Source of the DNA: Agromyces rhizosphaerae
GTDB taxonomy: Bacteria > Actinomycetota > Actinomycetes > Actinomycetales > Microbacteriaceae
Length of the DNA stretch: 64,000 nt
NCBI RefSeq assembly: GCF_027925245.1
Contig: NZ_BSDP01000001.1
Location: 2,480,001-2,544,000, forward strand
Reading direction: 5' to 3'
Numbering within the stretch: position 1 is the first letter of the stretch; each line of letters opens with the position of its first letter. Both the position numbers and the translations under genes were made by a program. Under the pieces are notes generated by a model. The model had not been told where the DNA came from. It ran no database searches and saw only the letters and a program-made list of their open reading frames with translations. Positions 1 through 64,000 of the stretch are shown here, piece by piece.

Positions 1-209
1 CGCGCTTCCGGCACGCTGGATGCTCCGTCGCGCGCGTCGCGTCAAGGCGCGGCTGCAGCCCGGGGCATCCGCTCCGCTCGGGTATGCGCCCGTCGATGCA
101 GGTGCGGACGTGCGGGTGCCGAGCCGTCAGGGCTGAGCCGGCGTCCCGGCCGCCCGGCTGCCTCGCATTCCGATCGGGGAATGTCGGTGGTCGCTGCTTC
201 CATGAAGGT

Positions 210-1742
210 ATGGAGGAAGCAGGGCGGGCCGCGGTTCCGGCGTTCGACGCGTTGCCACCGCGCCTGCCCGCGCCTGACGAGATCGACATCGAGTGGCAGC
301 TACTCGACGACGTGATCGACGAGTGGCGCCGGGGTGAGGCGACGGATGCCGCGGGGCTGCCCGCCGACGCCAGGCGCGAGGCGCTGCTCGACCTGCACGT
401 CACCGAGATCGCCGCGCTCACGGCGCAGCTCGAGCGCGTCAGCGCGCGGCGTGCGTCGCTCATCGCGGACGCCCATCGGGAGTCGGCGGCGATCGAGGAG
501 GAGCGCGCTGCCGTGCGCGAGCGCGAGGGTCTGCGCGTCGACCCGCCGCGTCGCCGGGCCGAGCTCGTGCGCCGCTCGCTGACCGCAGAGATCGCATGCG
601 CGACCCGCGCGACCGAGGCGACCGTCGCGCGCTGGATCGGCGAGGCCGAGGCGCTCGCCGACGGGCTCGGAGCGACGCTGGCGGCCGCACTGGAGGGGCG
701 CATCTCGTACCTGCACGCCCGCACCATCGCCGACGAGGCCGGGTCGCTGCCGGCCGCCCACCGTGCCGACTTCGAAGCCGAGGCGCTGCGCGTCGCGGCG
801 ACCACGACGCCCGGGCGCTTCCGGCGACGAGCGCGGATACTGCGCGAGCGCATGCATCCCGACTCGATCGAGGCTCGTGCCGCCGATGCCTCGGCCGGCC
901 GCCACGTGCGAGTAGAGCCCGATCGCGATGGCATGGCCTGGCTGACCGCCCACCTGCCCGCCGCGACCGCGGCGCGCATCGACGCGCGGCTCACCGACAC
1001 CGCCGGGCACCTTCGCGCGCTCGACGGCGAGGAGCGCACCGTCGCGCAGCTCCGCGTGGACGTGCTCGCCGACCTGCTGCTGGCAGCGGGGCAGGGGATC
1101 GCGGGCGAGGCGGCCTCGCAGCCCGGGGCGGAGGGCCCGGCGCACAACGGCGCGACCTCCGCGCGAGACGAGTCCGCGCCGGCACGTGCCACCTCGGGTG
1201 CACCCTCGGCGAGACGCGGCATCCGACCGCAGGTCTCGGTCACCGTCCCCGCCAGGCGCCTCCTCGGCCACGGCGACGAGCCCGCGATGCTCGACGGGTA
1301 CGGACCGATCCCGATCGACGACGCCCTCGAGCTCGCCGGGGCGGCCGGCTCGCTGCGGCGCCTGCTCACGGACCCCGACTCGGGCGCGGTGATCTCCGTC
1401 GGGCGCGACCGCTACACCGTTCCGCCCGACCTGCGCGCCTGGCTGCGCGTGCGCGACGGCACCTGCCGGTTCCCGGGCTGCGATCGGCGGGCGGATGCCT
1501 CGGAGATCGACCACACCCTCGACTGGGCCGCCGGAGGTGCGACCGCGCACGACAATCTCGCGCACCTCTGCGCCCGCCACCACCACCTGAAACACGAGGC
1601 CGGATGGCGGGTCGTCCAACGGGGCGGAGGGGTGCTCGACTGGCGGAGTCCACTCGGGCGGGAGTACACGACCGAGCCGATCGAGGCGTTGTCGGTCGCG
1701 CGCCAACGCGAACCCGAACCCGAACCAGATCCGCCGTTCTAG
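210..1742 (+). CDS. DUF222 domain protein with C-terminal HNH endonuclease motif
   Basis: About 510 residues. The N-terminal two thirds is Ala/Arg/Glu-rich and helical, typical of the DUF222 (13E12 repeat) family. Residues about 418-463 form an HNH nuclease module: a CxxxxC zinc pair (CRFPGC), then EIDH, then HLCARHHHLKH. The family is very common in Actinomycetota, often in many copies per genome, and its role is unproven; DNA nicking or restriction-like activity is assumed from the HNH fold. The ATG at 210 is chosen because the acidic DUF222-like N-terminus begins there; the frame is open upstream to 84, but that segment is low-complexity and unlike the family. No strong ribosome binding site is visible, so the start is uncertain. 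Its stop codon overlaps the stop of the convergent next gene. Confidence 0.85.
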   Translation: MEEAGRAAVPAFDALPPRLPAPDEIDIEWQLLDDVIDEWRRGEATDAAGLPADARREALLDLHVTEIAALTAQLERVSARRASLIADAHRESAAIEEERAAVREREGLRVDPPRRRAELVRRSLTAEIACATRATEATVARWIGEAEALADGLGATLAAALEGRISYLHARTIADEAGSLPAAHRADFEAEALRVAATTTPGRFRRRARILRERMHPDSIEARAADASAGRHVRVEPDRDGMAWLTAHLPAATAARIDARLTDTAGHLRALDGEERTVAQLRVDVLADLLLAAGQGIAGEAASQPGAEGPAHNGATSARDESAPARATSGAPSARRGIRPQVSVTVPARRLLGHGDEPAMLDGYGPIPIDDALELAGAAGSLRRLLTDPDSGAVISVGRDRYTVPPDLRAWLRVRDGTCRFPGCDRRADASEIDHTLDWAAGGATAHDNLAHLCARHHHLKHEAGWRVVQRGGGVLDWRSPLGREYTTEPIEALSVARQREPEPEPDPPF

Positions 1743-2275
1743 CCGTCGCCCGCGCGGTGCACCTCGACGTGCCGCAGGTACGCCTCGCCGTTGCGGCGGA
1801 TCCCCGCGCGCTCCTCGTCGCTCAGCTCGCGCCGCACCTTCGCCGGAACCCCGGCCACGAGCGACCCCGGCGGCACGACGGTGCCCTCGAGCACCACGGC
1901 CCCCGCGGCGACGAGCGACCCCGCGCCGATGACCGCGCCGTTCAGCACGGTCGCCGACATGCCGACCAGGCAGTCGTCCTCGATCGTGCAGCCGTGCAGC
2001 ACCGCGCCGTGACCGACCGACACCCCGCGCCCCACCGACAGCGGATACCCGCGATCGACGTGGCACACGACCGTGTCCTGCAGGTTGGACCCCTCGCCCA
2101 GCACGATCGGCTCGGCCTCCGCGCGCAGCACGGCGTTGTACCAGACGCTCGATCCCGCCTCGAGCCGCACGTTCCCGACCAGCACGGCGCCCGCGGCGAC
2201 GAACGCGGACTCGTCGACCGACGGCTCGGAGACCCCCGGAAGCGAACGGACATGGGCGGCGGCGTCGACGGTCAT
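1739..2275 (-). CDS. gamma-class carbonic anhydrase family protein (left-handed beta-helix)
   Basis: 178 residues, the usual size for the family. The sequence shows hexapeptide-repeat spacing of small aliphatic residues across residues 25-150, which folds as a left-handed beta-helix trimer. His72, His89 and His94 (in CHVD and GHGAVLHG) match the three zinc ligands of gamma carbonic anhydrases. Members interconvert CO2 and bicarbonate or are uncharacterised (PaaY/YrdA/CaiE-like), so the activity is inference. It is a single gene. Its stop codon overlaps that of the convergent DUF222 gene (minus-strand TAG at 1739-1741 against plus-strand TAG at 1740-1742). Confidence 0.85.
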   Translation of the reverse strand: MTVDAAAHVRSLPGVSEPSVDESAFVAAGAVLVGNVRLEAGSSVWYNAVLRAEAEPIVLGEGSNLQDTVVCHVDRGYPLSVGRGVSVGHGAVLHGCTIEDDCLVGMSATVLNGAVIGAGSLVAAGAVVLEGTVVPPGSLVAGVPAKVRRELSDEERAGIRRNGEAYLRHVEVHRAGDG

Positions 2276-2424
2276 GCCGTCAGACTAGCGATCGGCGCGA
2301 CCCCGACAACCGCGAGGGGTGCTCGATTCTCCACACGCTGCCGCGCGCCGTACGCACACCTCGACACCTGCGGTACCGTGGCTGCTCGTGCGTATACGGA
2401 CGCACAAGTACGGAACCGGGAGAC

Positions 2425-2841
2425 ATGGACGAGATCTCGAGACGCACCGCCGCCAGGGCCATCGCATGGTCGGCGCCCGCCATCGCCCTCGCGGTCACCG
2501 TGCCGCAGGCGGCCGCCTCGGTGCCCGACCCGACCGCTCCGCAGGCGGCGCCGCTCCTGCTGTGCTGCGATCCCGGCTACCTGGAGGTGTCGGTGACGAA
2601 CCCCCCGAGCGCGGCGGGAGCGATCGTCGTCGAGGGCTGGCGCGACGCGTCCGGGGCGGTCTGGGCGCCGAGCAGCCCGCGGTTGCTGGAACCGAACACG
2701 CGTGCGAGCGTGTCCTTCCCGGGCGCATCGGACTGCGACGCCCCGACCGGATGGGTGCTGTGGCGACCTCAGTCCGGCGGTGACCAGCAGGCCATCTGGG
2801 TCGACCTCTCGGCAGTGATCAACCCCGACTGCGTCTTCTGA
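2425..2841 (+). CDS. small secreted protein with Tat-like signal peptide, unknown function
   Basis: 138 residues. The N-terminus has a twin-arginine-like motif (SRRTAARA), a hydrophobic stretch and a small-residue cleavage region around residues 25-31 (PQAAAS), so export is likely, possibly by Tat. The mature part has two adjacent cysteines (LLCCDPG), a later Cys in SDCDAP and one near the C-terminus (NPDCVF), so two disulfides are possible. It reads like a small beta-rich extracellular domain. I recognise no named family. A GGGAG lies two bases before the ATG, which is closer than usual. The last 23 bases overlap the 3' end of the convergent permease gene. Confidence 0.7.
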   Translation: MDEISRRTAARAIAWSAPAIALAVTVPQAAASVPDPTAPQAAPLLLCCDPGYLEVSVTNPPSAAGAIVVEGWRDASGAVWAPSSPRLLEPNTRASVSFPGASDCDAPTGWVLWRPQSGGDQQAIWVDLSAVINPDCVF

Positions 2842-4105
2842 GCGCGAGCACGACGAGCCGCCCCACGACCCCCACCGCGAACACCGCGACGCCGGCCACG
2901 ACCGACGTCCAGGGCAGCGTGGCGACCAGCACGAGGCATCCGATCGCCCCGAGCACCTGCAGCCAGCGCGGGTACCGCCGATCGTCGCGGCCCTGCGTGT
3001 ACGCGGCGACGTTCGCCACGAGGTAGTACAGCAGCACGCCGAACGACGAGAACCCGATCGCCCCGCGCAGGTCGACGGTCAGCACCAGCACGATCACCAC
3101 CAGGGCGACGGATGCCTCTGAGACCCACGGCACCCGGAACCTGGCGCCCACGCGCGCCAGCGGCGCCGGCAGGTCGCGCTCGCGCGCCATCGCAAGGCTC
3201 GTGCGCCCGACGCCCGCGATGAGCGCGAGCAGCGCGCCGAGCGACGCGGCCGCCCCGCCGATGCGCACGAGCGGTGCCGCCCAGGCCCAGTCGTTCGCCC
3301 GCACCACGTCGACGAGCGGCGCGGCCGACGCCCCGAGCGCCTCCGCGCCGAGCGCGGCGAGCGCGACCACGCCCACCGCCGCGTAGACGACGACCGCGAC
3401 GCCAAGCGCGAGCACGATCGCGCGCGGGATGGTGCGCGACGGCTCGCGCACCTCCTCGCCCATGGTCGCCATGCGCGCGTAGCCCGCGAACGCGAAGAAC
3501 AGCAGGCCGCCCGACTGCATGATGCCGTACCAGCCCTCGGCGACGAGCCCCGACGGGTCGAGCAGGCCGCCGCCCGGCAGCGCTCCCGCGACGCCGGACG
3601 CCACGACGACGGCGAGCACCAGCAGCACGACCGTCACGATGATCGCCGCGAGCCCCGCCGTGCGGGTCACGCCGAACAGGTTCACGCCGGCGAGCGCAGC
3701 GACCGCGAGCGCCGCGACGAGCCGTTCCCAGCCCTCGGGCGCAACGTACGCGGCGAACGTCAGCGCCATCGCCGCGCAGCTCGCGGTCTTGCCGATCACG
3801 AAGCCCCACCCGGCGAGGAACCCCCACCACGGTCCCAGTTGCTCGCGCCCGTACACGTACGTGCCGCCCGACCGCGGGTACTGCGCAGCGAGCTGCGCCG
3901 ACGAGGTCGCATTGGCGAACGCGATCACGGCGGCGATCGCCAGGCCGATCAGCAGCCCGTCGCCCGCGGCCCGCGCGGCCGGCGCGAAGGCGGCGAACAC
4001 TCCGGCGCCCACCATCGACGCCACCCCGATCACCGTCGCGTCGCGCAGCCCGAGCGCGCGGGAGAGTTCGGGGGAGCCGGGGGTCCCGGCGGCGCCTGCG
4101 GTCAC
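2819..4105 (-). CDS. APC-superfamily amino acid/polyamine permease
   Basis: 428 residues with about twelve hydrophobic segments. The first helix carries the APC signature (MVGAGVFAAF, residues about 31-40), followed by the conserved YPRSGGTYVYGRE region near residues 75-87. This supports a proton- or sodium-coupled or exchange transporter for amino acids or related amines. Substrate cannot be read from sequence and no neighbouring catabolic gene suggests one. The start is a GTG. It is transcribed alone and overlaps the secreted-protein gene tail to tail by 23 bases. Confidence 0.9.
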   Translation of the reverse strand: MTAGAAGTPGSPELSRALGLRDATVIGVASMVGAGVFAAFAPAARAAGDGLLIGLAIAAVIAFANATSSAQLAAQYPRSGGTYVYGREQLGPWWGFLAGWGFVIGKTASCAAMALTFAAYVAPEGWERLVAALAVAALAGVNLFGVTRTAGLAAIIVTVVLLVLAVVVASGVAGALPGGGLLDPSGLVAEGWYGIMQSGGLLFFAFAGYARMATMGEEVREPSRTIPRAIVLALGVAVVVYAAVGVVALAALGAEALGASAAPLVDVVRANDWAWAAPLVRIGGAAASLGALLALIAGVGRTSLAMARERDLPAPLARVGARFRVPWVSEASVALVVIVLVLTVDLRGAIGFSSFGVLLYYLVANVAAYTQGRDDRRYPRWLQVLGAIGCLVLVATLPWTSVVAGVAVFAVGVVGRLVVLALRRRSRG

Positions 4106-4147
4106 GGCCGCACCCTATCGCTCGCGGGTGTCGCCTAGGATCGCCGC

Positions 4148-4625
4148 GTGACCACGCCGCAGCCCACGCCCGCCCACCCCGCCGTCGATCGCGTGCAGGC
4201 GGCGCTCGCCGAGCAGGGCCTCACCCCCGAGATCCGCTGGTTCGACGGCGCGGTCACGACCGCCCAGCTCGCCGCCGATGCGCTCGGCATCGAGGTCGGC
4301 CAGATCGCGAACTCGCTCGTCTTCCTGCTCGACGACGAGCCGCTGCTCGTGCTCACGTCGGGCGCGCACCGCGTCGACACCGAGTGGCTCGGCGCCGAGC
4401 TCGGCGGCACGATCGGCCGCGCCTCGAAGGAGCGGGTGAAGGATGCCACGGGGCAGGTGATCGGCGGGGTCGCCCCGGTGGGGCATCCGTCGCCCGTGCG
4501 CACCGTGGTCGACACGCACCTCGCGCGCTACGACGTGGTGTGGGCGGCCGCCGGGCACGCGCGCACGGTGTTCCCGACGAGCTTCGACGAGCTCGTTCGG
4601 GTCACCGGCGGCACGCCCAGTGCCG

Positions 4626-4642
<17 letters not shown>
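4148..4642 (+). CDS. YbaK/EbsC family aminoacyl-tRNA deacylase
   Basis: 164 residues, GTG start. YbaK-type fold: an N-terminal helix, then EIRWFDGAVTTAQLAADALG, a hydrophobic strand LVFLLDDEPLLVLTSGAHRVD, and a conserved GQVIGGVAPVGHPSPV segment around residues 100-118 that forms the active-site loop. Relatives deacylate mischarged tRNAs (Cys-tRNAPro, Ala-tRNAPro) as free-standing ProX/YbaK editing proteins. The exact tRNA target is not visible. It stands alone, with only 42 bases to the divergent permease start, and its 3' end overlaps galK by 17 bases. Confidence 0.85.
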
Positions 4643-5788
<1,146 letters not shown>

Positions 5789-5792
<4 letters not shown>

Positions 5793-6940
5793 AGCGTGAC
5801 CCCCTCGATCGCCTCGCGCAGCGCCGTGGCCTGCGTCTCCGGCGGCACGTCGCCGATCCACGCGCCCATCGCCGCCTCGGAGCCGGCGAGGAACTTCAGC
5901 TTGTCGGCCGCACGCCGCGGGCTCGTGAGCTGCAGCATGAGCCGCACCTCGTCGCGGCGCTCGTGCACCGGGGCCTGGTGCCAGGCCGCGATGTACGGCG
6001 TCGGGGTGTCGTAGAGCGCGTCGACGCCGCGCAGCAGCCGCAGGTACAGCGTCGAGAGCTCCTCGCGCTCCTCGAGCGTCGTGGCGGCGAGGTCGGGCAC
6101 GTGCCGGTTCGGCAGGATGTGCGCCTCGATCGGCCAGCGTGCGGCGAACGGCACGAACGCCGTCCAGTGCTCGCCCGCGATGAGCAGGCGCTCGCCGGTG
6201 CGTTCGCGCTCGAGGATGTCGGCGAACAGCGTGGGGCCGTACGCGTCGAGCGAGTCGAGCAGTCGCTGCGTACGAGGCGTCACGTACGGGTAGGAGTAGA
6301 TCTGGCCGTGCGGATGCTGCAGGGTGACGCCGATCGCCTCGCCGCGGTTCTCGAACGGGAACACCTGCTGCACCCCCGGCAGCGACGAGAGCGCGGCCGT
6401 ACGCTGCGCCCAGGCCTCGATCACGGTGCGTGCGCGCGACGGCGTCTGGGTGCCGAACGAGCCCTCGTGGTCGGGGCTGAAGCACACGACCTCGCAGCGG
6501 CCGACCGACGTGCGGGTGCGCTCGATGCCGACCGACCGGTACGCCGCGAGGGCGGCCGTGTCGTCCTCGCCGTCGGGCAGGCCCAGCTCGGGCCCGAACG
6601 AGGGCGACTTGTTCTCGAACACGGCCACGTCGTACGTGCTCGGGATCTCCGAGGGATTGCCCGGCGCCTGCGGCGCCAGGGGATCGAGGTGGGCGGGCGG
6701 CAGGAACGCGCGGTTCTGGCGGGCCGCAGCGAACGAGATCCACTCGCCGGTGAGCGCGTCCTGGCGCATCACCGCGGTGGGCGGCCTCGGGGCGAGCTCG
6801 CGCTCGTCGACCGCGCGCTCGGGCGGCAGCGTCGAGTCCGCGTCGTCGAAGTAGATCAGGTCGCGCCCGTCGGCGAGCGAGGTGCGCCGCACCGCGATGC
6901 GGTCGTCGGTGATCGGGGCGGGGATGTCGGTGTGGCTCAT
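5789..6940 (-). CDS. galT: galactose-1-phosphate uridylyltransferase
   Basis: 383 residues, slightly longer than the E. coli enzyme (about 348). The histidine-triad active site HPHGQ is at residues 209-213, inside the family context NRGEAIGVTLQHPHGQIYSY, and NRHVPDL occurs later. It transfers UMP from UDP-glucose to galactose-1-phosphate through a uridylyl-histidine intermediate. It is first in the galT-galK operon and starts 85 bases from the divergent DeoR regulator gene, with an inverted repeat in the gap that could be the operator. Confidence 0.96.
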
Positions 6941-6960
6941 GGCGACGTCAGACTACGCCG

Positions 6961-6997
6961 CTTTGCTTTCACAAACAAGTGGCTTTGTCTTGCAAAG
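6961..6997. promoter_or_regulatory. putative DeoR operator between galT and the regulator gene
   Basis: An unusually AT-rich stretch for this genome. It has perfect outer arms CTTTGC (6961-6966) and GCAAAG (6992-6997), plus inner ACAAA (6971-6975) and TTTGT (6984-6988) arms displaced by one base from exact symmetry. It sits in the 85-base gap between divergent galT and the DeoR-type gene, where it could control both. Operator function is inference from position and symmetry. Confidence 0.5.
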
Positions 6998-7025
6998 AAT
7001 TCCGAAGCACGGCAGGATGCTGCGC

Positions 7026-7865
7026 ATGGACGCCGACCGCTCCGACGACGCACGCGTGGTGCTGCCCGCCTCCGTGCGGCGCGAGCGCGCGCTCGCGCTC
7101 GTGACCGAACGGGGCTTCGTCCGCGTGAGCGAACTGGGCCGGGCCTTCGGCGTGACCGACGTCACCGCGCGCGCCGACCTCGACGCGCTCGAGCGGTCGG
7201 GAGGCATCCGCCGGGTGCACGGCGGCGCGGTGCCGGCCGACGCGGGTGCCGTCTCGGCGCGGCCCGAGCGCGAACCGAGCTTCGAGGAGGCGTTGGCGTC
7301 GTCGGTCGTGCCCAAGGAGCAGATCGGACTGGCCGTCGCCGCGGAGGTGCAGAGCGGGCAGAGCGTGATCCTCGACGTCGGCACGACCACGCTCGCGGTC
7401 GCCCGTGCGCTGCGCGCGCGGGAGGACCTGGCCGACGTCACCGTGCTGACCAACGGCCTCAGCATCGCGCTCGAGCTCGAGCCCGAGATCCCGCGGTTCA
7501 CGGTCGTCGTCACGGGCGGCACGCTGCGCCCGCGCCAGCACTCGCTCGTGCATCCGCTGGCCGGCGTCGTGCTCGACGAGGTGCACGCGGACCTCGCCGT
7601 GATCGGATGCAACGGGGTCGACGCCGCTCGCGGCGTCACCAACGCCAACCTGCCCGAGGCCGCCGTCAAGCGGCAGATGCTGCACGCCGCGTCGCGCGCC
7701 ATCGTCGTCGCCGACGCCGCGAAGCTCGGCGAAGTGCACCTCGGGCGCATCGCCCCGGTCGACGCGTTCGACCGGCTCGTGACCGACGCCGCCGCGCCCG
7801 CGGCGCTCATCGACGAATTGCAGGATGCGGGTCTGGCGGTCACGGTGGCAGACCATAGGCTGTAG
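7026..7865 (+). CDS. DeoR/GlpR family transcriptional regulator of the galactose genes
   Basis: 279 residues from the ATG at 7026. The N-terminal winged helix shows the DeoR signature (RRERALALVTERGFVRVSEL, then VTDVTARADLDALERSG and the family-hallmark RRVHGGAV). The rest is a DeoR sugar-phosphate sensor domain, with VILDVGTTTLAVARAL and VVTGGTLRPRQHSLV. Family members are repressors released by a phosphorylated sugar. An in-frame ATG at 7017 is possible, but GCAGG is better spaced for 7026. It is divergent from galT-galK and followed after 2 bases by the epimerase gene, so it probably controls the module, including itself. Confidence 0.9.
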   Translation: MDADRSDDARVVLPASVRRERALALVTERGFVRVSELGRAFGVTDVTARADLDALERSGGIRRVHGGAVPADAGAVSARPEREPSFEEALASSVVPKEQIGLAVAAEVQSGQSVILDVGTTTLAVARALRAREDLADVTVLTNGLSIALELEPEIPRFTVVVTGGTLRPRQHSLVHPLAGVVLDEVHADLAVIGCNGVDAARGVTNANLPEAAVKRQMLHAASRAIVVADAAKLGEVHLGRIAPVDAFDRLVTDAAAPAALIDELQDAGLAVTVADHRL

Positions 7866-7867
7866 GG

Positions 7868-8800
7868 ATGACGCTTCCCACGGGCGAGCAGTTCGAGCTC
7901 AGCACCACCACCTCGAGCGGCGAACTCCGCGCCACCATCACGTCGCTCGCCGCCGGCATCCGCGCGCTCAGCATCGACGGCATCGACCTCGTGCCGAGCT
8001 TCCCCGAGGACTCGAGCCCGCCGAGCGGGTCGGGCATCGTGCTCGTGCCCTGGCCGAACCGCATCCGCGACGGCCGTTGGACCCACGACGAGCAGGTCCA
8101 CCAGCTCGCGATCACCGAGCCGGCCCGCAACAACGCGATCCACGGCCTGCTGCGCTACACGGCGTACCACGAGCTCGATCGCGACCGCGACTCGGTCACG
8201 CTCGGCGCCGACATCTACCCGCAGCTCGGCTACCCGTTCCTGCTGCGCACCGCCGTGCGCTACGAGCTGGTCTCCGACGGGCTCGACGTGACGCACTTCA
8301 TCGAGAACCTCGGCTCGGAGCCCGCCCCGGTGGCGGTCGGCACGCACCCGTTCCTGAAGATCGGCGACGTGCGCACCGAGACGCTCACGCTCCGGCTGGC
8401 CGCGGCCAGCCACATCGAGGTCGACGAGCGGCTGCTGCCCACCGGCGAGGTGCCGGTCGAGGGCACGCCGTTCGACCTGCGCGGCGGTGAGCTGGTGGGC
8501 GACCTCTCGCTCGACGACGCGTTCGGCGAGGTCGAGCTCGTCGACGGCGAGTCGGAGCACACGCTCACGGCCCCCGACGGCCGCAGCGTCGCGATGTGGG
8601 CCGACGACGCGTTCGGCTACGTGCAGGTCTACACGACCCGCACCTACCCCGGTGAGGACGGCGACCAGGCGATCGCGATCGAGCCGATGACGGCGCCCGC
8701 CGAGGCCTTCAACTCGGGCAAGGGAGTGCGCTGGCTGCACCCCGGTGAGCAGTGGGAAGTCCGCTGGGGCATCCGCTTCGCCGGATTCTCGGCCGAGTAG
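7868..8800 (+). CDS. aldose 1-epimerase family protein (mutarotase-like)
   Basis: 310 residues. Galactose mutarotase-like fold: LVPWPNRIRDGRW near residues 59-71 (substrate-binding Arg), NNAIHGLLRYTAYHE with a catalytic-type His around residue 97, and GTHPFLKIGD near residue 160 with the second conserved His; a late IAIEPMTAPAEAFNSGKG carries the catalytic Glu. It interconverts beta- and alpha-anomers of galactose or related sugars, feeding GalK. It is 2 bases from the DeoR stop and so almost certainly cotranscribed with it. Confidence 0.9.
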   Translation: MTLPTGEQFELSTTTSSGELRATITSLAAGIRALSIDGIDLVPSFPEDSSPPSGSGIVLVPWPNRIRDGRWTHDEQVHQLAITEPARNNAIHGLLRYTAYHELDRDRDSVTLGADIYPQLGYPFLLRTAVRYELVSDGLDVTHFIENLGSEPAPVAVGTHPFLKIGDVRTETLTLRLAAASHIEVDERLLPTGEVPVEGTPFDLRGGELVGDLSLDDAFGEVELVDGESEHTLTAPDGRSVAMWADDAFGYVQVYTTRTYPGEDGDQAIAIEPMTAPAEAFNSGKGVRWLHPGEQWEVRWGIRFAGFSAE

Positions 8801-8811
8801 GGGCGCCCACC

Positions 8812-9852
8812 ATGCAGATCGGCATGATGCTGAGCTATGCCGGCGGCTTCCGCGAGGCGGCGGCCGAGGTCGAGGCGCTCGAGCAGGCCGGGGTCGACCT
8901 CGTCGTCGTGCCCGAGGCGTACTCGTTCGACGCGGTCAGCCAGCTCGGGTTCCTCGCGGCGCGCACCGAGCGGATGCGGCTGGTCAGCGGCATCCTGCAG
9001 CTCTACACGCGCACGCCCACGCTCACGGCGATGACCGCTGCGGGACTCGACTTCGTCTCCGACGGGCGGTTCACGCTCGGCATCGGCGCGTCCGGCCCGC
9101 AGGCGATCGAGGGCTTCCACGGCGTGCCGTACGACGCACCGCTCGGCCGCACGCGCGAGGTCGTCGAGATCTGCCGGTCGGTCTGGCGGCGCGAGCGCCT
9201 GGAGCACGCGGGCAAGTACTACACGATCCCGCTGCCGGCCGACCAGGGCACCGGGCTGGGCAAGCCGCTGAAGCTGATCAACGAGCCCGTGCGACCCGAC
9301 ATCCCGATCCTCATCGCGTCGCTCGGCCCGAAGTCGGTCGAGCAGACCGCCGAGATCGCGGACGCCTGGCTGCCGACGCTGTTCCACCCCGAGCGGGCGC
9401 GCGACGTGTGGGGCGACGCGCTCGACGCGGGCACCGCGCGGCGCGACCCGTCGCTGGCACCGCTCGAGATCTTCGCGACCACCGCGCTCTACATCGGCGA
9501 TGACGTCGCCGCCGTGCTGCCGACGGTCAAGCAGCAGATCGCGCTCTACGTCGGCGGCATGGGCGCGCGCGGCAAGAACTTCTACAACACGCTCGTGACC
9601 GGCTACGGGTACGGCGACGTGGCCGCGACGATCCAGGAGCTGTTCCTCGCCGGCCGCAAGGAGGAGGCCGTCGCGGCGGTGCCCGACGAGCTCGCGCTCG
9701 CGATGAACCTGGTCGGCACGCCCGCCCAGGTGGCCGAGCGCGTCGCGGCCTTCGGCGCCGCCGGGGTCGGCGTGCTCGCGGCGGCACCGCTCGGGCGCAA
9801 CGCCGACGAGCGGCTGGCGCTCATGCGCGGGCTGCGCGCGATCGTGGGCTGA
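8812..9852 (+). CDS. LLM-class F420-dependent oxidoreductase
   Basis: 346 residues with a luciferase-like TIM barrel: MQIGMMLSYAGGF start, LVVVPEAYSFDAVSQLGFLA, SGILQLYTRTPTLTAMTAAG and FTLGIGASGPQAIEGFHGVPYD. These blocks match the actinobacterial subgroup around Rv3093c that uses reduced F420 rather than FMN. Substrate unknown. ATG 8812 is chosen because the family N-terminus begins there; the frame extends upstream into the epimerase gene. It follows the epimerase by 11 bases and could be cotranscribed, though a role in galactose metabolism is not evident. Confidence 0.88.
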   Translation: MQIGMMLSYAGGFREAAAEVEALEQAGVDLVVVPEAYSFDAVSQLGFLAARTERMRLVSGILQLYTRTPTLTAMTAAGLDFVSDGRFTLGIGASGPQAIEGFHGVPYDAPLGRTREVVEICRSVWRRERLEHAGKYYTIPLPADQGTGLGKPLKLINEPVRPDIPILIASLGPKSVEQTAEIADAWLPTLFHPERARDVWGDALDAGTARRDPSLAPLEIFATTALYIGDDVAAVLPTVKQQIALYVGGMGARGKNFYNTLVTGYGYGDVAATIQELFLAGRKEEAVAAVPDELALAMNLVGTPAQVAERVAAFGAAGVGVLAAAPLGRNADERLALMRGLRAIVG

Positions 9853-9865
9853 GCCGCCGACGGAG

Positions 9866-11047
9866 TCAGCCGACGTGGCAGGCGCCCGTGCCCACGGGTT
9901 GCGTCAGCCCCGCGGCGAGGTCCGCGACGGGGTCGAGTTCGACCATCGTGACGGCGTAGCCGACGTCGGCGACCGACTCGGCCTTGCCGAACACGACGCC
10001 CGCGACGACCCCTTCGGTCGTGAGCACGGGCCCGCCCGAGTCGCCCTGGTAGACCGCCGCCGCGAGTGTGTACACGTCGCGCGCGCGGTCGGCGAGCGTG
10101 CCGTTGAAGATCAGCGGCCCGGCCGACAGCACCTCTGCGGGCGCCAGCTCGAGCGGCCCGCCGTACGGGTAGCCCGCGACCACCGCCTCGGCGCCGGGCG
10201 GCAGGGTGTCGCCCAGTTCGAGCGGCGCCGCCTGGAGCCCGTCGGTCGCGATGACCGCGAGGTCGGCGGCCTCGTCGTAGTACACGACCCGGCCCGGCAC
10301 GGGCGTGCGCCCGGGTGCCTCGACGACCGGCTGGTCGACGCCCGCGACCACGTGCGCGTTGGTCACGACCCGGTCGGATGCCACGACGAAGCCGCTGCCC
10401 GTGACCGAGATGCCGCACTGGAAGGCCGCGCCCGTGATGCGCACGACCGACTGCGTCGCCTCGGCCAGCTCCGGCCCGGCCGTGTCGACCTCGGGGATGT
10501 CGGGCGCCTCGGTCGGCTGGCCGAGTGCGTCGAAGAGCCACGGGATGGCGTCGTCGAACGCGGCCTCGCGCACCTGCGCGATCGCCGCGCGCGCCGGCGC
10601 GGGGGTGATCGCGTCGATGCCGCGCACGATCGCCGAGCCCGCGACGACGGGGGAGAGCCAGGGCACGCCCATCGCCGCGATGCCGCCGCCGAGCAGCGCG
10701 ATCACGAGCGCGGCCACCACGGTCGTGGCCGCGCCGCCCAGCAGCCGGTCGACCGGCGCGAGCTTCACGGTCTCGGCGCCCCGTCGCAGCAGCTGCCCGA
10801 GCGCGCTGCCGAGCGACGCGCCGACGATGAGCAGGAGCAGCGCGGCGCCGAACGCGCCGACCACGCGCCACTGCGGCCACGGGATCCACGCCACGATCGT
10901 CGGCAGCAGCACGTAGGCGGCCACGCCGCCCGCGACGAGGCCCGCGAGCCCGCCCGCGGTGTGCAGCAGCCCGCTCTGCCAGCCGCGCACGAACGCGCCC
11001 GCGAGCGCCGCGATCAGCAGCAGGTCGAGCACGAGGGTCCAGTTCAT
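9866..11047 (-). CDS. MarP-like membrane-anchored trypsin-like serine protease
   Basis: 393 residues. The first ~160 residues hold four hydrophobic helices of the CvpA-like region found in Mycobacterium MarP (for example LVLDLLLIAALAGAFVRGW). The rest is a chymotrypsin-like protease domain with all three catalytic motifs: TNAHVVAG (His), EAADLAVIATDG (Asp) and YQGDSGGPV (Ser). MarP protects M. tuberculosis from acid and oxidative stress by cleaving a cell-wall hydrolase; the same role here is inference. The ATG start overlaps the fdhD stop (ATGA), so the two genes are translationally coupled. Confidence 0.92.
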   Translation of the reverse strand: MNWTLVLDLLLIAALAGAFVRGWQSGLLHTAGGLAGLVAGGVAAYVLLPTIVAWIPWPQWRVVGAFGAALLLLIVGASLGSALGQLLRRGAETVKLAPVDRLLGGAATTVVAALVIALLGGGIAAMGVPWLSPVVAGSAIVRGIDAITPAPARAAIAQVREAAFDDAIPWLFDALGQPTEAPDIPEVDTAGPELAEATQSVVRITGAAFQCGISVTGSGFVVASDRVVTNAHVVAGVDQPVVEAPGRTPVPGRVVYYDEAADLAVIATDGLQAAPLELGDTLPPGAEAVVAGYPYGGPLELAPAEVLSAGPLIFNGTLADRARDVYTLAAAVYQGDSGGPVLTTEGVVAGVVFGKAESVADVGYAVTMVELDPVADLAAGLTQPVGTGACHVG

Positions 11048-11877
11048 CGCCGCACCCGATCCGCACGGGTGTACAGGTTGATGCCCGTGCCGCGGCTGAA
11101 GCCCGCGAGCGTCAGCCCCGCGGCATCCGCCTGCTCGACCGCGGCCGTCGACGGCGCGCTCACCGCCGACAGCATCGGGATGCCCGCGAGCCGCGCCTTC
11201 TGCACCAGCTCGAACGACGCCCGCCCCGAGACCTGCAGCACCGTGCCCGACAGGGGCAGCCGTCCCTCGCGAACGGCCCAGCCGACGACCTTGTCGACCG
11301 CGTTGTGGCGCCCGACGTCCTCGCGCAGGCACAGCAGCTCGCCGTCGGCGGTGAAGAGGCCCGCGGCGTGCACGCCGCCCGTGTCGTCGAACAGCCGCTG
11401 CTCGGCGCGCAACCGGTCGGGCAGCGACAGCAGCACGCCGAGTTCGATGCGCAGGGGGTCGTCGGCCACGTCGAAGCGCGACGACTTCGTCACGGCATCG
11501 AGCGACGGGATGCCGCAGAGACCGCACGCGCTCGTCGCGAGCACGCGCCGGGTGTCGGGGAGCGCGTCGGCCGCGGCATCCGGCCCCAGCGTCGCGTCGA
11601 TCACGTTGTAGGTGTTCTCCTCGCCCGGCTCGCCCGCGCAGAACCGCATCGCGGCGGGTGCGCCGATGCCGAGCACGCCCTCCGAGAGGAGGAACCCGGC
11701 GACCAGGTCGAAGTCGTCGCCGGGCGTGCGCATCGTCACGGCGAACTGCTCCCCGCCCACGCGGATCTCGAGCGGCTCCTCGACCGCGAGGCGGTCCTCG
11801 CGGCGGCTCGTGGCGACCTCGTCGCCAGCGCCGACCCGCACCCGCTCGATGCGGCGGCGCATGGTCATCCGTGACAT
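11044..11877 (-). CDS. fdhD: formate dehydrogenase accessory sulfurtransferase FdhD
   Basis: 277 residues. The hallmark CGLCG motif (in TSACGLCGIPSLDAV, residues about 119-123) is the persulfide-carrying loop. FdhD passes sulfur from the cysteine desulfurase to the molybdenum cofactor of formate dehydrogenases, and its partner enzyme is encoded divergently (11985-14306). EENTYNVIDATLG and the C-terminal SFELVQKARLAGIP region also fit. It is coupled to the downstream MarP-like gene by a 4-base overlap. Confidence 0.95.
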   Translation of the reverse strand: MSRMTMRRRIERVRVGAGDEVATSRREDRLAVEEPLEIRVGGEQFAVTMRTPGDDFDLVAGFLLSEGVLGIGAPAAMRFCAGEPGEENTYNVIDATLGPDAAADALPDTRRVLATSACGLCGIPSLDAVTKSSRFDVADDPLRIELGVLLSLPDRLRAEQRLFDDTGGVHAAGLFTADGELLCLREDVGRHNAVDKVVGWAVREGRLPLSGTVLQVSGRASFELVQKARLAGIPMLSAVSAPSTAAVEQADAAGLTLAGFSRGTGINLYTRADRVRR

Positions 11878-11984
11878 GAGTCAAGCTTCCCCCGTCTGCA
11901 TCCGTTGCGGAAATCCTGTGCGGGCTCGGCCGGCGCGTGCTGGCGTAGAGTGACCGCGTCACGACCCGGCGAAGGAGCATGTGC

Positions 11985-14306
11985 ATGGCGCGGAAGGCAC
12001 CGGATACCGACATCGACGAGGCGGAACTGCGGGTCTCGGAGCCGAAGGCCCGCGCCGCCGGCGTCCCCGGGGTCGTGCACGCCCTGCAGGCATCGATTGA
12101 CCAGATGGGCGTCGTGCGCAGCGCGCAGACGCTGCTGCGGGTGAACCAGAAGGACGGCTTCGACTGCATGGGCTGCGCCTGGCCCGAGGGCGACCACCGC
12201 CATACGGCCGAGTTCTGCGAGAACGGCGCGAAGGCCGTCGCCGAGGAGGCGACCCGGCGTCGCGTCGGGCGGGCGTTCTTCGCGGAGCACTCGATCGACG
12301 ACCTGCGCGGCCACGACGACTACTGGCTCGGCCAGCAGGGGCGCCTCACCGAGCCCATGCTGCTGGAGGAGGGCGCGACCCACTACGCGCCCATCTCGTG
12401 GGACGACGCGTTCCGCCTCATCGGCGACGAGCTGCGCGCCATGGACGACCCCGGTCAGGCGATCTTCTACACCTCGGGTCGCACGTCGAACGAGGCGGCG
12501 TTCGCCTACCAGCTGCTCGTGCGCGGCCTCGGCACGAACAACCTGCCCGACTGCTCGAACATGTGCCACGAGTCGAGCGGGTCGGCGCTCACCGAGACGC
12601 TCGGCATCGGCAAGGGCACGGTGAGCCTCGAGGACCTCCACGAGGCGTCCCTCATCATCGTCGCCGGCCAGAATCCCGGCACCAACCACCCGCGCATGCT
12701 GAGCGCGCTCGAGAAGGCCAAGCGCCGCGGCGCGACGATCGTCGCCGTGAACCCGCTGCCCGAGGCGGGGCTCATCCGGTTCGTCGACCCGCAGTCGCCC
12801 CGTGACCTCGCGGCGGGCGGCACGAAGCTCGCCGACCGGTTCCTGCAGATCCGGCTGGGCGGCGACCAGGCGCTCTTCCAGGCGCTCGGTGCCCTGCTGC
12901 TCGAGCTGCACGACGAGCGCGGCGGCGTGCTCGACGAGGCGTTCATCGCCGCGCACACCAGCGGATTCGACGACTACGCGGCGGACGTCCGCGCACTCGA
13001 CTGGGCCGAGGTCGAGACCGCCACCGGGCTCGCCGAGGCCGAGATCCGCGAGGTCGGGGCGATGGTGGCGGATGCCCCCTCCGCCATCGTCTGCTGGGCC
13101 ATGGGCCTCACCCAGCACCCGTACGCGGTGGCCACGCTGCGCGACGTCGTGAACCTGCTGCTGCTGCAGGGCAACGTGGGCCGCCCCGGCGCGGGCGTCT
13201 GCCCCGTGCGCGGGCACTCGAACGTGCAGGGCGACCGCACGATGGGCATCTTCGAGCGGATGCCCGAGTGGTTCCACGACGCCATCGATCGCGAGTTCGC
13301 GTTCGCGTCGCCGCGCGCGCACGGGTACGACACCGTCGAGGCGATCCGCGCGATGCGCGACGGGCGCGCCCGTGTCTTCCTCGGCATGGGCGGCAACTTC
13401 GTGCGCGCCACGCCCGACACCGCGGTGACCGAGCGGGCCCTCGCGAACCTCGACCTGACGGTGCAGGTCTCGACCAAGCTCAACCGCTCGCACCTCGTCA
13501 CCGGCCGCCGCGCCCTCATCCTGCCGACGCTCGGCCGTACCGAGCGCGACGCGCAGGCGACCGGCGACCAGCGCGTGACCGTCGAGGACTCGATGGGCAT
13601 GGTGCACGCCTCCCGCGGCCGGCTGCGGCCCGCGAGCGACGACCTGCTGTCGGAGGTCGCCATCGTGACGCGCATCGCCGAGGAGGTGTTCGCCTCGGGG
13701 CATCCGCCCCTCGCCCCCGGCGGCGCACCGGCCGTCGACTGGGCCGCGTGGCGCGGCGACTACGCGCAGATCCGGCGCAGCATCTCGGCCGTCGTCCCGG
13801 GCTTCGAGGGCCTGGAGGAGGCGATCGCCGACGGGGAGAGCCTGCGCCTGCCGAACGCCCCGCGGGACGACCGGCGCTTCGCGACGGCCACCGGGCGCGC
13901 GCGGTTCACCGCGAACGCGCTCACCTACCCCGAGATCCCGAGCGGATGCCTCCTGCTCCAGACGCTCCGGTCGCACGACCAGTACAACACCACGATCTAC
14001 GGCAAGGACGACCGCTACCGCGGCATCGCCGGCGGCAGGCGCGTCGTCATGCTGCACCCGGACGACATCGCGGCGGCCGGCTTCGCCGACGGCGACCTGG
14101 TCGACCTCGTCGCGGTCGCGCCCGACCGCGTCGAGCGCCGCGCGCCCCGGTTCCGGATCGTCTCGTACTCGACCCCGCGCGGCAACGCCGCCGCCTACTA
14201 CCCGGAGACGAACGTGCTCGTGCCGCTCGACTCGGTCGCCGACGTGAGCAACACGCCCGCGTCGAAGTCGGTGCTGGTGCGCCTGGAGGCCGCGTCGGCG
14301 GAGTGA
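11985..14306 (+). CDS. FdhF/YdeP family molybdopterin-dependent oxidoreductase
   Basis: 773 residues from the ATG at 11985, which has GAAGGAG seven bases upstream; the ATG at 11979 is too close to it. Molybdopterin oxidoreductase fold: an N-terminal cysteine cluster (FDCMGCAWPEG, then EFCENGAKAV), YTSGRTSNEAAF near residue 165, SNMCHESSGSALTETLGIG near residue 190, and a C-terminal dinucleotide-binding domain ending VADVSNTPASKSVLV. YdeP/FdhF relatives are formate-dehydrogenase-like enzymes or acid-resistance proteins of uncertain substrate. The putative metal ligand is Cys rather than selenocysteine. FdhD encoded divergently 107 bases away supports a sulfurated Mo-bisPGD enzyme. Confidence 0.9.
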   Translation: MARKAPDTDIDEAELRVSEPKARAAGVPGVVHALQASIDQMGVVRSAQTLLRVNQKDGFDCMGCAWPEGDHRHTAEFCENGAKAVAEEATRRRVGRAFFAEHSIDDLRGHDDYWLGQQGRLTEPMLLEEGATHYAPISWDDAFRLIGDELRAMDDPGQAIFYTSGRTSNEAAFAYQLLVRGLGTNNLPDCSNMCHESSGSALTETLGIGKGTVSLEDLHEASLIIVAGQNPGTNHPRMLSALEKAKRRGATIVAVNPLPEAGLIRFVDPQSPRDLAAGGTKLADRFLQIRLGGDQALFQALGALLLELHDERGGVLDEAFIAAHTSGFDDYAADVRALDWAEVETATGLAEAEIREVGAMVADAPSAIVCWAMGLTQHPYAVATLRDVVNLLLLQGNVGRPGAGVCPVRGHSNVQGDRTMGIFERMPEWFHDAIDREFAFASPRAHGYDTVEAIRAMRDGRARVFLGMGGNFVRATPDTAVTERALANLDLTVQVSTKLNRSHLVTGRRALILPTLGRTERDAQATGDQRVTVEDSMGMVHASRGRLRPASDDLLSEVAIVTRIAEEVFASGHPPLAPGGAPAVDWAAWRGDYAQIRRSISAVVPGFEGLEEAIADGESLRLPNAPRDDRRFATATGRARFTANALTYPEIPSGCLLLQTLRSHDQYNTTIYGKDDRYRGIAGGRRVVMLHPDDIAAAGFADGDLVDLVAVAPDRVERRAPRFRIVSYSTPRGNAAAYYPETNVLVPLDSVADVSNTPASKSVLVRLEAASAE

Positions 14307-14320
14307 GACGGTGCGTGCGG

Positions 14321-14393
14321 TGGGCCCGGTGGGGCTCGAACCCACGACCCATGGATTAAAAGTCCACTGCTCTGCCAACTGAGCTACAGGCCC
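14321..14393 (-). tRNA. tRNA-Lys(TTT)
   Basis: A complete 73-base cloverleaf on the minus strand. The 7-bp acceptor GGGCCTG pairs with CGGGCCC (one G-U), the D-arm is AGCTCAGTTGGCAGAGC, the anticodon loop CTTTTAA has anticodon TTT, and the T-arm is GTGGGTTCGAGCCCCAC. The discriminator is A. CCA is not encoded (the next bases read CCG). It stands alone, 14 bases from the convergent oxidoreductase stop. Confidence 0.97.
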
Positions 14394-14473
14394 GGGCACC
14401 CAATCTACCGGGGTCGGGCGGATGCCACAGGCCCGGCCGTGCTCCGATCCGCGCGGGGTATCGTGGCCGGGGT

Positions 14474-15106
14474 ATGAGCCGCGCAGACCACCACCGACCG
14501 ATGCGGATGCCCTCCGGGGCGTTCGAGGGGTACGAGGGCGCCGAGGACCCGGCGCAGTTGAACCGCGCCGCGCACGACAGCGCGACAGCGCTGCTCGCTC
14601 GCGTTCGCGAGGATCCCGACCCCGAGGTGGTCGAGCGGCTCGTGGCGTTCACCGACGAGCACGGCATCGACACGGTCGCCGAGCTCTGGTCGCGCGCCGG
14701 CGCACGCAGCCTGCCCGGCGCGCTCTGGCGCATCTACCTGCTGCGCGCGCTCATCCGCCAGGACCCGACCGGCATGGGCTACGTCTACGAGCGCGGCGCC
14801 GAGCGTGCGACGACCGGCGACCGCGTCGTCGCGGGAGCCGCCTCGCCGACCGGCCCCGACGAGGTGCTCGCGCTCGCCGACCAGATCCTGCGCGGGGCCT
14901 TCGCCGGCGACTTCGCCATCGCCCTCGAGCGCGCCGCGTCGTTCTGCCGCATCACCGCGCTCGGCTCCGCGAGCCTCGCCGACGCGGCCGACCTGGCCGA
15001 CTCCGACCGCGGCGCCTCGCTCACGACCCGTGCGCTCCGGCTCAGCCAGCTCGCGGTCGAGCTCTCGGCCTGCGCCAGGCTGTGGCGCCGGGAGCGCCTG
15101 GACTGA
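14474..15106 (+). CDS. conserved actinobacterial hypothetical protein
   Basis: 210 residues, ATG start. A mostly helical protein with no signal or membrane segment; FEGYEGAEDPAQLNRAAHD near the start and a run of Ala/Arg/Leu helices to the end. Similar sequences occur in Microbacteriaceae without an assigned function, and some database copies carry misleading names. It stands alone after tRNA-Lys and no operon context hints at a role. Confidence 0.7.
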   Translation: MSRADHHRPMRMPSGAFEGYEGAEDPAQLNRAAHDSATALLARVREDPDPEVVERLVAFTDEHGIDTVAELWSRAGARSLPGALWRIYLLRALIRQDPTGMGYVYERGAERATTGDRVVAGAASPTGPDEVLALADQILRGAFAGDFAIALERAASFCRITALGSASLADAADLADSDRGASLTTRALRLSQLAVELSACARLWRRERLD

Positions 15107-15362
15107 CCGGGGCGGAACCGCACGCTCCGGCCGAGCTGAGCGACGCTCGTGGACGCGCCCGGGCGCGACCGATATCGCGCCCGGCGAACGGGAATGAATC
15201 CACCGGCGGAGACTGTTTACACTGGTCGTGGCCGGTCGCAGTAACCCCGGGCTCCAATTTTCGCCGCTACGAGCGGCCTCGCGCCGAGAGGCGTTCTGCG
15301 GCCGGCCGCCAACGTCCTCACGGGGCATCCGGTGCCACTCGCCGAGCGCGTAGCATCGTGCC
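15107..15362. other. intergenic region upstream of pabC, possible promoter only
   Basis: A 256-base gap without a convincing ORF. The only relatively AT-rich island, near 15208-15222, includes TTTACACT, a weak -10 candidate. I see no terminator hairpin or RNA structure. Confidence 0.3.
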
Positions 15363-16253
15363 ATGCCCGACACGTTCACGCTGCTGATCGACCCGCTGCC
15401 GTACGACGCCGTGGTCGACGACCAGGCGCTCCAGGCGACGTTCCGCGAAGTCGACGCGGCCGAGCCGGCGCTCCGCGTGGGTGAGCTCAGCACGCAGCGC
15501 GGCGACGGCATCTTCGAGACCCTCGCGGTCGTCGACGGGCACGCGCAGGAGCTGCGCCCGCACCTCGCCAGGCTGCAGAACTCGGCGCGCATCTGCGATC
15601 TCCCCGCCCCGCACCTCGGCCAGTGGGAGGCCGCCGCTGCCCGCGCGGCGGCCGCGCTGCCGGACACGGGGGAGCAGGCGCTGAAGCTCGTGCTGAGCCG
15701 CGGCGTCGAGCACGGCCCCGCACCGACGGCCTGGCTGCACGCCTTCCCCGCCGCCGACCAGACCCGCGCCCGCACCGAGGGCCTGCGCGTGGTCACGCTC
15801 GACCGCGGCTTCGACCTCGGCACGCCCGACCGCGCGCCGTGGCTGCTGCTCGGCGCGAAGACGCTCTCCTACGCCGTGAACATGGCCGCGATCCGCGAGG
15901 CGCACCGCCGCGGCGCCGACGACGCACTCTTCGTCACGAGCGACGGCTACGTCATGGAGGGCCCGACGTCGTCGGTGATCCTCCGCCACGGCGACGTGTT
16001 CTCGACGCCCGCTCCCAGCGGGGCCATCCTGCGCGGCACCACCCAGGTGTCGCTGTTCGAGCACCTCGCGGAGATCGGCGAGACCACCGAGGTGCGCGAC
16101 ATCCCGGTGTCGGAGCTCGAGACGGCGGATGCCGCGTGGCTGGTGTCCAGCATCCGCATGGCCGCCCCGGTGCGCGGGATCGACGGGCGCGAACTCCCCG
16201 TCGACCCGCGCACCGCGGCGTTCAACGCGTACCTGCTCAGTCCTCGGGACTGA
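15363..16253 (+). CDS. pabC: aminodeoxychorismate lyase-like class IV aminotransferase
   Basis: 296 residues, PLP fold type IV. GDGIFETLAVVDGHAQELRPHLARL near residue 48 is the family N-terminal motif. LLLGAKTLSYAVNMAA near residue 165 carries the PLP lysine, and EGPTSSVILRHGDVFSTPAPSGAILRGTT is the conserved C-terminal block. Relatives make p-aminobenzoate from aminodeoxychorismate for folate, or act as branched-chain or D-amino-acid aminotransferases; PabC is the best but not certain choice. It stands alone, and its end overlaps the convergent malic enzyme gene by 17 bases. Confidence 0.8.
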   Translation: MPDTFTLLIDPLPYDAVVDDQALQATFREVDAAEPALRVGELSTQRGDGIFETLAVVDGHAQELRPHLARLQNSARICDLPAPHLGQWEAAAARAAAALPDTGEQALKLVLSRGVEHGPAPTAWLHAFPAADQTRARTEGLRVVTLDRGFDLGTPDRAPWLLLGAKTLSYAVNMAAIREAHRRGADDALFVTSDGYVMEGPTSSVILRHGDVFSTPAPSGAILRGTTQVSLFEHLAEIGETTEVRDIPVSELETADAAWLVSSIRMAAPVRGIDGRELPVDPRTAAFNAYLLSPRD

Positions 16254-17451
16254 GCTCGTCGCCTGCCCGCTCCACTGCCGCCATCACGGCCGCAGCCACC
16301 GCGGGGGCGACGCGGTCGTCGAGCGGGCTCGGCACGATGTGGTCGGGCGCGAGGTCCTCGCCGACGATCCCGGCGATCGCGCGCGCGGCCGCGATCTTCA
16401 TCTCCGGCGTGATGCGCCGCGCGTCCGCGTCGAGCGCGCCGCGGAAGATGCCCGGGAAGGCCAGCACGTTGTTGATCTGGTTCGGGAAGTCGCTGCGGCC
16501 GGTCGCCACCACGCGGGCGTGACGCGAGGCGATGTCGGGGTGCACCTCGGGGTCGGGGTTCGACAGCGCGAACACGATCGCGTCGTCGGACATCCGCGCG
16601 ATCGTCTCCTCGGGCACCGTGCCCGACGAGACGCCGATGAACACGTCGGCGCCGTCGAGCGCCTCGTCGATCCCCCCGGTGATGCCTCGCGGGTTGGTGC
16701 GGGCCGCGTAGTCGGCCTTGACGCCGGTCAGGCCCGGCCGGTCCGCGTGGAGGATGCCGCGCGAGTCGAGCAGCACGACGTCGTCGACGCCCGAGCGCAG
16801 CAGGATCTCCGCCACCGCGATGCCCGCCGCGCCCGCGCCCGAGATGACCACGCGCAGCGACGCCAGGTCGCGCTCGACGATGCGGGCCGCGTTCAGCAGC
16901 GCGGCGAGCGCCACGACCGCCGTGCCGTGCTGGTCGTCGTGCATCACGGGCATGTCGAGCGCCTCGATCAGCTTCGCCTCGAGCTCGAAGCAGCGCGGGG
17001 CCGAGACGTCCTCCAGGTTCACGGCGCCGAAGCTCGAGCGCAGGCGCACGAGCGTCTCGACGATCTCGTCGACGTCGGTGGTCTCGAGCACGAGCGGAAT
17101 GGAGTTGAGCCCGCCGAACCGGCGGAACAGCGCCGACTTGCCCTCCATGACCGGCAGCGACGCCGACGCGCCGATGTCGCCGAGGCCGAGCACGGCGGTG
17201 CCGTCGCTCACGACCGCGACCAGCCGGCTCGCCCAGGTGTACGCGCGGGCGGCGTCGGGGGCGTCGCGGATGGTGCGGCTCACCTGCGCGACGCCCGGCG
17301 TATAGGCGATCGACAGGTCGCGCTTCGTCTCGAGCGGCGAGGAGAGCGAGATCTCGAGCTTGCCGCCGTCGTGGGCGGAGAAGATCTCCGCGTCCGTGAG
17401 CGTGATCGGGGTGCGGGTGTGGGTCGTGGTGGGGATGGGCTCGATGCTCAT
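16237..17451 (-). CDS. NAD(P)-dependent malic enzyme
   Basis: 404 residues from the ATG at 17451, which follows a strong GGAGGAAC ribosome binding site. Bacterial-type malic enzyme: IAYTPGVAQVSRTI (Tyr/Lys region), DGTAVLGLGDIGASASLPVMEGK, HDDQHGTAVVALAALLNA with metal-binding acidic residues, and the Rossmann GAGAAGIAVAEIL. It oxidatively decarboxylates malate to pyruvate, yielding reduced NAD or NADP. The frame is open upstream but lacks conservation there. Monocistronic. Confidence 0.93.
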   Translation of the reverse strand: MSIEPIPTTTHTRTPITLTDAEIFSAHDGGKLEISLSSPLETKRDLSIAYTPGVAQVSRTIRDAPDAARAYTWASRLVAVVSDGTAVLGLGDIGASASLPVMEGKSALFRRFGGLNSIPLVLETTDVDEIVETLVRLRSSFGAVNLEDVSAPRCFELEAKLIEALDMPVMHDDQHGTAVVALAALLNAARIVERDLASLRVVISGAGAAGIAVAEILLRSGVDDVVLLDSRGILHADRPGLTGVKADYAARTNPRGITGGIDEALDGADVFIGVSSGTVPEETIARMSDDAIVFALSNPDPEVHPDIASRHARVVATGRSDFPNQINNVLAFPGIFRGALDADARRITPEMKIAAARAIAGIVGEDLAPDHIVPSPLDDRVAPAVAAAVMAAVERAGDELSPED

Positions 17452-17785
17452 CGAAAGTTCCTCCGGGTCGTCGCGGGCGCGCGGGTGCGCCACCGCAGGG
17501 GGTGCGGGTCGGCGACCTGCCGGGAGGAGTCGTCTCACCGAGCGGTCTGCCGTCGTGGGGCGGCGCGTGTGCGCCGCGCGTCCATCTGCTCACCGCTGGT
17601 GTGCGATCGCGGGCGGAACCGAAGGGGTGGTCCGGAACCGGGTGCCCCCACGCTAGCAGCGTGCGCCGGGCGACGACAGGGTCGGAGGAGGAGAAATGTG
17701 CACGCTTTTCTGCACCGTCGGGGGAGACGACGGATGCCTCGGGGAGCGCATCCCCGAGGCATCCGTGAAGTTCTGTCGCGGCGGC
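17452..17785. other. intergenic region between malic enzyme and pstB
   Basis: A 334-base gap. It must contain the promoter of the malic enzyme gene, whose elements I cannot assign, and it holds the pst operon terminator at 17730-17766. A GGAGGAG followed by an ATG at 17696 opens a plus-strand frame, but that frame runs antisense through pstB and looks spurious. Confidence 0.4.
17730..17766 (-). terminator. strong hairpin after pstB
   Basis: A perfect 16-bp stem with a 5-base loop: ACGGATGCCTCGGGGA pairs with its exact complement. It lies 20 bases beyond the pstB stop on the minus strand. No U-tract follows, as is common for actinobacterial terminators. Confidence 0.75.
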
Positions 17786-18565
17786 CTAGCCGAAGCGCCC
17801 GGAGACGTAGTCCTCGGTCGACTTCTGCGACGGGTTGGAGAAGATCGTCGTGGTGTCGTCGTACTCGATGAGCTTGCCGGGCTTGCCGGTGCCGGCGATG
17901 TTGAAGAACGCCGTCTTGTCGGAGACGCGCGACGCCTGCTGCATGTTGTGGGTCACGATGACGATCGTGTACTCCTGCTTCAGCTCCTCGATGAGGTCCT
18001 CGATCGCGAGCGTCGAGATGGGGTCGAGTGCCGAGCACGGCTCGTCCATCAGGATGACCTCGGGCGAGACGGCGATCGTGCGGGCGATGCAGAGGCGCTG
18101 CTGCTGGCCGCCCGAGAGGCCGGAGCCGGGGCGGTCGAGGCGGTCCTTGACCTCGTTCCACAGGTTGGCGCCCTGCAGCGACTGCTCCACCAGGTCGTCG
18201 GCGTCGCCCTTGGACATGCGGCGGTTGTTGAGCTTGACGCCGGCGAGCACGTTCTCGCGGATCGACATCGTCGGGAACGGGTTCGGGCGCTGGAAGACCA
18301 TGCCCACCTGGCGGCGCACGAGCACCGGGTCGACGCCCGGGCCGTAGAGGTTGTTGCCGTCGATCAGCACCTCGCCCTCGACGGATGCGCCGGGGGTGAC
18401 CTCGTGCATGCGGTTCAGGGTGCGGAGGAAGGTGGTCTTGCCGCAGCCCGACGGCCCGATGAACGCGGTGACGGAACGGGGCTCGATCTCCAGGCTCACG
18501 CCCTCCACGGCGCGGAACTTGCCGTAGTAGACGTTGAGGTCGTTGACTTCGATGCGCTTGGACAC
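17786..18565 (-). CDS. pstB: phosphate ABC transporter ATP-binding protein
   Basis: 259 residues. Walker [10 protein letters not shown] near residue 37, signature [16 protein letters not shown] and Walker [14 protein letters not shown], with the PstB-specific Q-loop [16 protein letters not shown]. It energises high-affinity phosphate import through PstC-PstA. It is the last gene of pstSCAB, 18 bases behind pstA, and a strong hairpin follows it. Confidence 0.98.
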
Positions 18566-18583
18566 GGGTTTCCTTTGCTGGCC

Positions 18584-19678
18584 CTAACGGCCGGTCTTCG
18601 GGGCGAAGGTGCGGGCGACGAGGCGCGCGACGAGATTCAGGGCCATCACGATGATGATCAGGGTGAGCGCACCGGCCCACGCGCGATCGAGGTAGGCCTC
18701 GGGCGGATTGCCCTGGTTCGCGTACTGCGTGTACACGAACACGGGGAGCGAGCTCATGCGGCCCTCGAACAGGTTGTAGTTCATGCTCGCGGTGAAGCCG
18801 GCGGCGATGAGCAGCGGCGCGGTCTCGCCGATGACGCGGGCGATCGAGAGCATGATGCCGGTCGTGATGCCGGCGATCGACGTGGGCAGCACGACCTTCA
18901 CGATCGTGAGCCACTTCGGCACGCCGAGCGCGTACGACGCCTCGCGCAGCTCGTTCGGCACGAGCCGCAGCATCTCCTCGCTCGAGCGCACGACGACCGG
19001 GATCATCAGCACCGCCAGTGCGATCGAGCCGGCGAATCCCGTGCGAGTGCCCGGGCCGAGGAAGATCGAGAACAGCGAGTAGGCGAACAGGCCCGCGACG
19101 ATCGAGGGGATGCCGGTCATGACGTCGACGAGGAAGGTGATGCCGCGGGCGACGGCGCCGCGGCCGTACTCGACCAGGTAGATCGAGGTCATGAGGCCGA
19201 TCGGGATCGAGATGAGCGCGGCCATGCCGGTCATCTCGAGCGTGCCGATGATGGCGTGCAGCGCGCCGCCGCCCTCGCCGGTCACGTTGCGCATCGAGTA
19301 CGAGAAGAACTCGACGTCGAATCGTGCCGCACCGAGGCTGACCACGGTCCACGTGACCGAGATCAGCGGGATCATCGCGATCACGAACGCGCCGATCACG
19401 AGCGCCGTGACGAAGCGGTCCATGCCCCGGCGCCGGCCCTCGACGAGCGAGGAGAACAGCCAGGTGCTGAACGCGTAGAGGAGCCCGCCGATGATGAGCC
19501 AGCCCGCGTAGTTGAACTCGGCCTCGGAGGCGATGGCGATCAGCAGGAGCACGGCGCCGACCACGGCGAAGGAGACGCCGAACACGACCCAGAGCGCATA
19601 GGTGGGCAGCTTCGCCGCCGCGAGGGCGTTCTCGACCGAGGTCGAGCGGGCAGCGGGGCGGGTGGTCGTCGTGGCCAT
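18584..19678 (-). CDS. pstA: phosphate ABC transporter permease PstA
   Basis: 364 residues from the ATG at 19678. It is longer than E. coli PstA because of an N-terminal extension with extra hydrophobic segments (residues about 25-75) before the transporter core. The core carries the EAA-type loop (LREASYALGVPKWLTIVKVVLP) and the PstA block GIPSIVAGLFAYSLF. The start shares one base with the pstC stop (TGATG), so the genes are translationally coupled. Confidence 0.96.
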   Translation of the reverse strand: MATTTTRPAARSTSVENALAAAKLPTYALWVVFGVSFAVVGAVLLLIAIASEAEFNYAGWLIIGGLLYAFSTWLFSSLVEGRRRGMDRFVTALVIGAFVIAMIPLISVTWTVVSLGAARFDVEFFSYSMRNVTGEGGGALHAIIGTLEMTGMAALISIPIGLMTSIYLVEYGRGAVARGITFLVDVMTGIPSIVAGLFAYSLFSIFLGPGTRTGFAGSIALAVLMIPVVVRSSEEMLRLVPNELREASYALGVPKWLTIVKVVLPTSIAGITTGIMLSIARVIGETAPLLIAAGFTASMNYNLFEGRMSSLPVFVYTQYANQGNPPEAYLDRAWAGALTLIIIVMALNLVARLVARTFAPKTGR

Positions 19679-20622
19679 CAGTTCGCTCCCGAGAATTCCT
19701 TGCGGCGGCTGACGACCCAGCGGGCGATCGCGTTGACGCCGAACGTGACGATGAAGAGGATGAGGCCGGTCGCGATCAGCACGTTGATGTTGATGCCGTA
19801 CGCCTCGGGGAAGCTCAGGGCGATGTTCGCCGCGATCGTGGAGGGGTTCACCGAGGTGAGCAGCTGGAAGGTGACCGCGCCGGTCGCCGACAGCACCATG
19901 GCGACGGCCATGGTCTCGCCGAGCGCGCGGCCGAGGCCCAGCACGCCGGCCGAGAGCATGCCCGGTGCGCCGAACGGCAGCACCGCGGTGCGGATCATCT
20001 CCCAGCGGGTGGCGCCGAGGGCGAGTGCGGCCTCCTCGTGCAGCACGGGCGTCTGCAGGAAGACCTCGCGGTTGATCGCGGTCATGATCGGCAGCACCAT
20101 CACGGCGAGCACGACCGCGGCGGTGAGGATCGTGCGGCCGGTGCCGGAGACCGGGCCCGCGAACAGCGGGAACCAGCCCATGTTGTCGACCAGCCAGGTG
20201 TAGAGCGGCTGCACGGCCGGGGCCAGGACGCCGATGCCCCAGAGGCCGAAGACGACCGAGGGCACCGCCGCGAGCAGGTCGACGATGTAGCCGAGCATCG
20301 AGGCGAGCCGGCGGGGCGCGTAGTGCGAGATGAAGAGCGCGATGCCGATCGACAGGGGCGTCGCGATGAGGAGCGCGAGGGCGGCGGCCCAGACCGTGCC
20401 GAACAGCAGCGGCCAGACGTAGTCCCAGAAGTTGGTGGTGAGGATCGACGCGTCCTCGGAGGTCGCGAACAGCGCCGGGATCGACTGGACGATCAGGAAG
20501 ATGGCGACGGCACCGAGCGTCACCAGGATCATCGCGCCGGCGAAGACCGCGGAGCCCGAGAAGACGCGGTCGCCCGCTCGCTGCTTGCCCCGGATCGGCG
20601 GGGCCTTGGTGGTCGTCGTCAT
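19678..20622 (-). CDS. pstC: phosphate ABC transporter permease PstC
   Basis: 314 residues, six predicted membrane helices. PstC blocks include AAVPSVVFGLWGIGVLAP, and the EAA loop HEEAALALGATRWEMIRTAVLP. It pairs with PstA to form the phosphate channel. It starts 99 bases downstream of the pstS stop; the gap holds a large hairpin, which suggests reduced read-through from pstS. Confidence 0.97.
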   Translation of the reverse strand: MTTTTKAPPIRGKQRAGDRVFSGSAVFAGAMILVTLGAVAIFLIVQSIPALFATSEDASILTTNFWDYVWPLLFGTVWAAALALLIATPLSIGIALFISHYAPRRLASMLGYIVDLLAAVPSVVFGLWGIGVLAPAVQPLYTWLVDNMGWFPLFAGPVSGTGRTILTAAVVLAVMVLPIMTAINREVFLQTPVLHEEAALALGATRWEMIRTAVLPFGAPGMLSAGVLGLGRALGETMAVAMVLSATGAVTFQLLTSVNPSTIAANIALSFPEAYGININVLIATGLILFIVTFGVNAIARWVVSRRKEFSGAN

Positions 20623-20671
20623 CGGGTTCGGATCCTCGTGTTGGGTGGAACTGGTTGGAGGCCGGCAACGG

Positions 20672-20716
20672 TGGTGCCCGACCCCGCGCGAGTGCCTCTC
20701 ACGGGGTCGGGCACCA
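20672..20716 (-). terminator. intercistronic hairpin between pstS and pstC (attenuator or processing site)
   Basis: A perfect 15-bp stem (TGGTGCCCGACCCCG with its complement) and a 15-base loop, starting 5 bases after the pstS stop. It lacks a U-tract. In many bacteria such a hairpin lets the binding protein be made in excess over the membrane components, by partial termination or by protecting the pstS mRNA. Confidence 0.75.
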
Positions 20717-20721
20717 ACCTA

Positions 20722-21816
20722 TTACTGAATCGAGTCGATCGCAGCCGTGGCCAGCTCGCGCAGGCTGTCCGAGATCGGAGCCGAGCCGGCGGACTCCGCC
20801 GACGCCTCCTGGCCCTCGGGGCTGGCGATGTAGCCGAGGTACGCCTTCACGAGCTCGACGTTGGCCGAGTCGGCGTACTCCTCGCAGGCGACCAGGTAGC
20901 TGACCAGCACGATCGGGTAGGTGCCCGACGCGGTGGTGTCGCGCTCGAGCTCGATCGCGAGGTCGAACTCCGAGCGGCCCTCGACGAACGGCGAGGCGTC
21001 GACGATCGCGGCAGCGGCCTCGGGCGAGTACGGCACGTACTCCTCGCCGACCTTGACCGCGACGGTGCCGAGGTCGCCGGCGCGAGACGCGTCGGCGTAG
21101 CCGATGGTGCCGGTGCCGTTGGTCACGGCGTCGACAACGCCCGAGGTGCCCTGGGCGGCCTCGCCGCCCTCGAACGGCCACACGCCGTCGGCCTCGTAGG
21201 TCCACACGTCGGGCGCGGCCGCGCCGAGGTACTCGGTGAAGTTCTCGGTGGTGCCCGAGTCGTCGGCACGGTGCACGGCGGTGATCGCCTGGTCGGGCAG
21301 CTCGACGCCGTCGTTCTGCGAGACGATCGCGTCGTCGTTCCAGTTGGTGATCTCACCGGCGAAGATGCCCGCGAGGGTGTCGGCGTCGAGGTTCAGCGAC
21401 TCGACGCCCTCGAGGTTGAAGATCACGGCGATCGGCGAGATGTAGAGCGGCAGCTCGATGATGTTCGTGTCGGGGGCGCAGGCCTGGAAGTTGCCCTCGG
21501 CGATCTCCTCGTCGTTGAACGCGCGGTCGGAACCGGCGAAGTCGCTCGCGCCCTCCTGGAAGGTCTCGCGACCGGCGCCGGAGCCGGACGGGTCGTAGTT
21601 CACGGTGACGTCGGGGTTCGCCGTCTGGAACGCGGCGATCCACGCCTCCTGGGCGGAGCCCTGCGACGAGGCGCCGGCGCCCACGAGGGTGCCGGAGAGC
21701 GACGAGTCGGTCGTGTCGTCGGACGACGCGCCTCCCTCGTTGGCTGCGCAGGAGCTGAGCGCGAGTGCTGCGGCAGCGGCGATTGCGGCGGGGGCGCCGA
21801 AACGCTTGAGATTCAC
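20722..21816 (-). CDS. pstS: phosphate ABC transporter substrate-binding lipoprotein
   Basis: 364 residues. A signal peptide with lipobox LSSC gives Cys23 as the lipidated residue. PstS blocks follow: GAGASSQGSAQEAWI, YDPSGSGAGRETF (phosphate-binding Ser/Gly loop), DFAGSDRAF and HRADDSGTTENF. It captures phosphate outside the membrane for PstCAB. A PHO-box-like direct repeat lies about 100 bases upstream of the start codon, so induction under phosphate limitation by the RegX3/PhoP-type regulator is likely. Confidence 0.97.
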   Translation of the reverse strand: MNLKRFGAPAAIAAAAALALSSCAANEGGASSDDTTDSSLSGTLVGAGASSQGSAQEAWIAAFQTANPDVTVNYDPSGSGAGRETFQEGASDFAGSDRAFNDEEIAEGNFQACAPDTNIIELPLYISPIAVIFNLEGVESLNLDADTLAGIFAGEITNWNDDAIVSQNDGVELPDQAITAVHRADDSGTTENFTEYLGAAAPDVWTYEADGVWPFEGGEAAQGTSGVVDAVTNGTGTIGYADASRAGDLGTVAVKVGEEYVPYSPEAAAAIVDASPFVEGRSEFDLAIELERDTTASGTYPIVLVSYLVACEEYADSANVELVKAYLGYIASPEGQEASAESAGSAPISDSLRELATAAIDSIQ

Positions 21817-21913
21817 GTGATTCCCTTCCGGGTTCGGATGCAGGTGTCGTCCCGGAGATCTCCGGCACGGCTGCGACGCTACGCAGGACGCTTAACGGAT
21901 CCTCGCCCGGTCG

Positions 21914-21931
21914 GTGAACGCGAGGTGAACG
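21914..21931 (-). promoter_or_regulatory. PHO box upstream of pstS
   Basis: On the minus strand, two exact GTTCACC heptamers are separated by TCGC, an 11-base period identical in layout to PhoP boxes described upstream of Streptomyces pstS. A third degenerate unit (GTTCCC) lies 10 bases further upstream. It sits 98-115 bases before the pstS ATG. Binding by the RegX3-like regulator encoded at 32982 is inference. Confidence 0.82.
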
Positions 21932-21961
21932 GAAGGGAACCAGGCGGTGCGGGCGGGCCGC

Positions 21962-22903
21962 TCAGGGACGTGCGGGATGCGTCTCGAGCGCGACGATGCC
22001 CGAGGCGGGGTTCTCGAGCGACAGGTGCACGACGCTGAAGCCCCCCGCGTCCATCTGCGCGGCGTCGTCCGCGTAGGTGCCGATGGGGGTGCCCGTGGCG
22101 AGCGCGATCTCGCGCATGATCTGCGGGAGCACGGGCCGGTGGCTGCAGATGACGGCGGGCTTGCGCGCACGCACGCGCTTGCCGATGACGCGGCGCACGT
22201 TCGCCGTTCCCGCCTCCCACGCGTCCTGGCTGAGGTCGTCGCTGCGCTTGATGTCGATGCCCGCGTCGGCCGCGAGCGGGGCGATCGTGGTCACGCACCT
22301 CGTGGCGGGGCTCGACACGATCCGGGCCGGGGCCCAGGCCCGCAGGGTGGGCGCCAGCGCGGCGGCCTGCGCGATCCCGCGCGTGACCAGCGGCCTGGTC
22401 GAGTCGTCCTTCTTGCCCCACCCGCTGCGCGAGCGCGCCTTGGCGTGCCGCAGCACGATGAGCGGCACGGTGCTCGTGACGCCGTCGTCGACGAGCGCGG
22501 TGAACCGGTCGAGCAGCGCGACGTCGGCCTCGTAGCTCAGGTAACCCCGTGCGCGCTTGAGCGTGACCCACTCGAGCGCCGCGATCTCGCCGTTCGGCAC
22601 GAACGTCGAGGTCCGCAGGGCCGCGTCCGAGACCTCGGCCGCCCAGTAGTGCACGACCTTCTCGCGGCCGTTCGGCATCGTGTAGCGGATGTCGCCGAGG
22701 GGGACGCCCAGCGCGATCGACAGGCCCGTCTCCTCCTTGATCTCGCGCACCGCGGTCTGCGGAAGGCTCTCGCCGGGATCGACCTTCCCCTTGGGGATCG
22801 TGACGTCGCCGTGCTGCGTGCGGTGCACGACGAGCACGTGGATGCGCCCGTCGATCCATCGCCAGCACACGGCGCCGGCCGCGTAGACGGCGGCCGCGCT
22901 CAC
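21962..22903 (-). CDS. NUDIX hydrolase-histidine phosphatase fusion (MutT1 type)
   Basis: 313 residues, two domains. Residues about 5-135 are a NUDIX domain with the box [20 protein letters not shown] followed by TGL. Residues about 150-313 are a histidine phosphatase domain beginning LIVLRHAKA with the RH motif, and a later SSPATRC. Mycobacterial MutT1 has the same architecture and hydrolyses 8-oxo-dGTP and diadenosine polyphosphates. The GTG start overlaps the ppk stop (GTGA), so the gene is coupled to ppk, as in mycobacteria. Confidence 0.92.
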
Positions 22904-25083
22904 CGTCGCGTTCCCGTGCGGGTGCGCTGGCCGATCTGCTGCATGAGCCAGTTCTGCAGGTCCTCGAGCGGGCCCCCGTCGGCGTCGGTCGAGTGCCGGG
23001 TCCAGACGCCGTCGGCGCCGAGCCACCACGACGAGGTGCCGTCGTCCATGGCCTTGTCGAAGTTCGCGCCGACCTCGGCGATGTGCCCGCGGTCGGTGAG
23101 GCGCACGAGCGCCTCCACGCGTCGGTCGAGGTTGCGGTGCATCATGTCGGCGCTGCCGATGAAGACCTCCGGCTCGCCGTCGTTGTGGAACGAGAAGATG
23201 CGCGAGTGCTCGAGGTAGCGCCCCAGCACCGAGCGCACGCGGATGTGCTCGCTCATGCCGGGCACGCCGGGCTTCAGGCTGCAGATGCCGCGCACCCACA
23301 CCTCGACCGGCACCCCGGCGTTCGAGGCGCGGTAGAGCGCGTCGATGATCGCCTCATCGACCATCGAGTTGACCTTGATGCGGATGCCGCTGGGCTTGCC
23401 GGCCTCCGCGTTGCGCGCCTCCTGGGCGATGCGCTTGAGTAGTCCCTTCCGCAGGTGCAGCGGCGCGACGAGCAGGCGCTTGAACTTCTTCTCGATCGCG
23501 TAGCCGGAGAGCTCGTTGAACAGCCGGGTCAGGTCCTTGCCGACCTGGCCGTCGGCCGTGAACAGCCCCATGTCCTCGTACAGCCGGCTCGTCTTCGGGT
23601 TGTAGTTGCCGGTGCCGATGTGGCTGTAGTGGCGAAGCTCGCCCTTCTCCTGCCGGATCACGAGGGCGAGCTTGCAGTGCGTCTTCAGCCCGACGAGCCC
23701 GTAGACCACGTGCACGCCCGCCTTCTCGAGCTTGCGCGCCCAGGTGATGTTCGCGGCCTCGTCGAAGCGGGCCTTGATCTCGACGAGCGCGAGCACCTGC
23801 TTGCCCGCCTCGGCCGCGTCGATGAGCGCCTCGATGATCGGGCTGTCGCCCGAGGTGCGGTAGAGCGTCTGCTTGATCGCGAGCACGTCGGGATCGGCCG
23901 CGGCCTGCTCGAGGAAGGACTGCACGCTGGTCGCGAACGACTCGTACGGGTGGTGCACGAGCACGTCGCGCCGGTCGATCGCCGAGAACACATCGGCGTC
24001 GAGGTTCGACTCCGACGGCCGCAGCTGCAGCGCGGTCGTGGGCACGTGCGGCGGGTAGTGCAGGTCGGGCCGGTCGATCTTGGCGATGTCGAACAGACCG
24101 CCGAGGTCGAGCGGCGCGGGCAGGCGGTACACCTCCTGCTCGGTCACGTCGAGCTCGCGCACGAGCAGGCCGAGCGTCACGTCGTCCATGTCGTCGGTGA
24201 TCTCGAGGCGGATGGGCGGACCGAACCGTCGGCGCAGGAGCTCCTTCTCGAGCGCCTTGATCAGGTTCTCGGTCTCGTCCTCCTCGATCTCCACGTCCTC
24301 GTTGCGGGTGACGCGGAAGACGTGGTGGTCGAGCACGTCCATTCCCGGGAACAGGTCCGACAGGTGGTGCGCGATGAGCGACTCCAGCGAGATGTACCGC
24401 GCGTCGTCCACGGTCTCGGCGTCGCTCACCTTGATGTAGCGGGGCAGCATCTGCGGCACCTTCACGCGCGCGAACTCCTGACGGCCGGTGCGGCTGTTCC
24501 GCACGCGCACCGAGAGGTTCAGCGAGAGCCCCGAGATGTAGGGGAACGGATGCGCCGGGTCGACCGCCAGCGGCATGAGCACCGGGAAGATCTGCGCGGC
24601 GAAGTAGTCGTCGAGGCGCTCCTGCTCGTCCTCGCCGAGGTCGTGCCAGCCCACGATGCGCACACCCGCCTCCGCGAGCGCGGGCCGCACGAGGTCCTGG
24701 TAGGCGCGCGCGTGCCGCTCCTGCAGCTCGTGGGCCGCCTGGGAGATGTCGCTCAGCACGTCGGCGGGTGCACGGCCGACGTTGGTCGGCACCGCCAGTC
24801 CCGTCGCGATGCGGCGCTTGAGGCCCGCGACCCGCACCATGAAGAACTCGTCGAGGTTCGAGGCGAAGATGGCGAGGAAGTTGGCGCGCTCCAGCACCGG
24901 CAGCGACGGATCCTCGGCGAGCTCCAGCACGCGCTGGTTGAACGCCAGCCAGCTCAGTTCGCGATCGAGGTAGCGCGCGTCCGGGAGCTCGGGCGCCCCG
25001 GCGATGTCGAGCGGCTCGAAGTCGTCGTCGAAGTCGCTGCTGGTCCGCTCTTCGCTCTCGGTGAGGGTGGCGTCGGCGTTCAT
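22900..25083 (-). CDS. ppk: polyphosphate kinase 1
   Basis: 727 residues, typical length. It opens with the PPK N-terminal block [42 protein letters not shown] and [20 protein letters not shown] contain the conserved histidines, the latter being the autophosphorylation region. It reversibly builds polyphosphate from ATP. Its place upstream of mutT1 and next to pst and a GlnR-type gene links phosphate storage with import. Confidence 0.97.
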
Positions 25084-25169
25084 CCCCTCATCATGCCACC
25101 GGCGTCGCGGGCGTTCGAGGGGCGGGCGTGAACGCCGGGTTACGCCTCGGACGGGTGGCGGGGCGTCGG

Positions 25170-25859
25170 TCAGCTCGCGGTGACCGGGAGGTCGCGCTCG
25201 TCCTCCTCGTGCACGTTGAACCGGTAGCCGACGTTGCGCACGGTGCCGATGAGGCCCTCGAGGTCGCCGAGCTTCGCGCGGAGGCGCCGCACGTGCACGT
25301 CGACCGTGCGGGTGCCGCCGAAGTAGTCGTAGCCCCAGACCTCGCTGAGCAGCTGCTCGCGGGTGAAGACGCGCGACGGGTGTGCCGCGAGGAAGCGCAG
25401 GAGCTCGAACTCCTTGTAGGTGAGGTCGAGCGGCTTGCCGTGCACCTTCGCCGAGTAGCTCGCCTCGTCGATGACCACACCGGACGTCTGGATGCGCTCG
25501 GACGCGGGGGCGGTCGCGGCGCGGCCGATCGTGAGCCGCACGCGGGCGTCGACCTCGGCCGGTCCCGCGGACTCGAGGATCACGTCGTCGACGCCCCAGT
25601 CGGGGCTCACCGCCGTCAGCCCGCCCTCGGTCACGACGAGGATGAGCGGCACGCTGAGCCCGGTCGTGCGCAGGATCTGGCAGAGGGCCTTGGCGCCGGC
25701 GAGGTTCGAGCGCGCGTCGACGAACACGAGATCCGAGTCGGGCGCGCGCACGAGCTGGTCGGGCGACGCCGGGATGACGCGGATGCGATGCGTGAGGAGG
25801 GCGAGCGCGGGGAGCACGTCGTTGTCGGCGGCCGACGTCAAGATCAACAGCTGCGCCAC
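25170..25859 (-). CDS. GlnR-like OmpR-family response regulator (orphan)
   Basis: 229 residues from the GTG at 25859, which has GGAGGG eight bases upstream. The receiver domain (residues 1-~115) has [20 protein letters not shown] and [20 protein letters not shown], very close in pattern to actinobacterial GlnR. The winged helix has [23 protein letters not shown] and [24 protein letters not shown]. GlnR controls nitrogen assimilation and in some species also phosphate and carbon genes. No histidine kinase is adjacent, as is usual for GlnR. Confidence 0.85.
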
Positions 25860-25945
25860 GCAGACCCTCCAGTTGTAAGGTCCGGCAATACTATCGTGAC
25901 CTCGGGGGACCGATTGACGCCGGGCCCGGGGGGAGTGTGGACGAC

Positions 25946-26230
25946 ATGGACGAACGCGCGGCGGACCGGCTGTGGTGGACGAGCGTGGTGCCGGTGTGGG
26001 CCGCGGCCCTCGTGGCATCCGCACTGGTGCTCGTGCTCGGGCCCGAGCAGCCGGTCGCGTGGCTGTCGGTGAGCCTCGGCGCGTGCGTGGTGCTCGCGTT
26101 CGGCCTGCAGCTCGCGACCCGCACGCCGGCCGGCTACCTCGCTCGCGCGCGCGACAGCCTCGGGGGAGCGGTCGTCATCATCGGGGCCGCAGTGCTCGTG
26201 CAGGTCCTCCTCACCCCGTTGAGCGGCTAG
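25946..26230 (+). CDS. small integral membrane protein, unknown function
   Basis: 94 residues with three hydrophobic segments (about residues 11-32, 36-55 and 70-90) and a short polar N-terminus. No family recognised. The ATG at 25946 is preferred over the GTG at 25937 because GGGGGAG lies ten bases before it. It is the first gene of a run ending with the FUSC gene, but its link to them is only spacing. Confidence 0.6.
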
Positions 26231-26240
26231 ACTCACGCGC

Positions 26241-26360
26241 ATGGAATCCTCCCTCGTCGCCCTCGAACTCGTGTTCCTCGGACTGCTCGGCCTCGCCAGC
26301 GTGTCCATCGCGTGGATCAGCGGCGTGGTCGTCTACAAGCTGTTCACGGGGCAGCGCTAG
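26241..26360 (+). CDS. 39-residue single-pass membrane protein
   Basis: A short ORF of 39 residues beginning MESSLVALELVFLG and ending YKLFTGQR. One hydrophobic helix spans about residues 6-32 with a basic cytoplasmic end. It starts 10 bases after the previous membrane-protein gene and stops 4 bases before the nitrobindin gene, with no room for other starts. The tight packing and clear membrane helix support expression. Function unknown. Confidence 0.6.
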   Translation: MESSLVALELVFLGLLGLASVSIAWISGVVVYKLFTGQR

Positions 26361-26364
26361 CACG

Positions 26365-26970
26365 ATGCTCGAGATCCCCGCCGACCTGCCGGCGGAACTC
26401 GTCCCGCTCTCCTGGCTCATCGGCACGTGGGAGGGCACGGGAGTCATCGACTACCGGGTCGGCGACGACACGGTCACCCACGAGTTCGGCCAGCGCGTGC
26501 AGTTCGCCCACGACGGTCAGCCCGTGCTGCAGTACTCGTCGGTCGCCTGGCTGCTGGACGCCCCCGAGGGCACCGCTCGCGAGCTCCCCTCGGAGCTGGG
26601 CTACTGGCGCCTCGCCCGGCCGCTCGCCGACGGCGACGCCGGACCGGGCATGCTGCCCGCGACCTCGGACGCGGCGTTCGGCGACGCCGAGGCCGTCGAG
26701 ACGCTGCGCAACGACGCCGGTGCGTTCGACCTGCAGGTGCAGCTCGTGCACCCCGACGGCGTCGGCGAGCTCTACCTCGGGCAGGTGGCCGGCCCCCGCA
26801 TCGACCTCGCGACCGACGCGGTCGTGCGCGCCGAGGGCGCCAAGCCGTACTCGGCCGCGACCCGCCTGTACGGGCTCGTCGAGGGCCACCTGCTCTGGGC
26901 GTGGGACATCGCCGCGCTCGGCCAGGACCTGCGCACGCACGCCTCGGCCAGACTCGCGAAGGTCGCCTGA
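26365..26970 (+). CDS. nitrobindin-like FABP family heme protein
   Basis: 201 residues. The calycin signature GTWEGTG lies at residues 20-26; a beta-barrel pattern follows, with YWRLARP, and the C-terminal LYGLVEGHLLWAWDIAALG carries the likely proximal His. Actinobacterial homologues (Rv2717c) bind heme and detoxify peroxynitrite. The stop shares one base with the ygfZ start (TGATG), so the two are coupled; YgfZ also acts in iron-sulfur and oxidative-stress physiology. Confidence 0.88.
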   Translation: MLEIPADLPAELVPLSWLIGTWEGTGVIDYRVGDDTVTHEFGQRVQFAHDGQPVLQYSSVAWLLDAPEGTARELPSELGYWRLARPLADGDAGPGMLPATSDAAFGDAEAVETLRNDAGAFDLQVQLVHPDGVGELYLGQVAGPRIDLATDAVVRAEGAKPYSAATRLYGLVEGHLLWAWDIAALGQDLRTHASARLAKVA

Positions 26971-28124
26971 TGGCCGACTCGCCGCTGCTCGCCGTGCCCG
27001 GCGCCGTGCCCGCCGAGGGCGTGGACGCCGGCGTGCCCGCGCACTACGGCAACCCGATCGTCGAGCAGCGCGACCTCGAGCGCGGGCTCGCGCTCGTCGA
27101 CTGCTCCGGCCGCGGCGTCGTGCGCGTCGAGGGCCCCGACCGGCTGAGCTGGCTCGACTCGATGGCCAGCCAGTCGCTCGCGCGGCTCGCGCCCGGCGAG
27201 TCGGCCGAGGCGCTGTTCCTCGACGCGGGCGGCCACGTCGAGCACGCCGTGCACGTGCTCGACGACGGCGTCGCGACCTGGCTCGTCGCCGAGGGCGGCG
27301 ACGCCGACGCGCTCGGCTCGTGGCTCGACCGCATGCGCTTCATGCTGCGCGTCGAGGTGTCGGTGCGCACCGACGAGTTCGCCGTGCTCGGCACGGCCGC
27401 CGAGGATCCGGCCGCGCTGCTGCCCGACGGCGTGACCGCGGCGGCGCCGAACGACGTGCCGCTCGTCTGGCGCGACCCGTGGTCGCACGTGGCGGCCGGC
27501 GGCTACCAGTACGCGACCGACCCCGAGCACCCCGCCGCCGAGTGGCGCTGGAGCGAGGTGCTCGTGCCGCGCGACGCGCTGCGCGCGCTCGCCGCGGCCG
27601 CCCGGACCGGCTCGGTGCGCATGGCCGGCTCGCTCGCCGCCGAGGCGCTGCGCATCGCCGCGTGGCGCCCGCGCTTCGCGACCGAGGTCGACGACCGCTC
27701 GCTGCCGCACGAGCTCGACTGGCTGCGCACCGCGGTGCACCTGTCGAAGGGCTGCTACCGCGGCCAGGAGACCGTGGCGAAGGTGCACAACCTCGGCCGT
27801 CCGCCCCGGCGGCTGGTGATGCTGCACCTCGACGGCTCCGACACCGTGCTGCCCGCGCACGGCGAGGTCGTCTCGGCGATCAAGCAGCTGCCCGAGGGCG
27901 AGCAGGAGCGGCGCGCGGTGGGCACCATCACCGCGAGCGGGCTGCACCACGAGCTCGGCCCCATCGCGCTGGCCGTCGTCAAGCGCGCGGTGCCCGACGA
28001 CATCGCGCTCATCGTCGAGTCGCACGACATCGACGTCGCCGCGTCGCAGGTCGCGGTCGTGCCCTCGGGCGCGGGCGCCGCGGTGGAGGTGCCGCGACTG
28101 CCGAGGCTCGGCGCCCGGCGGTGA
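26970..28124 (+). CDS. ygfZ: YgfZ/GcvT-like folate-binding protein for Fe-S cluster maintenance
   Basis: 384 residues. The YgfZ hallmark KGCYRGQETVAKVHNLG (family K-G-C-Y-x-G-Q-E) lies near residue 258. The N-terminal part is a GcvT-like folate-binding fold. YgfZ supports repair or assembly of certain iron-sulfur proteins. It is coupled to the upstream nitrobindin gene and, by a GTGA overlap, to the downstream FUSC gene. Confidence 0.9.
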   Translation: MADSPLLAVPGAVPAEGVDAGVPAHYGNPIVEQRDLERGLALVDCSGRGVVRVEGPDRLSWLDSMASQSLARLAPGESAEALFLDAGGHVEHAVHVLDDGVATWLVAEGGDADALGSWLDRMRFMLRVEVSVRTDEFAVLGTAAEDPAALLPDGVTAAAPNDVPLVWRDPWSHVAAGGYQYATDPEHPAAEWRWSEVLVPRDALRALAAAARTGSVRMAGSLAAEALRIAAWRPRFATEVDDRSLPHELDWLRTAVHLSKGCYRGQETVAKVHNLGRPPRRLVMLHLDGSDTVLPAHGEVVSAIKQLPEGEQERRAVGTITASGLHHELGPIALAVVKRAVPDDIALIVESHDIDVAASQVAVVPSGAGAAVEVPRLPRLGARR

Positions 28125-29194
28125 ACCTCCGCGGCCTCGCGCGCACGGTCGACGTGCGGCGCATGGTCGACGCGGCCCCGGCCGTGCTCCAGATCACGGT
28201 CACGGCGGTCGCCGCCTACGCCTTCGCGTCGATCGTGCTGGGCCACGAGCGGCCCCTGATCGCCGCGATCGTGGTGATCTCCTCGCTCGGCTTCGTGCGC
28301 GACGCCAGGCCCGTCCGGGTGCTCGAGACCGTGATCGGCATGACGCTCGGCATCGCGCTCGCCGAGGTGCTGCTGATCGTCGCCGGCCAGGGCATCCCGC
28401 AGTACGCGCTCGCGCTCGCCGTCACGATGCTCGTCGCGCGCCTCGTCTCGCCGTCGGCGGCCTTCGCGGTCGCGGCCGCGCTGCAGTGCACGCTCGTCAT
28501 GCTGATGCCGCTGCCCGAGGGCGGGCCGTTCACGCGCACCCTCGACGGCCTGGTGGCGGGCGCGTTCGCGCTCCTTGCCACCGCGATCATCCCGCGAGAC
28601 CCGCGCCGGACCGCCGCACGGGAGGGCCGCAGGCTCGTGCACGAGCACGTCGCGGTGCTGCGGGCCTTCGCCGACGCCATGCGTTCGGGCGATGCGGATG
28701 CCGCGGATCGGGCGCTCTCACGCGCGAGGTCGACCCAGCCCGTGGTCGACGCGTGGACCGCGGCCGTGGACTCGGGCGTCGCGATCGCCCGCATCTCGCC
28801 GTTCGGCCGGCGGAGCCGCTACGACCTCGACCGCCAGCGCACCATGCTCACGGGCCTCGAGCTCGCCACGCGCAACCTGCGGGTCGCCTCGCGCCGCACC
28901 GCGTTCGCGCTGCGCGACGGCGCGCCGCGGCCCGAGCTCGCCGAACTGTTCACGCGCACGTCCGTCGCGGTCGGGCTGCTCGCCGACGCGATGGGCGACG
29001 TCGAGCAGCTGCCCGTGGCCAGGCAGGCCGCGATCGAGATCGCCAAGCACCTCGATCCGGAGCGCATCGTGCCCGCGGCGGGCTCGGTCGCCGACCGCAA
29101 CGTCGTGCACGCGCTGCGCCCCTACCTCGTGGACGTGCTCACGGCGACCGGGCTCGACGTGGCCGACGCGCGGGACGCGCTCGCCCTGCTCTGA
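28121..29194 (+). CDS. FUSC-like membrane protein (aromatic acid exporter family)
   Basis: 357 residues, GTG start overlapping the ygfZ stop. The first ~155 residues contain five or six hydrophobic helices (AVLQITVTAVAAYAFASIVL near the start), the fusaric-acid-resistance-like membrane half. The rest is a soluble helical region with many Arg/Ala heptads. Related proteins are thought to export aromatic acids; substrate unknown. Confidence 0.75.
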   Translation: MNLRGLARTVDVRRMVDAAPAVLQITVTAVAAYAFASIVLGHERPLIAAIVVISSLGFVRDARPVRVLETVIGMTLGIALAEVLLIVAGQGIPQYALALAVTMLVARLVSPSAAFAVAAALQCTLVMLMPLPEGGPFTRTLDGLVAGAFALLATAIIPRDPRRTAAREGRRLVHEHVAVLRAFADAMRSGDADAADRALSRARSTQPVVDAWTAAVDSGVAIARISPFGRRSRYDLDRQRTMLTGLELATRNLRVASRRTAFALRDGAPRPELAELFTRTSVAVGLLADAMGDVEQLPVARQAAIEIAKHLDPERIVPAAGSVADRNVVHALRPYLVDVLTATGLDVADARDALALL

Positions 29195-29234
29195 ACGCGG
29201 GTCCGGGGCATCCGCCCGCCCGTCCGTGCCGGGC

Positions 29235-30044
29235 TCAGCCCGGTGCGACCGCCGACCAGGCCACCGTGACCTCGCCGAGCCGCCAGCGTCGCACGCCGCC
29301 CTCGACCGGCCAGCCGTCGTCGCGCAGCGTGGTCACGGTGCGGATCCAGCGCTGGGACGGCCCGTACACCGACAGGGGAGCGTGCACCCGCCACGCGCGG
29401 TCGAGCGCGGCCAGGAACTCGTGCACGCGCTCGCCCGGCACGTTGCGGTGGATGAGCGCCTTCGGCAGCCGCTCGGCCACGACCGACGGCGCCTCGAGGC
29501 CGGCGAGCCGCAGCGCGACCGTGAACGTCCTCGGACCGCCTGGGTCGAGGCCGACCCAGGACGCGATGCGCCCGAGCTCGTCGCACGTGCCCTCGACGAG
29601 CAGCCCGCCCGGTGCGAGCCGCCCCGTGAGCATCGCCCAGGCGTCTGCCACCTCCGACTCGTCGTACTGCCGCAGCACGTTGCAGGCGCGGATCACGCAC
29701 GGCGCGCGGCCTCCGGGCACCGGCACCTCGAACCCGCCGAGGGCGAACGAGACGGATGCGGCGGGGTCGAACGCCGTGCCCCCGGCGCGCACCTCCTCGA
29801 GTTGCGCGCGGGCGCGCGCAACTCGCGCGGGGTCGATCTCGAGCCCGAGCACCTCGACGTCGTCGCGCACCGCCGCGAGCCCTCGATGCAGCTCGAGCGG
29901 CGTCACCGCGCTCGCGCCGTAGCCGAGGTCGACGACCAGCGGATCCGTGGCGCGCCGCAGCGCCGGCTGCGCCGCGATCCAGCGGTCGAATCGGCGCAGC
30001 CGGTTGGCGTTCGTCGTCCCTCGCGTGATCGAGCCCACCGGCAT
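29235..30044 (-). CDS. class I SAM-dependent methyltransferase-like protein
   Basis: 269 residues. LVVDLGYGASAVTPLELHRGL near residue 36 resembles the SAM-binding glycine loop, EVLGLEIDPARVARA supplies the acidic strand-2 end, and VIRACNVLRQYDESEV is a motif IV-like segment. Substrate unknown. Monocistronic, convergent with the FUSC gene and divergent from gpmA. Confidence 0.75.
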   Translation of the reverse strand: MPVGSITRGTTNANRLRRFDRWIAAQPALRRATDPLVVDLGYGASAVTPLELHRGLAAVRDDVEVLGLEIDPARVARARAQLEEVRAGGTAFDPAASVSFALGGFEVPVPGGRAPCVIRACNVLRQYDESEVADAWAMLTGRLAPGGLLVEGTCDELGRIASWVGLDPGGPRTFTVALRLAGLEAPSVVAERLPKALIHRNVPGERVHEFLAALDRAWRVHAPLSVYGPSQRWIRTVTTLRDDGWPVEGGVRRWRLGEVTVAWSAVAPG

Positions 30045-30098
30045 GCGCCCCAGTCTGCCAGCGCTCGCGCGACCTGCCCTCGGCGCTAGTCTGGGGGC

Positions 30099-30851
30099 AT
30101 GCCAGCTCCCTACACGCTCGTGCTGCTGCGGCACGGCAACAGCGAATGGAACCAGAAGAACCTCTTCACGGGGTGGGTCGACGTCGGGCTGACCGACATC
30201 GGCAAGGCCGAGTCCGAGCGCGCGGGCGAGCTGCTCGCCGAGCAGGGCGTGCTCCCCGACGTGGTGCACACCTCGGTGCTGAAGCGTGCGATCGTCACCG
30301 CGAACATCGCGCTCGAGCAGGCCGACCGCCTCTGGATCGACGTGAAGCGCTCGTGGCGGCTCAACGAGCGCCACTACGGCGCGCTGCAGGGCCTCGACAA
30401 GGCCGAGACGCTCGAGAAGTACGGCGAGGAGCAGTTCATGCAGTGGCGCCGCTCGTTCGACGTGCCGCCGCCCCCCATCGACGACGACGATGAGTGGTCG
30501 CAGGTGGGCGACGCGCGCTATGCAGGCCTCGCCGACGACGAGCTGCCCCGCACGGAGTGCCTGAAGGACGTCATCGCCCGCATGATGCCGTACTGGGAGG
30601 GTCCGCTCGCCGACGACCTCCGCGCAGGGAAGACGGTGCTGGTCGCCGCGCACGGCAACTCGCTCCGCGCGCTCGTGAAGCACCTCGACGGCATCTCCGA
30701 CGACGACATCGCCGGCCTCAACATCCCCACCGGCATCCCGCTGGTGTACACGCTGGGCGAGGACCTCATGCCCCTGAAGCCGGCCGAGTACCTCGACCCC
30801 GAGGCCGCCGCCGCAGGTGCCGCGGCGGTCGCGGCGCAGGGCAAGAAGTAG
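30099..30851 (+). CDS. gpmA: 2,3-bisphosphoglycerate-dependent phosphoglycerate mutase
   Basis: 250 residues. [20 protein letters not shown] near residue 5 is the RHG phosphohistidine motif; [14 protein letters not shown] and [19 protein letters not shown] supply the other catalytic residues. It interconverts 3- and 2-phosphoglycerate in glycolysis. It has its own upstream gap of 54 bases and is followed by a perfect hairpin shared with convergent phoU. Confidence 0.97.
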
Positions 30852-30870
30852 CCGCACGAGACGGGTACGA

Positions 30871-30908
30871 CGAAGGGCGACGGATGCGGCTGCATCCGTC
30901 GCCCTTCG
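30871..30908. terminator. bidirectional terminator between gpmA and phoU
   Basis: A perfect 17-bp stem with a 4-base loop (CGAAGGGCGACGGATGC and its complement). It lies between the convergent stops at 30851 and 30945 and can serve both. The inner part is a GGATGC/GCATCC pair, a motif that recurs in other hairpins here. Confidence 0.88.
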
Positions 30909-30944
30909 CACTTCCCCCTGCGGAAGTCCCTCCGGTGTGCCCGA

Positions 30945-31607
30945 CTACGCGTCGGACGTGCGATCGACGTCCCAGTCGCCCGTCGCCAGGTACTGCACCT
31001 TCTTGGCGATCGAGACGGCGTGGTCGCCGAACCTCTCGTGGTAGCGGCTCGCGAGCGTGGCGTCGACGGTGGAGGCCGTCTCGCCGCTCCAGGTCTCGCC
31101 CAGCACCTTCTCGAACACGCTGAGGTGGAGCGCGTCGAGCTCGTCGTCCTGGTCGCGGATGGCCTCGGCGATCTCGACGTCCTGCGTGCGGAGCATCTCG
31201 ACCAGCTTGCGCGCCAGCTCGACGTCGATGCGGCCCATCTCGGAGAAGGTCGGGCGCAGCGACTTCGGCACCACCTTGTCGGGGAACCGGTAGCGGGCGA
31301 GCTGGGCGATGTGCCGTGCGATGTCGCCCATGCGCTCGAGCGAGGCGCTCACCCGGAGCGCGCTCACCGTGATGCGCAGGTCGCGCGCGACGGGCTGCTG
31401 CCGGGCGAGGATCATGATCGCGAGCTCGTCGAGCTGGTTGGCCGCCTCGTCGATGATGGGGTCGCTCGCGATGACCTCCTCGGCGAGCGCGACGTTCGAC
31501 TCGTTGAACGCGGAGGTCGCCTTCTCGATCGATTCGGCCACGCGTTCCGCGATCTCGACCAGGCGATCCTGGACGTCACGCATCTCCTGCTGGAAGACTT
31601 CGCGCAT
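30945..31607 (-). CDS. phoU: phosphate signalling protein PhoU
   Basis: 220 residues, all-helical duplicated PhoU domain: REVFQQEMRDVQDRLVEIAE, then VIASDPIIDEAANQLDELAI and a second half with DVEIAEAIRDQDDELDALH; ERMGDIARHIAQLARYR and YHERFGDHAVSIAKKVQYL are the metal-binding motifs of each half. It tells the sensor kinase that phosphate is sufficient and restrains Pst. It is divergent from senX3-regX3, the arrangement known from mycobacteria and streptomycetes. Confidence 0.96.
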   Translation of the reverse strand: MREVFQQEMRDVQDRLVEIAERVAESIEKATSAFNESNVALAEEVIASDPIIDEAANQLDELAIMILARQQPVARDLRITVSALRVSASLERMGDIARHIAQLARYRFPDKVVPKSLRPTFSEMGRIDVELARKLVEMLRTQDVEIAEAIRDQDDELDALHLSVFEKVLGETWSGETASTVDATLASRYHERFGDHAVSIAKKVQYLATGDWDVDRTSDA

Positions 31608-31685
31608 GCTTCGACATCCCTCTTCTCGGGTTTCGTGATTCGGGCGGGGCATACCGCGCTCGCCCCCGACATGCTCGCCGCCGGA

Positions 31686-31718
31686 GGTGAACGGGAGGTG
31701 CCGGAACCCTGAACAGAC
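31686..31718 (-). promoter_or_regulatory. PHO-box-like repeats between phoU and senX3
   Basis: Three units at an 11-base period: GGTGAAC at 31686, GGTGCCG at 31697 and CCTGAAC at 31708 (plus-strand reading). The first is an exact complement of the GTTCACC heptamer found upstream of pstS; the others are degenerate. It points towards phoU and lies 79-111 bases from its start. Autoregulation by RegX3 is inference. Confidence 0.6.
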
Positions 31719-31785
31719 TCTAAAGTAGCGCCGTCGGGGCTCCCGCGTGCAAGCCGGCCGATTCGGGGTCAGTACGCTGAGGTCC

Positions 31786-32985
31786 ATGGAGTCCACCTGG
31801 CTGGTGCTCGCCGCCCTCGGCGTGGGCAGCGTGATCGGGGCGGCGTTCGTGGTCGTCTTCCTGATCGCCGAGCGGCGGGGATCGTCGGCAGCCAAGGTGG
31901 TCAACCCCACGATCCCGGAGGGCATCGACGAGATGCTCGACGCACTCGAGACCGCCGGCGTCGTCCTCGACCCGTCCAACAACGTGCTGAAGGCCTCGCC
32001 GGGTGCGCTCGCGATGGGCCTCGTGTGGGACCGAGCGCTCGTGCACACGGAACTGGTGTCGCTCGTCGACCAGGTGCGGCGCACCGGCGAGGCGACGACC
32101 CGCGAGGTGCGCCTCGTGCGCGGTCCGATCGGCGACACGACGCTCCTCCTGCGGGTGCGGGCCGCGCGGCTCGGCCCGCGCTACGTCATGCTGCTGGCCG
32201 AGGACCGCACCGAGGCGAACCGGCTCGACGACGTGCGGCGCGACTTCGTGGCGAACATCAGCCACGAGCTGAAGACCCCGATCGCGTCGGTCACCCTGCT
32301 CGCGGAGGCGCTCGACCACGCCGCCGACGATCCCGATCGCGTGCGTCGGTTCGCGCAGCGGCTCACCGAGGAGTCGGCCCGCCTCGGGCGCATCACCAAC
32401 GAGATCATCGAGCTCTCCCGCCTGCAGGCGCACGAGGCGATCGAGGGTGCCGAGCGCATCGAGATCGACGCGCTCGTGCGCCAGGCCGTCGACCAGAACC
32501 GCGTGATCGCGGCCTCGAAGCGCGTCGACATCGCGATCAAGGCGAAGTCGAAGGCCGCCGTCTACGGCGACGAGGCGCTGCTCCGCGTCGCGGTGCACAA
32601 CCTCATCGCGAACGCGCTCACCTACTCGCACGAGGGGTCGCGCGTCGGCATCGGCGTGTACCGCTCCGCCGACGGCGTCGTCGAGATCGCCGTCACCGAC
32701 CAGGGCATCGGCATCGCCGAGGCCGACCTCGACCGCGTGTTCGAGCGGTTCTACCGCGTCGACCAGGCGCGCGCACGGGACACCGGCGGCTCCGGGCTCG
32801 GGCTCGCCATCGTCAAGCACACCGTGCAGAACCACGGCGGCGACGTGCGCGTCTGGTCGCAGCCGGGCCGCGGCTCCACCTTCACCATCCGCCTGCCGGA
32901 GGCGGCGGCCGAACCGACTCCCGAACCCGAACCATCACCTGCCGCGGACAGCCGTCCGCGCACACCCGAGGAGACACGCAAGTGA
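31786..32985 (+). CDS. senX3: SenX3-like phosphate-sensing histidine kinase
   Basis: 399 residues from the ATG at 31786. One membrane helix (residues about 5-27), then a PAS-like linker (residues about 45-140), DHp domain with VANISHELKTPIASV (His160) and a HATPase domain with NLIANALTYS, DQGIGIAEADLDRVFERFYR and GGSGLGLAIVKH. Only one membrane segment is visible, against two in mycobacterial SenX3. With PstSCAB-PhoU it should sense phosphate flux and phosphorylate the coupled regulator. Confidence 0.92.
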   Translation: MESTWLVLAALGVGSVIGAAFVVVFLIAERRGSSAAKVVNPTIPEGIDEMLDALETAGVVLDPSNNVLKASPGALAMGLVWDRALVHTELVSLVDQVRRTGEATTREVRLVRGPIGDTTLLLRVRAARLGPRYVMLLAEDRTEANRLDDVRRDFVANISHELKTPIASVTLLAEALDHAADDPDRVRRFAQRLTEESARLGRITNEIIELSRLQAHEAIEGAERIEIDALVRQAVDQNRVIAASKRVDIAIKAKSKAAVYGDEALLRVAVHNLIANALTYSHEGSRVGIGVYRSADGVVEIAVTDQGIGIAEADLDRVFERFYRVDQARARDTGGSGLGLAIVKHTVQNHGGDVRVWSQPGRGSTFTIRLPEAAAEPTPEPEPSPAADSRPRTPEETRK

Positions 32986-33662
32986 CACGCATCCTGCTCG
33001 TCGAGGACGAGGTCGCCCTGAGCGAGCCGCTGAGCTACCTGCTCGAGCGCGAGGGCTACGAGGTGGAGGTCGCCGGCGACGGCGCCGACGCCGTCACGGC
33101 CTTCGACCGCGCCGGCGCCGACCTGGTGCTGCTCGACCTCATGCTGCCCGGGCTGCCCGGCACCGAGGTGTGCCGCGAGCTGCGCGCGCGCTCGGGCGTG
33201 CCGATCATCATGCTCACGGCGAAGGACTCGGAGGTGGACATCGTCGTCGGGCTCGAGCTCGGTGCCGACGACTACGTCACCAAGCCCTACTCGACGCGCG
33301 AGCTGCTCGCGCGCATCCGCGCCGTGCTCCGCCGCCGTGTCGACGACGAGGACCTCGACGACCGCGTGCTCGAGGCCGGGCGGGTTCGCATGGACGTCGA
33401 GCGCCACACGGTCGCGGTGGACGGCGACGAGATCTCCATGCCGCTCAAGGAATTCGAGCTGCTCGAGCTGCTCATGCGCAACGCCGGTCGCGTGCTCACG
33501 CGCGGTCAGCTGATCGACCGCGTGTGGGGGTCGGACTACTTCGGGGACACCAAGACCCTCGACGTGCACATCAAGCGCATCCGCTCGAAGATCGAGCACA
33601 CGCCGTCGGAGCCGGTGATGCTCGTGACCGTGCGGGGGCTCGGCTACCGGTTCGAGGCGTAG
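32982..33662 (+). CDS. regX3: RegX3/PhoP-like phosphate response regulator
   Basis: 226 residues. Receiver with VEDE, phosphorylated Asp52 (VLLDLML), and the KP switch near residue 101. The OmpR winged helix has MPLKEFELLELLMRNAGRVLTR and GDTKTLDVHIKRIRSKIE. The GTG start overlaps the senX3 stop (GTGA), so kinase and regulator are coupled. Expected targets in this window are the PHO boxes before pstS and phoU. Confidence 0.94.
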   Translation: MTRILLVEDEVALSEPLSYLLEREGYEVEVAGDGADAVTAFDRAGADLVLLDLMLPGLPGTEVCRELRARSGVPIIMLTAKDSEVDIVVGLELGADDYVTKPYSTRELLARIRAVLRRRVDDEDLDDRVLEAGRVRMDVERHTVAVDGDEISMPLKEFELLELLMRNAGRVLTRGQLIDRVWGSDYFGDTKTLDVHIKRIRSKIEHTPSEPVMLVTVRGLGYRFEA

Positions 33663-33677
33663 CCGGGCCGGCCGGAC

Positions 33678-33699
33678 GCGGGTGCCGCGCGGCGCCCGC
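33678..33699. terminator. probable hairpin between regX3 and the lipoprotein gene
   Basis: GCGGGTGCC and GGCGCCCGC pair over 9 bp (one G-U) with a 4-base GCGC loop. It lies in the 40-base gap between convergent stops at 33662 and 33703. Confidence 0.5.
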
Positions 33700-33702
33700 C
33701 GG

Positions 33703-34182
33703 TCACGGCACGTATTCGGCGTACTCCGGCAGCCCGCCGTCGAGCACGGGAGCCTGGACCTGCACGCCCGGCTCGCCGCCGTACTGCAGGTAGATCGGCA
33801 TGAGCGAGCCCGGGTCGGTGTCGATGCCCGAGAGCAGGTACGGCTCGATCTGCTCCTCGGTCTCGACGTCGCCGGTGCCGAAGACGACGGTGGAGCCGCC
33901 CTCGATCGGGACGATCTCGGTGGTGCCGCCGTCGGCGTACTGCACCGACAGCTCGACGTCGTCGCCGCCGCGGTTGACGACGGTCATGAGCAGGTTGCCC
34001 GACTCCCCGTCGTCCGAGACGACCAGGATGTTGCGGATGGCGAGGTCGCCCACGTCCGCGCTCACGCCGTCGCTGGCGTCGTAGCGCTCCGTGGTGGCCT
34101 GATAGGTGATCATCGAGCATCCCGTGCCCGCGAGTGCGATGCCGAGGGCAAGGGCGACGGATGCCGCGAGACGCGCCTTCAC
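33703..34182 (-). CDS. putative lipoprotein, unknown function
   Basis: 159 residues from the GTG at 34182, which follows GGAGG. A signal peptide with lipobox LAGTGC makes Cys about 22 the lipid anchor. The mature part is beta-rich and acidic (LAIRNILVVSDDGESGNLL, LLMTVVNRGGDDVELSV), suggesting an immunoglobulin-like fold on the outer face of the membrane. No named family recognised. Single gene next to regX3, but no clear PHO box precedes it. Confidence 0.8.
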   Translation of the reverse strand: MKARLAASVALALGIALAGTGCSMITYQATTERYDASDGVSADVGDLAIRNILVVSDDGESGNLLMTVVNRGGDDVELSVQYADGGTTEIVPIEGGSTVVFGTGDVETEEQIEPYLLSGIDTDPGSLMPIYLQYGGEPGVQVQAPVLDGGLPEYAEYVP

Positions 34183-34333
34183 TGAACCTCCAAGTCCGGG
34201 GTGCACGCGCATCACGCGCGCGCGGTTGAAATCGGTCAGAGTCTAGCCGATGGCACCCGCCGGGCCCGGTCGCGGGCCTCGCGCACACGCGCGCGGAGGT
34301 GGCGGGGCGAACCCTAGCACGGGGGTGCTGTGG

Positions 34334-34339
34334 TATCCT
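34334..34339 (+). promoter_or_regulatory. extended -10 promoter element of carD
   Basis: TATCCT preceded by TGG forms an extended -10 (TGN plus hexamer), 27 bases before the carD ATG. No good -35 is visible, as expected for extended -10 promoters. Confidence 0.45.
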
Positions 34340-34365
34340 GAACGTTGCCGAAAGGACATATATTC

Positions 34366-34848
34366 ATGCTTTTTGAGGTCGGCGAGACTGTCGTCTATCC
34401 CCACCACGGAGCCGCAACGATCACCGAGGTGAAGAAGAGGATCATCAAGGGTGAAGAGAAGCTCTACCTCAAGCTGAACGTCACGCAGGGCGACCTGGTC
34501 ATCGAGGTCCCCGCTGAGAACGTCGACCTGGTCGGCGTCCGCGACGTGATCGGCAAGGAAGGCCTCGACAAGGTCTTCGAGGTGCTTCGCGCCCCGTTCA
34601 CCGAGGAGCCCACCAACTGGTCGCGCCGGTACAAGGCGAACCTGGAGAAGCTCGCGTCGGGCGACGTGATCAAGGTCTCCGAGGTCGTGCGCGACCTCTG
34701 GCGTCGCGACCAGGACCGCGGCCTCTCGGCGGGCGAGAAGCGCATGCTCGCGAAGGCGCGCCAGATCCTCATCTCGGAGCTCGCGCTCGCGGAGAAGACC
34801 GACGAGGAGCAGGCGTCGACCGTCCTCGACGAGGTCCTCGCCTCCTGA
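34366..34848 (+). CDS. carD: CarD family RNA polymerase-binding transcription factor
   Basis: 160 residues from the ATG at 34366, with GAAAGGA nine bases upstream. N-terminal RNA-polymerase-interacting Tudor-like domain ([20 protein letters not shown], then [18 protein letters not shown]); C-terminal helical DNA-binding part with [17 protein letters not shown] and [19 protein letters not shown], including the conserved Trp that wedges into the -10 junction. CarD stabilises open complexes at many actinobacterial promoters, notably rRNA. It is upstream of ispDF, as in mycobacteria. Confidence 0.97.
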
Positions 34849-34907
34849 GCACCCGGGCGTGAGCCCTGCGCGCCGATCTCCCGCACGGCGGGCGATACGC
34901 TCGTGAC

Positions 34908-36074
34908 GTGATCGAGCGCACCGCCACCGTCGGAGTCGTCGTCGTCGCCGCAGGCAGCGGCACGCGCCTCGGGGCCGACGCGCCCAAGGCGTTCGTGCCG
35001 CTCGGCACGGGCACGATCCTCGGGCGTTCGCTCCATGCCGTGCTCGGCATGAGGGAGCCGGCGCACGTCGTCGTCGTCGCACCCGCCTCGCACGTCGAGC
35101 GTGCGCGCGACATCTGCGCGGGCGTGCTCGGCGACGCGATCCCGGCGCACGTGGTCGCGGGCGGTGAGACCAGGCAGGCGTCGGTCACGGCCGGCCTCGC
35201 CGCGCTGCCGGCCGCCGTCGGCACCGTGCTGGTGCACGACGCCGCACGACCGTTCACGCCCAGCGCGGTCTTCGACGAGGTCGTCGCCGCGGTCCGCGCG
35301 CGCGACTGCGGGGTCATCCCGGTGCTCGACGTGATCGACACGATCAAGCGCGTCGACGGGCGGAGCGTGCTCGAGACCGTCGACCGGTCGGAACTGGCCG
35401 CCGTGCAGACGCCGCAGGGCTTCCCCCGCGCGGCGCTCGAGCGGGCGTACGCCGAGGCGCGCCGGGAGCACACCGACGACGCCGCCCTCGTGGCATCCGC
35501 CGGGCTCGAGGTCGAGGTCGTGCCGGGGGACGCGCGTTCGTTCAAGATCACCGTGCCTGCCGACCTGCGCCGGGCCGAGCAACTGGTCGCCCCGGGTGCG
35601 CCCGCCTGGCGGGTGGGGCAGGGCGTCGACGTGCACGCGTTCGGCGACGACGGCGACGAGCTGTGGCTGGCCGGACTGCACTGGCCGGGGGAGCGCGGCC
35701 TCTCGGGCCACAGCGACGGGGACGCCGCGGCGCACGCGATCTGCGATGCGCTGCTGTCCGCCGCCGGGCTCGGCGACATCGGCGGCATGTTCGGCACCGA
35801 CGACCCGCGGCTCGCGGGCGCGCACGGCGAGGTGTTCCTCGCCGAGACGGTGCGCCGCCTCGACGCCGCGGGCTGGCGCGTCGCCAACGTCGCCGTGCAG
35901 GTCGTCGGCAATCGCCCCAAGCTCGCCCCGCGCCGCGTCGAGGCCGAGCGCGTGCTCTCCGAGGCGGTCGGCGCGCCCGTGAGCGTCTCGGCGACCACGA
36001 CCGACCGGCTCGGCTTCACGGGTCGCGGCGAGGGCGTCGCGGCGATCGCGACCGCGCTGGTCGCGCCACGGTGA
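34908..36074 (+). CDS. ispDF: bifunctional IspD-IspF (MEP isoprenoid pathway)
   Basis: 388 residues, GTG start. Residues 1-~225 are Isp[23 protein letters not shown] (CTP-binding), VHDAARPFT and [13 protein letters not shown]. Residues ~228-388 are Isp[11 protein letters not shown] (metal His/Asp), [20 protein letters not shown] and [20 protein letters not shown]. IspD makes CDP-methylerythritol and IspF cyclises the later phosphorylated form to MEcPP. Mycobacteria keep the two as adjacent genes; here they are fused. A 59-base gap follows carD. Confidence 0.96.
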
Positions 36075-36104
36075 TGCGGGGCGCCCGCCGGTAGGCTTGC
36101 TGGC

Positions 36105-37526
36105 GTGACACTGCGCATCTACGACTCGAAGGCACAGTCGCTGCGCGACTTCACGCCGCTGCGCGAGGGGCACGTGGGCATGTACGTCTGCGGCCCGACC
36201 GTGCAGTCGAGCCCGCACATCGGCCACCTGCGCAGCGCGCTCGTCTACGACCAGCTGCGGCGCTGGCTCGTCTACCGCGGCTTCGACGTCACCTTCGTGC
36301 GCAACGTCACCGACATCGACGACAAGATCCTCGTGAACGCCTCCGACTCGGGCGAGCGCTGGTGGGCGCTCGCGTACCGGTACGAGCTCGAGTTCACCGC
36401 CGCGTACCAGCGGCTCGGCATCCTCGCGCCGACCTACGAGCCCCGGGCCACCGCGAGCGTGACCCAGATGCAGGACCTCATCGCCCGCCTCATCGAGCGC
36501 GGCCACGCCTACCCCGCGCCCGACGGCTCGGGCGACGTGTACTTCGACACGTCGTCGTGGCCGGAGTACGGCGCGCTCACCCGGCAGAGCCGCGACCACA
36601 TGGAGGCCGCCGCCGACGCCGATCCGCGGGGCAAGCGCGACGAGCGCGACTTCGCGCTCTGGAAGGGGCACAAGCCCGACGAGCCGGCGGATGCCGCGTG
36701 GGAGTCGCCCTGGGGCGCGGGCCGCCCCGGCTGGCACATCGAGTGCTCCGCGATGTCGCGCCGCTACCTCGGCGCGCACTTCGACATCCACGGCGGCGGG
36801 CTCGACCTGCGGTTCCCGCACCACGAGAACGAGCTCGCCCAGTCGACGGCGGCCGGCGACGCGTTCGCCGAGTACTGGGTGCACAACGGCCTCGTGAACG
36901 TCTCGGGGCAGAAGATGTCGAAGTCGCTCGGCAACTCGGTCTACGCGGCCGACCTCCTCGGCCGCGCCCGGCCGATCGTCGTGCGCTACCTGCTCGGCCA
37001 GGCGCACTACCGCTCCACCCTCGACTACACGCCCGCGTCGATCTCGGAGGCCGAGGCCGCGCTCGAGCGCATCACCGGCTTCCTCGAGCGCGCCGAGCGC
37101 CGGCTCGCCGGCACGCGGTTCGTCGGCACCGCCGCCGAGGTGGTGCCCGACGCGTTCGGCCGGGCCATGGACGACGACCTCGGCGTGCCCCAGGCCCTGG
37201 CCGTGCTGCACGACACCGTGCGCGCGGGCAACCAGGCGCTCGACTCGGTCGACCTGCCGGCGGCGGCCCGTGCGCACGCGGAGGTGCGCGCCATGGCCGA
37301 GGTGCTCGGCATCGACCCGCGCGACCCCGCGTATCGCCGGGGCCAGGACGAGTCGGCCGCGGTGGGGGCACTCGACGCCCTCGTGACCCGGCTCCTCGAC
37401 GACCGCCAGGCGGCGCGCGAGGCGAAGGACTACGGTGAGGCCGACCGCATCCGCGCCGAGCTCACCGGCGCGGGCATCACGCTCGAGGACACCGCCCACG
37501 GAACGCATTGGAGTCTCGGCACATGA
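36105..37526 (+). CDS. cysS: cysteinyl-tRNA synthetase
   Basis: 473 residues, GTG start. Class I synthetase: CGPTVQSSPHIGHLRSALVY carries the HIGH motif (residues 38-41) and a zinc Cys; WHIECSAMS and HHENELAQS give further zinc ligands, and KMSKSLGNS (near residue 269) is the second signature. A full anticodon-stem helical region follows, so this is CysS rather than the shorter mycothiol ligase MshC. It is 30 bases after ispDF and overlaps rlmB by 4 bases. Confidence 0.96.
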   Translation: MTLRIYDSKAQSLRDFTPLREGHVGMYVCGPTVQSSPHIGHLRSALVYDQLRRWLVYRGFDVTFVRNVTDIDDKILVNASDSGERWWALAYRYELEFTAAYQRLGILAPTYEPRATASVTQMQDLIARLIERGHAYPAPDGSGDVYFDTSSWPEYGALTRQSRDHMEAAADADPRGKRDERDFALWKGHKPDEPADAAWESPWGAGRPGWHIECSAMSRRYLGAHFDIHGGGLDLRFPHHENELAQSTAAGDAFAEYWVHNGLVNVSGQKMSKSLGNSVYAADLLGRARPIVVRYLLGQAHYRSTLDYTPASISEAEAALERITGFLERAERRLAGTRFVGTAAEVVPDAFGRAMDDDLGVPQALAVLHDTVRAGNQALDSVDLPAAARAHAEVRAMAEVLGIDPRDPAYRRGQDESAAVGALDALVTRLLDDRQAAREAKDYGEADRIRAELTGAGITLEDTAHGTHWSLGT

Positions 37527-38530
37527 AGGGCAGCAGCGGAAAGTCGCGTGCGGGAGCCGTGCGCAAGAAGGGCAAGGGCGCGTCGACCGGCACCGGGGGA
37601 CACGGGCGCAAGGCGCTCGAGGGCAAGGGCCCGACGCCCAAGGCGGAGGACCGCGAGTACCACCCCGCGCACAAGCGCAAGGTGCAGGCCGAGCGCCGCG
37701 CCGCGAAGCAGGGCGGCCAGGGCGGGCAGAAGGGGGCGCCGCGCGGCGCGTCCGGGGCCTCGCGACGCTCGAAGTCGGGTGACGAGGCGGAGATCGTGAC
37801 GGGTCGCAACGCGGTCGTCGAGGCGCTGCGCGCGAAGATCCCGGCCAGCACCCTCTACGTCGCGGCACGCGTCGAGATGGACGACCGCGTGCGCGAGGCG
37901 CTGAAGGTCGCGACCAACCGCGACATCCCGATCATGGAGGTCATGCGACCCGAGCTCGACCGGCTCGCCGGCGACGGCGGCGTCCACCAGGGCCTCGCGC
38001 TGAAGGTGCCGCCCTACGAGTACGCCCACCCGGTCGAGCTGCTCGACGAGCTCCTCGACCGCGACGAACTGCCGCTGCTCGTGGCGCTCGACGGCGTGAC
38101 CGACCCGCGCAACCTCGGCGCGATCATCCGCTCTACCGCGGCGTTCGGCGGGCAGGGCGTCATCGTGCCCCAGCGACGCTCGGCGGGCGTGACGGCCGCG
38201 GCCTGGCGGACGTCGGCCGGCGCCGCCGCGCGGGTGCCCGTGGCGATGGCGTCGAACCTCACCCAGACCCTCAAGGCACTCAAGGAGCGCGGGGTGTTCG
38301 TGCTCGGTCTCGACGGCGGCGGCGACGTGAGCCTGCCCGGGCTCTCCTTCGCCGATCGCCCGATCGTCGTGGTCGTCGGCAGCGAGGGCAAGGGACTCTC
38401 CCGGCTCGTCACCGAGACCTGCGACGCGATCGTGTCGATCCCGATCCACGACGCGACCGAGTCGCTGAACGCCGGCATCGCCGCATCCGTCACGCTCTAC
38501 GAGGTCGCCAAGCTCCGCGCCGAGGGCTGA
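37523..38530 (+). CDS. rlmB: TrmH-family rRNA methyltransferase (RlmB-like)
   Basis: 335 residues from the ATG at 37523 (GGAG nine bases upstream). The first ~90 residues are a Lys/Gly/Arg-rich, probably disordered RNA-binding tail. Then IVTGRNAVVEALRAKIP starts the L30-like substrate-binding domain, and the SPOUT knot has LVALDGVTDPRNLGAIIRST, VVGSEGKGLSRL and VSIPIHDATESLNAGIAASVTL. It 2'-O-methylates a guanosine in 23S rRNA by analogy. The start overlaps the cysS stop (ATGA). Confidence 0.93.
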   Translation: MKGSSGKSRAGAVRKKGKGASTGTGGHGRKALEGKGPTPKAEDREYHPAHKRKVQAERRAAKQGGQGGQKGAPRGASGASRRSKSGDEAEIVTGRNAVVEALRAKIPASTLYVAARVEMDDRVREALKVATNRDIPIMEVMRPELDRLAGDGGVHQGLALKVPPYEYAHPVELLDELLDRDELPLLVALDGVTDPRNLGAIIRSTAAFGGQGVIVPQRRSAGVTAAAWRTSAGAAARVPVAMASNLTQTLKALKERGVFVLGLDGGGDVSLPGLSFADRPIVVVVGSEGKGLSRLVTETCDAIVSIPIHDATESLNAGIAASVTLYEVAKLRAEG

Positions 38531-38534
38531 CGGG

Positions 38535-38558
38535 AGCGGATGCCACGGGGCATCCGCT
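38535..38558. terminator. hairpin between rlmB and the DUF4032 gene
   Basis: AGCGGATGCC and GGCATCCGCT pair over 10 bp with loop ACGG. It lies between the convergent stops at 38530 and 38561 and again consists of an inverted GGATGCC pair. Confidence 0.7.
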
Positions 38559-38560
38559 GC

Positions 38561-39874
38561 TCAGACCCGCGACCGCCAGTCGCCCTCGTCGTCGAGCGTC
38601 GAGATGGGCCCGGTGGCCTGGCCGACCATGGTCGTCGGCATGGTGATCGCCTCGGTGGGCGGGGAGATGACGGTCGCCTCGTCGCGGCGATGCCGCAGCA
38701 CCGAGTTCACGTACGACGACATCGCCTCGGCGAGCGGGATGTCGTGGCCGGCCTCCTGCGCCATGAACCATCGGTGCTCGAGGAGCTGGTGGAACATCTC
38801 GGCGGGCTCGAGCTTGCCCTTCAGCTCCGCGGGGATGGATCGGATGACCGGCTCGAAGACCCGCACGAGCCACTCGTGGGCGATCATCTCCTCGTCCGCG
38901 CCGGGCCGGCCGTACATCGCGCGGTAGCTGTCGAGGTCGTTGAGCAGCCGGCGCGCCTGGTTCTCCTGGGCGTCGAGACCGGTGAGCCGGAGCAGGCGCC
39001 GGTGGTGGTGCCCGGCGTCGACGACCTTGGGGCGGATGCGCACGGTCGTGCCGGCGTCGTCGGTGCGGATCGCGAGCTCCTCGATGTCGAAGCCCAGCGC
39101 GTTCAGGCGGTTGACCCGCTCGTTGATGCGCCAGCGCTCGGCGCTCGAGAACGACTCGGCGCCGGTGAGCTCGGTCCACAGGCTCCGGTAGGCGTGGACG
39201 ATGCCGTCGCTGATGCGCACGGGGTCGAGCTCGTCGGCGACGCGGCCGCCCGCCTCGAGGTCGAGCAGCTCACCGGCGATGTTCACGCGCGCGATCTCGA
39301 GGTCGTTCTCGCGCTGGCCGTTCGACAGCCCGCCCTCGTACAGCTTGCCGGTCTCGGCGTCGACCAGGTACGCGGCGAACGCGCCCGCGTCGCGGCGGAA
39401 GAGCGTGTTCGACAGCGACACGTCGCCCCAGAAGAACCCGATGATGTGCAGGCGGACGAGCAGCACCGCGAGCGCGTCGACCAGCCGCGTGGCGGTGTCG
39501 GGCCGGAGCGTCTGCGAGAACAGGGCGCGATAGGGGAGCGAGAAGCGCAGGTGACGGGTCACGAGCACCGGGCGGAGCGGCTCGCCGTCGGCGTCGACGC
39601 GGTTGGAGATCACGGCGACGGGCTCGACGCACGGGACCATGAGGCGCTGCAGCGTGCGCAGCATCTCGTACTCGCCGCGGGCCATCTCCGCGGTCGTCTC
39701 CTTGACCGCGACGACGTAGCCCCCGAAGTGGGCGAAGCGCACGAGGTGGCGCGAGATGCCCTTGGGGAGCGCGGCGATGGTCTCGTTCGGCCAGGCGTCG
39801 AGCGGCAGGTGCCACGGGAGGTCGAGCAGTGCCGGGTCGACCGTGGCGGAGGTGATGGACAGCGAAGCGGTCAT
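38561..39874 (-). CDS. DUF4032 domain protein with kinase-like N-terminal half
   Basis: 437 residues. Conserved blocks: GGYVVAVKETTAEMARGEYE (ATP-binding-like Lys), LVRLHIIGFFWGDVSLSNTLF (catalytic-loop-like HxxGFFWGD-SLSNT, as in lipopolysaccharide kinases) and AYLVDAETGKLYEG (DxE metal-binding-like). The C-terminal half is the actinobacterial DUF4032 part. A phosphotransferase on lipid or sugar is plausible but unproven. Monocistronic. Confidence 0.75.
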   Translation of the reverse strand: MTASLSITSATVDPALLDLPWHLPLDAWPNETIAALPKGISRHLVRFAHFGGYVVAVKETTAEMARGEYEMLRTLQRLMVPCVEPVAVISNRVDADGEPLRPVLVTRHLRFSLPYRALFSQTLRPDTATRLVDALAVLLVRLHIIGFFWGDVSLSNTLFRRDAGAFAAYLVDAETGKLYEGGLSNGQRENDLEIARVNIAGELLDLEAGGRVADELDPVRISDGIVHAYRSLWTELTGAESFSSAERWRINERVNRLNALGFDIEELAIRTDDAGTTVRIRPKVVDAGHHHRRLLRLTGLDAQENQARRLLNDLDSYRAMYGRPGADEEMIAHEWLVRVFEPVIRSIPAELKGKLEPAEMFHQLLEHRWFMAQEAGHDIPLAEAMSSYVNSVLRHRRDEATVISPPTEAITMPTTMVGQATGPISTLDDEGDWRSRV

Positions 39875-39922
39875 TGCTGCAACCGTACAGTGCCCGCCCC
39901 CGCGCTCCTACCGCGGAGACGA

Positions 39923-39962
39923 ACGACGCCGGCCGGGCTCCGAGGAGCCCGGCCGGCGTCGT
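39923..39962 (-). terminator. strong terminator after the sugar ABC ATPase gene
   Basis: A perfect 18-bp GC-rich stem with loop CGAG, 15 bases beyond the stop of the ATPase gene on the minus strand and upstream of the DUF4032 gene. Confidence 0.88.
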
Positions 39963-39977
39963 GGTGCGAGATCGGGG

Positions 39978-41078
<1,101 letters not shown>

Positions 41079-41328
41079 CGTTCTTTGCTCCTTCACCGGC
41101 AGGTACGTGCCGGACGATCCGTTGTGAATGGAATGCGTCGACGCCGCCAGTGGCATCGACACGCGCCCCAGTATGCCATGCCGGGACCGTGATGCGAACC
41201 TCGATGCCGAGGAATGCTCGTATCCACCGGTCGCCGGGCGTGTTTGGACGATTCCCAGCGTGCGGCCCTACGATCGGTTCTTGCGTTCGCAGGGATCCTG
41301 CGCGCCCACAGCATACGGAGACCAATCG

Positions 41329-42240
41329 ATGACCTACGGCGGATCGGACCGACCCACCAAGAACGAACGGCGCGAGGCGGCTCGCGAGAAGGCCCGGCAG
41401 CTGCGTGAGGAGCAGCGTCGGCGCGAGCGTCGGAACAAGTTCCTCATCCAGGGCGGCGTCATCGTCGCGGTCGTCGCGATCGTCGCCCTGATCGGCACCC
41501 TGATCTGGCAGAACATCCAGCCCGAGGGCCCCGGGCCGCGCAACATGGCCAGCGACGGCATCGTCTACGACGTCGGCATGGTGCCGGTCGAGACCACGGC
41601 CCTGGAGCCCGACGAGGCGCCCACCGCGACCGTGCAGGACGAGAGCGGCACGATCGCCAACATCGTGACGTACGTCGACTACCTCTGCCCCTTCTGCGGT
41701 CAGTTCGAGACGACCAACGGCGACCAGATCCGCACCATGGTGGAGTCGGGTGCGGCGACGATCGAGATCCACCCGGTCGCGATCCTCACCAACCGCTCGG
41801 CCGGCTCGCAGTACTCCCTGCGCGCGGCGAACGCCGCCGGCTGCGTGGCCGACGCGTCCCCCGAGCAGTTCTACGACTTCAACGCGCTGCTGTTCGCCAA
41901 CCAGCCCGAGGAGGGCACCACCGGCCTCAGCAACGACGAGCTCAAGGCGCTCGCCGCGGAGGCCGGCGCGAGCTCGCTGTCGAGCATCGAGCAGTGCATC
42001 GACGACACCGAGTTCAAGGGCTGGGTGCAGGACGCCACGAACCGGTTCCTGTCCGAGCCCATCCCGAACTCCGACATCGAGACCCAGCAGCGCGGCACCC
42101 CGACCGTCGTGGTCAACGGCAAGCAGTACACCGGCTCGCTGACCGACCCGGCCGAGTTCGCGTCGTTCGTGCTCCAGGCGACGGCCGACACGTACACCGA
42201 GGCGACCGCGACGCCGACCCCCGAGCCCGACGACGAGTGA
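41329..42240 (+). CDS. membrane-anchored DsbA-like thioredoxin domain protein
   Basis: 303 residues from the ATG at 41329, with CGGAG eight bases upstream. A long Arg/Glu-rich cytoplasmic helix (residues 10-36), one membrane helix (about 39-60), then an extracellular DsbA-like domain with VDYLCPFCGQFE (active-site Cys120/Cys123) and the cis-Pro region RGTPTVVVNGKQY. The C-terminus is Thr/Pro/Glu-rich. It should assist disulfide formation or isomerisation in exported proteins. Monocistronic with a strong terminator. Confidence 0.9.
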   Translation: MTYGGSDRPTKNERREAAREKARQLREEQRRRERRNKFLIQGGVIVAVVAIVALIGTLIWQNIQPEGPGPRNMASDGIVYDVGMVPVETTALEPDEAPTATVQDESGTIANIVTYVDYLCPFCGQFETTNGDQIRTMVESGAATIEIHPVAILTNRSAGSQYSLRAANAAGCVADASPEQFYDFNALLFANQPEEGTTGLSNDELKALAAEAGASSLSSIEQCIDDTEFKGWVQDATNRFLSEPIPNSDIETQQRGTPTVVVNGKQYTGSLTDPAEFASFVLQATADTYTEATATPTPEPDDE

Positions 42241-42257
42241 TCGTCGGCTGAGTGATG

Positions 42258-42293
42258 CGGCAGGGGCCCGGCGTTCGCGCCGGGCCCCTGCCG
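42258..42293 (+). terminator. terminator after the DsbA-like gene
   Basis: A perfect 16-bp stem (CGGCAGGGGCCCGGCG with its complement) and a TTCG tetraloop, 18 bases after the stop. It ends 30 bases before tRNA-Thr, and a TATCAT -10 candidate (42294-42299) abuts it. Confidence 0.88.
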
Positions 42294-42322
42294 TATCATG
42301 ACCGAAGGCCCGCGAGGGCCAG

Positions 42323-42398
42323 GCCGGCTTGGCGCAATCGGTAGCGCAACGCTCTTGTAAAGCGTAGGTTGCGGGTTCGAGTCCCGCAGCCGGCTCCA
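42323..42398 (+). tRNA. tRNA-Thr(TGT)
   Basis: A complete cloverleaf with encoded CCA (42396-42398). Acceptor GCCGGCT pairs with AGCCGGC, anticodon loop CTTGTAA gives anticodon TGT, and T-arm GCGGGTTCGAGTCCCGC is canonical. The discriminator is T. It reads Thr ACA codons. Confidence 0.97.
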
Positions 42399-42414
42399 GT
42401 GGACGGTCGAGCCG

Positions 42415-42816
42415 TCAGTCCTCCGGCGTGAACTCCAGCGCGATCGAGTTCATGCAGTAGCGGTCGCCCGTGGGCGTGCCGAACCCGTCGGGGAAGACGT
42501 GCCCCAGGTGCGAGCCGCACCCGGCGCAGCGCACCTCGGTGCGCACCATGCCGAGCGAGCGGTCCTCGATCAGCTCGACCGCCTCCGGCCGGACCGACTC
42601 GTAGAAGCTCGGCCAGCCGCAGCCGGAGTCGAACTTCGTGCCGCTCTGGAAGAGCTCCGCGCTGCAGGCCCCGCACGTGTAGATGCCGGCGCGCTCCTCG
42701 TCGAGCAGCTCGCCGGTCCACGGGCGCTCCGTGCCCGCGCCCCGCAGCACCTCGTAGCGCTCGGCGCCCAGGTGCTCGCGCCACTCGTCATCGCTCTTGC
42801 GGACCTCGTAGCCCAT
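42415..42816 (-). CDS. msrB: peptide-methionine (R)-S-oxide reductase
   Basis: 133 residues, complete MsrB domain. Two CxxC zinc pairs (YTCGACSAELF and VRCAGCGSHLGHVF), WPSFYE substrate pocket and the catalytic Cys in RYCMNSIAL near residue 122. It reduces methionine-R-sulfoxide in proteins. Monocistronic, convergent with tRNA-Thr. Confidence 0.96.
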   Translation of the reverse strand: MGYEVRKSDDEWREHLGAERYEVLRGAGTERPWTGELLDEERAGIYTCGACSAELFQSGTKFDSGCGWPSFYESVRPEAVELIEDRSLGMVRTEVRCAGCGSHLGHVFPDGFGTPTGDRYCMNSIALEFTPED

Positions 42817-42973
42817 GGTGTTCCCTTCGTCGGCGTCATCCTACGCGCGCCCGCTGCTCGCGCCGCGCGCTCGTGTCGCAGGACGCAACATGCGCGGACC
42901 CCGGCATGTTCCCGCGTCGGCCGGCCGGCGCGCGCCTAGGATTGCCGGACGCAGGTACCCGGAGGGAGCGCGC

Positions 42974-43264
42974 ATGGCGGAGGCGGAGCACCGGAGCGGC
43001 GGGCTCTCCGAGCGCGACCTGCGCGTGCTCGCGTTCGAGCGGGAGTGGTGGTCGCACGCCGGTGCCAAGGAGGAGGCCATCCGCGACGCGTTCGGCTTCA
43101 GCCCGGCCCGGTACTATCAGGTGCTCGGTGCGTTGATCGACTCCCCGGACGCGCTGCGCCACGACCCCATGCTGGTGAAGCGGTTGCAGCGGCTGCGCGA
43201 GTCGCGTGCCCGGGCGAGGTCGCGTCGTGCGCTGTCGTACGGCCGCACCGCGACTGACCGCTGA
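42974..43264 (+). CDS. DUF3263 family small actinobacterial protein
   Basis: 96 residues from the ATG at 42974 after GGAGGGAG. LRVLAFEREWWSHAGAKEEAIRD, FGFSPARYYQVLGALIDSP and a basic C-terminus match DUF3263, a conserved actinobacterial helix-turn-helix-like family of unknown role. It is 15 bases before the LytR_C gene, the usual neighbour in this phylum, so they are probably cotranscribed. Confidence 0.88.
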   Translation: MAEAEHRSGGLSERDLRVLAFEREWWSHAGAKEEAIRDAFGFSPARYYQVLGALIDSPDALRHDPMLVKRLQRLRESRARARSRRALSYGRTATDR

Positions 43265-43279
43265 CCCGACTGGACCCCG

Positions 43280-46037
<2,758 letters not shown>

Positions 46038-46068
46038 TCCCACCCCAGCCGGCGGATGCCGGCGAACG

Positions 46069-46103
46069 CGACGGGCGTCTCCCCACCGGGGAGGCGCCCG
46101 TCG
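46069..46103 (+). terminator. terminator after groEL
   Basis: A 16-bp stem with one G-U pair (CGACGGGCGTCTCCCC with GGGGAGGCGCCCGTCG) and loop ACC, 31 bases after the groEL stop. Confidence 0.82.
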
Positions 46104-46156
46104 TCGTTCCCGCCCGGCACGCTCGCCCTTGACGCCGGGCTCCCGCGCTTGGTGTC

Positions 46157-47542
46157 ATGAGTCGCATGACCGTCACGGTGGACGCCGACTACCTCGTCGT
46201 CGGGGCGGGTGCCATGGGCATGGCCTTCCTCGACGCGCTGTTCGAGCACTCCGACGCCACGGTCGCGCTCGTCGACCGGCGCCACGCGCCCGGCGGGCAC
46301 TGGCTCGGGGCGTATCCGTTCGTGCGCCTGCACCAGGCATCCGCGCTCTACGGGGTCGCCTCGACGCTGCTCGGCGACGGGCGCCTGCAGCAGGTCGGCC
46401 CGGAGGCGGGCCTGCAGGAGCGCGCGACCGCGCCCGAGATCGTCTCGTACTACGGGCGGGTGCTCGAGCGGATGGTCGCGAGCGGGCGGGTGACGTTCTT
46501 CCCCGGGTGCGAGTACACCGGGGGCACCCGGTTCCGGTCGCTCGTGAGCGGCGAGGAGTACTCCGCCGACCGGGCGCGCCTGGTCGATGCGACGTACGTC
46601 GAGGGCTCGATCCCGTCGGAGACGGCGCCGCCCTTCGCGGTCGAGCCCCGGGCGACCGTCATCCCGGCAGGGGGCCTCGCTCGCCTGGACCACGCGCCCC
46701 GGCAGTTCGTCATCGCCGGCGGCGGCAAGACCGCGATGGACGCGTGCGTCTGGCTGCTGCAGCGGGGCGTCGACCCCGGCGCGATCTGCTGGGTGCGCCC
46801 CCGCGAGGCGTGGCTGTTCGACCGGGCGGTCGTGCAGCCCGATCCGGCCGTGTTCCTCGGCATGGCGGCCGACACCATGGAGTCGGCGATCGGCGCGGCG
46901 ACGCCGGACGAGATCTTCCTGCGCCTCGAGGAGCGGGGCGTGATGCTGCGCGTCGACCGCGGCGTGCTGCCCACCATGGCGAAGACGCCGACGATCGGGC
47001 AGTGGGAGATCGACCTGCTGCGGACGATCACGAACGTCGTCCGCCGCGGGCACCTGGTCGCGGCCGCGCCGGGCCGACTCGTCTTCGCCGACGGCGACGT
47101 GCGGGTGGACCCCGACGCGGTGGTCGTGCACTGCGCGGCGCCGGGCCTGCCCGACCGGCCGGCCGTGCCGATCTGGCAGCCCGACGCGATCCGCCCGCAG
47201 GTCGTGCGCGTGGGCTTCCCGTGCCTCGGCGCGGCGATGGCCGGCTTCGTCGAGGCCACGCGTGACGACGACGAGGCGAAGAACGCGATCTGCCGGCCGA
47301 CGTCGTACTCGGACTCGCCGGTCGACTGGCTGACGATGCAGGTGGAGGGCTCCGTCTCCGCGCAGGCGATGAGCGGCGCGCGCGACCTGAAGGCGTTCGC
47401 GAACTCGACGGCGCTCAACCCCGGTCGCGTCACCCCCGACCGGGCGGAGGACCCCGCGGTCGCCGAGGCGTCCGCGCGGCTGAAGGCGGCGATCGGGCCC
47501 GGCCGGGAGCAGATCACGCGGCTGCAGGCCGAGTTCGCCTGA
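46157..47542 (+). CDS. FAD/NAD(P)-binding oxidoreductase
   Basis: 461 residues. N-terminal dinucleotide fold DYLVVGAGAMGMAFLDAL (GxGxxG) followed by the acidic strand end VALVDRRHAPGGHW; a second glycine-rich motif QFVIAGGGKTAMDACVWLL near residue 188 implies NAD(P)H binding. Resembles class B flavin monooxygenases or lysine/ornithine hydroxylases in outline, but no specific substrate motif is recognised. ATG at 46166 is an alternative start. It sits 88 bases before the formamidase gene at the edge of the purine locus; a functional link is unproven. Confidence 0.8.
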   Translation: MSRMTVTVDADYLVVGAGAMGMAFLDALFEHSDATVALVDRRHAPGGHWLGAYPFVRLHQASALYGVASTLLGDGRLQQVGPEAGLQERATAPEIVSYYGRVLERMVASGRVTFFPGCEYTGGTRFRSLVSGEEYSADRARLVDATYVEGSIPSETAPPFAVEPRATVIPAGGLARLDHAPRQFVIAGGGKTAMDACVWLLQRGVDPGAICWVRPREAWLFDRAVVQPDPAVFLGMAADTMESAIGAATPDEIFLRLEERGVMLRVDRGVLPTMAKTPTIGQWEIDLLRTITNVVRRGHLVAAAPGRLVFADGDVRVDPDAVVVHCAAPGLPDRPAVPIWQPDAIRPQVVRVGFPCLGAAMAGFVEATRDDDEAKNAICRPTSYSDSPVDWLTMQVEGSVSAQAMSGARDLKAFANSTALNPGRVTPDRAEDPAVAEASARLKAAIGPGREQITRLQAEFA

Positions 47543-47630
47543 CCAGACCGCGCGCCGACCGCGTCCCGGCGGCCGGTACCCTCGACCGACAGAGGTGCCG
47601 TCGGCACCGGCGACGGAACGGAGCGCGTGC

Positions 47631-48734
47631 ATGGGCGGATATCGGGGAGTGCTCCAGGCGGGCGACGGCGTCGGCGACGGCCGGCCGTACCTGCCCGCCG
47701 AGGTCGGGGCGCTGCACTGGGGGAGACTGCCCTCGCGCGCCGACGCGCCCGTGCTCACGATCGACCCGGGCGACGAGGTCGTCGTCGACACCGTCAGCCA
47801 CGAGGGCATCCTCGAGGACCAGGGGCGCGACCCGGTCGCGTTCTTCGGGGCGCAGGGCGTCGAACCCGACGCGGTGCTGGCGGAGGCGGCCGCCCTCGCG
47901 GCATCCGACCACCCCCGCGACCCCCGTGTCGACGGCCCGCACGTCGTGACCGGCCCGATCCACGTGCGCGGCGCGCGCCCCGGCGACCTGCTGAAGCTCA
48001 CCGTGCTCGACACCACGCCACGGGTGCCGTACGGCGTCATCTCGAACCGCCACGGCCGCGGCGCGCTGCCCGGCGAGTTCCCGCGCGGCGAGGGCAACGT
48101 GAGCGTGTTCGCGCCCATCGACCAGGGCGCCGGCGGCGACTGGTTCGGCGCGCTGCCGCTGGACGACGGCGGCGAGCGCGTCGTGCGGTTCCCGCTCGCG
48201 CCGTTCTTCGGCATCATGGGCGTCGCCGTCGACGCCGACGAGCGCCCGCACTCGGTGCCGCCCGGCACGCACGGCGGCAACATCGACATCAAGCTGCTCA
48301 GCGAGGGCGCGTCGCTCTACCTGCCGGTGCAGGTGCCCGGCGCGCTCGCGTACCTCGGCGACCCCCACTTCGCGCAGGGCGACGGGGAGGTCGCGCTCAC
48401 GGCGCTCGAGGCATCGCTGCGCGGCACGATCCGGTTCGACGTCATCGCCCGCGAGGACGCCGTGCGCGAGTTCGGCGACGTCGCCGCGCCGCTGGCCGAG
48501 ACGAGCGAGTACCTCGTGCCGACGGGCATGGACGAGGACCTCGACGTCGCGATGCAGGACTGCGTGCGGCGCGCGGTCGCGCTGCTCGAGGCGCGGTACG
48601 GGATGGACCCGCACCTGGCGCTCGCGTACCTCAGCGCGGCGACCGACTTCGACATCTCGCAGGTCGTCGACCTCGTGAAGGGCGTGCACGCGCGCATCCG
48701 CACCTCCGACTTCCGCGAGGTGCGCCGTGGCTGA
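47631..48734 (+). CDS. acetamidase/formamidase family amidohydrolase
   Basis: 367 residues from the ATG at 47631 (CGGAG eight bases before). FmdA/AmdA family: DTVSHEGILEDQGRDPVAFF, TGPIHVRGARPGDLLKL, GVISNRHGRGALPGEFP, HGGNIDIKLLSEGASLYLPV and YLSAATDFDISQVVDLVKGVHA. It hydrolyses short amides to ammonia and the acid by analogy. Its last 8 bases overlap the AtzH-amidase gene, so they are coupled, and both may release nitrogen from amide products of purine breakdown. Confidence 0.9.
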   Translation: MGGYRGVLQAGDGVGDGRPYLPAEVGALHWGRLPSRADAPVLTIDPGDEVVVDTVSHEGILEDQGRDPVAFFGAQGVEPDAVLAEAAALAASDHPRDPRVDGPHVVTGPIHVRGARPGDLLKLTVLDTTPRVPYGVISNRHGRGALPGEFPRGEGNVSVFAPIDQGAGGDWFGALPLDDGGERVVRFPLAPFFGIMGVAVDADERPHSVPPGTHGGNIDIKLLSEGASLYLPVQVPGALAYLGDPHFAQGDGEVALTALEASLRGTIRFDVIAREDAVREFGDVAAPLAETSEYLVPTGMDEDLDVAMQDCVRRAVALLEARYGMDPHLALAYLSAATDFDISQVVDLVKGVHARIRTSDFREVRRG

Positions 48735-50316
48735 GTCCGGCGGCGTGCCGGTGCACGTCGCCGGCGGCGGCCCCGCGCCCGAGGGGCTCGTCGAGGCCGC
48801 GCTGGGCTACGAGGCCGCGCTCATGGCCGACGACCTCGACGCGCTGCGCGACTGGTTCGAGCCGGGCGACGAGACGGTGCGGGCGGATGCATCGGGGCTG
48901 CTCGTCGGTCGCGACGCGATCACCCGGTTCCGGGGCCGGCGCGGCGGTGCGGCGTCGCGACGGGTGAGCGGGCTCCGGGTGCTGCCCGTGGCCGAGGGCG
49001 TGGCGCACGTCGTGGTCGAGAACGCCCCGGCGGCGGGTGGCCGCGGCGTGGTCAGCCAGCTGTGGCGCCGCGCCGAGGGAGGCTGGCGCATCGCGGCCGC
49101 CCACGTCACGGCACCCGCACCCGCGCTCGACCGCCGCACCTGGCGCGTGGTCGGCGATCCGCTGCTGCCCGCGGGCGGGTCCGGCGCCCTCGACGGGCGC
49201 ACGGTCGCGGTGAAGGACGTCTTCGCCGTGGCGGGGCATCCGATCGGTGCCGGGATCCCCGGCTACCTCGCCGAGGCGCCGGTCGAGGCGCGGTCGGCGG
49301 CCGCGGTCGAGGCGTTGCGGGCCGCGGGCGCGTCGATCCGCGGCATCGCGCGCACCGACCAGTTCGCGTACAGCATCGCCGGGCGCAACCCGGCGTACGG
49401 CACTCCGCCCAACCCGGCCGTTCCCGGCGCGATCTCGGGCGGCTCGACGAGCGGGCCGGCCGCCGCGGTGGCGCTCGGCCAGGCCGACCTCGGGCTCGGC
49501 ACCGACACCGCCGGGTCGATCCGGGTGCCGGCGTCGTACCAGGGACTGTGGGGCATCCGCACCACCCACGGGGCCGTCGACCGCGAGGGCGTGCTGCCGC
49601 TCGCGCCGCGCTTCGACACCGTGGGGTGGCTGACGCGCGACCGCGAGACGCTGGAGGCCGCGGCCCGGGCGAGCCTGCCGGCGGCATCCGCTGCTGCCAC
49701 GGGGGAGCCGGCGCTCGTGATCGCGCCCGCCCTGCTGCACGGACTCGGGCCCGGCGTGCGCGAGGTGTTCGAGCACGGCGCCGCAGCACTGCGTGCGGCG
49801 GGGGCCGACGTGCGCGAGCTCGACGCCCCGGCGCTCGCCTCGGATGCGCTCGACGAACTGTTCGCCGCGTTCCGCACCGCGCAGGCCGCCGAGGCCTGGC
49901 GGGCGCACGGCGAATGGATCACCGCGCATCCGGGCGAACTCGCCGACGACGTGGCCGCGCGCTTCGCGTGGGCGTCGGAGGTGACGCCGGAGCGGGAGGC
50001 GGCCGCGATCGTCGCGCTCGCCGCGGCGCGCACCGCGATCGACGCGGCACTGGGGGAGGCGCTCCTGCTGCTGCCGTCGGCGGCCTCGGTCGCACCCGCG
50101 TTCGACGCCGAGGGCGCCGACATCGAGGCGGTGCGTCAGGCGACGCTGCGCATGACCGCGGTCGCCGGGGCCACCGGCCGGCCCGCGCTGTCGATCCCGG
50201 GGCTCGAGCTCGACGGCGCCCCGCTCGGCACCTGCGTGGTCGGCCCGCGCGGCGGCGACCTCGACCTCATCGCCCGCGCGGGCGGTTGGCACGAGGCGCT
50301 CGCGCAACGCGACTGA
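48727..50316 (+). CDS. fusion of AtzH/HpxZ-like domain (DUF3225) and AtzE-like amidase
   Basis: 529 residues, GTG start. Residues ~20-130 match the AtzH/HpxZ (DUF3225) domain: GYEAALMADDLDALRDWF, LLVGRDAITRFRGRR and GWRIAAAHVT. Residues ~145-525 are an amidase-signature enzyme with the full catalytic triad: Lys in DGRTVAVKDVF, cis-Ser region SGGSTSGPA and nucleophile Ser in TDTAGSIRVP. In Klebsiella the separate HpxY (amidase) and HpxZ act in oxalurate catabolism, and AtzE-AtzG-AtzH act on carboxybiuret. Fusion in one chain and the purine context suggest a ureido or oxamate-type amide substrate; this is inference. Confidence 0.88.
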   Translation: MAESGGVPVHVAGGGPAPEGLVEAALGYEAALMADDLDALRDWFEPGDETVRADASGLLVGRDAITRFRGRRGGAASRRVSGLRVLPVAEGVAHVVVENAPAAGGRGVVSQLWRRAEGGWRIAAAHVTAPAPALDRRTWRVVGDPLLPAGGSGALDGRTVAVKDVFAVAGHPIGAGIPGYLAEAPVEARSAAAVEALRAAGASIRGIARTDQFAYSIAGRNPAYGTPPNPAVPGAISGGSTSGPAAAVALGQADLGLGTDTAGSIRVPASYQGLWGIRTTHGAVDREGVLPLAPRFDTVGWLTRDRETLEAAARASLPAASAAATGEPALVIAPALLHGLGPGVREVFEHGAAALRAAGADVRELDAPALASDALDELFAAFRTAQAAEAWRAHGEWITAHPGELADDVAARFAWASEVTPEREAAAIVALAAARTAIDAALGEALLLLPSAASVAPAFDAEGADIEAVRQATLRMTAVAGATGRPALSIPGLELDGAPLGTCVVGPRGGDLDLIARAGGWHEALAQRD

Positions 50317-50350
50317 AACACCGGTTGCGTATGATTGCCTGCTGAAACAC
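50313..50350 (+). promoter_or_regulatory. pucG promoter/operator: direct repeats flanking a -10
   Basis: A 9-base direct repeat CTGAAACAC occurs at 50313-50321 and 50342-50350, flanking a perfect-looking -10 TATGAT (50330-50335). The first copy extends to GAAACACCGG, a 10-mer also present upstream of xdhC at 57215. No -35 consensus. Operator role is inference. Confidence 0.5.
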
Positions 50351-51607
50351 TTGACTCAGCAGGAGGATCCCATCGACGCCGCACCGATCAATCCGCCCAC
50401 GAGGCTCCTCATGGGCCCCGGCCCGGTCAACGCCGACCCGCGCGTGCTCCGCGCCATGTCGGCCCAGCTCGTCGGCCAGTACGACCCGTCGATGACGGCG
50501 TACATGAACGAGACCATGGAGCTGTACCGCGGCGTCTTCCGCACCCGCAACGCGGCCACGCTGCTCGTGGACGGCACCTCCCGCGCCGGCATCGAGGCGG
50601 CGATCGTCTCGCTCGTGGAGCCGGGCGACCGCGTCCTCGTGCCCATCTTCGGCCGGTTCGGCCACCTGCTCGCCGAGATCGCGGGTCGCGCGGGCGCCGA
50701 CGTGCACACGATCGAGACCGAGTGGGGCGAGGTGTTCGCGCCCGAGCGCATCGAGGCCGCCATGCGCGAGGTGCGTCCGAAGCTGCTCGCCGTCGTGCAC
50801 GGCGACACCTCGACCACGGTGGCCCAGCCGCTCGACGAGCTCGCCGCGATCTGCGCCGAGCACGGTGCGCTGTTCTACACCGACGTCACCGCGTCGCTCG
50901 GCGGCAACGAGTTCGAGATGGACGCGTGGGGGCTCGACGCCGCCACCGCCGGGCTGCAGAAGTGCCTCGGCGGCCCGTCGGGCAGTGCGCCGATCAGCCT
51001 CTCGCCTGCGGCGGTCGAGCGCATCGAGTCGCGCAAGAGCATCGAGGCGGGCATCCGCTCCGCCGGCGACGCCGTGCGGGCCGACCCCATCCGCTCGAAC
51101 TACTTCGACCTCGGCATGATCCTCGACTACTGGGGCGAGAAGCGGCTGAACCACCACACCGAGGCCACGTCGATGCTCTACGGGGCGCGCGAGTGCGCCC
51201 GACTGCTGCTCGACGAGGGCATGGACCAGGCGATCGACCGACACCGGGTGAACGGCGCCGCGATGGCGGCGGGCGCCGCCGCGATGGGGCTGGAACTGTT
51301 CGGCGACCAGGCGCACCGCATGCACAACGTGGTGGGCGTGGCCATCCCCGACGGCGTCGACGGCGAACGCGTGCGCGGCGCGCTGCTGGAGGACTTCGCG
51401 ATCGAGATCGGCACGAGCTTCGGCCCGCTGCACGGGAGGATCTGGCGCATCGGCACCATGGGCTTCAACGCCCGGCGCGACGCGGTGCTCACCACGCTCG
51501 CCGCGCTCGAGCAGGTGCTGCGCGCCGAGGGGCACCCGGTCACCGCGGGCGCGGGGGTGGGCGCCGCACGCGACGCCTACGCCGATGCGGCGGGGGCGGG
51601 CGCATGA
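50351..51607 (+). CDS. pucG: (S)-ureidoglycine-glyoxylate aminotransferase (PucG-like)
   Basis: 418 residues if it starts at TTG 50351. Fold type I class V aminotransferase: LLMGPGPVNADPRVLRAM, VDGTSRAGIEAAIVSLVEPGD, and GLQKCLGGPSGSAPISLSP with the PLP lysine near residue 205. PucG converts ureidoglycine plus glyoxylate to oxalurate plus glycine; alanine- or serine-glyoxylate aminotransferase is the alternative. The start is unclear: an ideal AGGAGG (50361-50366) lies inside the frame and points to an ATC at 50372. The next gene overlaps by 4 bases (ATGA). Confidence 0.88.
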   Translation: MTQQEDPIDAAPINPPTRLLMGPGPVNADPRVLRAMSAQLVGQYDPSMTAYMNETMELYRGVFRTRNAATLLVDGTSRAGIEAAIVSLVEPGDRVLVPIFGRFGHLLAEIAGRAGADVHTIETEWGEVFAPERIEAAMREVRPKLLAVVHGDTSTTVAQPLDELAAICAEHGALFYTDVTASLGGNEFEMDAWGLDAATAGLQKCLGGPSGSAPISLSPAAVERIESRKSIEAGIRSAGDAVRADPIRSNYFDLGMILDYWGEKRLNHHTEATSMLYGARECARLLLDEGMDQAIDRHRVNGAAMAAGAAAMGLELFGDQAHRMHNVVGVAIPDGVDGERVRGALLEDFAIEIGTSFGPLHGRIWRIGTMGFNARRDAVLTTLAALEQVLRAEGHPVTAGAGVGAARDAYADAAGAGA

Positions 51608-52923
51608 GCGACCGGCTCCGCACCGGCTCGCTCGCGATCGCCGAACGCATCCTCGACCGCTGCGACCGCCTCGGCACCATCACCTCGACGCCGGGCATGA
51701 TCGAGCGCGTCCACCTCTCGCCGGAGCACCGCGAGGCGAACGACCTCGCCGCGTCCTGGCTGACCGAGGCAGGGCTCGAGACCTGGCAGGACGCCGCGGG
51801 CAACCAGTGCGCCCGGCTCGAGGGCGAGCGGCCCGACCTGCCCGCGCTCGTCGTCGGCTCGCACCTCGACACGGTGCGCGACGCGGGCCGCTACGACGGC
51901 ATGCTCGGCGTGCTGCTCGCGATCGAGGTCGCCGCGCGCATCGCGGCCCAGGACCAGCCGCTGCCCTTCGCACTCGAGGTCGTCGCGTTCAGCGACGAGG
52001 AGGGCACCCGGTTCGGCAGCGGGCTCGCCGGCAGCCGGGCGTTCGCCGGCCAGTTCGCCGCCGACTGGTGGGAGTACCGCGACGAGGACGGCCTCACCTA
52101 CGCCGACGCGAGCATCGACTTCGGGCTGGACCCGGGCCGCATCGGCGCCGCCGCCCGACGCCCCGAGGCGCTCGTCGGCTACCTCGAGGCGCACATCGAG
52201 CAGGGCCCGTACCTCGAGGACGCCGACCGCGCGCTCGCCGTGGTGCCGACCATCGCGGGCGCGCGCCGCTTCGCGCTCACGATGACCGGCGTCGCCGGCC
52301 ACGCCGGCGGCACCCCCTACGCGCGTCGCCGCGACGCGCTCGTCGGGGCGAGCGAGCTCGTCGCGGCCATCGAGCGCATCGGCATCGACTCGGGCACGAT
52401 CGCGACGGTCGGCCACCTGCAGGCGTTCCCCGGCGGGGTCAACGTCATCCCCGGCCGGGTGGAGTTCAGCCTCGACCTGCGCGCCGAGTCGAACGAGGCG
52501 CGCGATGCCGCGTGGGCCGAGATCGACCGGGTCGCGCAGGAGATCGCCTCGCGACGCCGGCTCGACTTCCACGCCGAGGAGCGCTACCGGGCCGACGCCA
52601 CCCCGTGTGCGGGCTGGCTGCAGGACGCGGTGACCGCCGGCATCCGCTCGACCGGCGACGACGACCCGATGCGCATCTGGAGCCGCGCCGGCCACGACGG
52701 CATGGCCGTCCACGCCGTCACCGACATCGCGATGCTGTTCATCCGCTGCGGGCGCGGCGGCATCAGCCACCACCCCGACGAGACGGTGACCCGGCGCGAC
52801 GTCGCCCTCGCGCTCGACGCGCTCGAGCAGGCCGTGCTCGCCGTCGCCGAGCGGGTGCGGGCCGAGCCCGAGCGCCTGGTCACCGCGGCGCCCCCCGAGC
52901 CGCACGGGGTCGGGCTGCACTGA
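51604..52923 (+). CDS. allC: allantoate amidohydrolase (M20 family)
   Basis: 439 residues. Zinc-peptidase-like hydrolase of the AllC/HyuC/UAH family: GSHLDTVRDAGRYDGMLGVL, AFSDEEGTRFGSGLAGSR (metal bridging Glu-Glu), EAHIEQGPYLE, VAGHAGGTPYARRRDAL and SRAGHDGMAVHAV. It should hydrolyse allantoate to ureidoglycine, CO2 and ammonia, or act on ureidoglycolate. Coupled to pucG upstream (ATGA) and to the MurR/RpiR gene downstream (TGATG). Confidence 0.9.
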   Translation: MSDRLRTGSLAIAERILDRCDRLGTITSTPGMIERVHLSPEHREANDLAASWLTEAGLETWQDAAGNQCARLEGERPDLPALVVGSHLDTVRDAGRYDGMLGVLLAIEVAARIAAQDQPLPFALEVVAFSDEEGTRFGSGLAGSRAFAGQFAADWWEYRDEDGLTYADASIDFGLDPGRIGAAARRPEALVGYLEAHIEQGPYLEDADRALAVVPTIAGARRFALTMTGVAGHAGGTPYARRRDALVGASELVAAIERIGIDSGTIATVGHLQAFPGGVNVIPGRVEFSLDLRAESNEARDAAWAEIDRVAQEIASRRRLDFHAEERYRADATPCAGWLQDAVTAGIRSTGDDDPMRIWSRAGHDGMAVHAVTDIAMLFIRCGRGGISHHPDETVTRRDVALALDALEQAVLAVAERVRAEPERLVTAAPPEPHGVGLH

Positions 52924-53780
52924 TGGCCGAGCGGATGCCCCGCACCATCGCCGAGCGCATCGACGGCGCGTTCGACGAGCTCACGCCGCAGGAGCGGCGC
53001 GTCGCCGAGTTCGTGCTCGACCACCCCGGCGAGCTCGCCGTGTACAACGACAGCGAGCTCGCGCGCATGGCCGGGGTGTCGAAGGCGACCGTGAGCCGGC
53101 TCTACCGGCGACTCGGGTTCTCGGGTTCCGCCGAGGTGCGCGACCACGTGCGGGCCCTGCGCAGCTCGGGCACGCCGCTCGGGCACGCCGGGGTGCCGGC
53201 GACCGCTCCCGAGGGCGTGTCGGCCGTGCTCGAGGCCGAGCGGGCGAACCTGTCCCGGCTGCTCGACGGGCTCGCCGACGGCGTGCTCGAGCGGGTCGCG
53301 ACGCTGCTGCGCGAGGCGCGCACCGTGCTCGTGGTGGGCTACCGCAACGGGTACCCGGTCGCGCTGCACCTGCGCGAGCAGCTCGCGCAGTGCCGCCCGG
53401 GCGTGCGGATCGGCCCGCAGCCCGGACAGTCGATCGGGGAGGAGCTCGCCGACCTCGGCCCAGGCGACGTGGCCGTGCTCGTCGGACTGCGCCGCCGGCC
53501 GGCCGGGTTCGCGGAGCTCGTGGCCGCCGCCGCGGAGACGGGCGCCGAGGTGGTCGCGATCGTCGACCCGGCGGGGGCGGATGCCGCGGGCGCGGCCGGC
53601 ACCGTCATCGCGTGCCCCGTCGACGGGGCGGGCGCCTTCTCGAGCTACGCGAGCGCGATGAGCCTCGTGAGCCTCGTCGCGAGCGCGGTGCTCGCGGGCG
53701 GGTTGCGCGCGGGGCGCACGCGCATCGCGCGCATCGACGACGCGTATGCGCGGCTGGGCGAGGTCGAGGCGTCGGGCTGA
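52923..53780 (+). CDS. MurR/RpiR family transcriptional regulator
   Basis: 285 residues. RpiR-type helix-turn-helix (residues ~10-85: LTPQERRVAEFVLDHPGELAV, then SELARMAGVSKATVSRLYRR) and a SIS domain (residues ~115-265: RTVLVVGYRNGYPVALHLREQ, VAVLVGLRRRPAGFAELVAAA). Such regulators sense phosphosugars or, in purine loci, pathway intermediates. Its start is coupled to allC, so it is very likely the local regulator of purine breakdown. Confidence 0.9.
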   Translation: MAERMPRTIAERIDGAFDELTPQERRVAEFVLDHPGELAVYNDSELARMAGVSKATVSRLYRRLGFSGSAEVRDHVRALRSSGTPLGHAGVPATAPEGVSAVLEAERANLSRLLDGLADGVLERVATLLREARTVLVVGYRNGYPVALHLREQLAQCRPGVRIGPQPGQSIGEELADLGPGDVAVLVGLRRRPAGFAELVAAAAETGAEVVAIVDPAGADAAGAAGTVIACPVDGAGAFSSYASAMSLVSLVASAVLAGGLRAGRTRIARIDDAYARLGEVEASG

Positions 53781-53813
53781 GCGGGCCGGCCCGGCGATCG
53801 GCCGCTCGAGCGC

Positions 53814-54377
53814 TCAGCGGTCGCGGTCCAGGCCGGTGGAGAGGTCGCCGCACTCGACCGCCACGGCGCGGTGGTCGCGCAGGTAGGCGCTCGCGCCCGC
53901 GTCGCCGTGCAGCGCCGCGGACAGCCGCGTCCAGTGCGCGCGACCGATGAGCACGGGGTGGCCGGGCCGGCCGTCGAAGACGGCGCGGGCGAGCGAGGTC
54001 GCCGGTTCGGTGTCGGCCGCATCGAGCACGCGCCGGGCGACGCTCGCGGGCAGGCCGGGCAGGTCCACCAGGGTGAGCAGCACGGCGTCGGCCGGGGTCG
54101 CTGCGGCGGCGTCGAGCGCGACCCGCACGGTCGAGGCGAGGCCCTCGCTCCAGCCGGGGTGCGTCACGATCGCGGCGCCGGGCGGCACCAGCGCGCGAGC
54201 CGCATCGGCCTCGGCCCCGAGCACGACGAGCACCGACGGGCAGCCGGCCTCGCGCAGCATCCGCACCGCCAGCTCGACCCACGGCGTGCCGTCGGGCTCG
54301 CGCACGAGCGCCTTGGGGCGACCCATGCGGCTGCCGCCGCCCGCGGCGAGCACCACGCCGAGCACGTCACCTGCCAT
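53814..54377 (-). CDS. MocA-like molybdenum cofactor nucleotidyltransferase
   Basis: 187 residues from the ATG at 54377; an in-frame ATG at 54395 is also possible. NTP-transferase motif LAAGGGSRMGRPKALVRE at residues ~8-25, VDLPGLPASVARRVL with the metal-binding Asp, and GRPGHPVLIGRAHW as in MocA. MocA adds CMP to the molybdenum cofactor of xanthine-dehydrogenase-family enzymes. Presence beside the xdh genes supports that role. The two alternative starts place its 5' end against, or overlapping, the divergent uraD start at 54394. Confidence 0.82.
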   Translation of the reverse strand: MAGDVLGVVLAAGGGSRMGRPKALVREPDGTPWVELAVRMLREAGCPSVLVVLGAEADAARALVPPGAAIVTHPGWSEGLASTVRVALDAAAATPADAVLLTLVDLPGLPASVARRVLDAADTEPATSLARAVFDGRPGHPVLIGRAHWTRLSAALHGDAGASAYLRDHRAVAVECGDLSTGLDRDR

Positions 54378-54393
54378 CACTACAGTGGACCAC

Positions 54394-54906
54394 ATGCCAG
54401 CGCCCCAGACGCCAGACTCCTTCCGGGCCGACCTCACTGCCTGCCTGCATGTCGAGCGGTTCGTCGACGAGGTCGCCGCGGGCGCGCCCTACGCGTCGTT
54501 CGACGCGCTGCGGGCCGCAGCCGCCGCATCGGCGGCGACGCTGACGCCGGCCGAGGTCGACGAGGCGATGGCGAGCCACCCGCGCATCGGCGAGCGGCCA
54601 ACCGGGCAGGGCACGGCGCAGTCGTTCTCGACGGCCGAGCAGGCGTCGGCCGACGCGTCCGACGAGGGCCTCGCACGCGCGATCGCCGAGGGCAACGCGG
54701 CGTACGAGGAGCGGTTCGGGCGGGTGTTCCTCATCCGCGCGGCCGGGCGCAGCCGGGCGGAGATCCTCGCGGAGCTCCGTCGGCGGATCGTGCTCGACGA
54801 CCCCGAGGAGCTCGCCATCGTCTCCGACCAGCTCGCGCAGATCGCCCTGCTGCGGCTCGAGCAGCTCTACGGCGACGCAGCCGCGCCGATCGGGGTGGCC
54901 GCATGA
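54394..54906 (+). CDS. uraD: 2-oxo-4-hydroxy-4-carboxy-5-ureidoimidazoline decarboxylase
   Basis: 170 residues. OHCU decarboxylase blocks: EAMASHPRIGER with the catalytic His, EGNAAYEERFGRVFLIRAAGRSRAEIL and a C-terminal ALLRLEQLYG. It decarboxylates OHCU to (S)-allantoin, the third step after uricase. Coupled to uraH by ATGA overlap. Confidence 0.94.
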   Translation: MPAPQTPDSFRADLTACLHVERFVDEVAAGAPYASFDALRAAAAASAATLTPAEVDEAMASHPRIGERPTGQGTAQSFSTAEQASADASDEGLARAIAEGNAAYEERFGRVFLIRAAGRSRAEILAELRRRIVLDDPEELAIVSDQLAQIALLRLEQLYGDAAAPIGVAA

Positions 54907-55241
54907 GCGGGCGCAGCCACGTCACGTCGCACGTGCTCGACGCCACCACCGGGCGGCCCGCGGCGGGGGTCGGCGTGCGGCTCGAGGCATCCGATGCAGG
55001 CACCTGGCGCGCGGTCGGCGCGGGCACCACCGACGACGACGGCCGGGTCGGGACGCTGGGGCCGGAGCAGCTGCCCGCGGGGCGCTACCGCGTGGTGTTC
55101 GACACGGCCGCGTACTTCGGCGACCGGCCGACGTTCTACGCCGAGGTCACGATCGACTTCCTGATCGACGACCCCGCGCAGCACTACCACGTGCCGCTGC
55201 TGCTCAGCCCGTTCGCGTACTCGACGTACCGGGGCAGCTAG
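54903..55241 (+). CDS. uraH: 5-hydroxyisourate hydrolase (transthyretin-like)
   Basis: 112 residues. The N-terminal SHVLDATTGRPAAGVGVRLE with its His, VTIDFLIDDPAQHYHVPLLLSPFAYSTY and the diagnostic C-terminal YRGS place it in the transthyretin-like HIU hydrolases. It opens 5-hydroxyisourate to OHCU. Its final codons lie in a 22-base tandem duplication shared with the end of guaD. Confidence 0.96.
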   Translation: MSGRSHVTSHVLDATTGRPAAGVGVRLEASDAGTWRAVGAGTTDDDGRVGTLGPEQLPAGRYRVVFDTAAYFGDRPTFYAEVTIDFLIDDPAQHYHVPLLLSPFAYSTYRGS

Positions 55242-55266
55242 TAGGACGTACCGGGGCAGCTAGTAG
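55223..55266. repeat. 22-base perfect tandem duplication at the uraH/guaD junction
   Basis: GACGTACCGGGGCAGCTAGTAG occurs twice in a row (55223-55244 and 55245-55266). The first copy encodes the end of uraH and its TAG; the second holds the guaD stop on the minus strand. Confidence 0.97.
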
Positions 55267-55763
55267 TCGGTGCGGTCGGCCTTGCCGCGCCAGGCGTCGA
55301 ACGGCGTGGTCGAGTCGTCGGGGCGCAGCTGCTCGACCGGCGTGTCCCAGGTGGCGCGGTCGCGCGCGAACATCTCGTAGAACTCGCGGTCGTCGAACCC
55401 GCCGTCGGCGGCGTCGTGCCGGTCGGCCGCGTAGACGACGCGATCGACCCGTGCCCACAGGGCGGCGGCGAGGCAGAGCGGGCACGGTTCGCACGACGCG
55501 TAGAGCGTGGCGCCGGCCAACGAGAAGTCGCCGACCGTGCGGCACGCCTCGCGGATGACGCACACCTCGGCGTGGGCCGTGGGGTCGAGGTCGCGGGTCA
55601 CGCGGTTGCCGCCCGCGGCGAGCAGGCGGCCGTCGCGCACGAGCACCGCGCCGAACGGCCCGCCGCCGTCGGCGACGTTGCCGGTCGCGAGCTCGACGGC
55701 CTGCTCGATCCAGTAGCGGTCGTCGCGGGGGCGGTCGTCGGTGGACACGTCGTCGGCGGTCAT
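55260..55763 (-). CDS. guaD: guanine deaminase (cytidine-deaminase fold)
   Basis: 167 residues. Zinc motif HAEVCVIREACR (His-Ala-Glu) and CEPCPLCLAA (PCxxC), plus the GuaD-specific DAADGGFDDREFYEMF and C-terminal PFDAWRGKADRTDY, close to B. subtilis GuaD. It converts guanine to xanthine and ammonia, feeding xanthine dehydrogenase. Start overlaps the allB stop (ATGA). Confidence 0.93.
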   Translation of the reverse strand: MTADDVSTDDRPRDDRYWIEQAVELATGNVADGGGPFGAVLVRDGRLLAAGGNRVTRDLDPTAHAEVCVIREACRTVGDFSLAGATLYASCEPCPLCLAAALWARVDRVVYAADRHDAADGGFDDREFYEMFARDRATWDTPVEQLRPDDSTTPFDAWRGKADRTDY

Positions 55764-57121
55764 GCGGTGCTCCGTTCTGCCGGCCGGTCGAGCAGCCGGC
55801 CGATGGGTTCGCCGTCGGGTTCGACGGGGGTGCCGCGCAGCCAGACCGCGTCGGCGAGGCCGGCGAGGGTCCTGCCGTCGTAGGCCGACACGGGGTTGCG
55901 GTGGCGCAGCGCGGCGGCGTCGACGGTGAACTCCGCGTCGGGGTCGAACGCGACCAGGTCGGCGTCGGCGCCGACCTGGATGCGGCCCTTGGCGGCCAGG
56001 CCCGCGAGGTCGGCCGTCGCGCGCGCCATGCGGTCGACGACGAGCTCGAGGCCGACGCCGCGGCGGCGCGCCTCGGTCCAGACGTTCGCGAGCGCGAGCT
56101 GGAGCCCCGAGATGCCGCCCCACGCACGACCGAAGTCACCGTCGAACCCGAGCTTCAGCTCCGCGGTCGCGGGGGAGTGGTCCGAGACGACGCAGTCGAG
56201 CGTGCCGTCGACGAGCCCGGCCCAGAGCAGGTCCTGGTTGGCCTCGTCGCGGATCGGCGGGCAGCACTTGAACGCGGTCGCGCCGTCGGGGATGTGCGCG
56301 ACATCGAGCGTGAGGTAGTGCGGGCAGGTCTCGGCCGTCAGTCGCAGGCCCTCGGCCTTCGCCTCGGCGATGAGGGGGAGCACGGCGGCGGAGGACACGT
56401 GCAGGATGTGCGCGCGCCCGCCGGTGCGCCGGATGCCGTCGATGACGCGCCGTACCGCGTCGAGTTCGGCCTCGGGCGGCCGCGATTCGGCGAACCTGCG
56501 GGCGCTCGGGCCGCCGTCGTTGGCGTGGGCGTCGAGCACGTCGGGGTCCTCCGCGTGCACGATGAGCAGCCCGTCGAACGCGGCCAGCTCGTCGAGCGCC
56601 GCGTCGAGGCCCGCCGCGTCGAGCGGCGGGAACTCGTCGACGCCCGACGGCGACAGGAAGGCCTTGAACCCGAACACGCCCGCGTCGTGCAGGGCGCGCC
56701 GCGCGCCGGCGTTGGAGGGCACCGCACCGCCCCAGAACCCGATGTCGACGTGCGCCGCCCGCGCCGCCGCCGCACGCTTGACCGCGAGCGCGTCGACGTC
56801 GATCGTCGGCGGGATGCTGTTGAGCGGCATGTCGATGATCGTCGTGACCCCGCCGGCGGCAGCCGCACGGGTCGCGGTCGCGAAGCCCTCCCACTCGGTG
56901 CGCCCGGGCTCGTTGACGTGCACGTGCGCGTCGACGATGCCCGGCAGCAGCACGCGTCCGCCGTCGACGCGGGCGGTCGTACGGCCGCGCAGGCCGGCGC
57001 CGGCGGGCGCCACGGCGGCGATCACGCCGTCGTCGACGCCGACCTCGGCCGGGGCGATCCGGCCGTCGACCAGCGCCGCGTCGGCGAGCACGACGAGGTC
57101 GTGGAGTGGGGTATCGGGCAT
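55760..57121 (-). CDS. allB: allantoinase
   Basis: 453 residues from the ATG at 57121, preceded by GGAGGAG. Amidohydrolase fold: GIVDAHVHVNEPGRTEWEGF (metal HxH), FKAFLSPSGVDEF with the carboxylated Lys, VHAEDPDVLDAH, AETCPHYLTLD and CVVSDHSPATAELK with the catalytic Asp. These fit allantoinase rather than dihydroorotase. It hydrolyses allantoin to allantoate. Divergent from xdhC; operon with guaD. Confidence 0.94.
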   Translation of the reverse strand: MPDTPLHDLVVLADAALVDGRIAPAEVGVDDGVIAAVAPAGAGLRGRTTARVDGGRVLLPGIVDAHVHVNEPGRTEWEGFATATRAAAAGGVTTIIDMPLNSIPPTIDVDALAVKRAAAARAAHVDIGFWGGAVPSNAGARRALHDAGVFGFKAFLSPSGVDEFPPLDAAGLDAALDELAAFDGLLIVHAEDPDVLDAHANDGGPSARRFAESRPPEAELDAVRRVIDGIRRTGGRAHILHVSSAAVLPLIAEAKAEGLRLTAETCPHYLTLDVAHIPDGATAFKCCPPIRDEANQDLLWAGLVDGTLDCVVSDHSPATAELKLGFDGDFGRAWGGISGLQLALANVWTEARRRGVGLELVVDRMARATADLAGLAAKGRIQVGADADLVAFDPDAEFTVDAAALRHRNPVSAYDGRTLAGLADAVWLRGTPVEPDGEPIGRLLDRPAERSTA

Positions 57122-57294
57122 GTCTCCTCCATGGCTGACGCTAACAGGCATGCGTTTCGCGTCCGTTGCGGCGGGCGGCGACGCGTGCGCTCGACGCCGG
57201 ATGGGGGCAGGATCGAAACACCGGGTTAACGCGTGCCGCATACGATCACACGATCGCGCGGCTCGCCCCGCGCATCGCACGAAGTGAGGTCTCG
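57122..57294. promoter_or_regulatory. divergent control region of allB-guaD and xdhC operons
   Basis: A 173-base gap between divergent genes. It contains GAAACACCGG at 57215-57224 (shared with the pucG promoter), GTTAAC just after it, and a TACGAT -10 candidate at 57241-57246 directed at xdhC. A GTTTC half-site lies near 57151. Control by the local MurR/RpiR protein or a GlnR-type factor is possible but unproven. Confidence 0.5.
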
Positions 57295-58458
57295 ATGCTC
57301 GAACTGGCGCAGGACGTGGTGGGCCGGCTCGGCCGGGGGGAGGCCTTCGCGCTCGCGACCGTGACCGCGATCCGCGGCTCCGCCCCGCTGCCGGTCGGCA
57401 CGTCGATGCTCGTCGACGCGAGCGGACGGGTCGCAGGCAGCGTCTCGGGCGGCTGCGTCGAGGGCGCGGTGTTCGAGCTCTGCGCGCTCGCGCTCGAGGA
57501 GGACTCCGCGCACGTCGAGCGCTTCGGCATCGACGACGAGACCGCGTTCGCTGTGGGCCTCAGCTGCGGTGGGGAGCTCGACGTGTTCGTGCAGCCGTTC
57601 CCGAGCGGGGCGGGGGCGGATGCCGCGGGCGAGCCGTTCCGGCGCGCGCTCGCCGGGTCCGACGCGGGCGTCGCGGTCGTGGTCGCCGGGCCGGCGGGGC
57701 TCGTCGGCCGGGTGCTGCCCGCCGGGGCCGACGACGCGCTCACGGACGCCGAACTCGACGCCGCCGGGCTCGACGGCGTGCGCGCGGAGCGCGTGCAGGC
57801 CGAGGTCGATCGCGCCGCGGCATCCGGCCGCACCGGCATGGTCGACGTCGACTGCGGCGAGGCCGTGCTGCGCCTGTTCGTCGAGTCGCGGCTCGCGCCG
57901 CCCCGGTTGCTCGTGTACGGCGCGATCGCGTTCGGCGATGCGCTCGCCGCGGCCGCGAAGCCGCTCGGCTACCGCGTCACCGTGTGCGACCACCGCCCGG
58001 CGTTCGCGACGCCCGAGCGGTTCCCGCACGCCGACGAGGTCGTCGTCGCGCGTCCCGCCGAGCACCTCGCGCGCACGGCGACCGACGAGCGCACGGTCGT
58101 CGTCGTGCTCGGCCACGACGCGCGCACCGACGTGCCCGTGCTCGCCGCGGCGCTCGAACGGCCGGTCGCCTTCGTCGGCGCGCTCGGCTCCCGGCGCACC
58201 CACGACGAGCGGATGCGGCTGCTGCGCGACGTCGGCGTCGGCGACGCCGCGCTCTCGAGCCTGCATTCGCCGATCGGGCTCGACCTGGGCGCCGCGACCC
58301 CGGCCGAGACCGCGCTGTCGATCCTCGCGGAGGTCGTCGCCGCGCGCACCGGCGCGTCCGGCCGGCCGCTGCGCGAGACGACCGGCCCGATCCACCGCAC
58401 CGTGCCGGGCACCGACGCCGTCGTCCGTTCCGCCCCGACCGCGCCCGCCGCGCACTGA
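57295..58458 (+). CDS. xdhC: XdhC/CoxI family xanthine dehydrogenase maturation factor
   Basis: 387 residues from the ATG at 57295 (AGTGAGG five bases before). N-terminal XdhC/CoxI domain (VTAIRGSAPLPVGTSMLVDA, GSVSGGCVEGAVFEL) and C-terminal Rossmann domain (LLVYGAIAFGDALAAAAKPL, TVCDHRPAFATPERFPHADE, YDA-like FVGALGSRRTHDERM). It sulfurates and inserts the Mo cofactor into xanthine dehydrogenase. First of the xdh operon. Confidence 0.93.
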   Translation: MLELAQDVVGRLGRGEAFALATVTAIRGSAPLPVGTSMLVDASGRVAGSVSGGCVEGAVFELCALALEEDSAHVERFGIDDETAFAVGLSCGGELDVFVQPFPSGAGADAAGEPFRRALAGSDAGVAVVVAGPAGLVGRVLPAGADDALTDAELDAAGLDGVRAERVQAEVDRAAASGRTGMVDVDCGEAVLRLFVESRLAPPRLLVYGAIAFGDALAAAAKPLGYRVTVCDHRPAFATPERFPHADEVVVARPAEHLARTATDERTVVVVLGHDARTDVPVLAAALERPVAFVGALGSRRTHDERMRLLRDVGVGDAALSSLHSPIGLDLGAATPAETALSILAEVVAARTGASGRPLRETTGPIHRTVPGTDAVVRSAPTAPAAH

Positions 58459-58468
58459 GGCGGCAACC

Positions 58469-59272
58469 GTGGATCTCGAGACCGTCGCCACGTACCGGCG
58501 CGCCACCTCACGAGCCGACCTCGCGCTCGCCCCGGGCGAGCGGTTCGTCGCCGGCGGCACCTGGCTGTACTCCGAGCCCCAGGTCGGCACGAGCGGCCTC
58601 GTCGACCTCACCGGCATGGGCTGGGCGAGCATCGAGGAGCACGACGGAGGGCTCCGCATCGGCGCGACCTGCACAATCGCCGAGTTGGTCGCGCACGCGG
58701 TGGGAGCGGCCTGGCCGGCGCATCCGCTCGTCTCCGACTGCGCGAACGCGCTGCTGGCCTCGTTCAAGGTGTGGAACTCCGCGACCGTCGGCGGCAACGT
58801 CTGCCGCGCGTTCGCCGCGGCCGGAATGGTCTCGCTCTGCACGACCCTCGACGGCGTCGCGACGATCTGGACGCCCGACGGCGGCGAGGAGCGGCGGCCG
58901 GTCGTCGACCTGGTCGCGGGCAACGGCGTGACGACCCTCGCCGACGGCGAGGTGCTGCGCGCGATCGACCTGCCCGCGCACGCGCTGCGGGCCCGCACGG
59001 CGTTCCGCAAGATCGCGCTCGCCGAGCTCGGCCGCTCGGGTGCCGTCCTCACCGGTCGCGTCGACGGGGACGGCGCCGCGACCCTCGTGATCACGGCCGC
59101 GACCGAGCGCCCGACCGTGCTCCGCTTCGACCGGCTGCCCGACGCGGCGACCCTGCGCAGCGTCGTCGAGGCCGCGCCCGGCTACTACTCCGACCCGCTC
59201 GGTTCGGCCGACTGGCGGCGCGCCGTGAGCGTCGCCCTGCTCGAGGACGTGCGCGAGGAGCTGGCCGCATGA
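58469..59272 (+). CDS. xanthine dehydrogenase FAD-binding subunit
   Basis: 267 residues, GTG start. CoxM/XdhB-type FAD domain: [35 protein letters not shown], and [20 protein letters not shown] (flavin loop) near residue 105. It passes electrons from the iron-sulfur part to NAD+. Coupled to the large subunit by ATGA. Confidence 0.92.
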
Positions 59273-62046
59273 GGGTCACCGTGAACGGGCAGCCCCGGGA
59301 GGGCGAGCCGCGGGCCGGCCAGAGCCTGCGCACCTACCTGCGCGAGCACGCGCACTTCGAGGTGAAGAAGGGCTGCGACGCGGGCGACTGCGGCGCATGC
59401 GCAGTGCTCGTCGACGGGGTGCCCGTGCACTCGTGCATCACGCCGGCGCACCGCGCCGACGGCGCCGAGGTCACCACGGCCGCGGGGCTCGGCACGCCCG
59501 ACGACCTGCACCCGATGCAGGAGGCGTTCGTCGACCACTTCGGGTTCCAGTGCGGGTTCTGCACCGCCGGCATGGTCGTGACCGCCTCCACCCTCGACGA
59601 GGACGACCTCGACGACCTGCCGCGGCGCATGAAGGGCAGCCTCTGCCGGTGCACGGGGTACCGCAGCATCCGCGAGTCGATCCGGGCGGGCGTCGCCGCG
59701 GGGGCGGGCTCGGGACGCGCGGGCGCGCGGAACCTCGGGTCGACCGGTGCGGTCGGCACCTCGGCGCATCCGCCCGCCGCCCGCCGCGTGGTCACGGGCA
59801 CCGAGCCGTTCACGTTCGACACCGCCGTGCCGGGCATGCTGCACCTGCGGGTGCTCGGCTCGCCCCACGCGCACGCCCGCATCGTCTCGATCGACACGAG
59901 CGCCGCCATGGCGATCGACGGCGTCGAGCTCGTGCTCACCCACGAGGACGTGCCCGCGACGCGCTACTCCACCGGACGGCACGAGCACCGCACCGACGAC
60001 CCCGACGACACGCGCATGCTCGACGACGTCGTGCGCTTCGTCGGCCAGCGCGTCGCCGCCGTGGTCGCGACCAGCGCCGCGGCCGCCGAGGCGGGCTGCC
60101 GCGCCATCGAGGTCGTCTACGAGGAGTTGCCCGCGGTCTTCGATCCGGATGCCGCGCGGCGGCCCGGTGCGCCGGTGATCCACCCCGGGCGCACGCCCGA
60201 CGACCGTGTCGACGAGGCCGACCGCAACGTGATCGCGGCCCTGCACGCGGGCTTCGGCGGTGACGTGGACGATGCCCTCGCGGCATCCGAGGTCACCGTC
60301 TCGGGCACCTGGCAGACGCAGCGCCAGAGCCACGCCCAGCTCGAGACGCACGGCAGCATCGCCTGGACCGAGGAGGACGGGCGGCTCGTCGTGCGCACCA
60401 GCACCCAGGTGCCGTTCCTCGTGCGCGACGAGCTCGCGCGCGTGCTCGACCTGCCTCCCGAGCGGGTGCGCGTGTACGCGGCGCGCGTCGGCGGCGGCTT
60501 CGGCGGCAAGCAGGAGCTGCTCACCGAGGACCTCGTCGCCGTCGCGGCGTTGCGGCTCGGGAAGCCGGTCGGCTGGGAGTACGCGCGCACCGACGAGTTC
60601 ACGCGCGCGACGCTGCGGCACCCGATGCGCGTCGCGGTACGGCTCGGCGCGACCCGCGACGGCGTGCTCACCGCGATGCACGTCGACGTGCTGAGCGACA
60701 CCGGCGCGTACGGCAACCACTCGCGCGGCGTCATGTTCCACGCCTGCTCCGAGTCGATCTCGCTGTACCGGAGCCCGGTGAAGCGCGTCGACGCCGAGGC
60801 GGTGTACACGAACAACCCGCCGTCGGGCGCGTTCCGCGGCTACGGGCTCGGGCAGGTGATCTTCGGCGTCGAGTCGGCGCTCGACGAGCTCGCGCTCGAG
60901 CTCGGCATCGACCCGTTCGAGCTGCGCCGGCGCAACGTCATCCGCGACGGCGAGCCGCCGTTCGCGTGGCACGACGAGGCCGAGGCCGAGCTCGTGCACG
61001 GCAGCTACGGGCTCGACCAGTGCCTCGACCTTGCCGAGCGGGCGCTGCGGCGCGGCAACGGCGTCGACGCTCCCGAGGGGCCCCAGTGGCGCGTGGGCGA
61101 GGGCATGGCGGCCGCGATGATCGCGACCATGGCGCCGCGGGGCCACATCTCCGAGACCACCGTGACGCTGCGCCCCGACGGCACCGTGCGCCTCGGCGTC
61201 GGCACGAGCGAGTTCGGCAACGGCACCACGACGGTGCACGCGCAGATCGTCGCGACCGACCTCGGCACCGGTACGGACCGCATCGTGATCCACCAGTCCG
61301 ACACGGATGCCGCGACCCACGACACCGGTGCGTTCGCGTCCGCAGGCACGACCGTCGCCGGCAAGGCGCTGCACGCGGCGGCGCTCGCGCTCCGCGAGGT
61401 GCTGGTCGCGGCGGCCGCGGGGATCGCGGGGTGCGTGCCGGAGGAGGTCGTGCTCGACCGGGACGGGGCGCTGGCGGGTGCCGGGCTCGACGCACGCCGC
61501 GTCGGCTTCGATGAGCTCATCGCCGCCGTGCCCGCCGAGCACCGCTCGCCCGAGGGCGCGTTCGCGCAAGGGGCCGAGTACGGCGACCGGCGCTCGCTCG
61601 CCTACAACGTGCACGCCTTCCGCGTCGCGGTCGACGTGCGCACGGGCACCGTCCGCATCCTCCAGTCCATCCAGACGGCCGACGCGGGCACGGTCATGAA
61701 CCCCGAGCAGTGCCGCGGCCAGGTCGAGGGCGGCGTCGCCCAGGCGATCGGCGGCGCGCTGTACGAGGAGGTCGTGCTCGACGAGGGGCACGTCACCACG
61801 CCCGTGTTCCGCCTCTACCGCGTGCCGCAGATGGCCGACGTGCCCGACACCGAGGTGTACTTCGCCGAGACCAGCGACGACCTCGGGCCGTTCGGCGCCA
61901 AGTCGATGAGCGAAAGCCCGTACAACCCGGTCGCGGCTGCGCTCGGCAACGCGATCCGCCGCGCGATCGGCGTGCGCGGCTACGAGCTGCCGTTCTCGCG
62001 CGACCGCGTCTGGCGGCTCGCGAGCGGCACCATCCAGACAGACTGA
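59269..62046 (+). CDS. xanthine dehydrogenase, fused [2Fe-2S] and molybdopterin subunits
   Basis: 925 residues. Residues 1-~150: ferredoxin-like [16 protein letters not shown] and the second cluster motif [10 protein letters not shown]...[10 protein letters not shown]. Residues ~165-925: molybdopterin domain with [30 protein letters not shown] (substrate loop), [16 protein letters not shown], and the C-terminal [20 protein letters not shown] with the catalytic Glu. It hydroxylates hypoxanthine and xanthine to urate. Fusion of FeS and Mo parts with separate FAD is less common than three separate chains. Confidence 0.93.
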
Positions 62047-62080
62047 CCCACGACACATCGAACGAACTCAGGAGCAGCAG

Positions 62081-62986
62081 ATGGCGATCATCCTCGGCGA
62101 CGACCGGTACGGCAAGGCGGAGAACCGCATCGTGCGGATCGTGCGCGACAGCCCCCGCCACGAGATCCGCGACGTGAACGTGTCGACCGCGCTCCGCGGC
62201 GACTTCGCGGCCGCCCACCTCGAGGGCGACCAGGGCAACGTGCTGCCCACCGACACGCAGAAGCAGACCGCCTACGCGTACGCGAAGCTGCACGGCCTGA
62301 CGGAGCTCGAGGAGTACGGCCTCGCGCTCGCGCGCCACTTCGTGGACGACGTGGAGCCCGTGGCATCCGCCCGCATCGAGATCGAGGAGTTCGCGTGGGA
62401 CCGCGTCGTCGCCGACGGTGCGGAGCACGACCACACCTGGACGCGCAACGGGAAAGAGGTGCGCCTCGCGTCGGTCACGGTCGCCGGGTCGGGCGAGGCG
62501 CAGCAGACGTGGGTGACCGGCGGGTTCAAGGACCTCGTGATCCTGAAGTCGACCGGCTCGGAGTTCCACGGCTTCCTCGAGGACGAGTACACGGTGCTGG
62601 AGCCCACCACCGACCGCATCATGGCGACGTCGCTCGTCGCGACCTGGCGCTTCGGCACCACCGACGTCGACTGGAATGCGGTCTACGACGGGGTGAAGGC
62701 CGTCATGGTCGAGCGCTTCGCGAACGTGCACTCGCTCGCGCTGCAGCAGACGCTCTACGCGATGGGCCGCGCCGTGCTCGAGGCGTACCCCGAGATCGTG
62801 GAGATCCGCATGTCGGCGCCGAACAAGCACCACTTCCTCTACGACCTCGGGCGCTTCGGCATCGACAACGACAACGAGGTCTTCCACGCCGACGACCGGC
62901 CCTACGGGCTGATCCAGGCGACGGTCACCCGCGACGATGCGCCCGATGCCGGGCCCGCGTGGGACCACTACACCGGTCTGGTCTGA
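62081..62986 (+). CDS. pucL: urate oxidase (uricase)
   Basis: 301 residues with AGGAG upstream. Tunnelling-fold uricase: GDDRYGKAENRIVRIVR with the catalytic Lys, LPTDTQKQTAYAYAKLHG with the catalytic Thr, SFE-like STGSEFHGFLEDEYTVL and MSAPNKHHFLYDLGRFG near the C-terminus. It oxidises urate to 5-hydroxyisourate, cofactor-free. Coupled to the downstream deaminase by TGATG. Confidence 0.96.
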   Translation: MAIILGDDRYGKAENRIVRIVRDSPRHEIRDVNVSTALRGDFAAAHLEGDQGNVLPTDTQKQTAYAYAKLHGLTELEEYGLALARHFVDDVEPVASARIEIEEFAWDRVVADGAEHDHTWTRNGKEVRLASVTVAGSGEAQQTWVTGGFKDLVILKSTGSEFHGFLEDEYTVLEPTTDRIMATSLVATWRFGTTDVDWNAVYDGVKAVMVERFANVHSLALQQTLYAMGRAVLEAYPEIVEIRMSAPNKHHFLYDLGRFGIDNDNEVFHADDRPYGLIQATVTRDDAPDAGPAWDHYTGLV

Positions 62987-64000
62987 TGGCGGCGGGTGCC
63001 GGGGGCGCGCCGGCACGCCGGGTGGTGATCGACGGATGCCACGTGGCGACCGTCGACGCGGCCGGCACGGAGTACGCCGACGGCTACGTGGTCGTCGACG
63101 GGGACCGCATCACCGCGGTCGGCGCGGGGCCGGTGCCGGGTGAGCTCGCGGCATCCGCTCACGAGCGCATCGACGGGCGCGGGCACCTGCTCACGCCCGG
63201 CCTCGTGAACACCCACCACCACCTGTACCAGTGGCTCACGCGCGGGTTCGCGCAGGACGACATCCTGTTCGACTGGCTCGTCGCGCTGTACCCCATGTGG
63301 TCGCGCATCGACGCCGACCTCGTGCGCGCCGGTGCCGCAGGGGCGCTCGCCGTGGCGGCGCGCTCGGGCTGCACGACGCTCGCCGACCACCACTACGTGT
63401 TCCCGGCGGGCGGCGGCGACCTCGTCGGCGCGATCGTCGAGGCCGGGTCGGAGGTCGGCATCCGCCTGCACGCGACGCGCGGGTCGATGGACCTGGGGCG
63501 GAGCGCCGGCGGCCTGCCGCCCGACTTCGCGGTCGAGACGACGGATGCCGCGCTGGCGGCCACCCGCGAGGCCGTCGACGCGTACCACGACCCCGGGTTC
63601 TCGTCGATGGTGCGCATCGCCGCGGCGCCCTGCTCGCCGTTCTCGGTGACCGCCGACCTGCTGCGCGAGTCGGCGGTGCTCGCGCGCGAGCTCGGCGTGC
63701 GGCTGCACACGCACGGCGCCGAGACCGTCGAGGAGGAGGCGTTCTGCCGCGAGCGATTCGGCACCTCGCCCGCGGGCTACCTCGAGTCGCTCGGCTGGCT
63801 GGGGGACGACGTGTGGATGGCGCACTGCGTGCACCTCGACGACGCCGACGTGCGCCGCTTCGCCGACACCGGCACCGGCGTGGCGCACTGCCCGTCGTCG
63901 AACGCGCGGCTCGCGGCGGGCATCGCGCCCGTGCGTGCGCTCGTCGATGCCGGCGCGCCCGTCGGCCTCGGCGTCGACGGGGCCGCGTCGAACGAGTCGG
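62986..64000 (+). CDS. 8-oxoguanine deaminase-like amidohydrolase (truncated by window end)
   Basis: At least 338 residues, no stop before the window ends. Amidohydrolase core: LTPGLVNTHHHLYQWLTRGF (metal HxH), TTLADHHYVFPAGGGDLV, LHTHGAETVEEEAFCRERFG (third His), MAHCVHLDDADVRRFADTG and GLGVDGAASNES (catalytic Asp). The DDILFDWLVALYPMW and ADHHYVFP patterns fit 8-oxoguanine deaminases better than cytosine deaminases. Product would be urate, used directly by the coupled uricase. Confidence 0.88.
   Translation, partial: MAAGAGGAPARRVVIDGCHVATVDAAGTEYADGYVVVDGDRITAVGAGPVPGELAASAHERIDGRGHLLTPGLVNTHHHLYQWLTRGFAQDDILFDWLVALYPMWSRIDADLVRAGAAGALAVAARSGCTTLADHHYVFPAGGGDLVGAIVEAGSEVGIRLHATRGSMDLGRSAGGLPPDFAVETTDAALAATREAVDAYHDPGFSSMVRIAAAPCSPFSVTADLLRESAVLARELGVRLHTHGAETVEEEAFCRERFGTSPAGYLESLGWLGDDVWMAHCVHLDDADVRRFADTGTGVAHCPSSNARLAAGIAPVRALVDAGAPVGLGVDGAASNES

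Follow-up and report, generated by a model that had tools for sequence, protein, structure and literature searches.

A candidate oxalurate-to-oxalate ending for the purine-degradation locus of Agromyces rhizosphaerae

A close described counterpart of the locus analysed here is the HPX system of Klebsiella, which degrades urate via an oxalurate branch and in which HpxJ, the (S)-ureidoglycine-glyoxylate aminotransferase (UGXT), is accompanied by HpxWXYZ. In E. coli, at the equal point in allantoin breakdown, oxalurate is the substrate of the oxamic transcarbamylase AllFGH, which is described in PMC11326118 as acting by phosphorolysis to yield oxamate and carbamoyl phosphate. Purine catabolism with a UGXT (PucG) also occurs in a Gram-positive bacterium, through the puc genes of Bacillus subtilis, and an HpxW-like protein, YwrD, has been suggested for that organism (PMC5270733). 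A further point of reference is the cyanuric acid cluster atzDGEHF of Pseudomonas sp. ADP; PMC6219798 describes AtzH as working after an amidase, on the N-carboxy product. The portions of the literature consulted contained no assignment of an actinobacterial enzyme to UGXT-made oxalurate.

Gene content and organization of the locus

Positions 47631-64000 of the window (the whole 64,000-nucleotide stretch of Agromyces rhizosphaerae DNA that was analysed) hold a purine-degradation locus. The original prediction had named the enzymes from guanine deaminase to UGXT, XdhC and MocA-like maturation factors, and a MurR/RpiR regulator. We found profile or PDB matches for all of these; the prediction had, however, overlooked fmdA, amiH and an 8-oxoguanine deaminase at 62986. 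The features are as follows (bit scores are given against model cut-offs).

47631..48734, plus strand: fmdA, FmdA/AmdA-family amidohydrolase, proposed oxamate amidohydrolase (PF03069, E 1.1e-31)
48727..50316, plus strand: amiH, AtzH-like and amidase fusion, proposed oxalurate amidohydrolase / N-carboxyoxamate decarboxylase (PF11533, 7.5e-16; PF01425, 1.6e-48)
50411..51607, plus strand: UGXT (3nnk, E 1.5e-173)
51604..52923, plus strand: allC, allantoate amidohydrolase (NF006775, 506 against 479)
52923..53780, plus strand: RpiR/MurR-type regulator (HTH_6 and SIS domains)
53814..54377, minus strand: MocA/MobA-like NTP transferase, start uncertain (PF12804, E 1.9e-31)
54394..54906, plus strand: uraD, OHCU decarboxylase (TIGR03180, 150 against 139)
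54903..55241, plus strand: uraH, 5-hydroxyisourate (HIU) hydrolase (TIGR02962, 121 against 87)
55260..55763, minus strand: guaD, CDA-type guanine deaminase (best PDB match 1wkq, E 2.7e-40)
55760..57121, minus strand: allB, allantoinase (TIGR03178, 527 against 358)
57295..58458, plus strand: xdhC, Mo-enzyme maturation factor (XdhC_C, XdhC_CoxI)
58469..59272, plus strand: xanthine dehydrogenase FAD subunit (PF00941)
59269..62046, plus strand: xanthine dehydrogenase FeS-Mo fusion (Fer2, Fer2_2, MoCoBD_1, MoCoBD_2)
62081..62986, plus strand: uricase, uox (TIGR03383, 341 against 168)
62986..64374 in window numbering, crossing the window end at 64000, plus strand: 8-oxoguanine deaminase (PRK08203, 639 against 532)

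Note that XdhC and both the FAD and FeS-Mo parts of the predicted xanthine dehydrogenase carry the expected Pfam domains, but their best xanthine-dehydrogenase equivalog scores fall below the NCBIfam cut-offs (527 against 780 for XdhA on the FeS-Mo fusion); it is the best matches and the surrounding genes that point to xanthine as the substrate.

The main operon opens with fmdA, followed by amiH, and these two genes overlap by 8 nt. With the preferred starts, six other junctions overlap by 1-4 nt, as had been predicted: four by 4 nt (UGXT/allC, uraD/uraH, allB/guaD and the FAD/FeS-Mo pair) and two by 1 nt (allC/rpiR and uox/8-oxoguanine deaminase). The gene strands imply five transcription units, however, not the three that had been proposed. 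(Start/stop overlaps in the operon count in favor of the oxalurate route set out below.) Nothing in positions 44000-64000 reached an Rfam gathering score, and a search for repeats in five intergenic stretches gave matches that resemble chance in GC-rich DNA, with the exception of one exact 15-nt pair. An oxidoreductase encoded upstream (46157-47542) was considered as part of the module and rejected, as it lies near amiH in only one of 80 named loci (the best 80 of 560 relatives).

The gene content supports well the view that the locus serves purine degradation for nitrogen. Consistent with what had been noted earlier, no permease was present among the ORFs scanned between 43.7 and 64 kb, nor among 10 ORFs of the next 14 kb. 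A PF00860 search of the whole 3.61-Mb, single-contig genome gave no match (controls matched in 11 of 14 cases), which, within the sensitivity of that search, excludes an NCS2-type permease elsewhere in the genome. NCS1 (PF02133) gave one marginal match in the genome, at 28.3 bits against a cut-off of 23.5, 1.9 Mb from the locus.

A predicted route from ureidoglycine to oxalate

UGXT is identical to the Klebsiella enzyme 3NNK at 252 of 392 aligned positions, a high identity over the full length of a characterized UGXT, and also matches the structure of B. subtilis PucG (3isl, E 1.2e-131). The product of this transaminase is oxalurate, and glyoxylate is consumed. That amiH and fmdA belong to the UGXT pathway is well supported; their substrates we infer, and the two genes are best read as encoding oxalurate- and oxamate-processing enzymes.

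In the scheme we favor, the steps up to oxalurate are supported by homology. Guanine or 8-oxoguanine would be deaminated and xanthine oxidized to urate; urate would pass through HIU and OHCU to allantoin, which AllB would open to allantoate and AllC would convert to S-ureidoglycine; UGXT would then transfer the ureidoglycine amino group to glyoxylate, giving glycine and oxalurate. From there, the amidase domain of amiH may deaminate the carbamoyl end of oxalurate to give N-carboxyoxamate, the fused AtzH domain may accelerate decarboxylation of this product to oxamate, and FmdA may release ammonia from oxamate by hydrolysis, with oxalate left over. In this way the cell would regain every one of the four nitrogens of the purine ring with no need for urease, and the carbon would end up as oxalate. 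We put at roughly 60% the probability of this reading as a whole, in which the locus salvages nitrogen from purines and urate, its allantoin branch runs via oxalurate, and amiH and FmdA complete that branch to oxalate. Oxalyl-CoA decarboxylase, considered as a downstream partner and set aside, scored above cut-off in only one of 45 UGXT genomes, and any oxalate formed would therefore be excreted or otherwise used.

The residues of amiH are in keeping with these assignments. Its AtzH-like domain spans about 20-130 and its amidase domain about 150-520, and across 102 amiH fusions the AtzH catalytic residues Tyr22 and Arg46 are kept in 101 and 100 sequences, respectively, together with the arginine-rich pocket (Arg63 in 101, Arg66 in 99, Arg73 in 102 and Gln108 in 101). 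The catalytic residues of the amidase are similarly conserved (Lys in 101, Ser in 101 and the nucleophile Ser in 102). The amidase is far from AtzE/HpxY (120 bits against the TIGR02715 cut-off of 425.75), its best NCBIfam match being PRK08310 (354 against 391), and at three UGXT loci (L104, L112 and L117) the amidase is without an AtzH domain; both observations count against the proposed route. FmdA is a member of the wider PF03069 family and not a formamidase by the NF045496 model (76 bits against a cut-off of 500). Arg264 of FmdA was dropped as a subfamily-specific residue, the aligned residue in five chains being Thr, Ala, Lys, Lys and Ile.

Association with UGXT and alternative readings

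The order sample comprised 248 genomes, 45 of them with UGXT. Of these 45, amiH is present in 44, fmdA likewise in 44, and at least one of the two genes lies within 10 kb of UGXT in 43. (This count excludes five UGXT matches at 40-44% identity, fmdA matches weaker than 1e-60 in five genomes, and weaker second matches in two others.) In a phylum-wide sample of 376 genomes, all six UGXT genomes have amiH and fmdA nearby, four of these six being shared with the order sample, and collinear operons were seen in another order-level group (L104 and L105). Moreover, fmdA stands immediately 5' of amiH at 74 of 80 named loci, these being the best 80 of 560 relatives and thus biased to close kin, with this genome or near ones perhaps missing. 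At two loci with no fmdA beside amiH, an HpxW-like stand-in was sought and rejected; the scanned neighbors were an Ig-domain protein and two sugar kinases.

Both genes also occur at a second type of locus from which UGXT is absent, an observation that weighs against the oxalurate route: UGXT is missing from 12 of the 56 genomes with amiH and from 17 of the 61 with fmdA. An isochorismatase is found at 10 of 25 loci without UGXT and at 0 of 75 with it. Ureidoglycolate dehydrogenase was rejected as another source of oxalurate in amiH genomes lacking UGXT, PF02615 being present in three of 18 genomes searched and never near amiH; this outcome of an independent check likewise counts against the proposed route. 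In trees, one of them built from 25 of the 80 named loci (hand-picked for brevity) and later loci with amidase scores of at least 150, and with FmdA sequences limited to 300-430 aa, the FmdA and amiH of one family (f14) cluster with the different locus type. This grouping is most easily explained if the link with UGXT was formed on more than one occasion, which suggests that amiH and fmdA came to be associated with it separately in different lineages.

The same family enters into one alternative, in which amiH makes oxamate from oxalurate, oxamate is excreted or handled elsewhere, and FmdA acts on another small amide of the pathway. In nine of its 10 UGXT genomes, f14 has just one of fmdA and amiH near UGXT; E. 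coli, according to PMC11326118, does not metabolize oxamate further; and a PF01019 protein (the HpxW superfamily) is encoded in this genome away from the locus, so that oxamate could be handled in trans. PF01019, however, is found in only 25 of 45 UGXT genomes, and in none of them does it share a contig with UGXT at a distance of 10 kb or less (drafts may hide some), as against the near-universal fmdA, and we consider this alternative unlikely.

A second alternative retains the glyoxylate end point of the original prediction, ureidoglycine passing through ureidoglycolate to glyoxylate; amiH, FmdA or both would then be a new type of amidohydrolase for ureidoglycolate or ureidoglycine. UGXT does require a supply of glyoxylate, and the amide-type groups of both compounds are possible amidase targets. 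Nevertheless, UGXT stays beside these genes and yields oxalurate, and the AtzH decarboxylase domain better suits the carbamate product of oxalurate. Furthermore, ureidoglycolate lyase (PF04115) was matched in none of seven genomes, this one among them (a control match was obtained in E. coli only), and the ureidoglycolate dehydrogenase family (PF02615) had no match in this genome. We think this alternative quite improbable, and because both of the families searched for are absent, "purine-to-glyoxylate" is probably the wrong name for the pathway.

It is very doubtful that fmdA and amiH encode general amide scavengers (formamidase, amidase) that are merely operon-mates, a reading that draws on the breadth of PF03069 and PF01425 and on the presence of both genes at the second locus type, but one that fits poorly with an FmdA far under the formamidase model and with co-occurrence with UGXT through apparently separate associations.

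Comparison with described systems

We read fmdA and amiH as probably a non-orthologous counterpart of Klebsiella HpxWXYZ. We give slightly better than even odds to the broader proposal that they form an undescribed actinobacterial two-protein module, an amidase-AtzH fusion with an FmdA-family oxamate amidohydrolase, whose origin is separate from that of HpxWXYZ, that was linked to UGXT on more than one occasion, and that has a further role in a second, uncharacterized pathway together with an isochorismatase, a member of the creatininase family and an enzyme resembling cytosine deaminase. If this is true, two widespread proteins that at present carry just a family name (acetamidase/formamidase, and amidase with an AtzH-like domain) would gain specific functions, the AtzH domain would gain a second defined role, and purine nitrogen salvage in these bacteria would end in oxalate, not glyoxylate.

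Bacillus subtilis puc resembles the present locus as Gram-positive purine catabolism with UGXT. The E. coli enzyme AllFGH shares with the proposed route its substrate, but its proteins are unrelated. In Pseudomonas sp. ADP, as proposed here, an amidase acts before AtzH decarboxylates the N-carboxy product, and the equivalents of Tyr22 and Arg46 are kept; unlike that system, the Agromyces locus has one fused chain and neither AtzD nor AtzF was seen, and pocket residues Phe94, Arg96 and Gln106 are seemingly not conserved, judged by pairwise alignment only. The Klebsiella HPX system is alike in placing UGXT and an allantoate amidohydrolase beside an amidase, an AtzH-like protein and a further amide hydrolase. 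Whereas that last hydrolase in Klebsiella is HpxW, of the gamma-glutamyltransferase fold, no gene of this fold stands beside UGXT here and an FmdA-family protein is found instead; and whereas HpxX, HpxY and HpxZ are separate proteins, the Agromyces locus has a single amidase-AtzH fusion with an amidase of another lineage.

Gene content and end point of the purine locus

The purine locus occupies positions 47631 to 64000 of the window (G000:C1:2480001-2544000 in the source genome, which is a single contig of 3.61 Mb). The enzymes listed in the original prediction were confirmed by family scans and by relatives of solved structure. Xanthine-specific models score under their cut-offs for the xanthine dehydrogenase subunits; xanthine as their substrate is assigned from best match and context. 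The following genes of the interval were absent from the original list:

47631-48734: fmdA, first gene of the interval, an FmdA/AmdA-family gene (proposed oxamate amidohydrolase)
48727-50316: amiH, second gene, an AtzH-amidase fusion (proposed oxalurate amidohydrolase)
62986 to past the window end: 8-oxoguanine deaminase

Start-stop overlaps of 1-4 nt were found, as predicted, at six junctions with preferred starts, and one further junction overlaps by 8 nt; the strand pattern implies five transcription units rather than the three operons claimed. An exact 15-nt direct repeat (CGGGGCAGCTAGTAG, positions 55230-55244 and 55252-55266) spans the convergent ends of uraH and guaD.

The class-V aminotransferase (50411-51607, + strand) is (S)-ureidoglycine-glyoxylate aminotransferase (UGXT); it shares 252 identical residues over 392 aligned positions with the structurally characterised Klebsiella enzyme. 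UGXT uses up glyoxylate and produces oxalurate. Moreover, this genome contains no match to PF04115 (ureidoglycolate lyase) or to PF02615 (ureidoglycolate dehydrogenase family). Thus, the description of the locus as leading from purine to glyoxylate is unsupported, and some enzyme should process oxalurate. Oxalurate formation through a ureidoglycine aminotransferase is mentioned for B. subtilis in one report (PMC5270733).

The NCS2 permease that was to be sought beyond the window was found nowhere in the genome, in a search whose controls matched in 11/14, and the single NCS1 match is marginal and lies 1.9 Mb away. In the Demequina loci L022 and L081 an ABC ATPase gene is located between amiH and UGXT, adjoined in L022 by a gene for an NMT1-like binding protein; these ABC transporter genes of the operon region are candidates for ureide or purine uptake.

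Association of fmdA and amiH with UGXT

The amiH protein is most similar to a metagenome protein (84%) and to one from Agromyces sp. SYSU T00194 (80%), which makes a Microbacteriaceae member the most likely source of the window. Of the 80 named loci, which are the top-ranked of 560 relatives, 74 have fmdA immediately before amiH, 73 carry UGXT on the same strand, and 71 have allC (allantoate amidohydrolase) as the gene right after UGXT. UGXT is missing from seven of these 80 (L029, L033, L045, L048, L059, L066 and L079, some of which sit on short contigs) and fmdA from six (L019, L033, L045, L048, L059 and L061).

Across 248 genomes of the order, UGXT (counted at E < 1e-170, with five weaker matches set aside, as were weaker fmdA matches) is present in 45. 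Both amiH (56 genomes overall) and fmdA (61 overall) occur in 44 of these 45; the UGXT-free genomes include 12 with amiH and 17 with fmdA. Each gene is within 10 kb of UGXT in 38/45 genomes, and one or both are in 43/45. Fisher p values for co-occurrence, which ignore relatedness, are 1.6e-36 for amiH and 1.5e-33 for fmdA. Among 376 genomes sampled across the phylum, UGXT was found in 6, fmdA in 12 and amiH in 10, with both genes within 10 kb in all six UGXT genomes. Four of these six overlap the order sample; the new ones (G441 and G600) are from the same class and another order, in which loci L104 and L105 have the gene order fmdA-amiH-uraD-uraH-uox-allB-UGXT-allC-rpiR. At the thresholds applied, none of UGXT, amiH and fmdA has a match in five genomes of the same genus (G020, G051, G149, G187 and G227), and the module is therefore patchy even inside the genus.

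Predicted chemistry of the module

We infer that the module would act on oxalurate and oxamate, yielding nitrogen and, as end product, oxalate. According to one study (PMC6219798), AtzH of cyanuric acid degradation acts after an amidase, whose N-carboxy product it probably decarboxylates, with mutant data pointing to possible roles for Tyr22 and Arg46. These residues align with Y28 and R52 of amiH, and the AtzH equivalents are kept in nearly all of 102 fusions (Tyr22 in 101, Arg46 in 100, Arg63 in 101, Arg66 in 99, Arg73 in 102 and Gln108 in 101). Phe94, Arg96 and Gln106 are apparently not kept in amiH, as read from a pairwise alignment apart from one column counted across the fusions. Since oxalurate is N-carbamoyl-oxamate, deamination of its carbamoyl group would give N-carboxyoxamate, the type of compound that AtzH handles. 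The AtzH domain is missing in the same frame from 7 of 109 amidases, of which three belong to UGXT loci (L104, L112 and L117); spontaneous decarboxylation could explain these. In L110 (G277), a separate AtzH hit, its position worked out by hand, lies near amidase and isochorismatase genes, an unfused version.

FmdA is a PF03069 member, yet it scores far below the cut-off of the formamidase model (76 versus 500 bits). Three residues, Arg140, His141 and Arg264, occur without exception in 78 sequences from UGXT loci (the window's and those of 77 loci), 10 from isochorismatase loci and 12 others. Four acetamidase-type chains, read by hand, have Ala, Gly, Gly and Pro opposite Arg140, and some of them have basic residues opposite His141 and Arg264. 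As a weak hint, an extra conserved arginine might favour a substrate with a carboxylate, oxamate for instance.

Loci without UGXT and likeness to known systems

A second locus type, with fmdA and amiH and without UGXT (L083-L088, in G101, G115, G029, G059, G182 and G190), includes a RutB/BiuH-like isochorismatase, a cytosine-deaminase-like amidohydrolase, a creatininase-family protein, an ABC transporter, an FAD oxidase, a cupin and a flavin reductase. It recalls the biuH/gatA-like/creatininase clusters of ammonia-oxidising archaea described in PMC12625717. L089-L091 (G117, G131 and G159), also without UGXT, are compact GntR-fmdA-amiH-isochorismatase-cupin clusters.

In family f14 of the order sample, amiH or fmdA is within 10 kb of UGXT in 10/10 UGXT genomes, in arrangements that differ from the window's; some f14 amiH genes are far from UGXT, and that of L098 adjoins an isochorismatase gene. 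Four f14 FmdA proteins group with isochorismatase-type loci (97/92, within a 100/97 set), apart from the main UGXT type. Similarly, f14 amiH groups with isochorismatase-type loci (97/95), apart from the main UGXT type. The UGXT label needs at least four changes on well-supported branches in each tree. Since each change may be a gain or a loss, repeated linkage of the module to UGXT is the simplest and best-supported reading, short of proof.

PF01019 (the gamma-glutamyltransferase/HpxW family) occurs in 25/45 UGXT genomes, this one among them, and within 10 kb of UGXT in 0/45. At G013:C91:4755-8522 and G144:C1:31178-34841, a PF01019 gene has a divergent FmdA paralogue about 1 kb away. No actinobacterial version of the module was found in print in searches of one open-access library, as far as its texts were available. 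HpxW is described in PMC5270733 as a ggt-like oxamate amidohydrolase; compared with this Klebsiella arrangement, the module would be alike in function and is different in its proteins.
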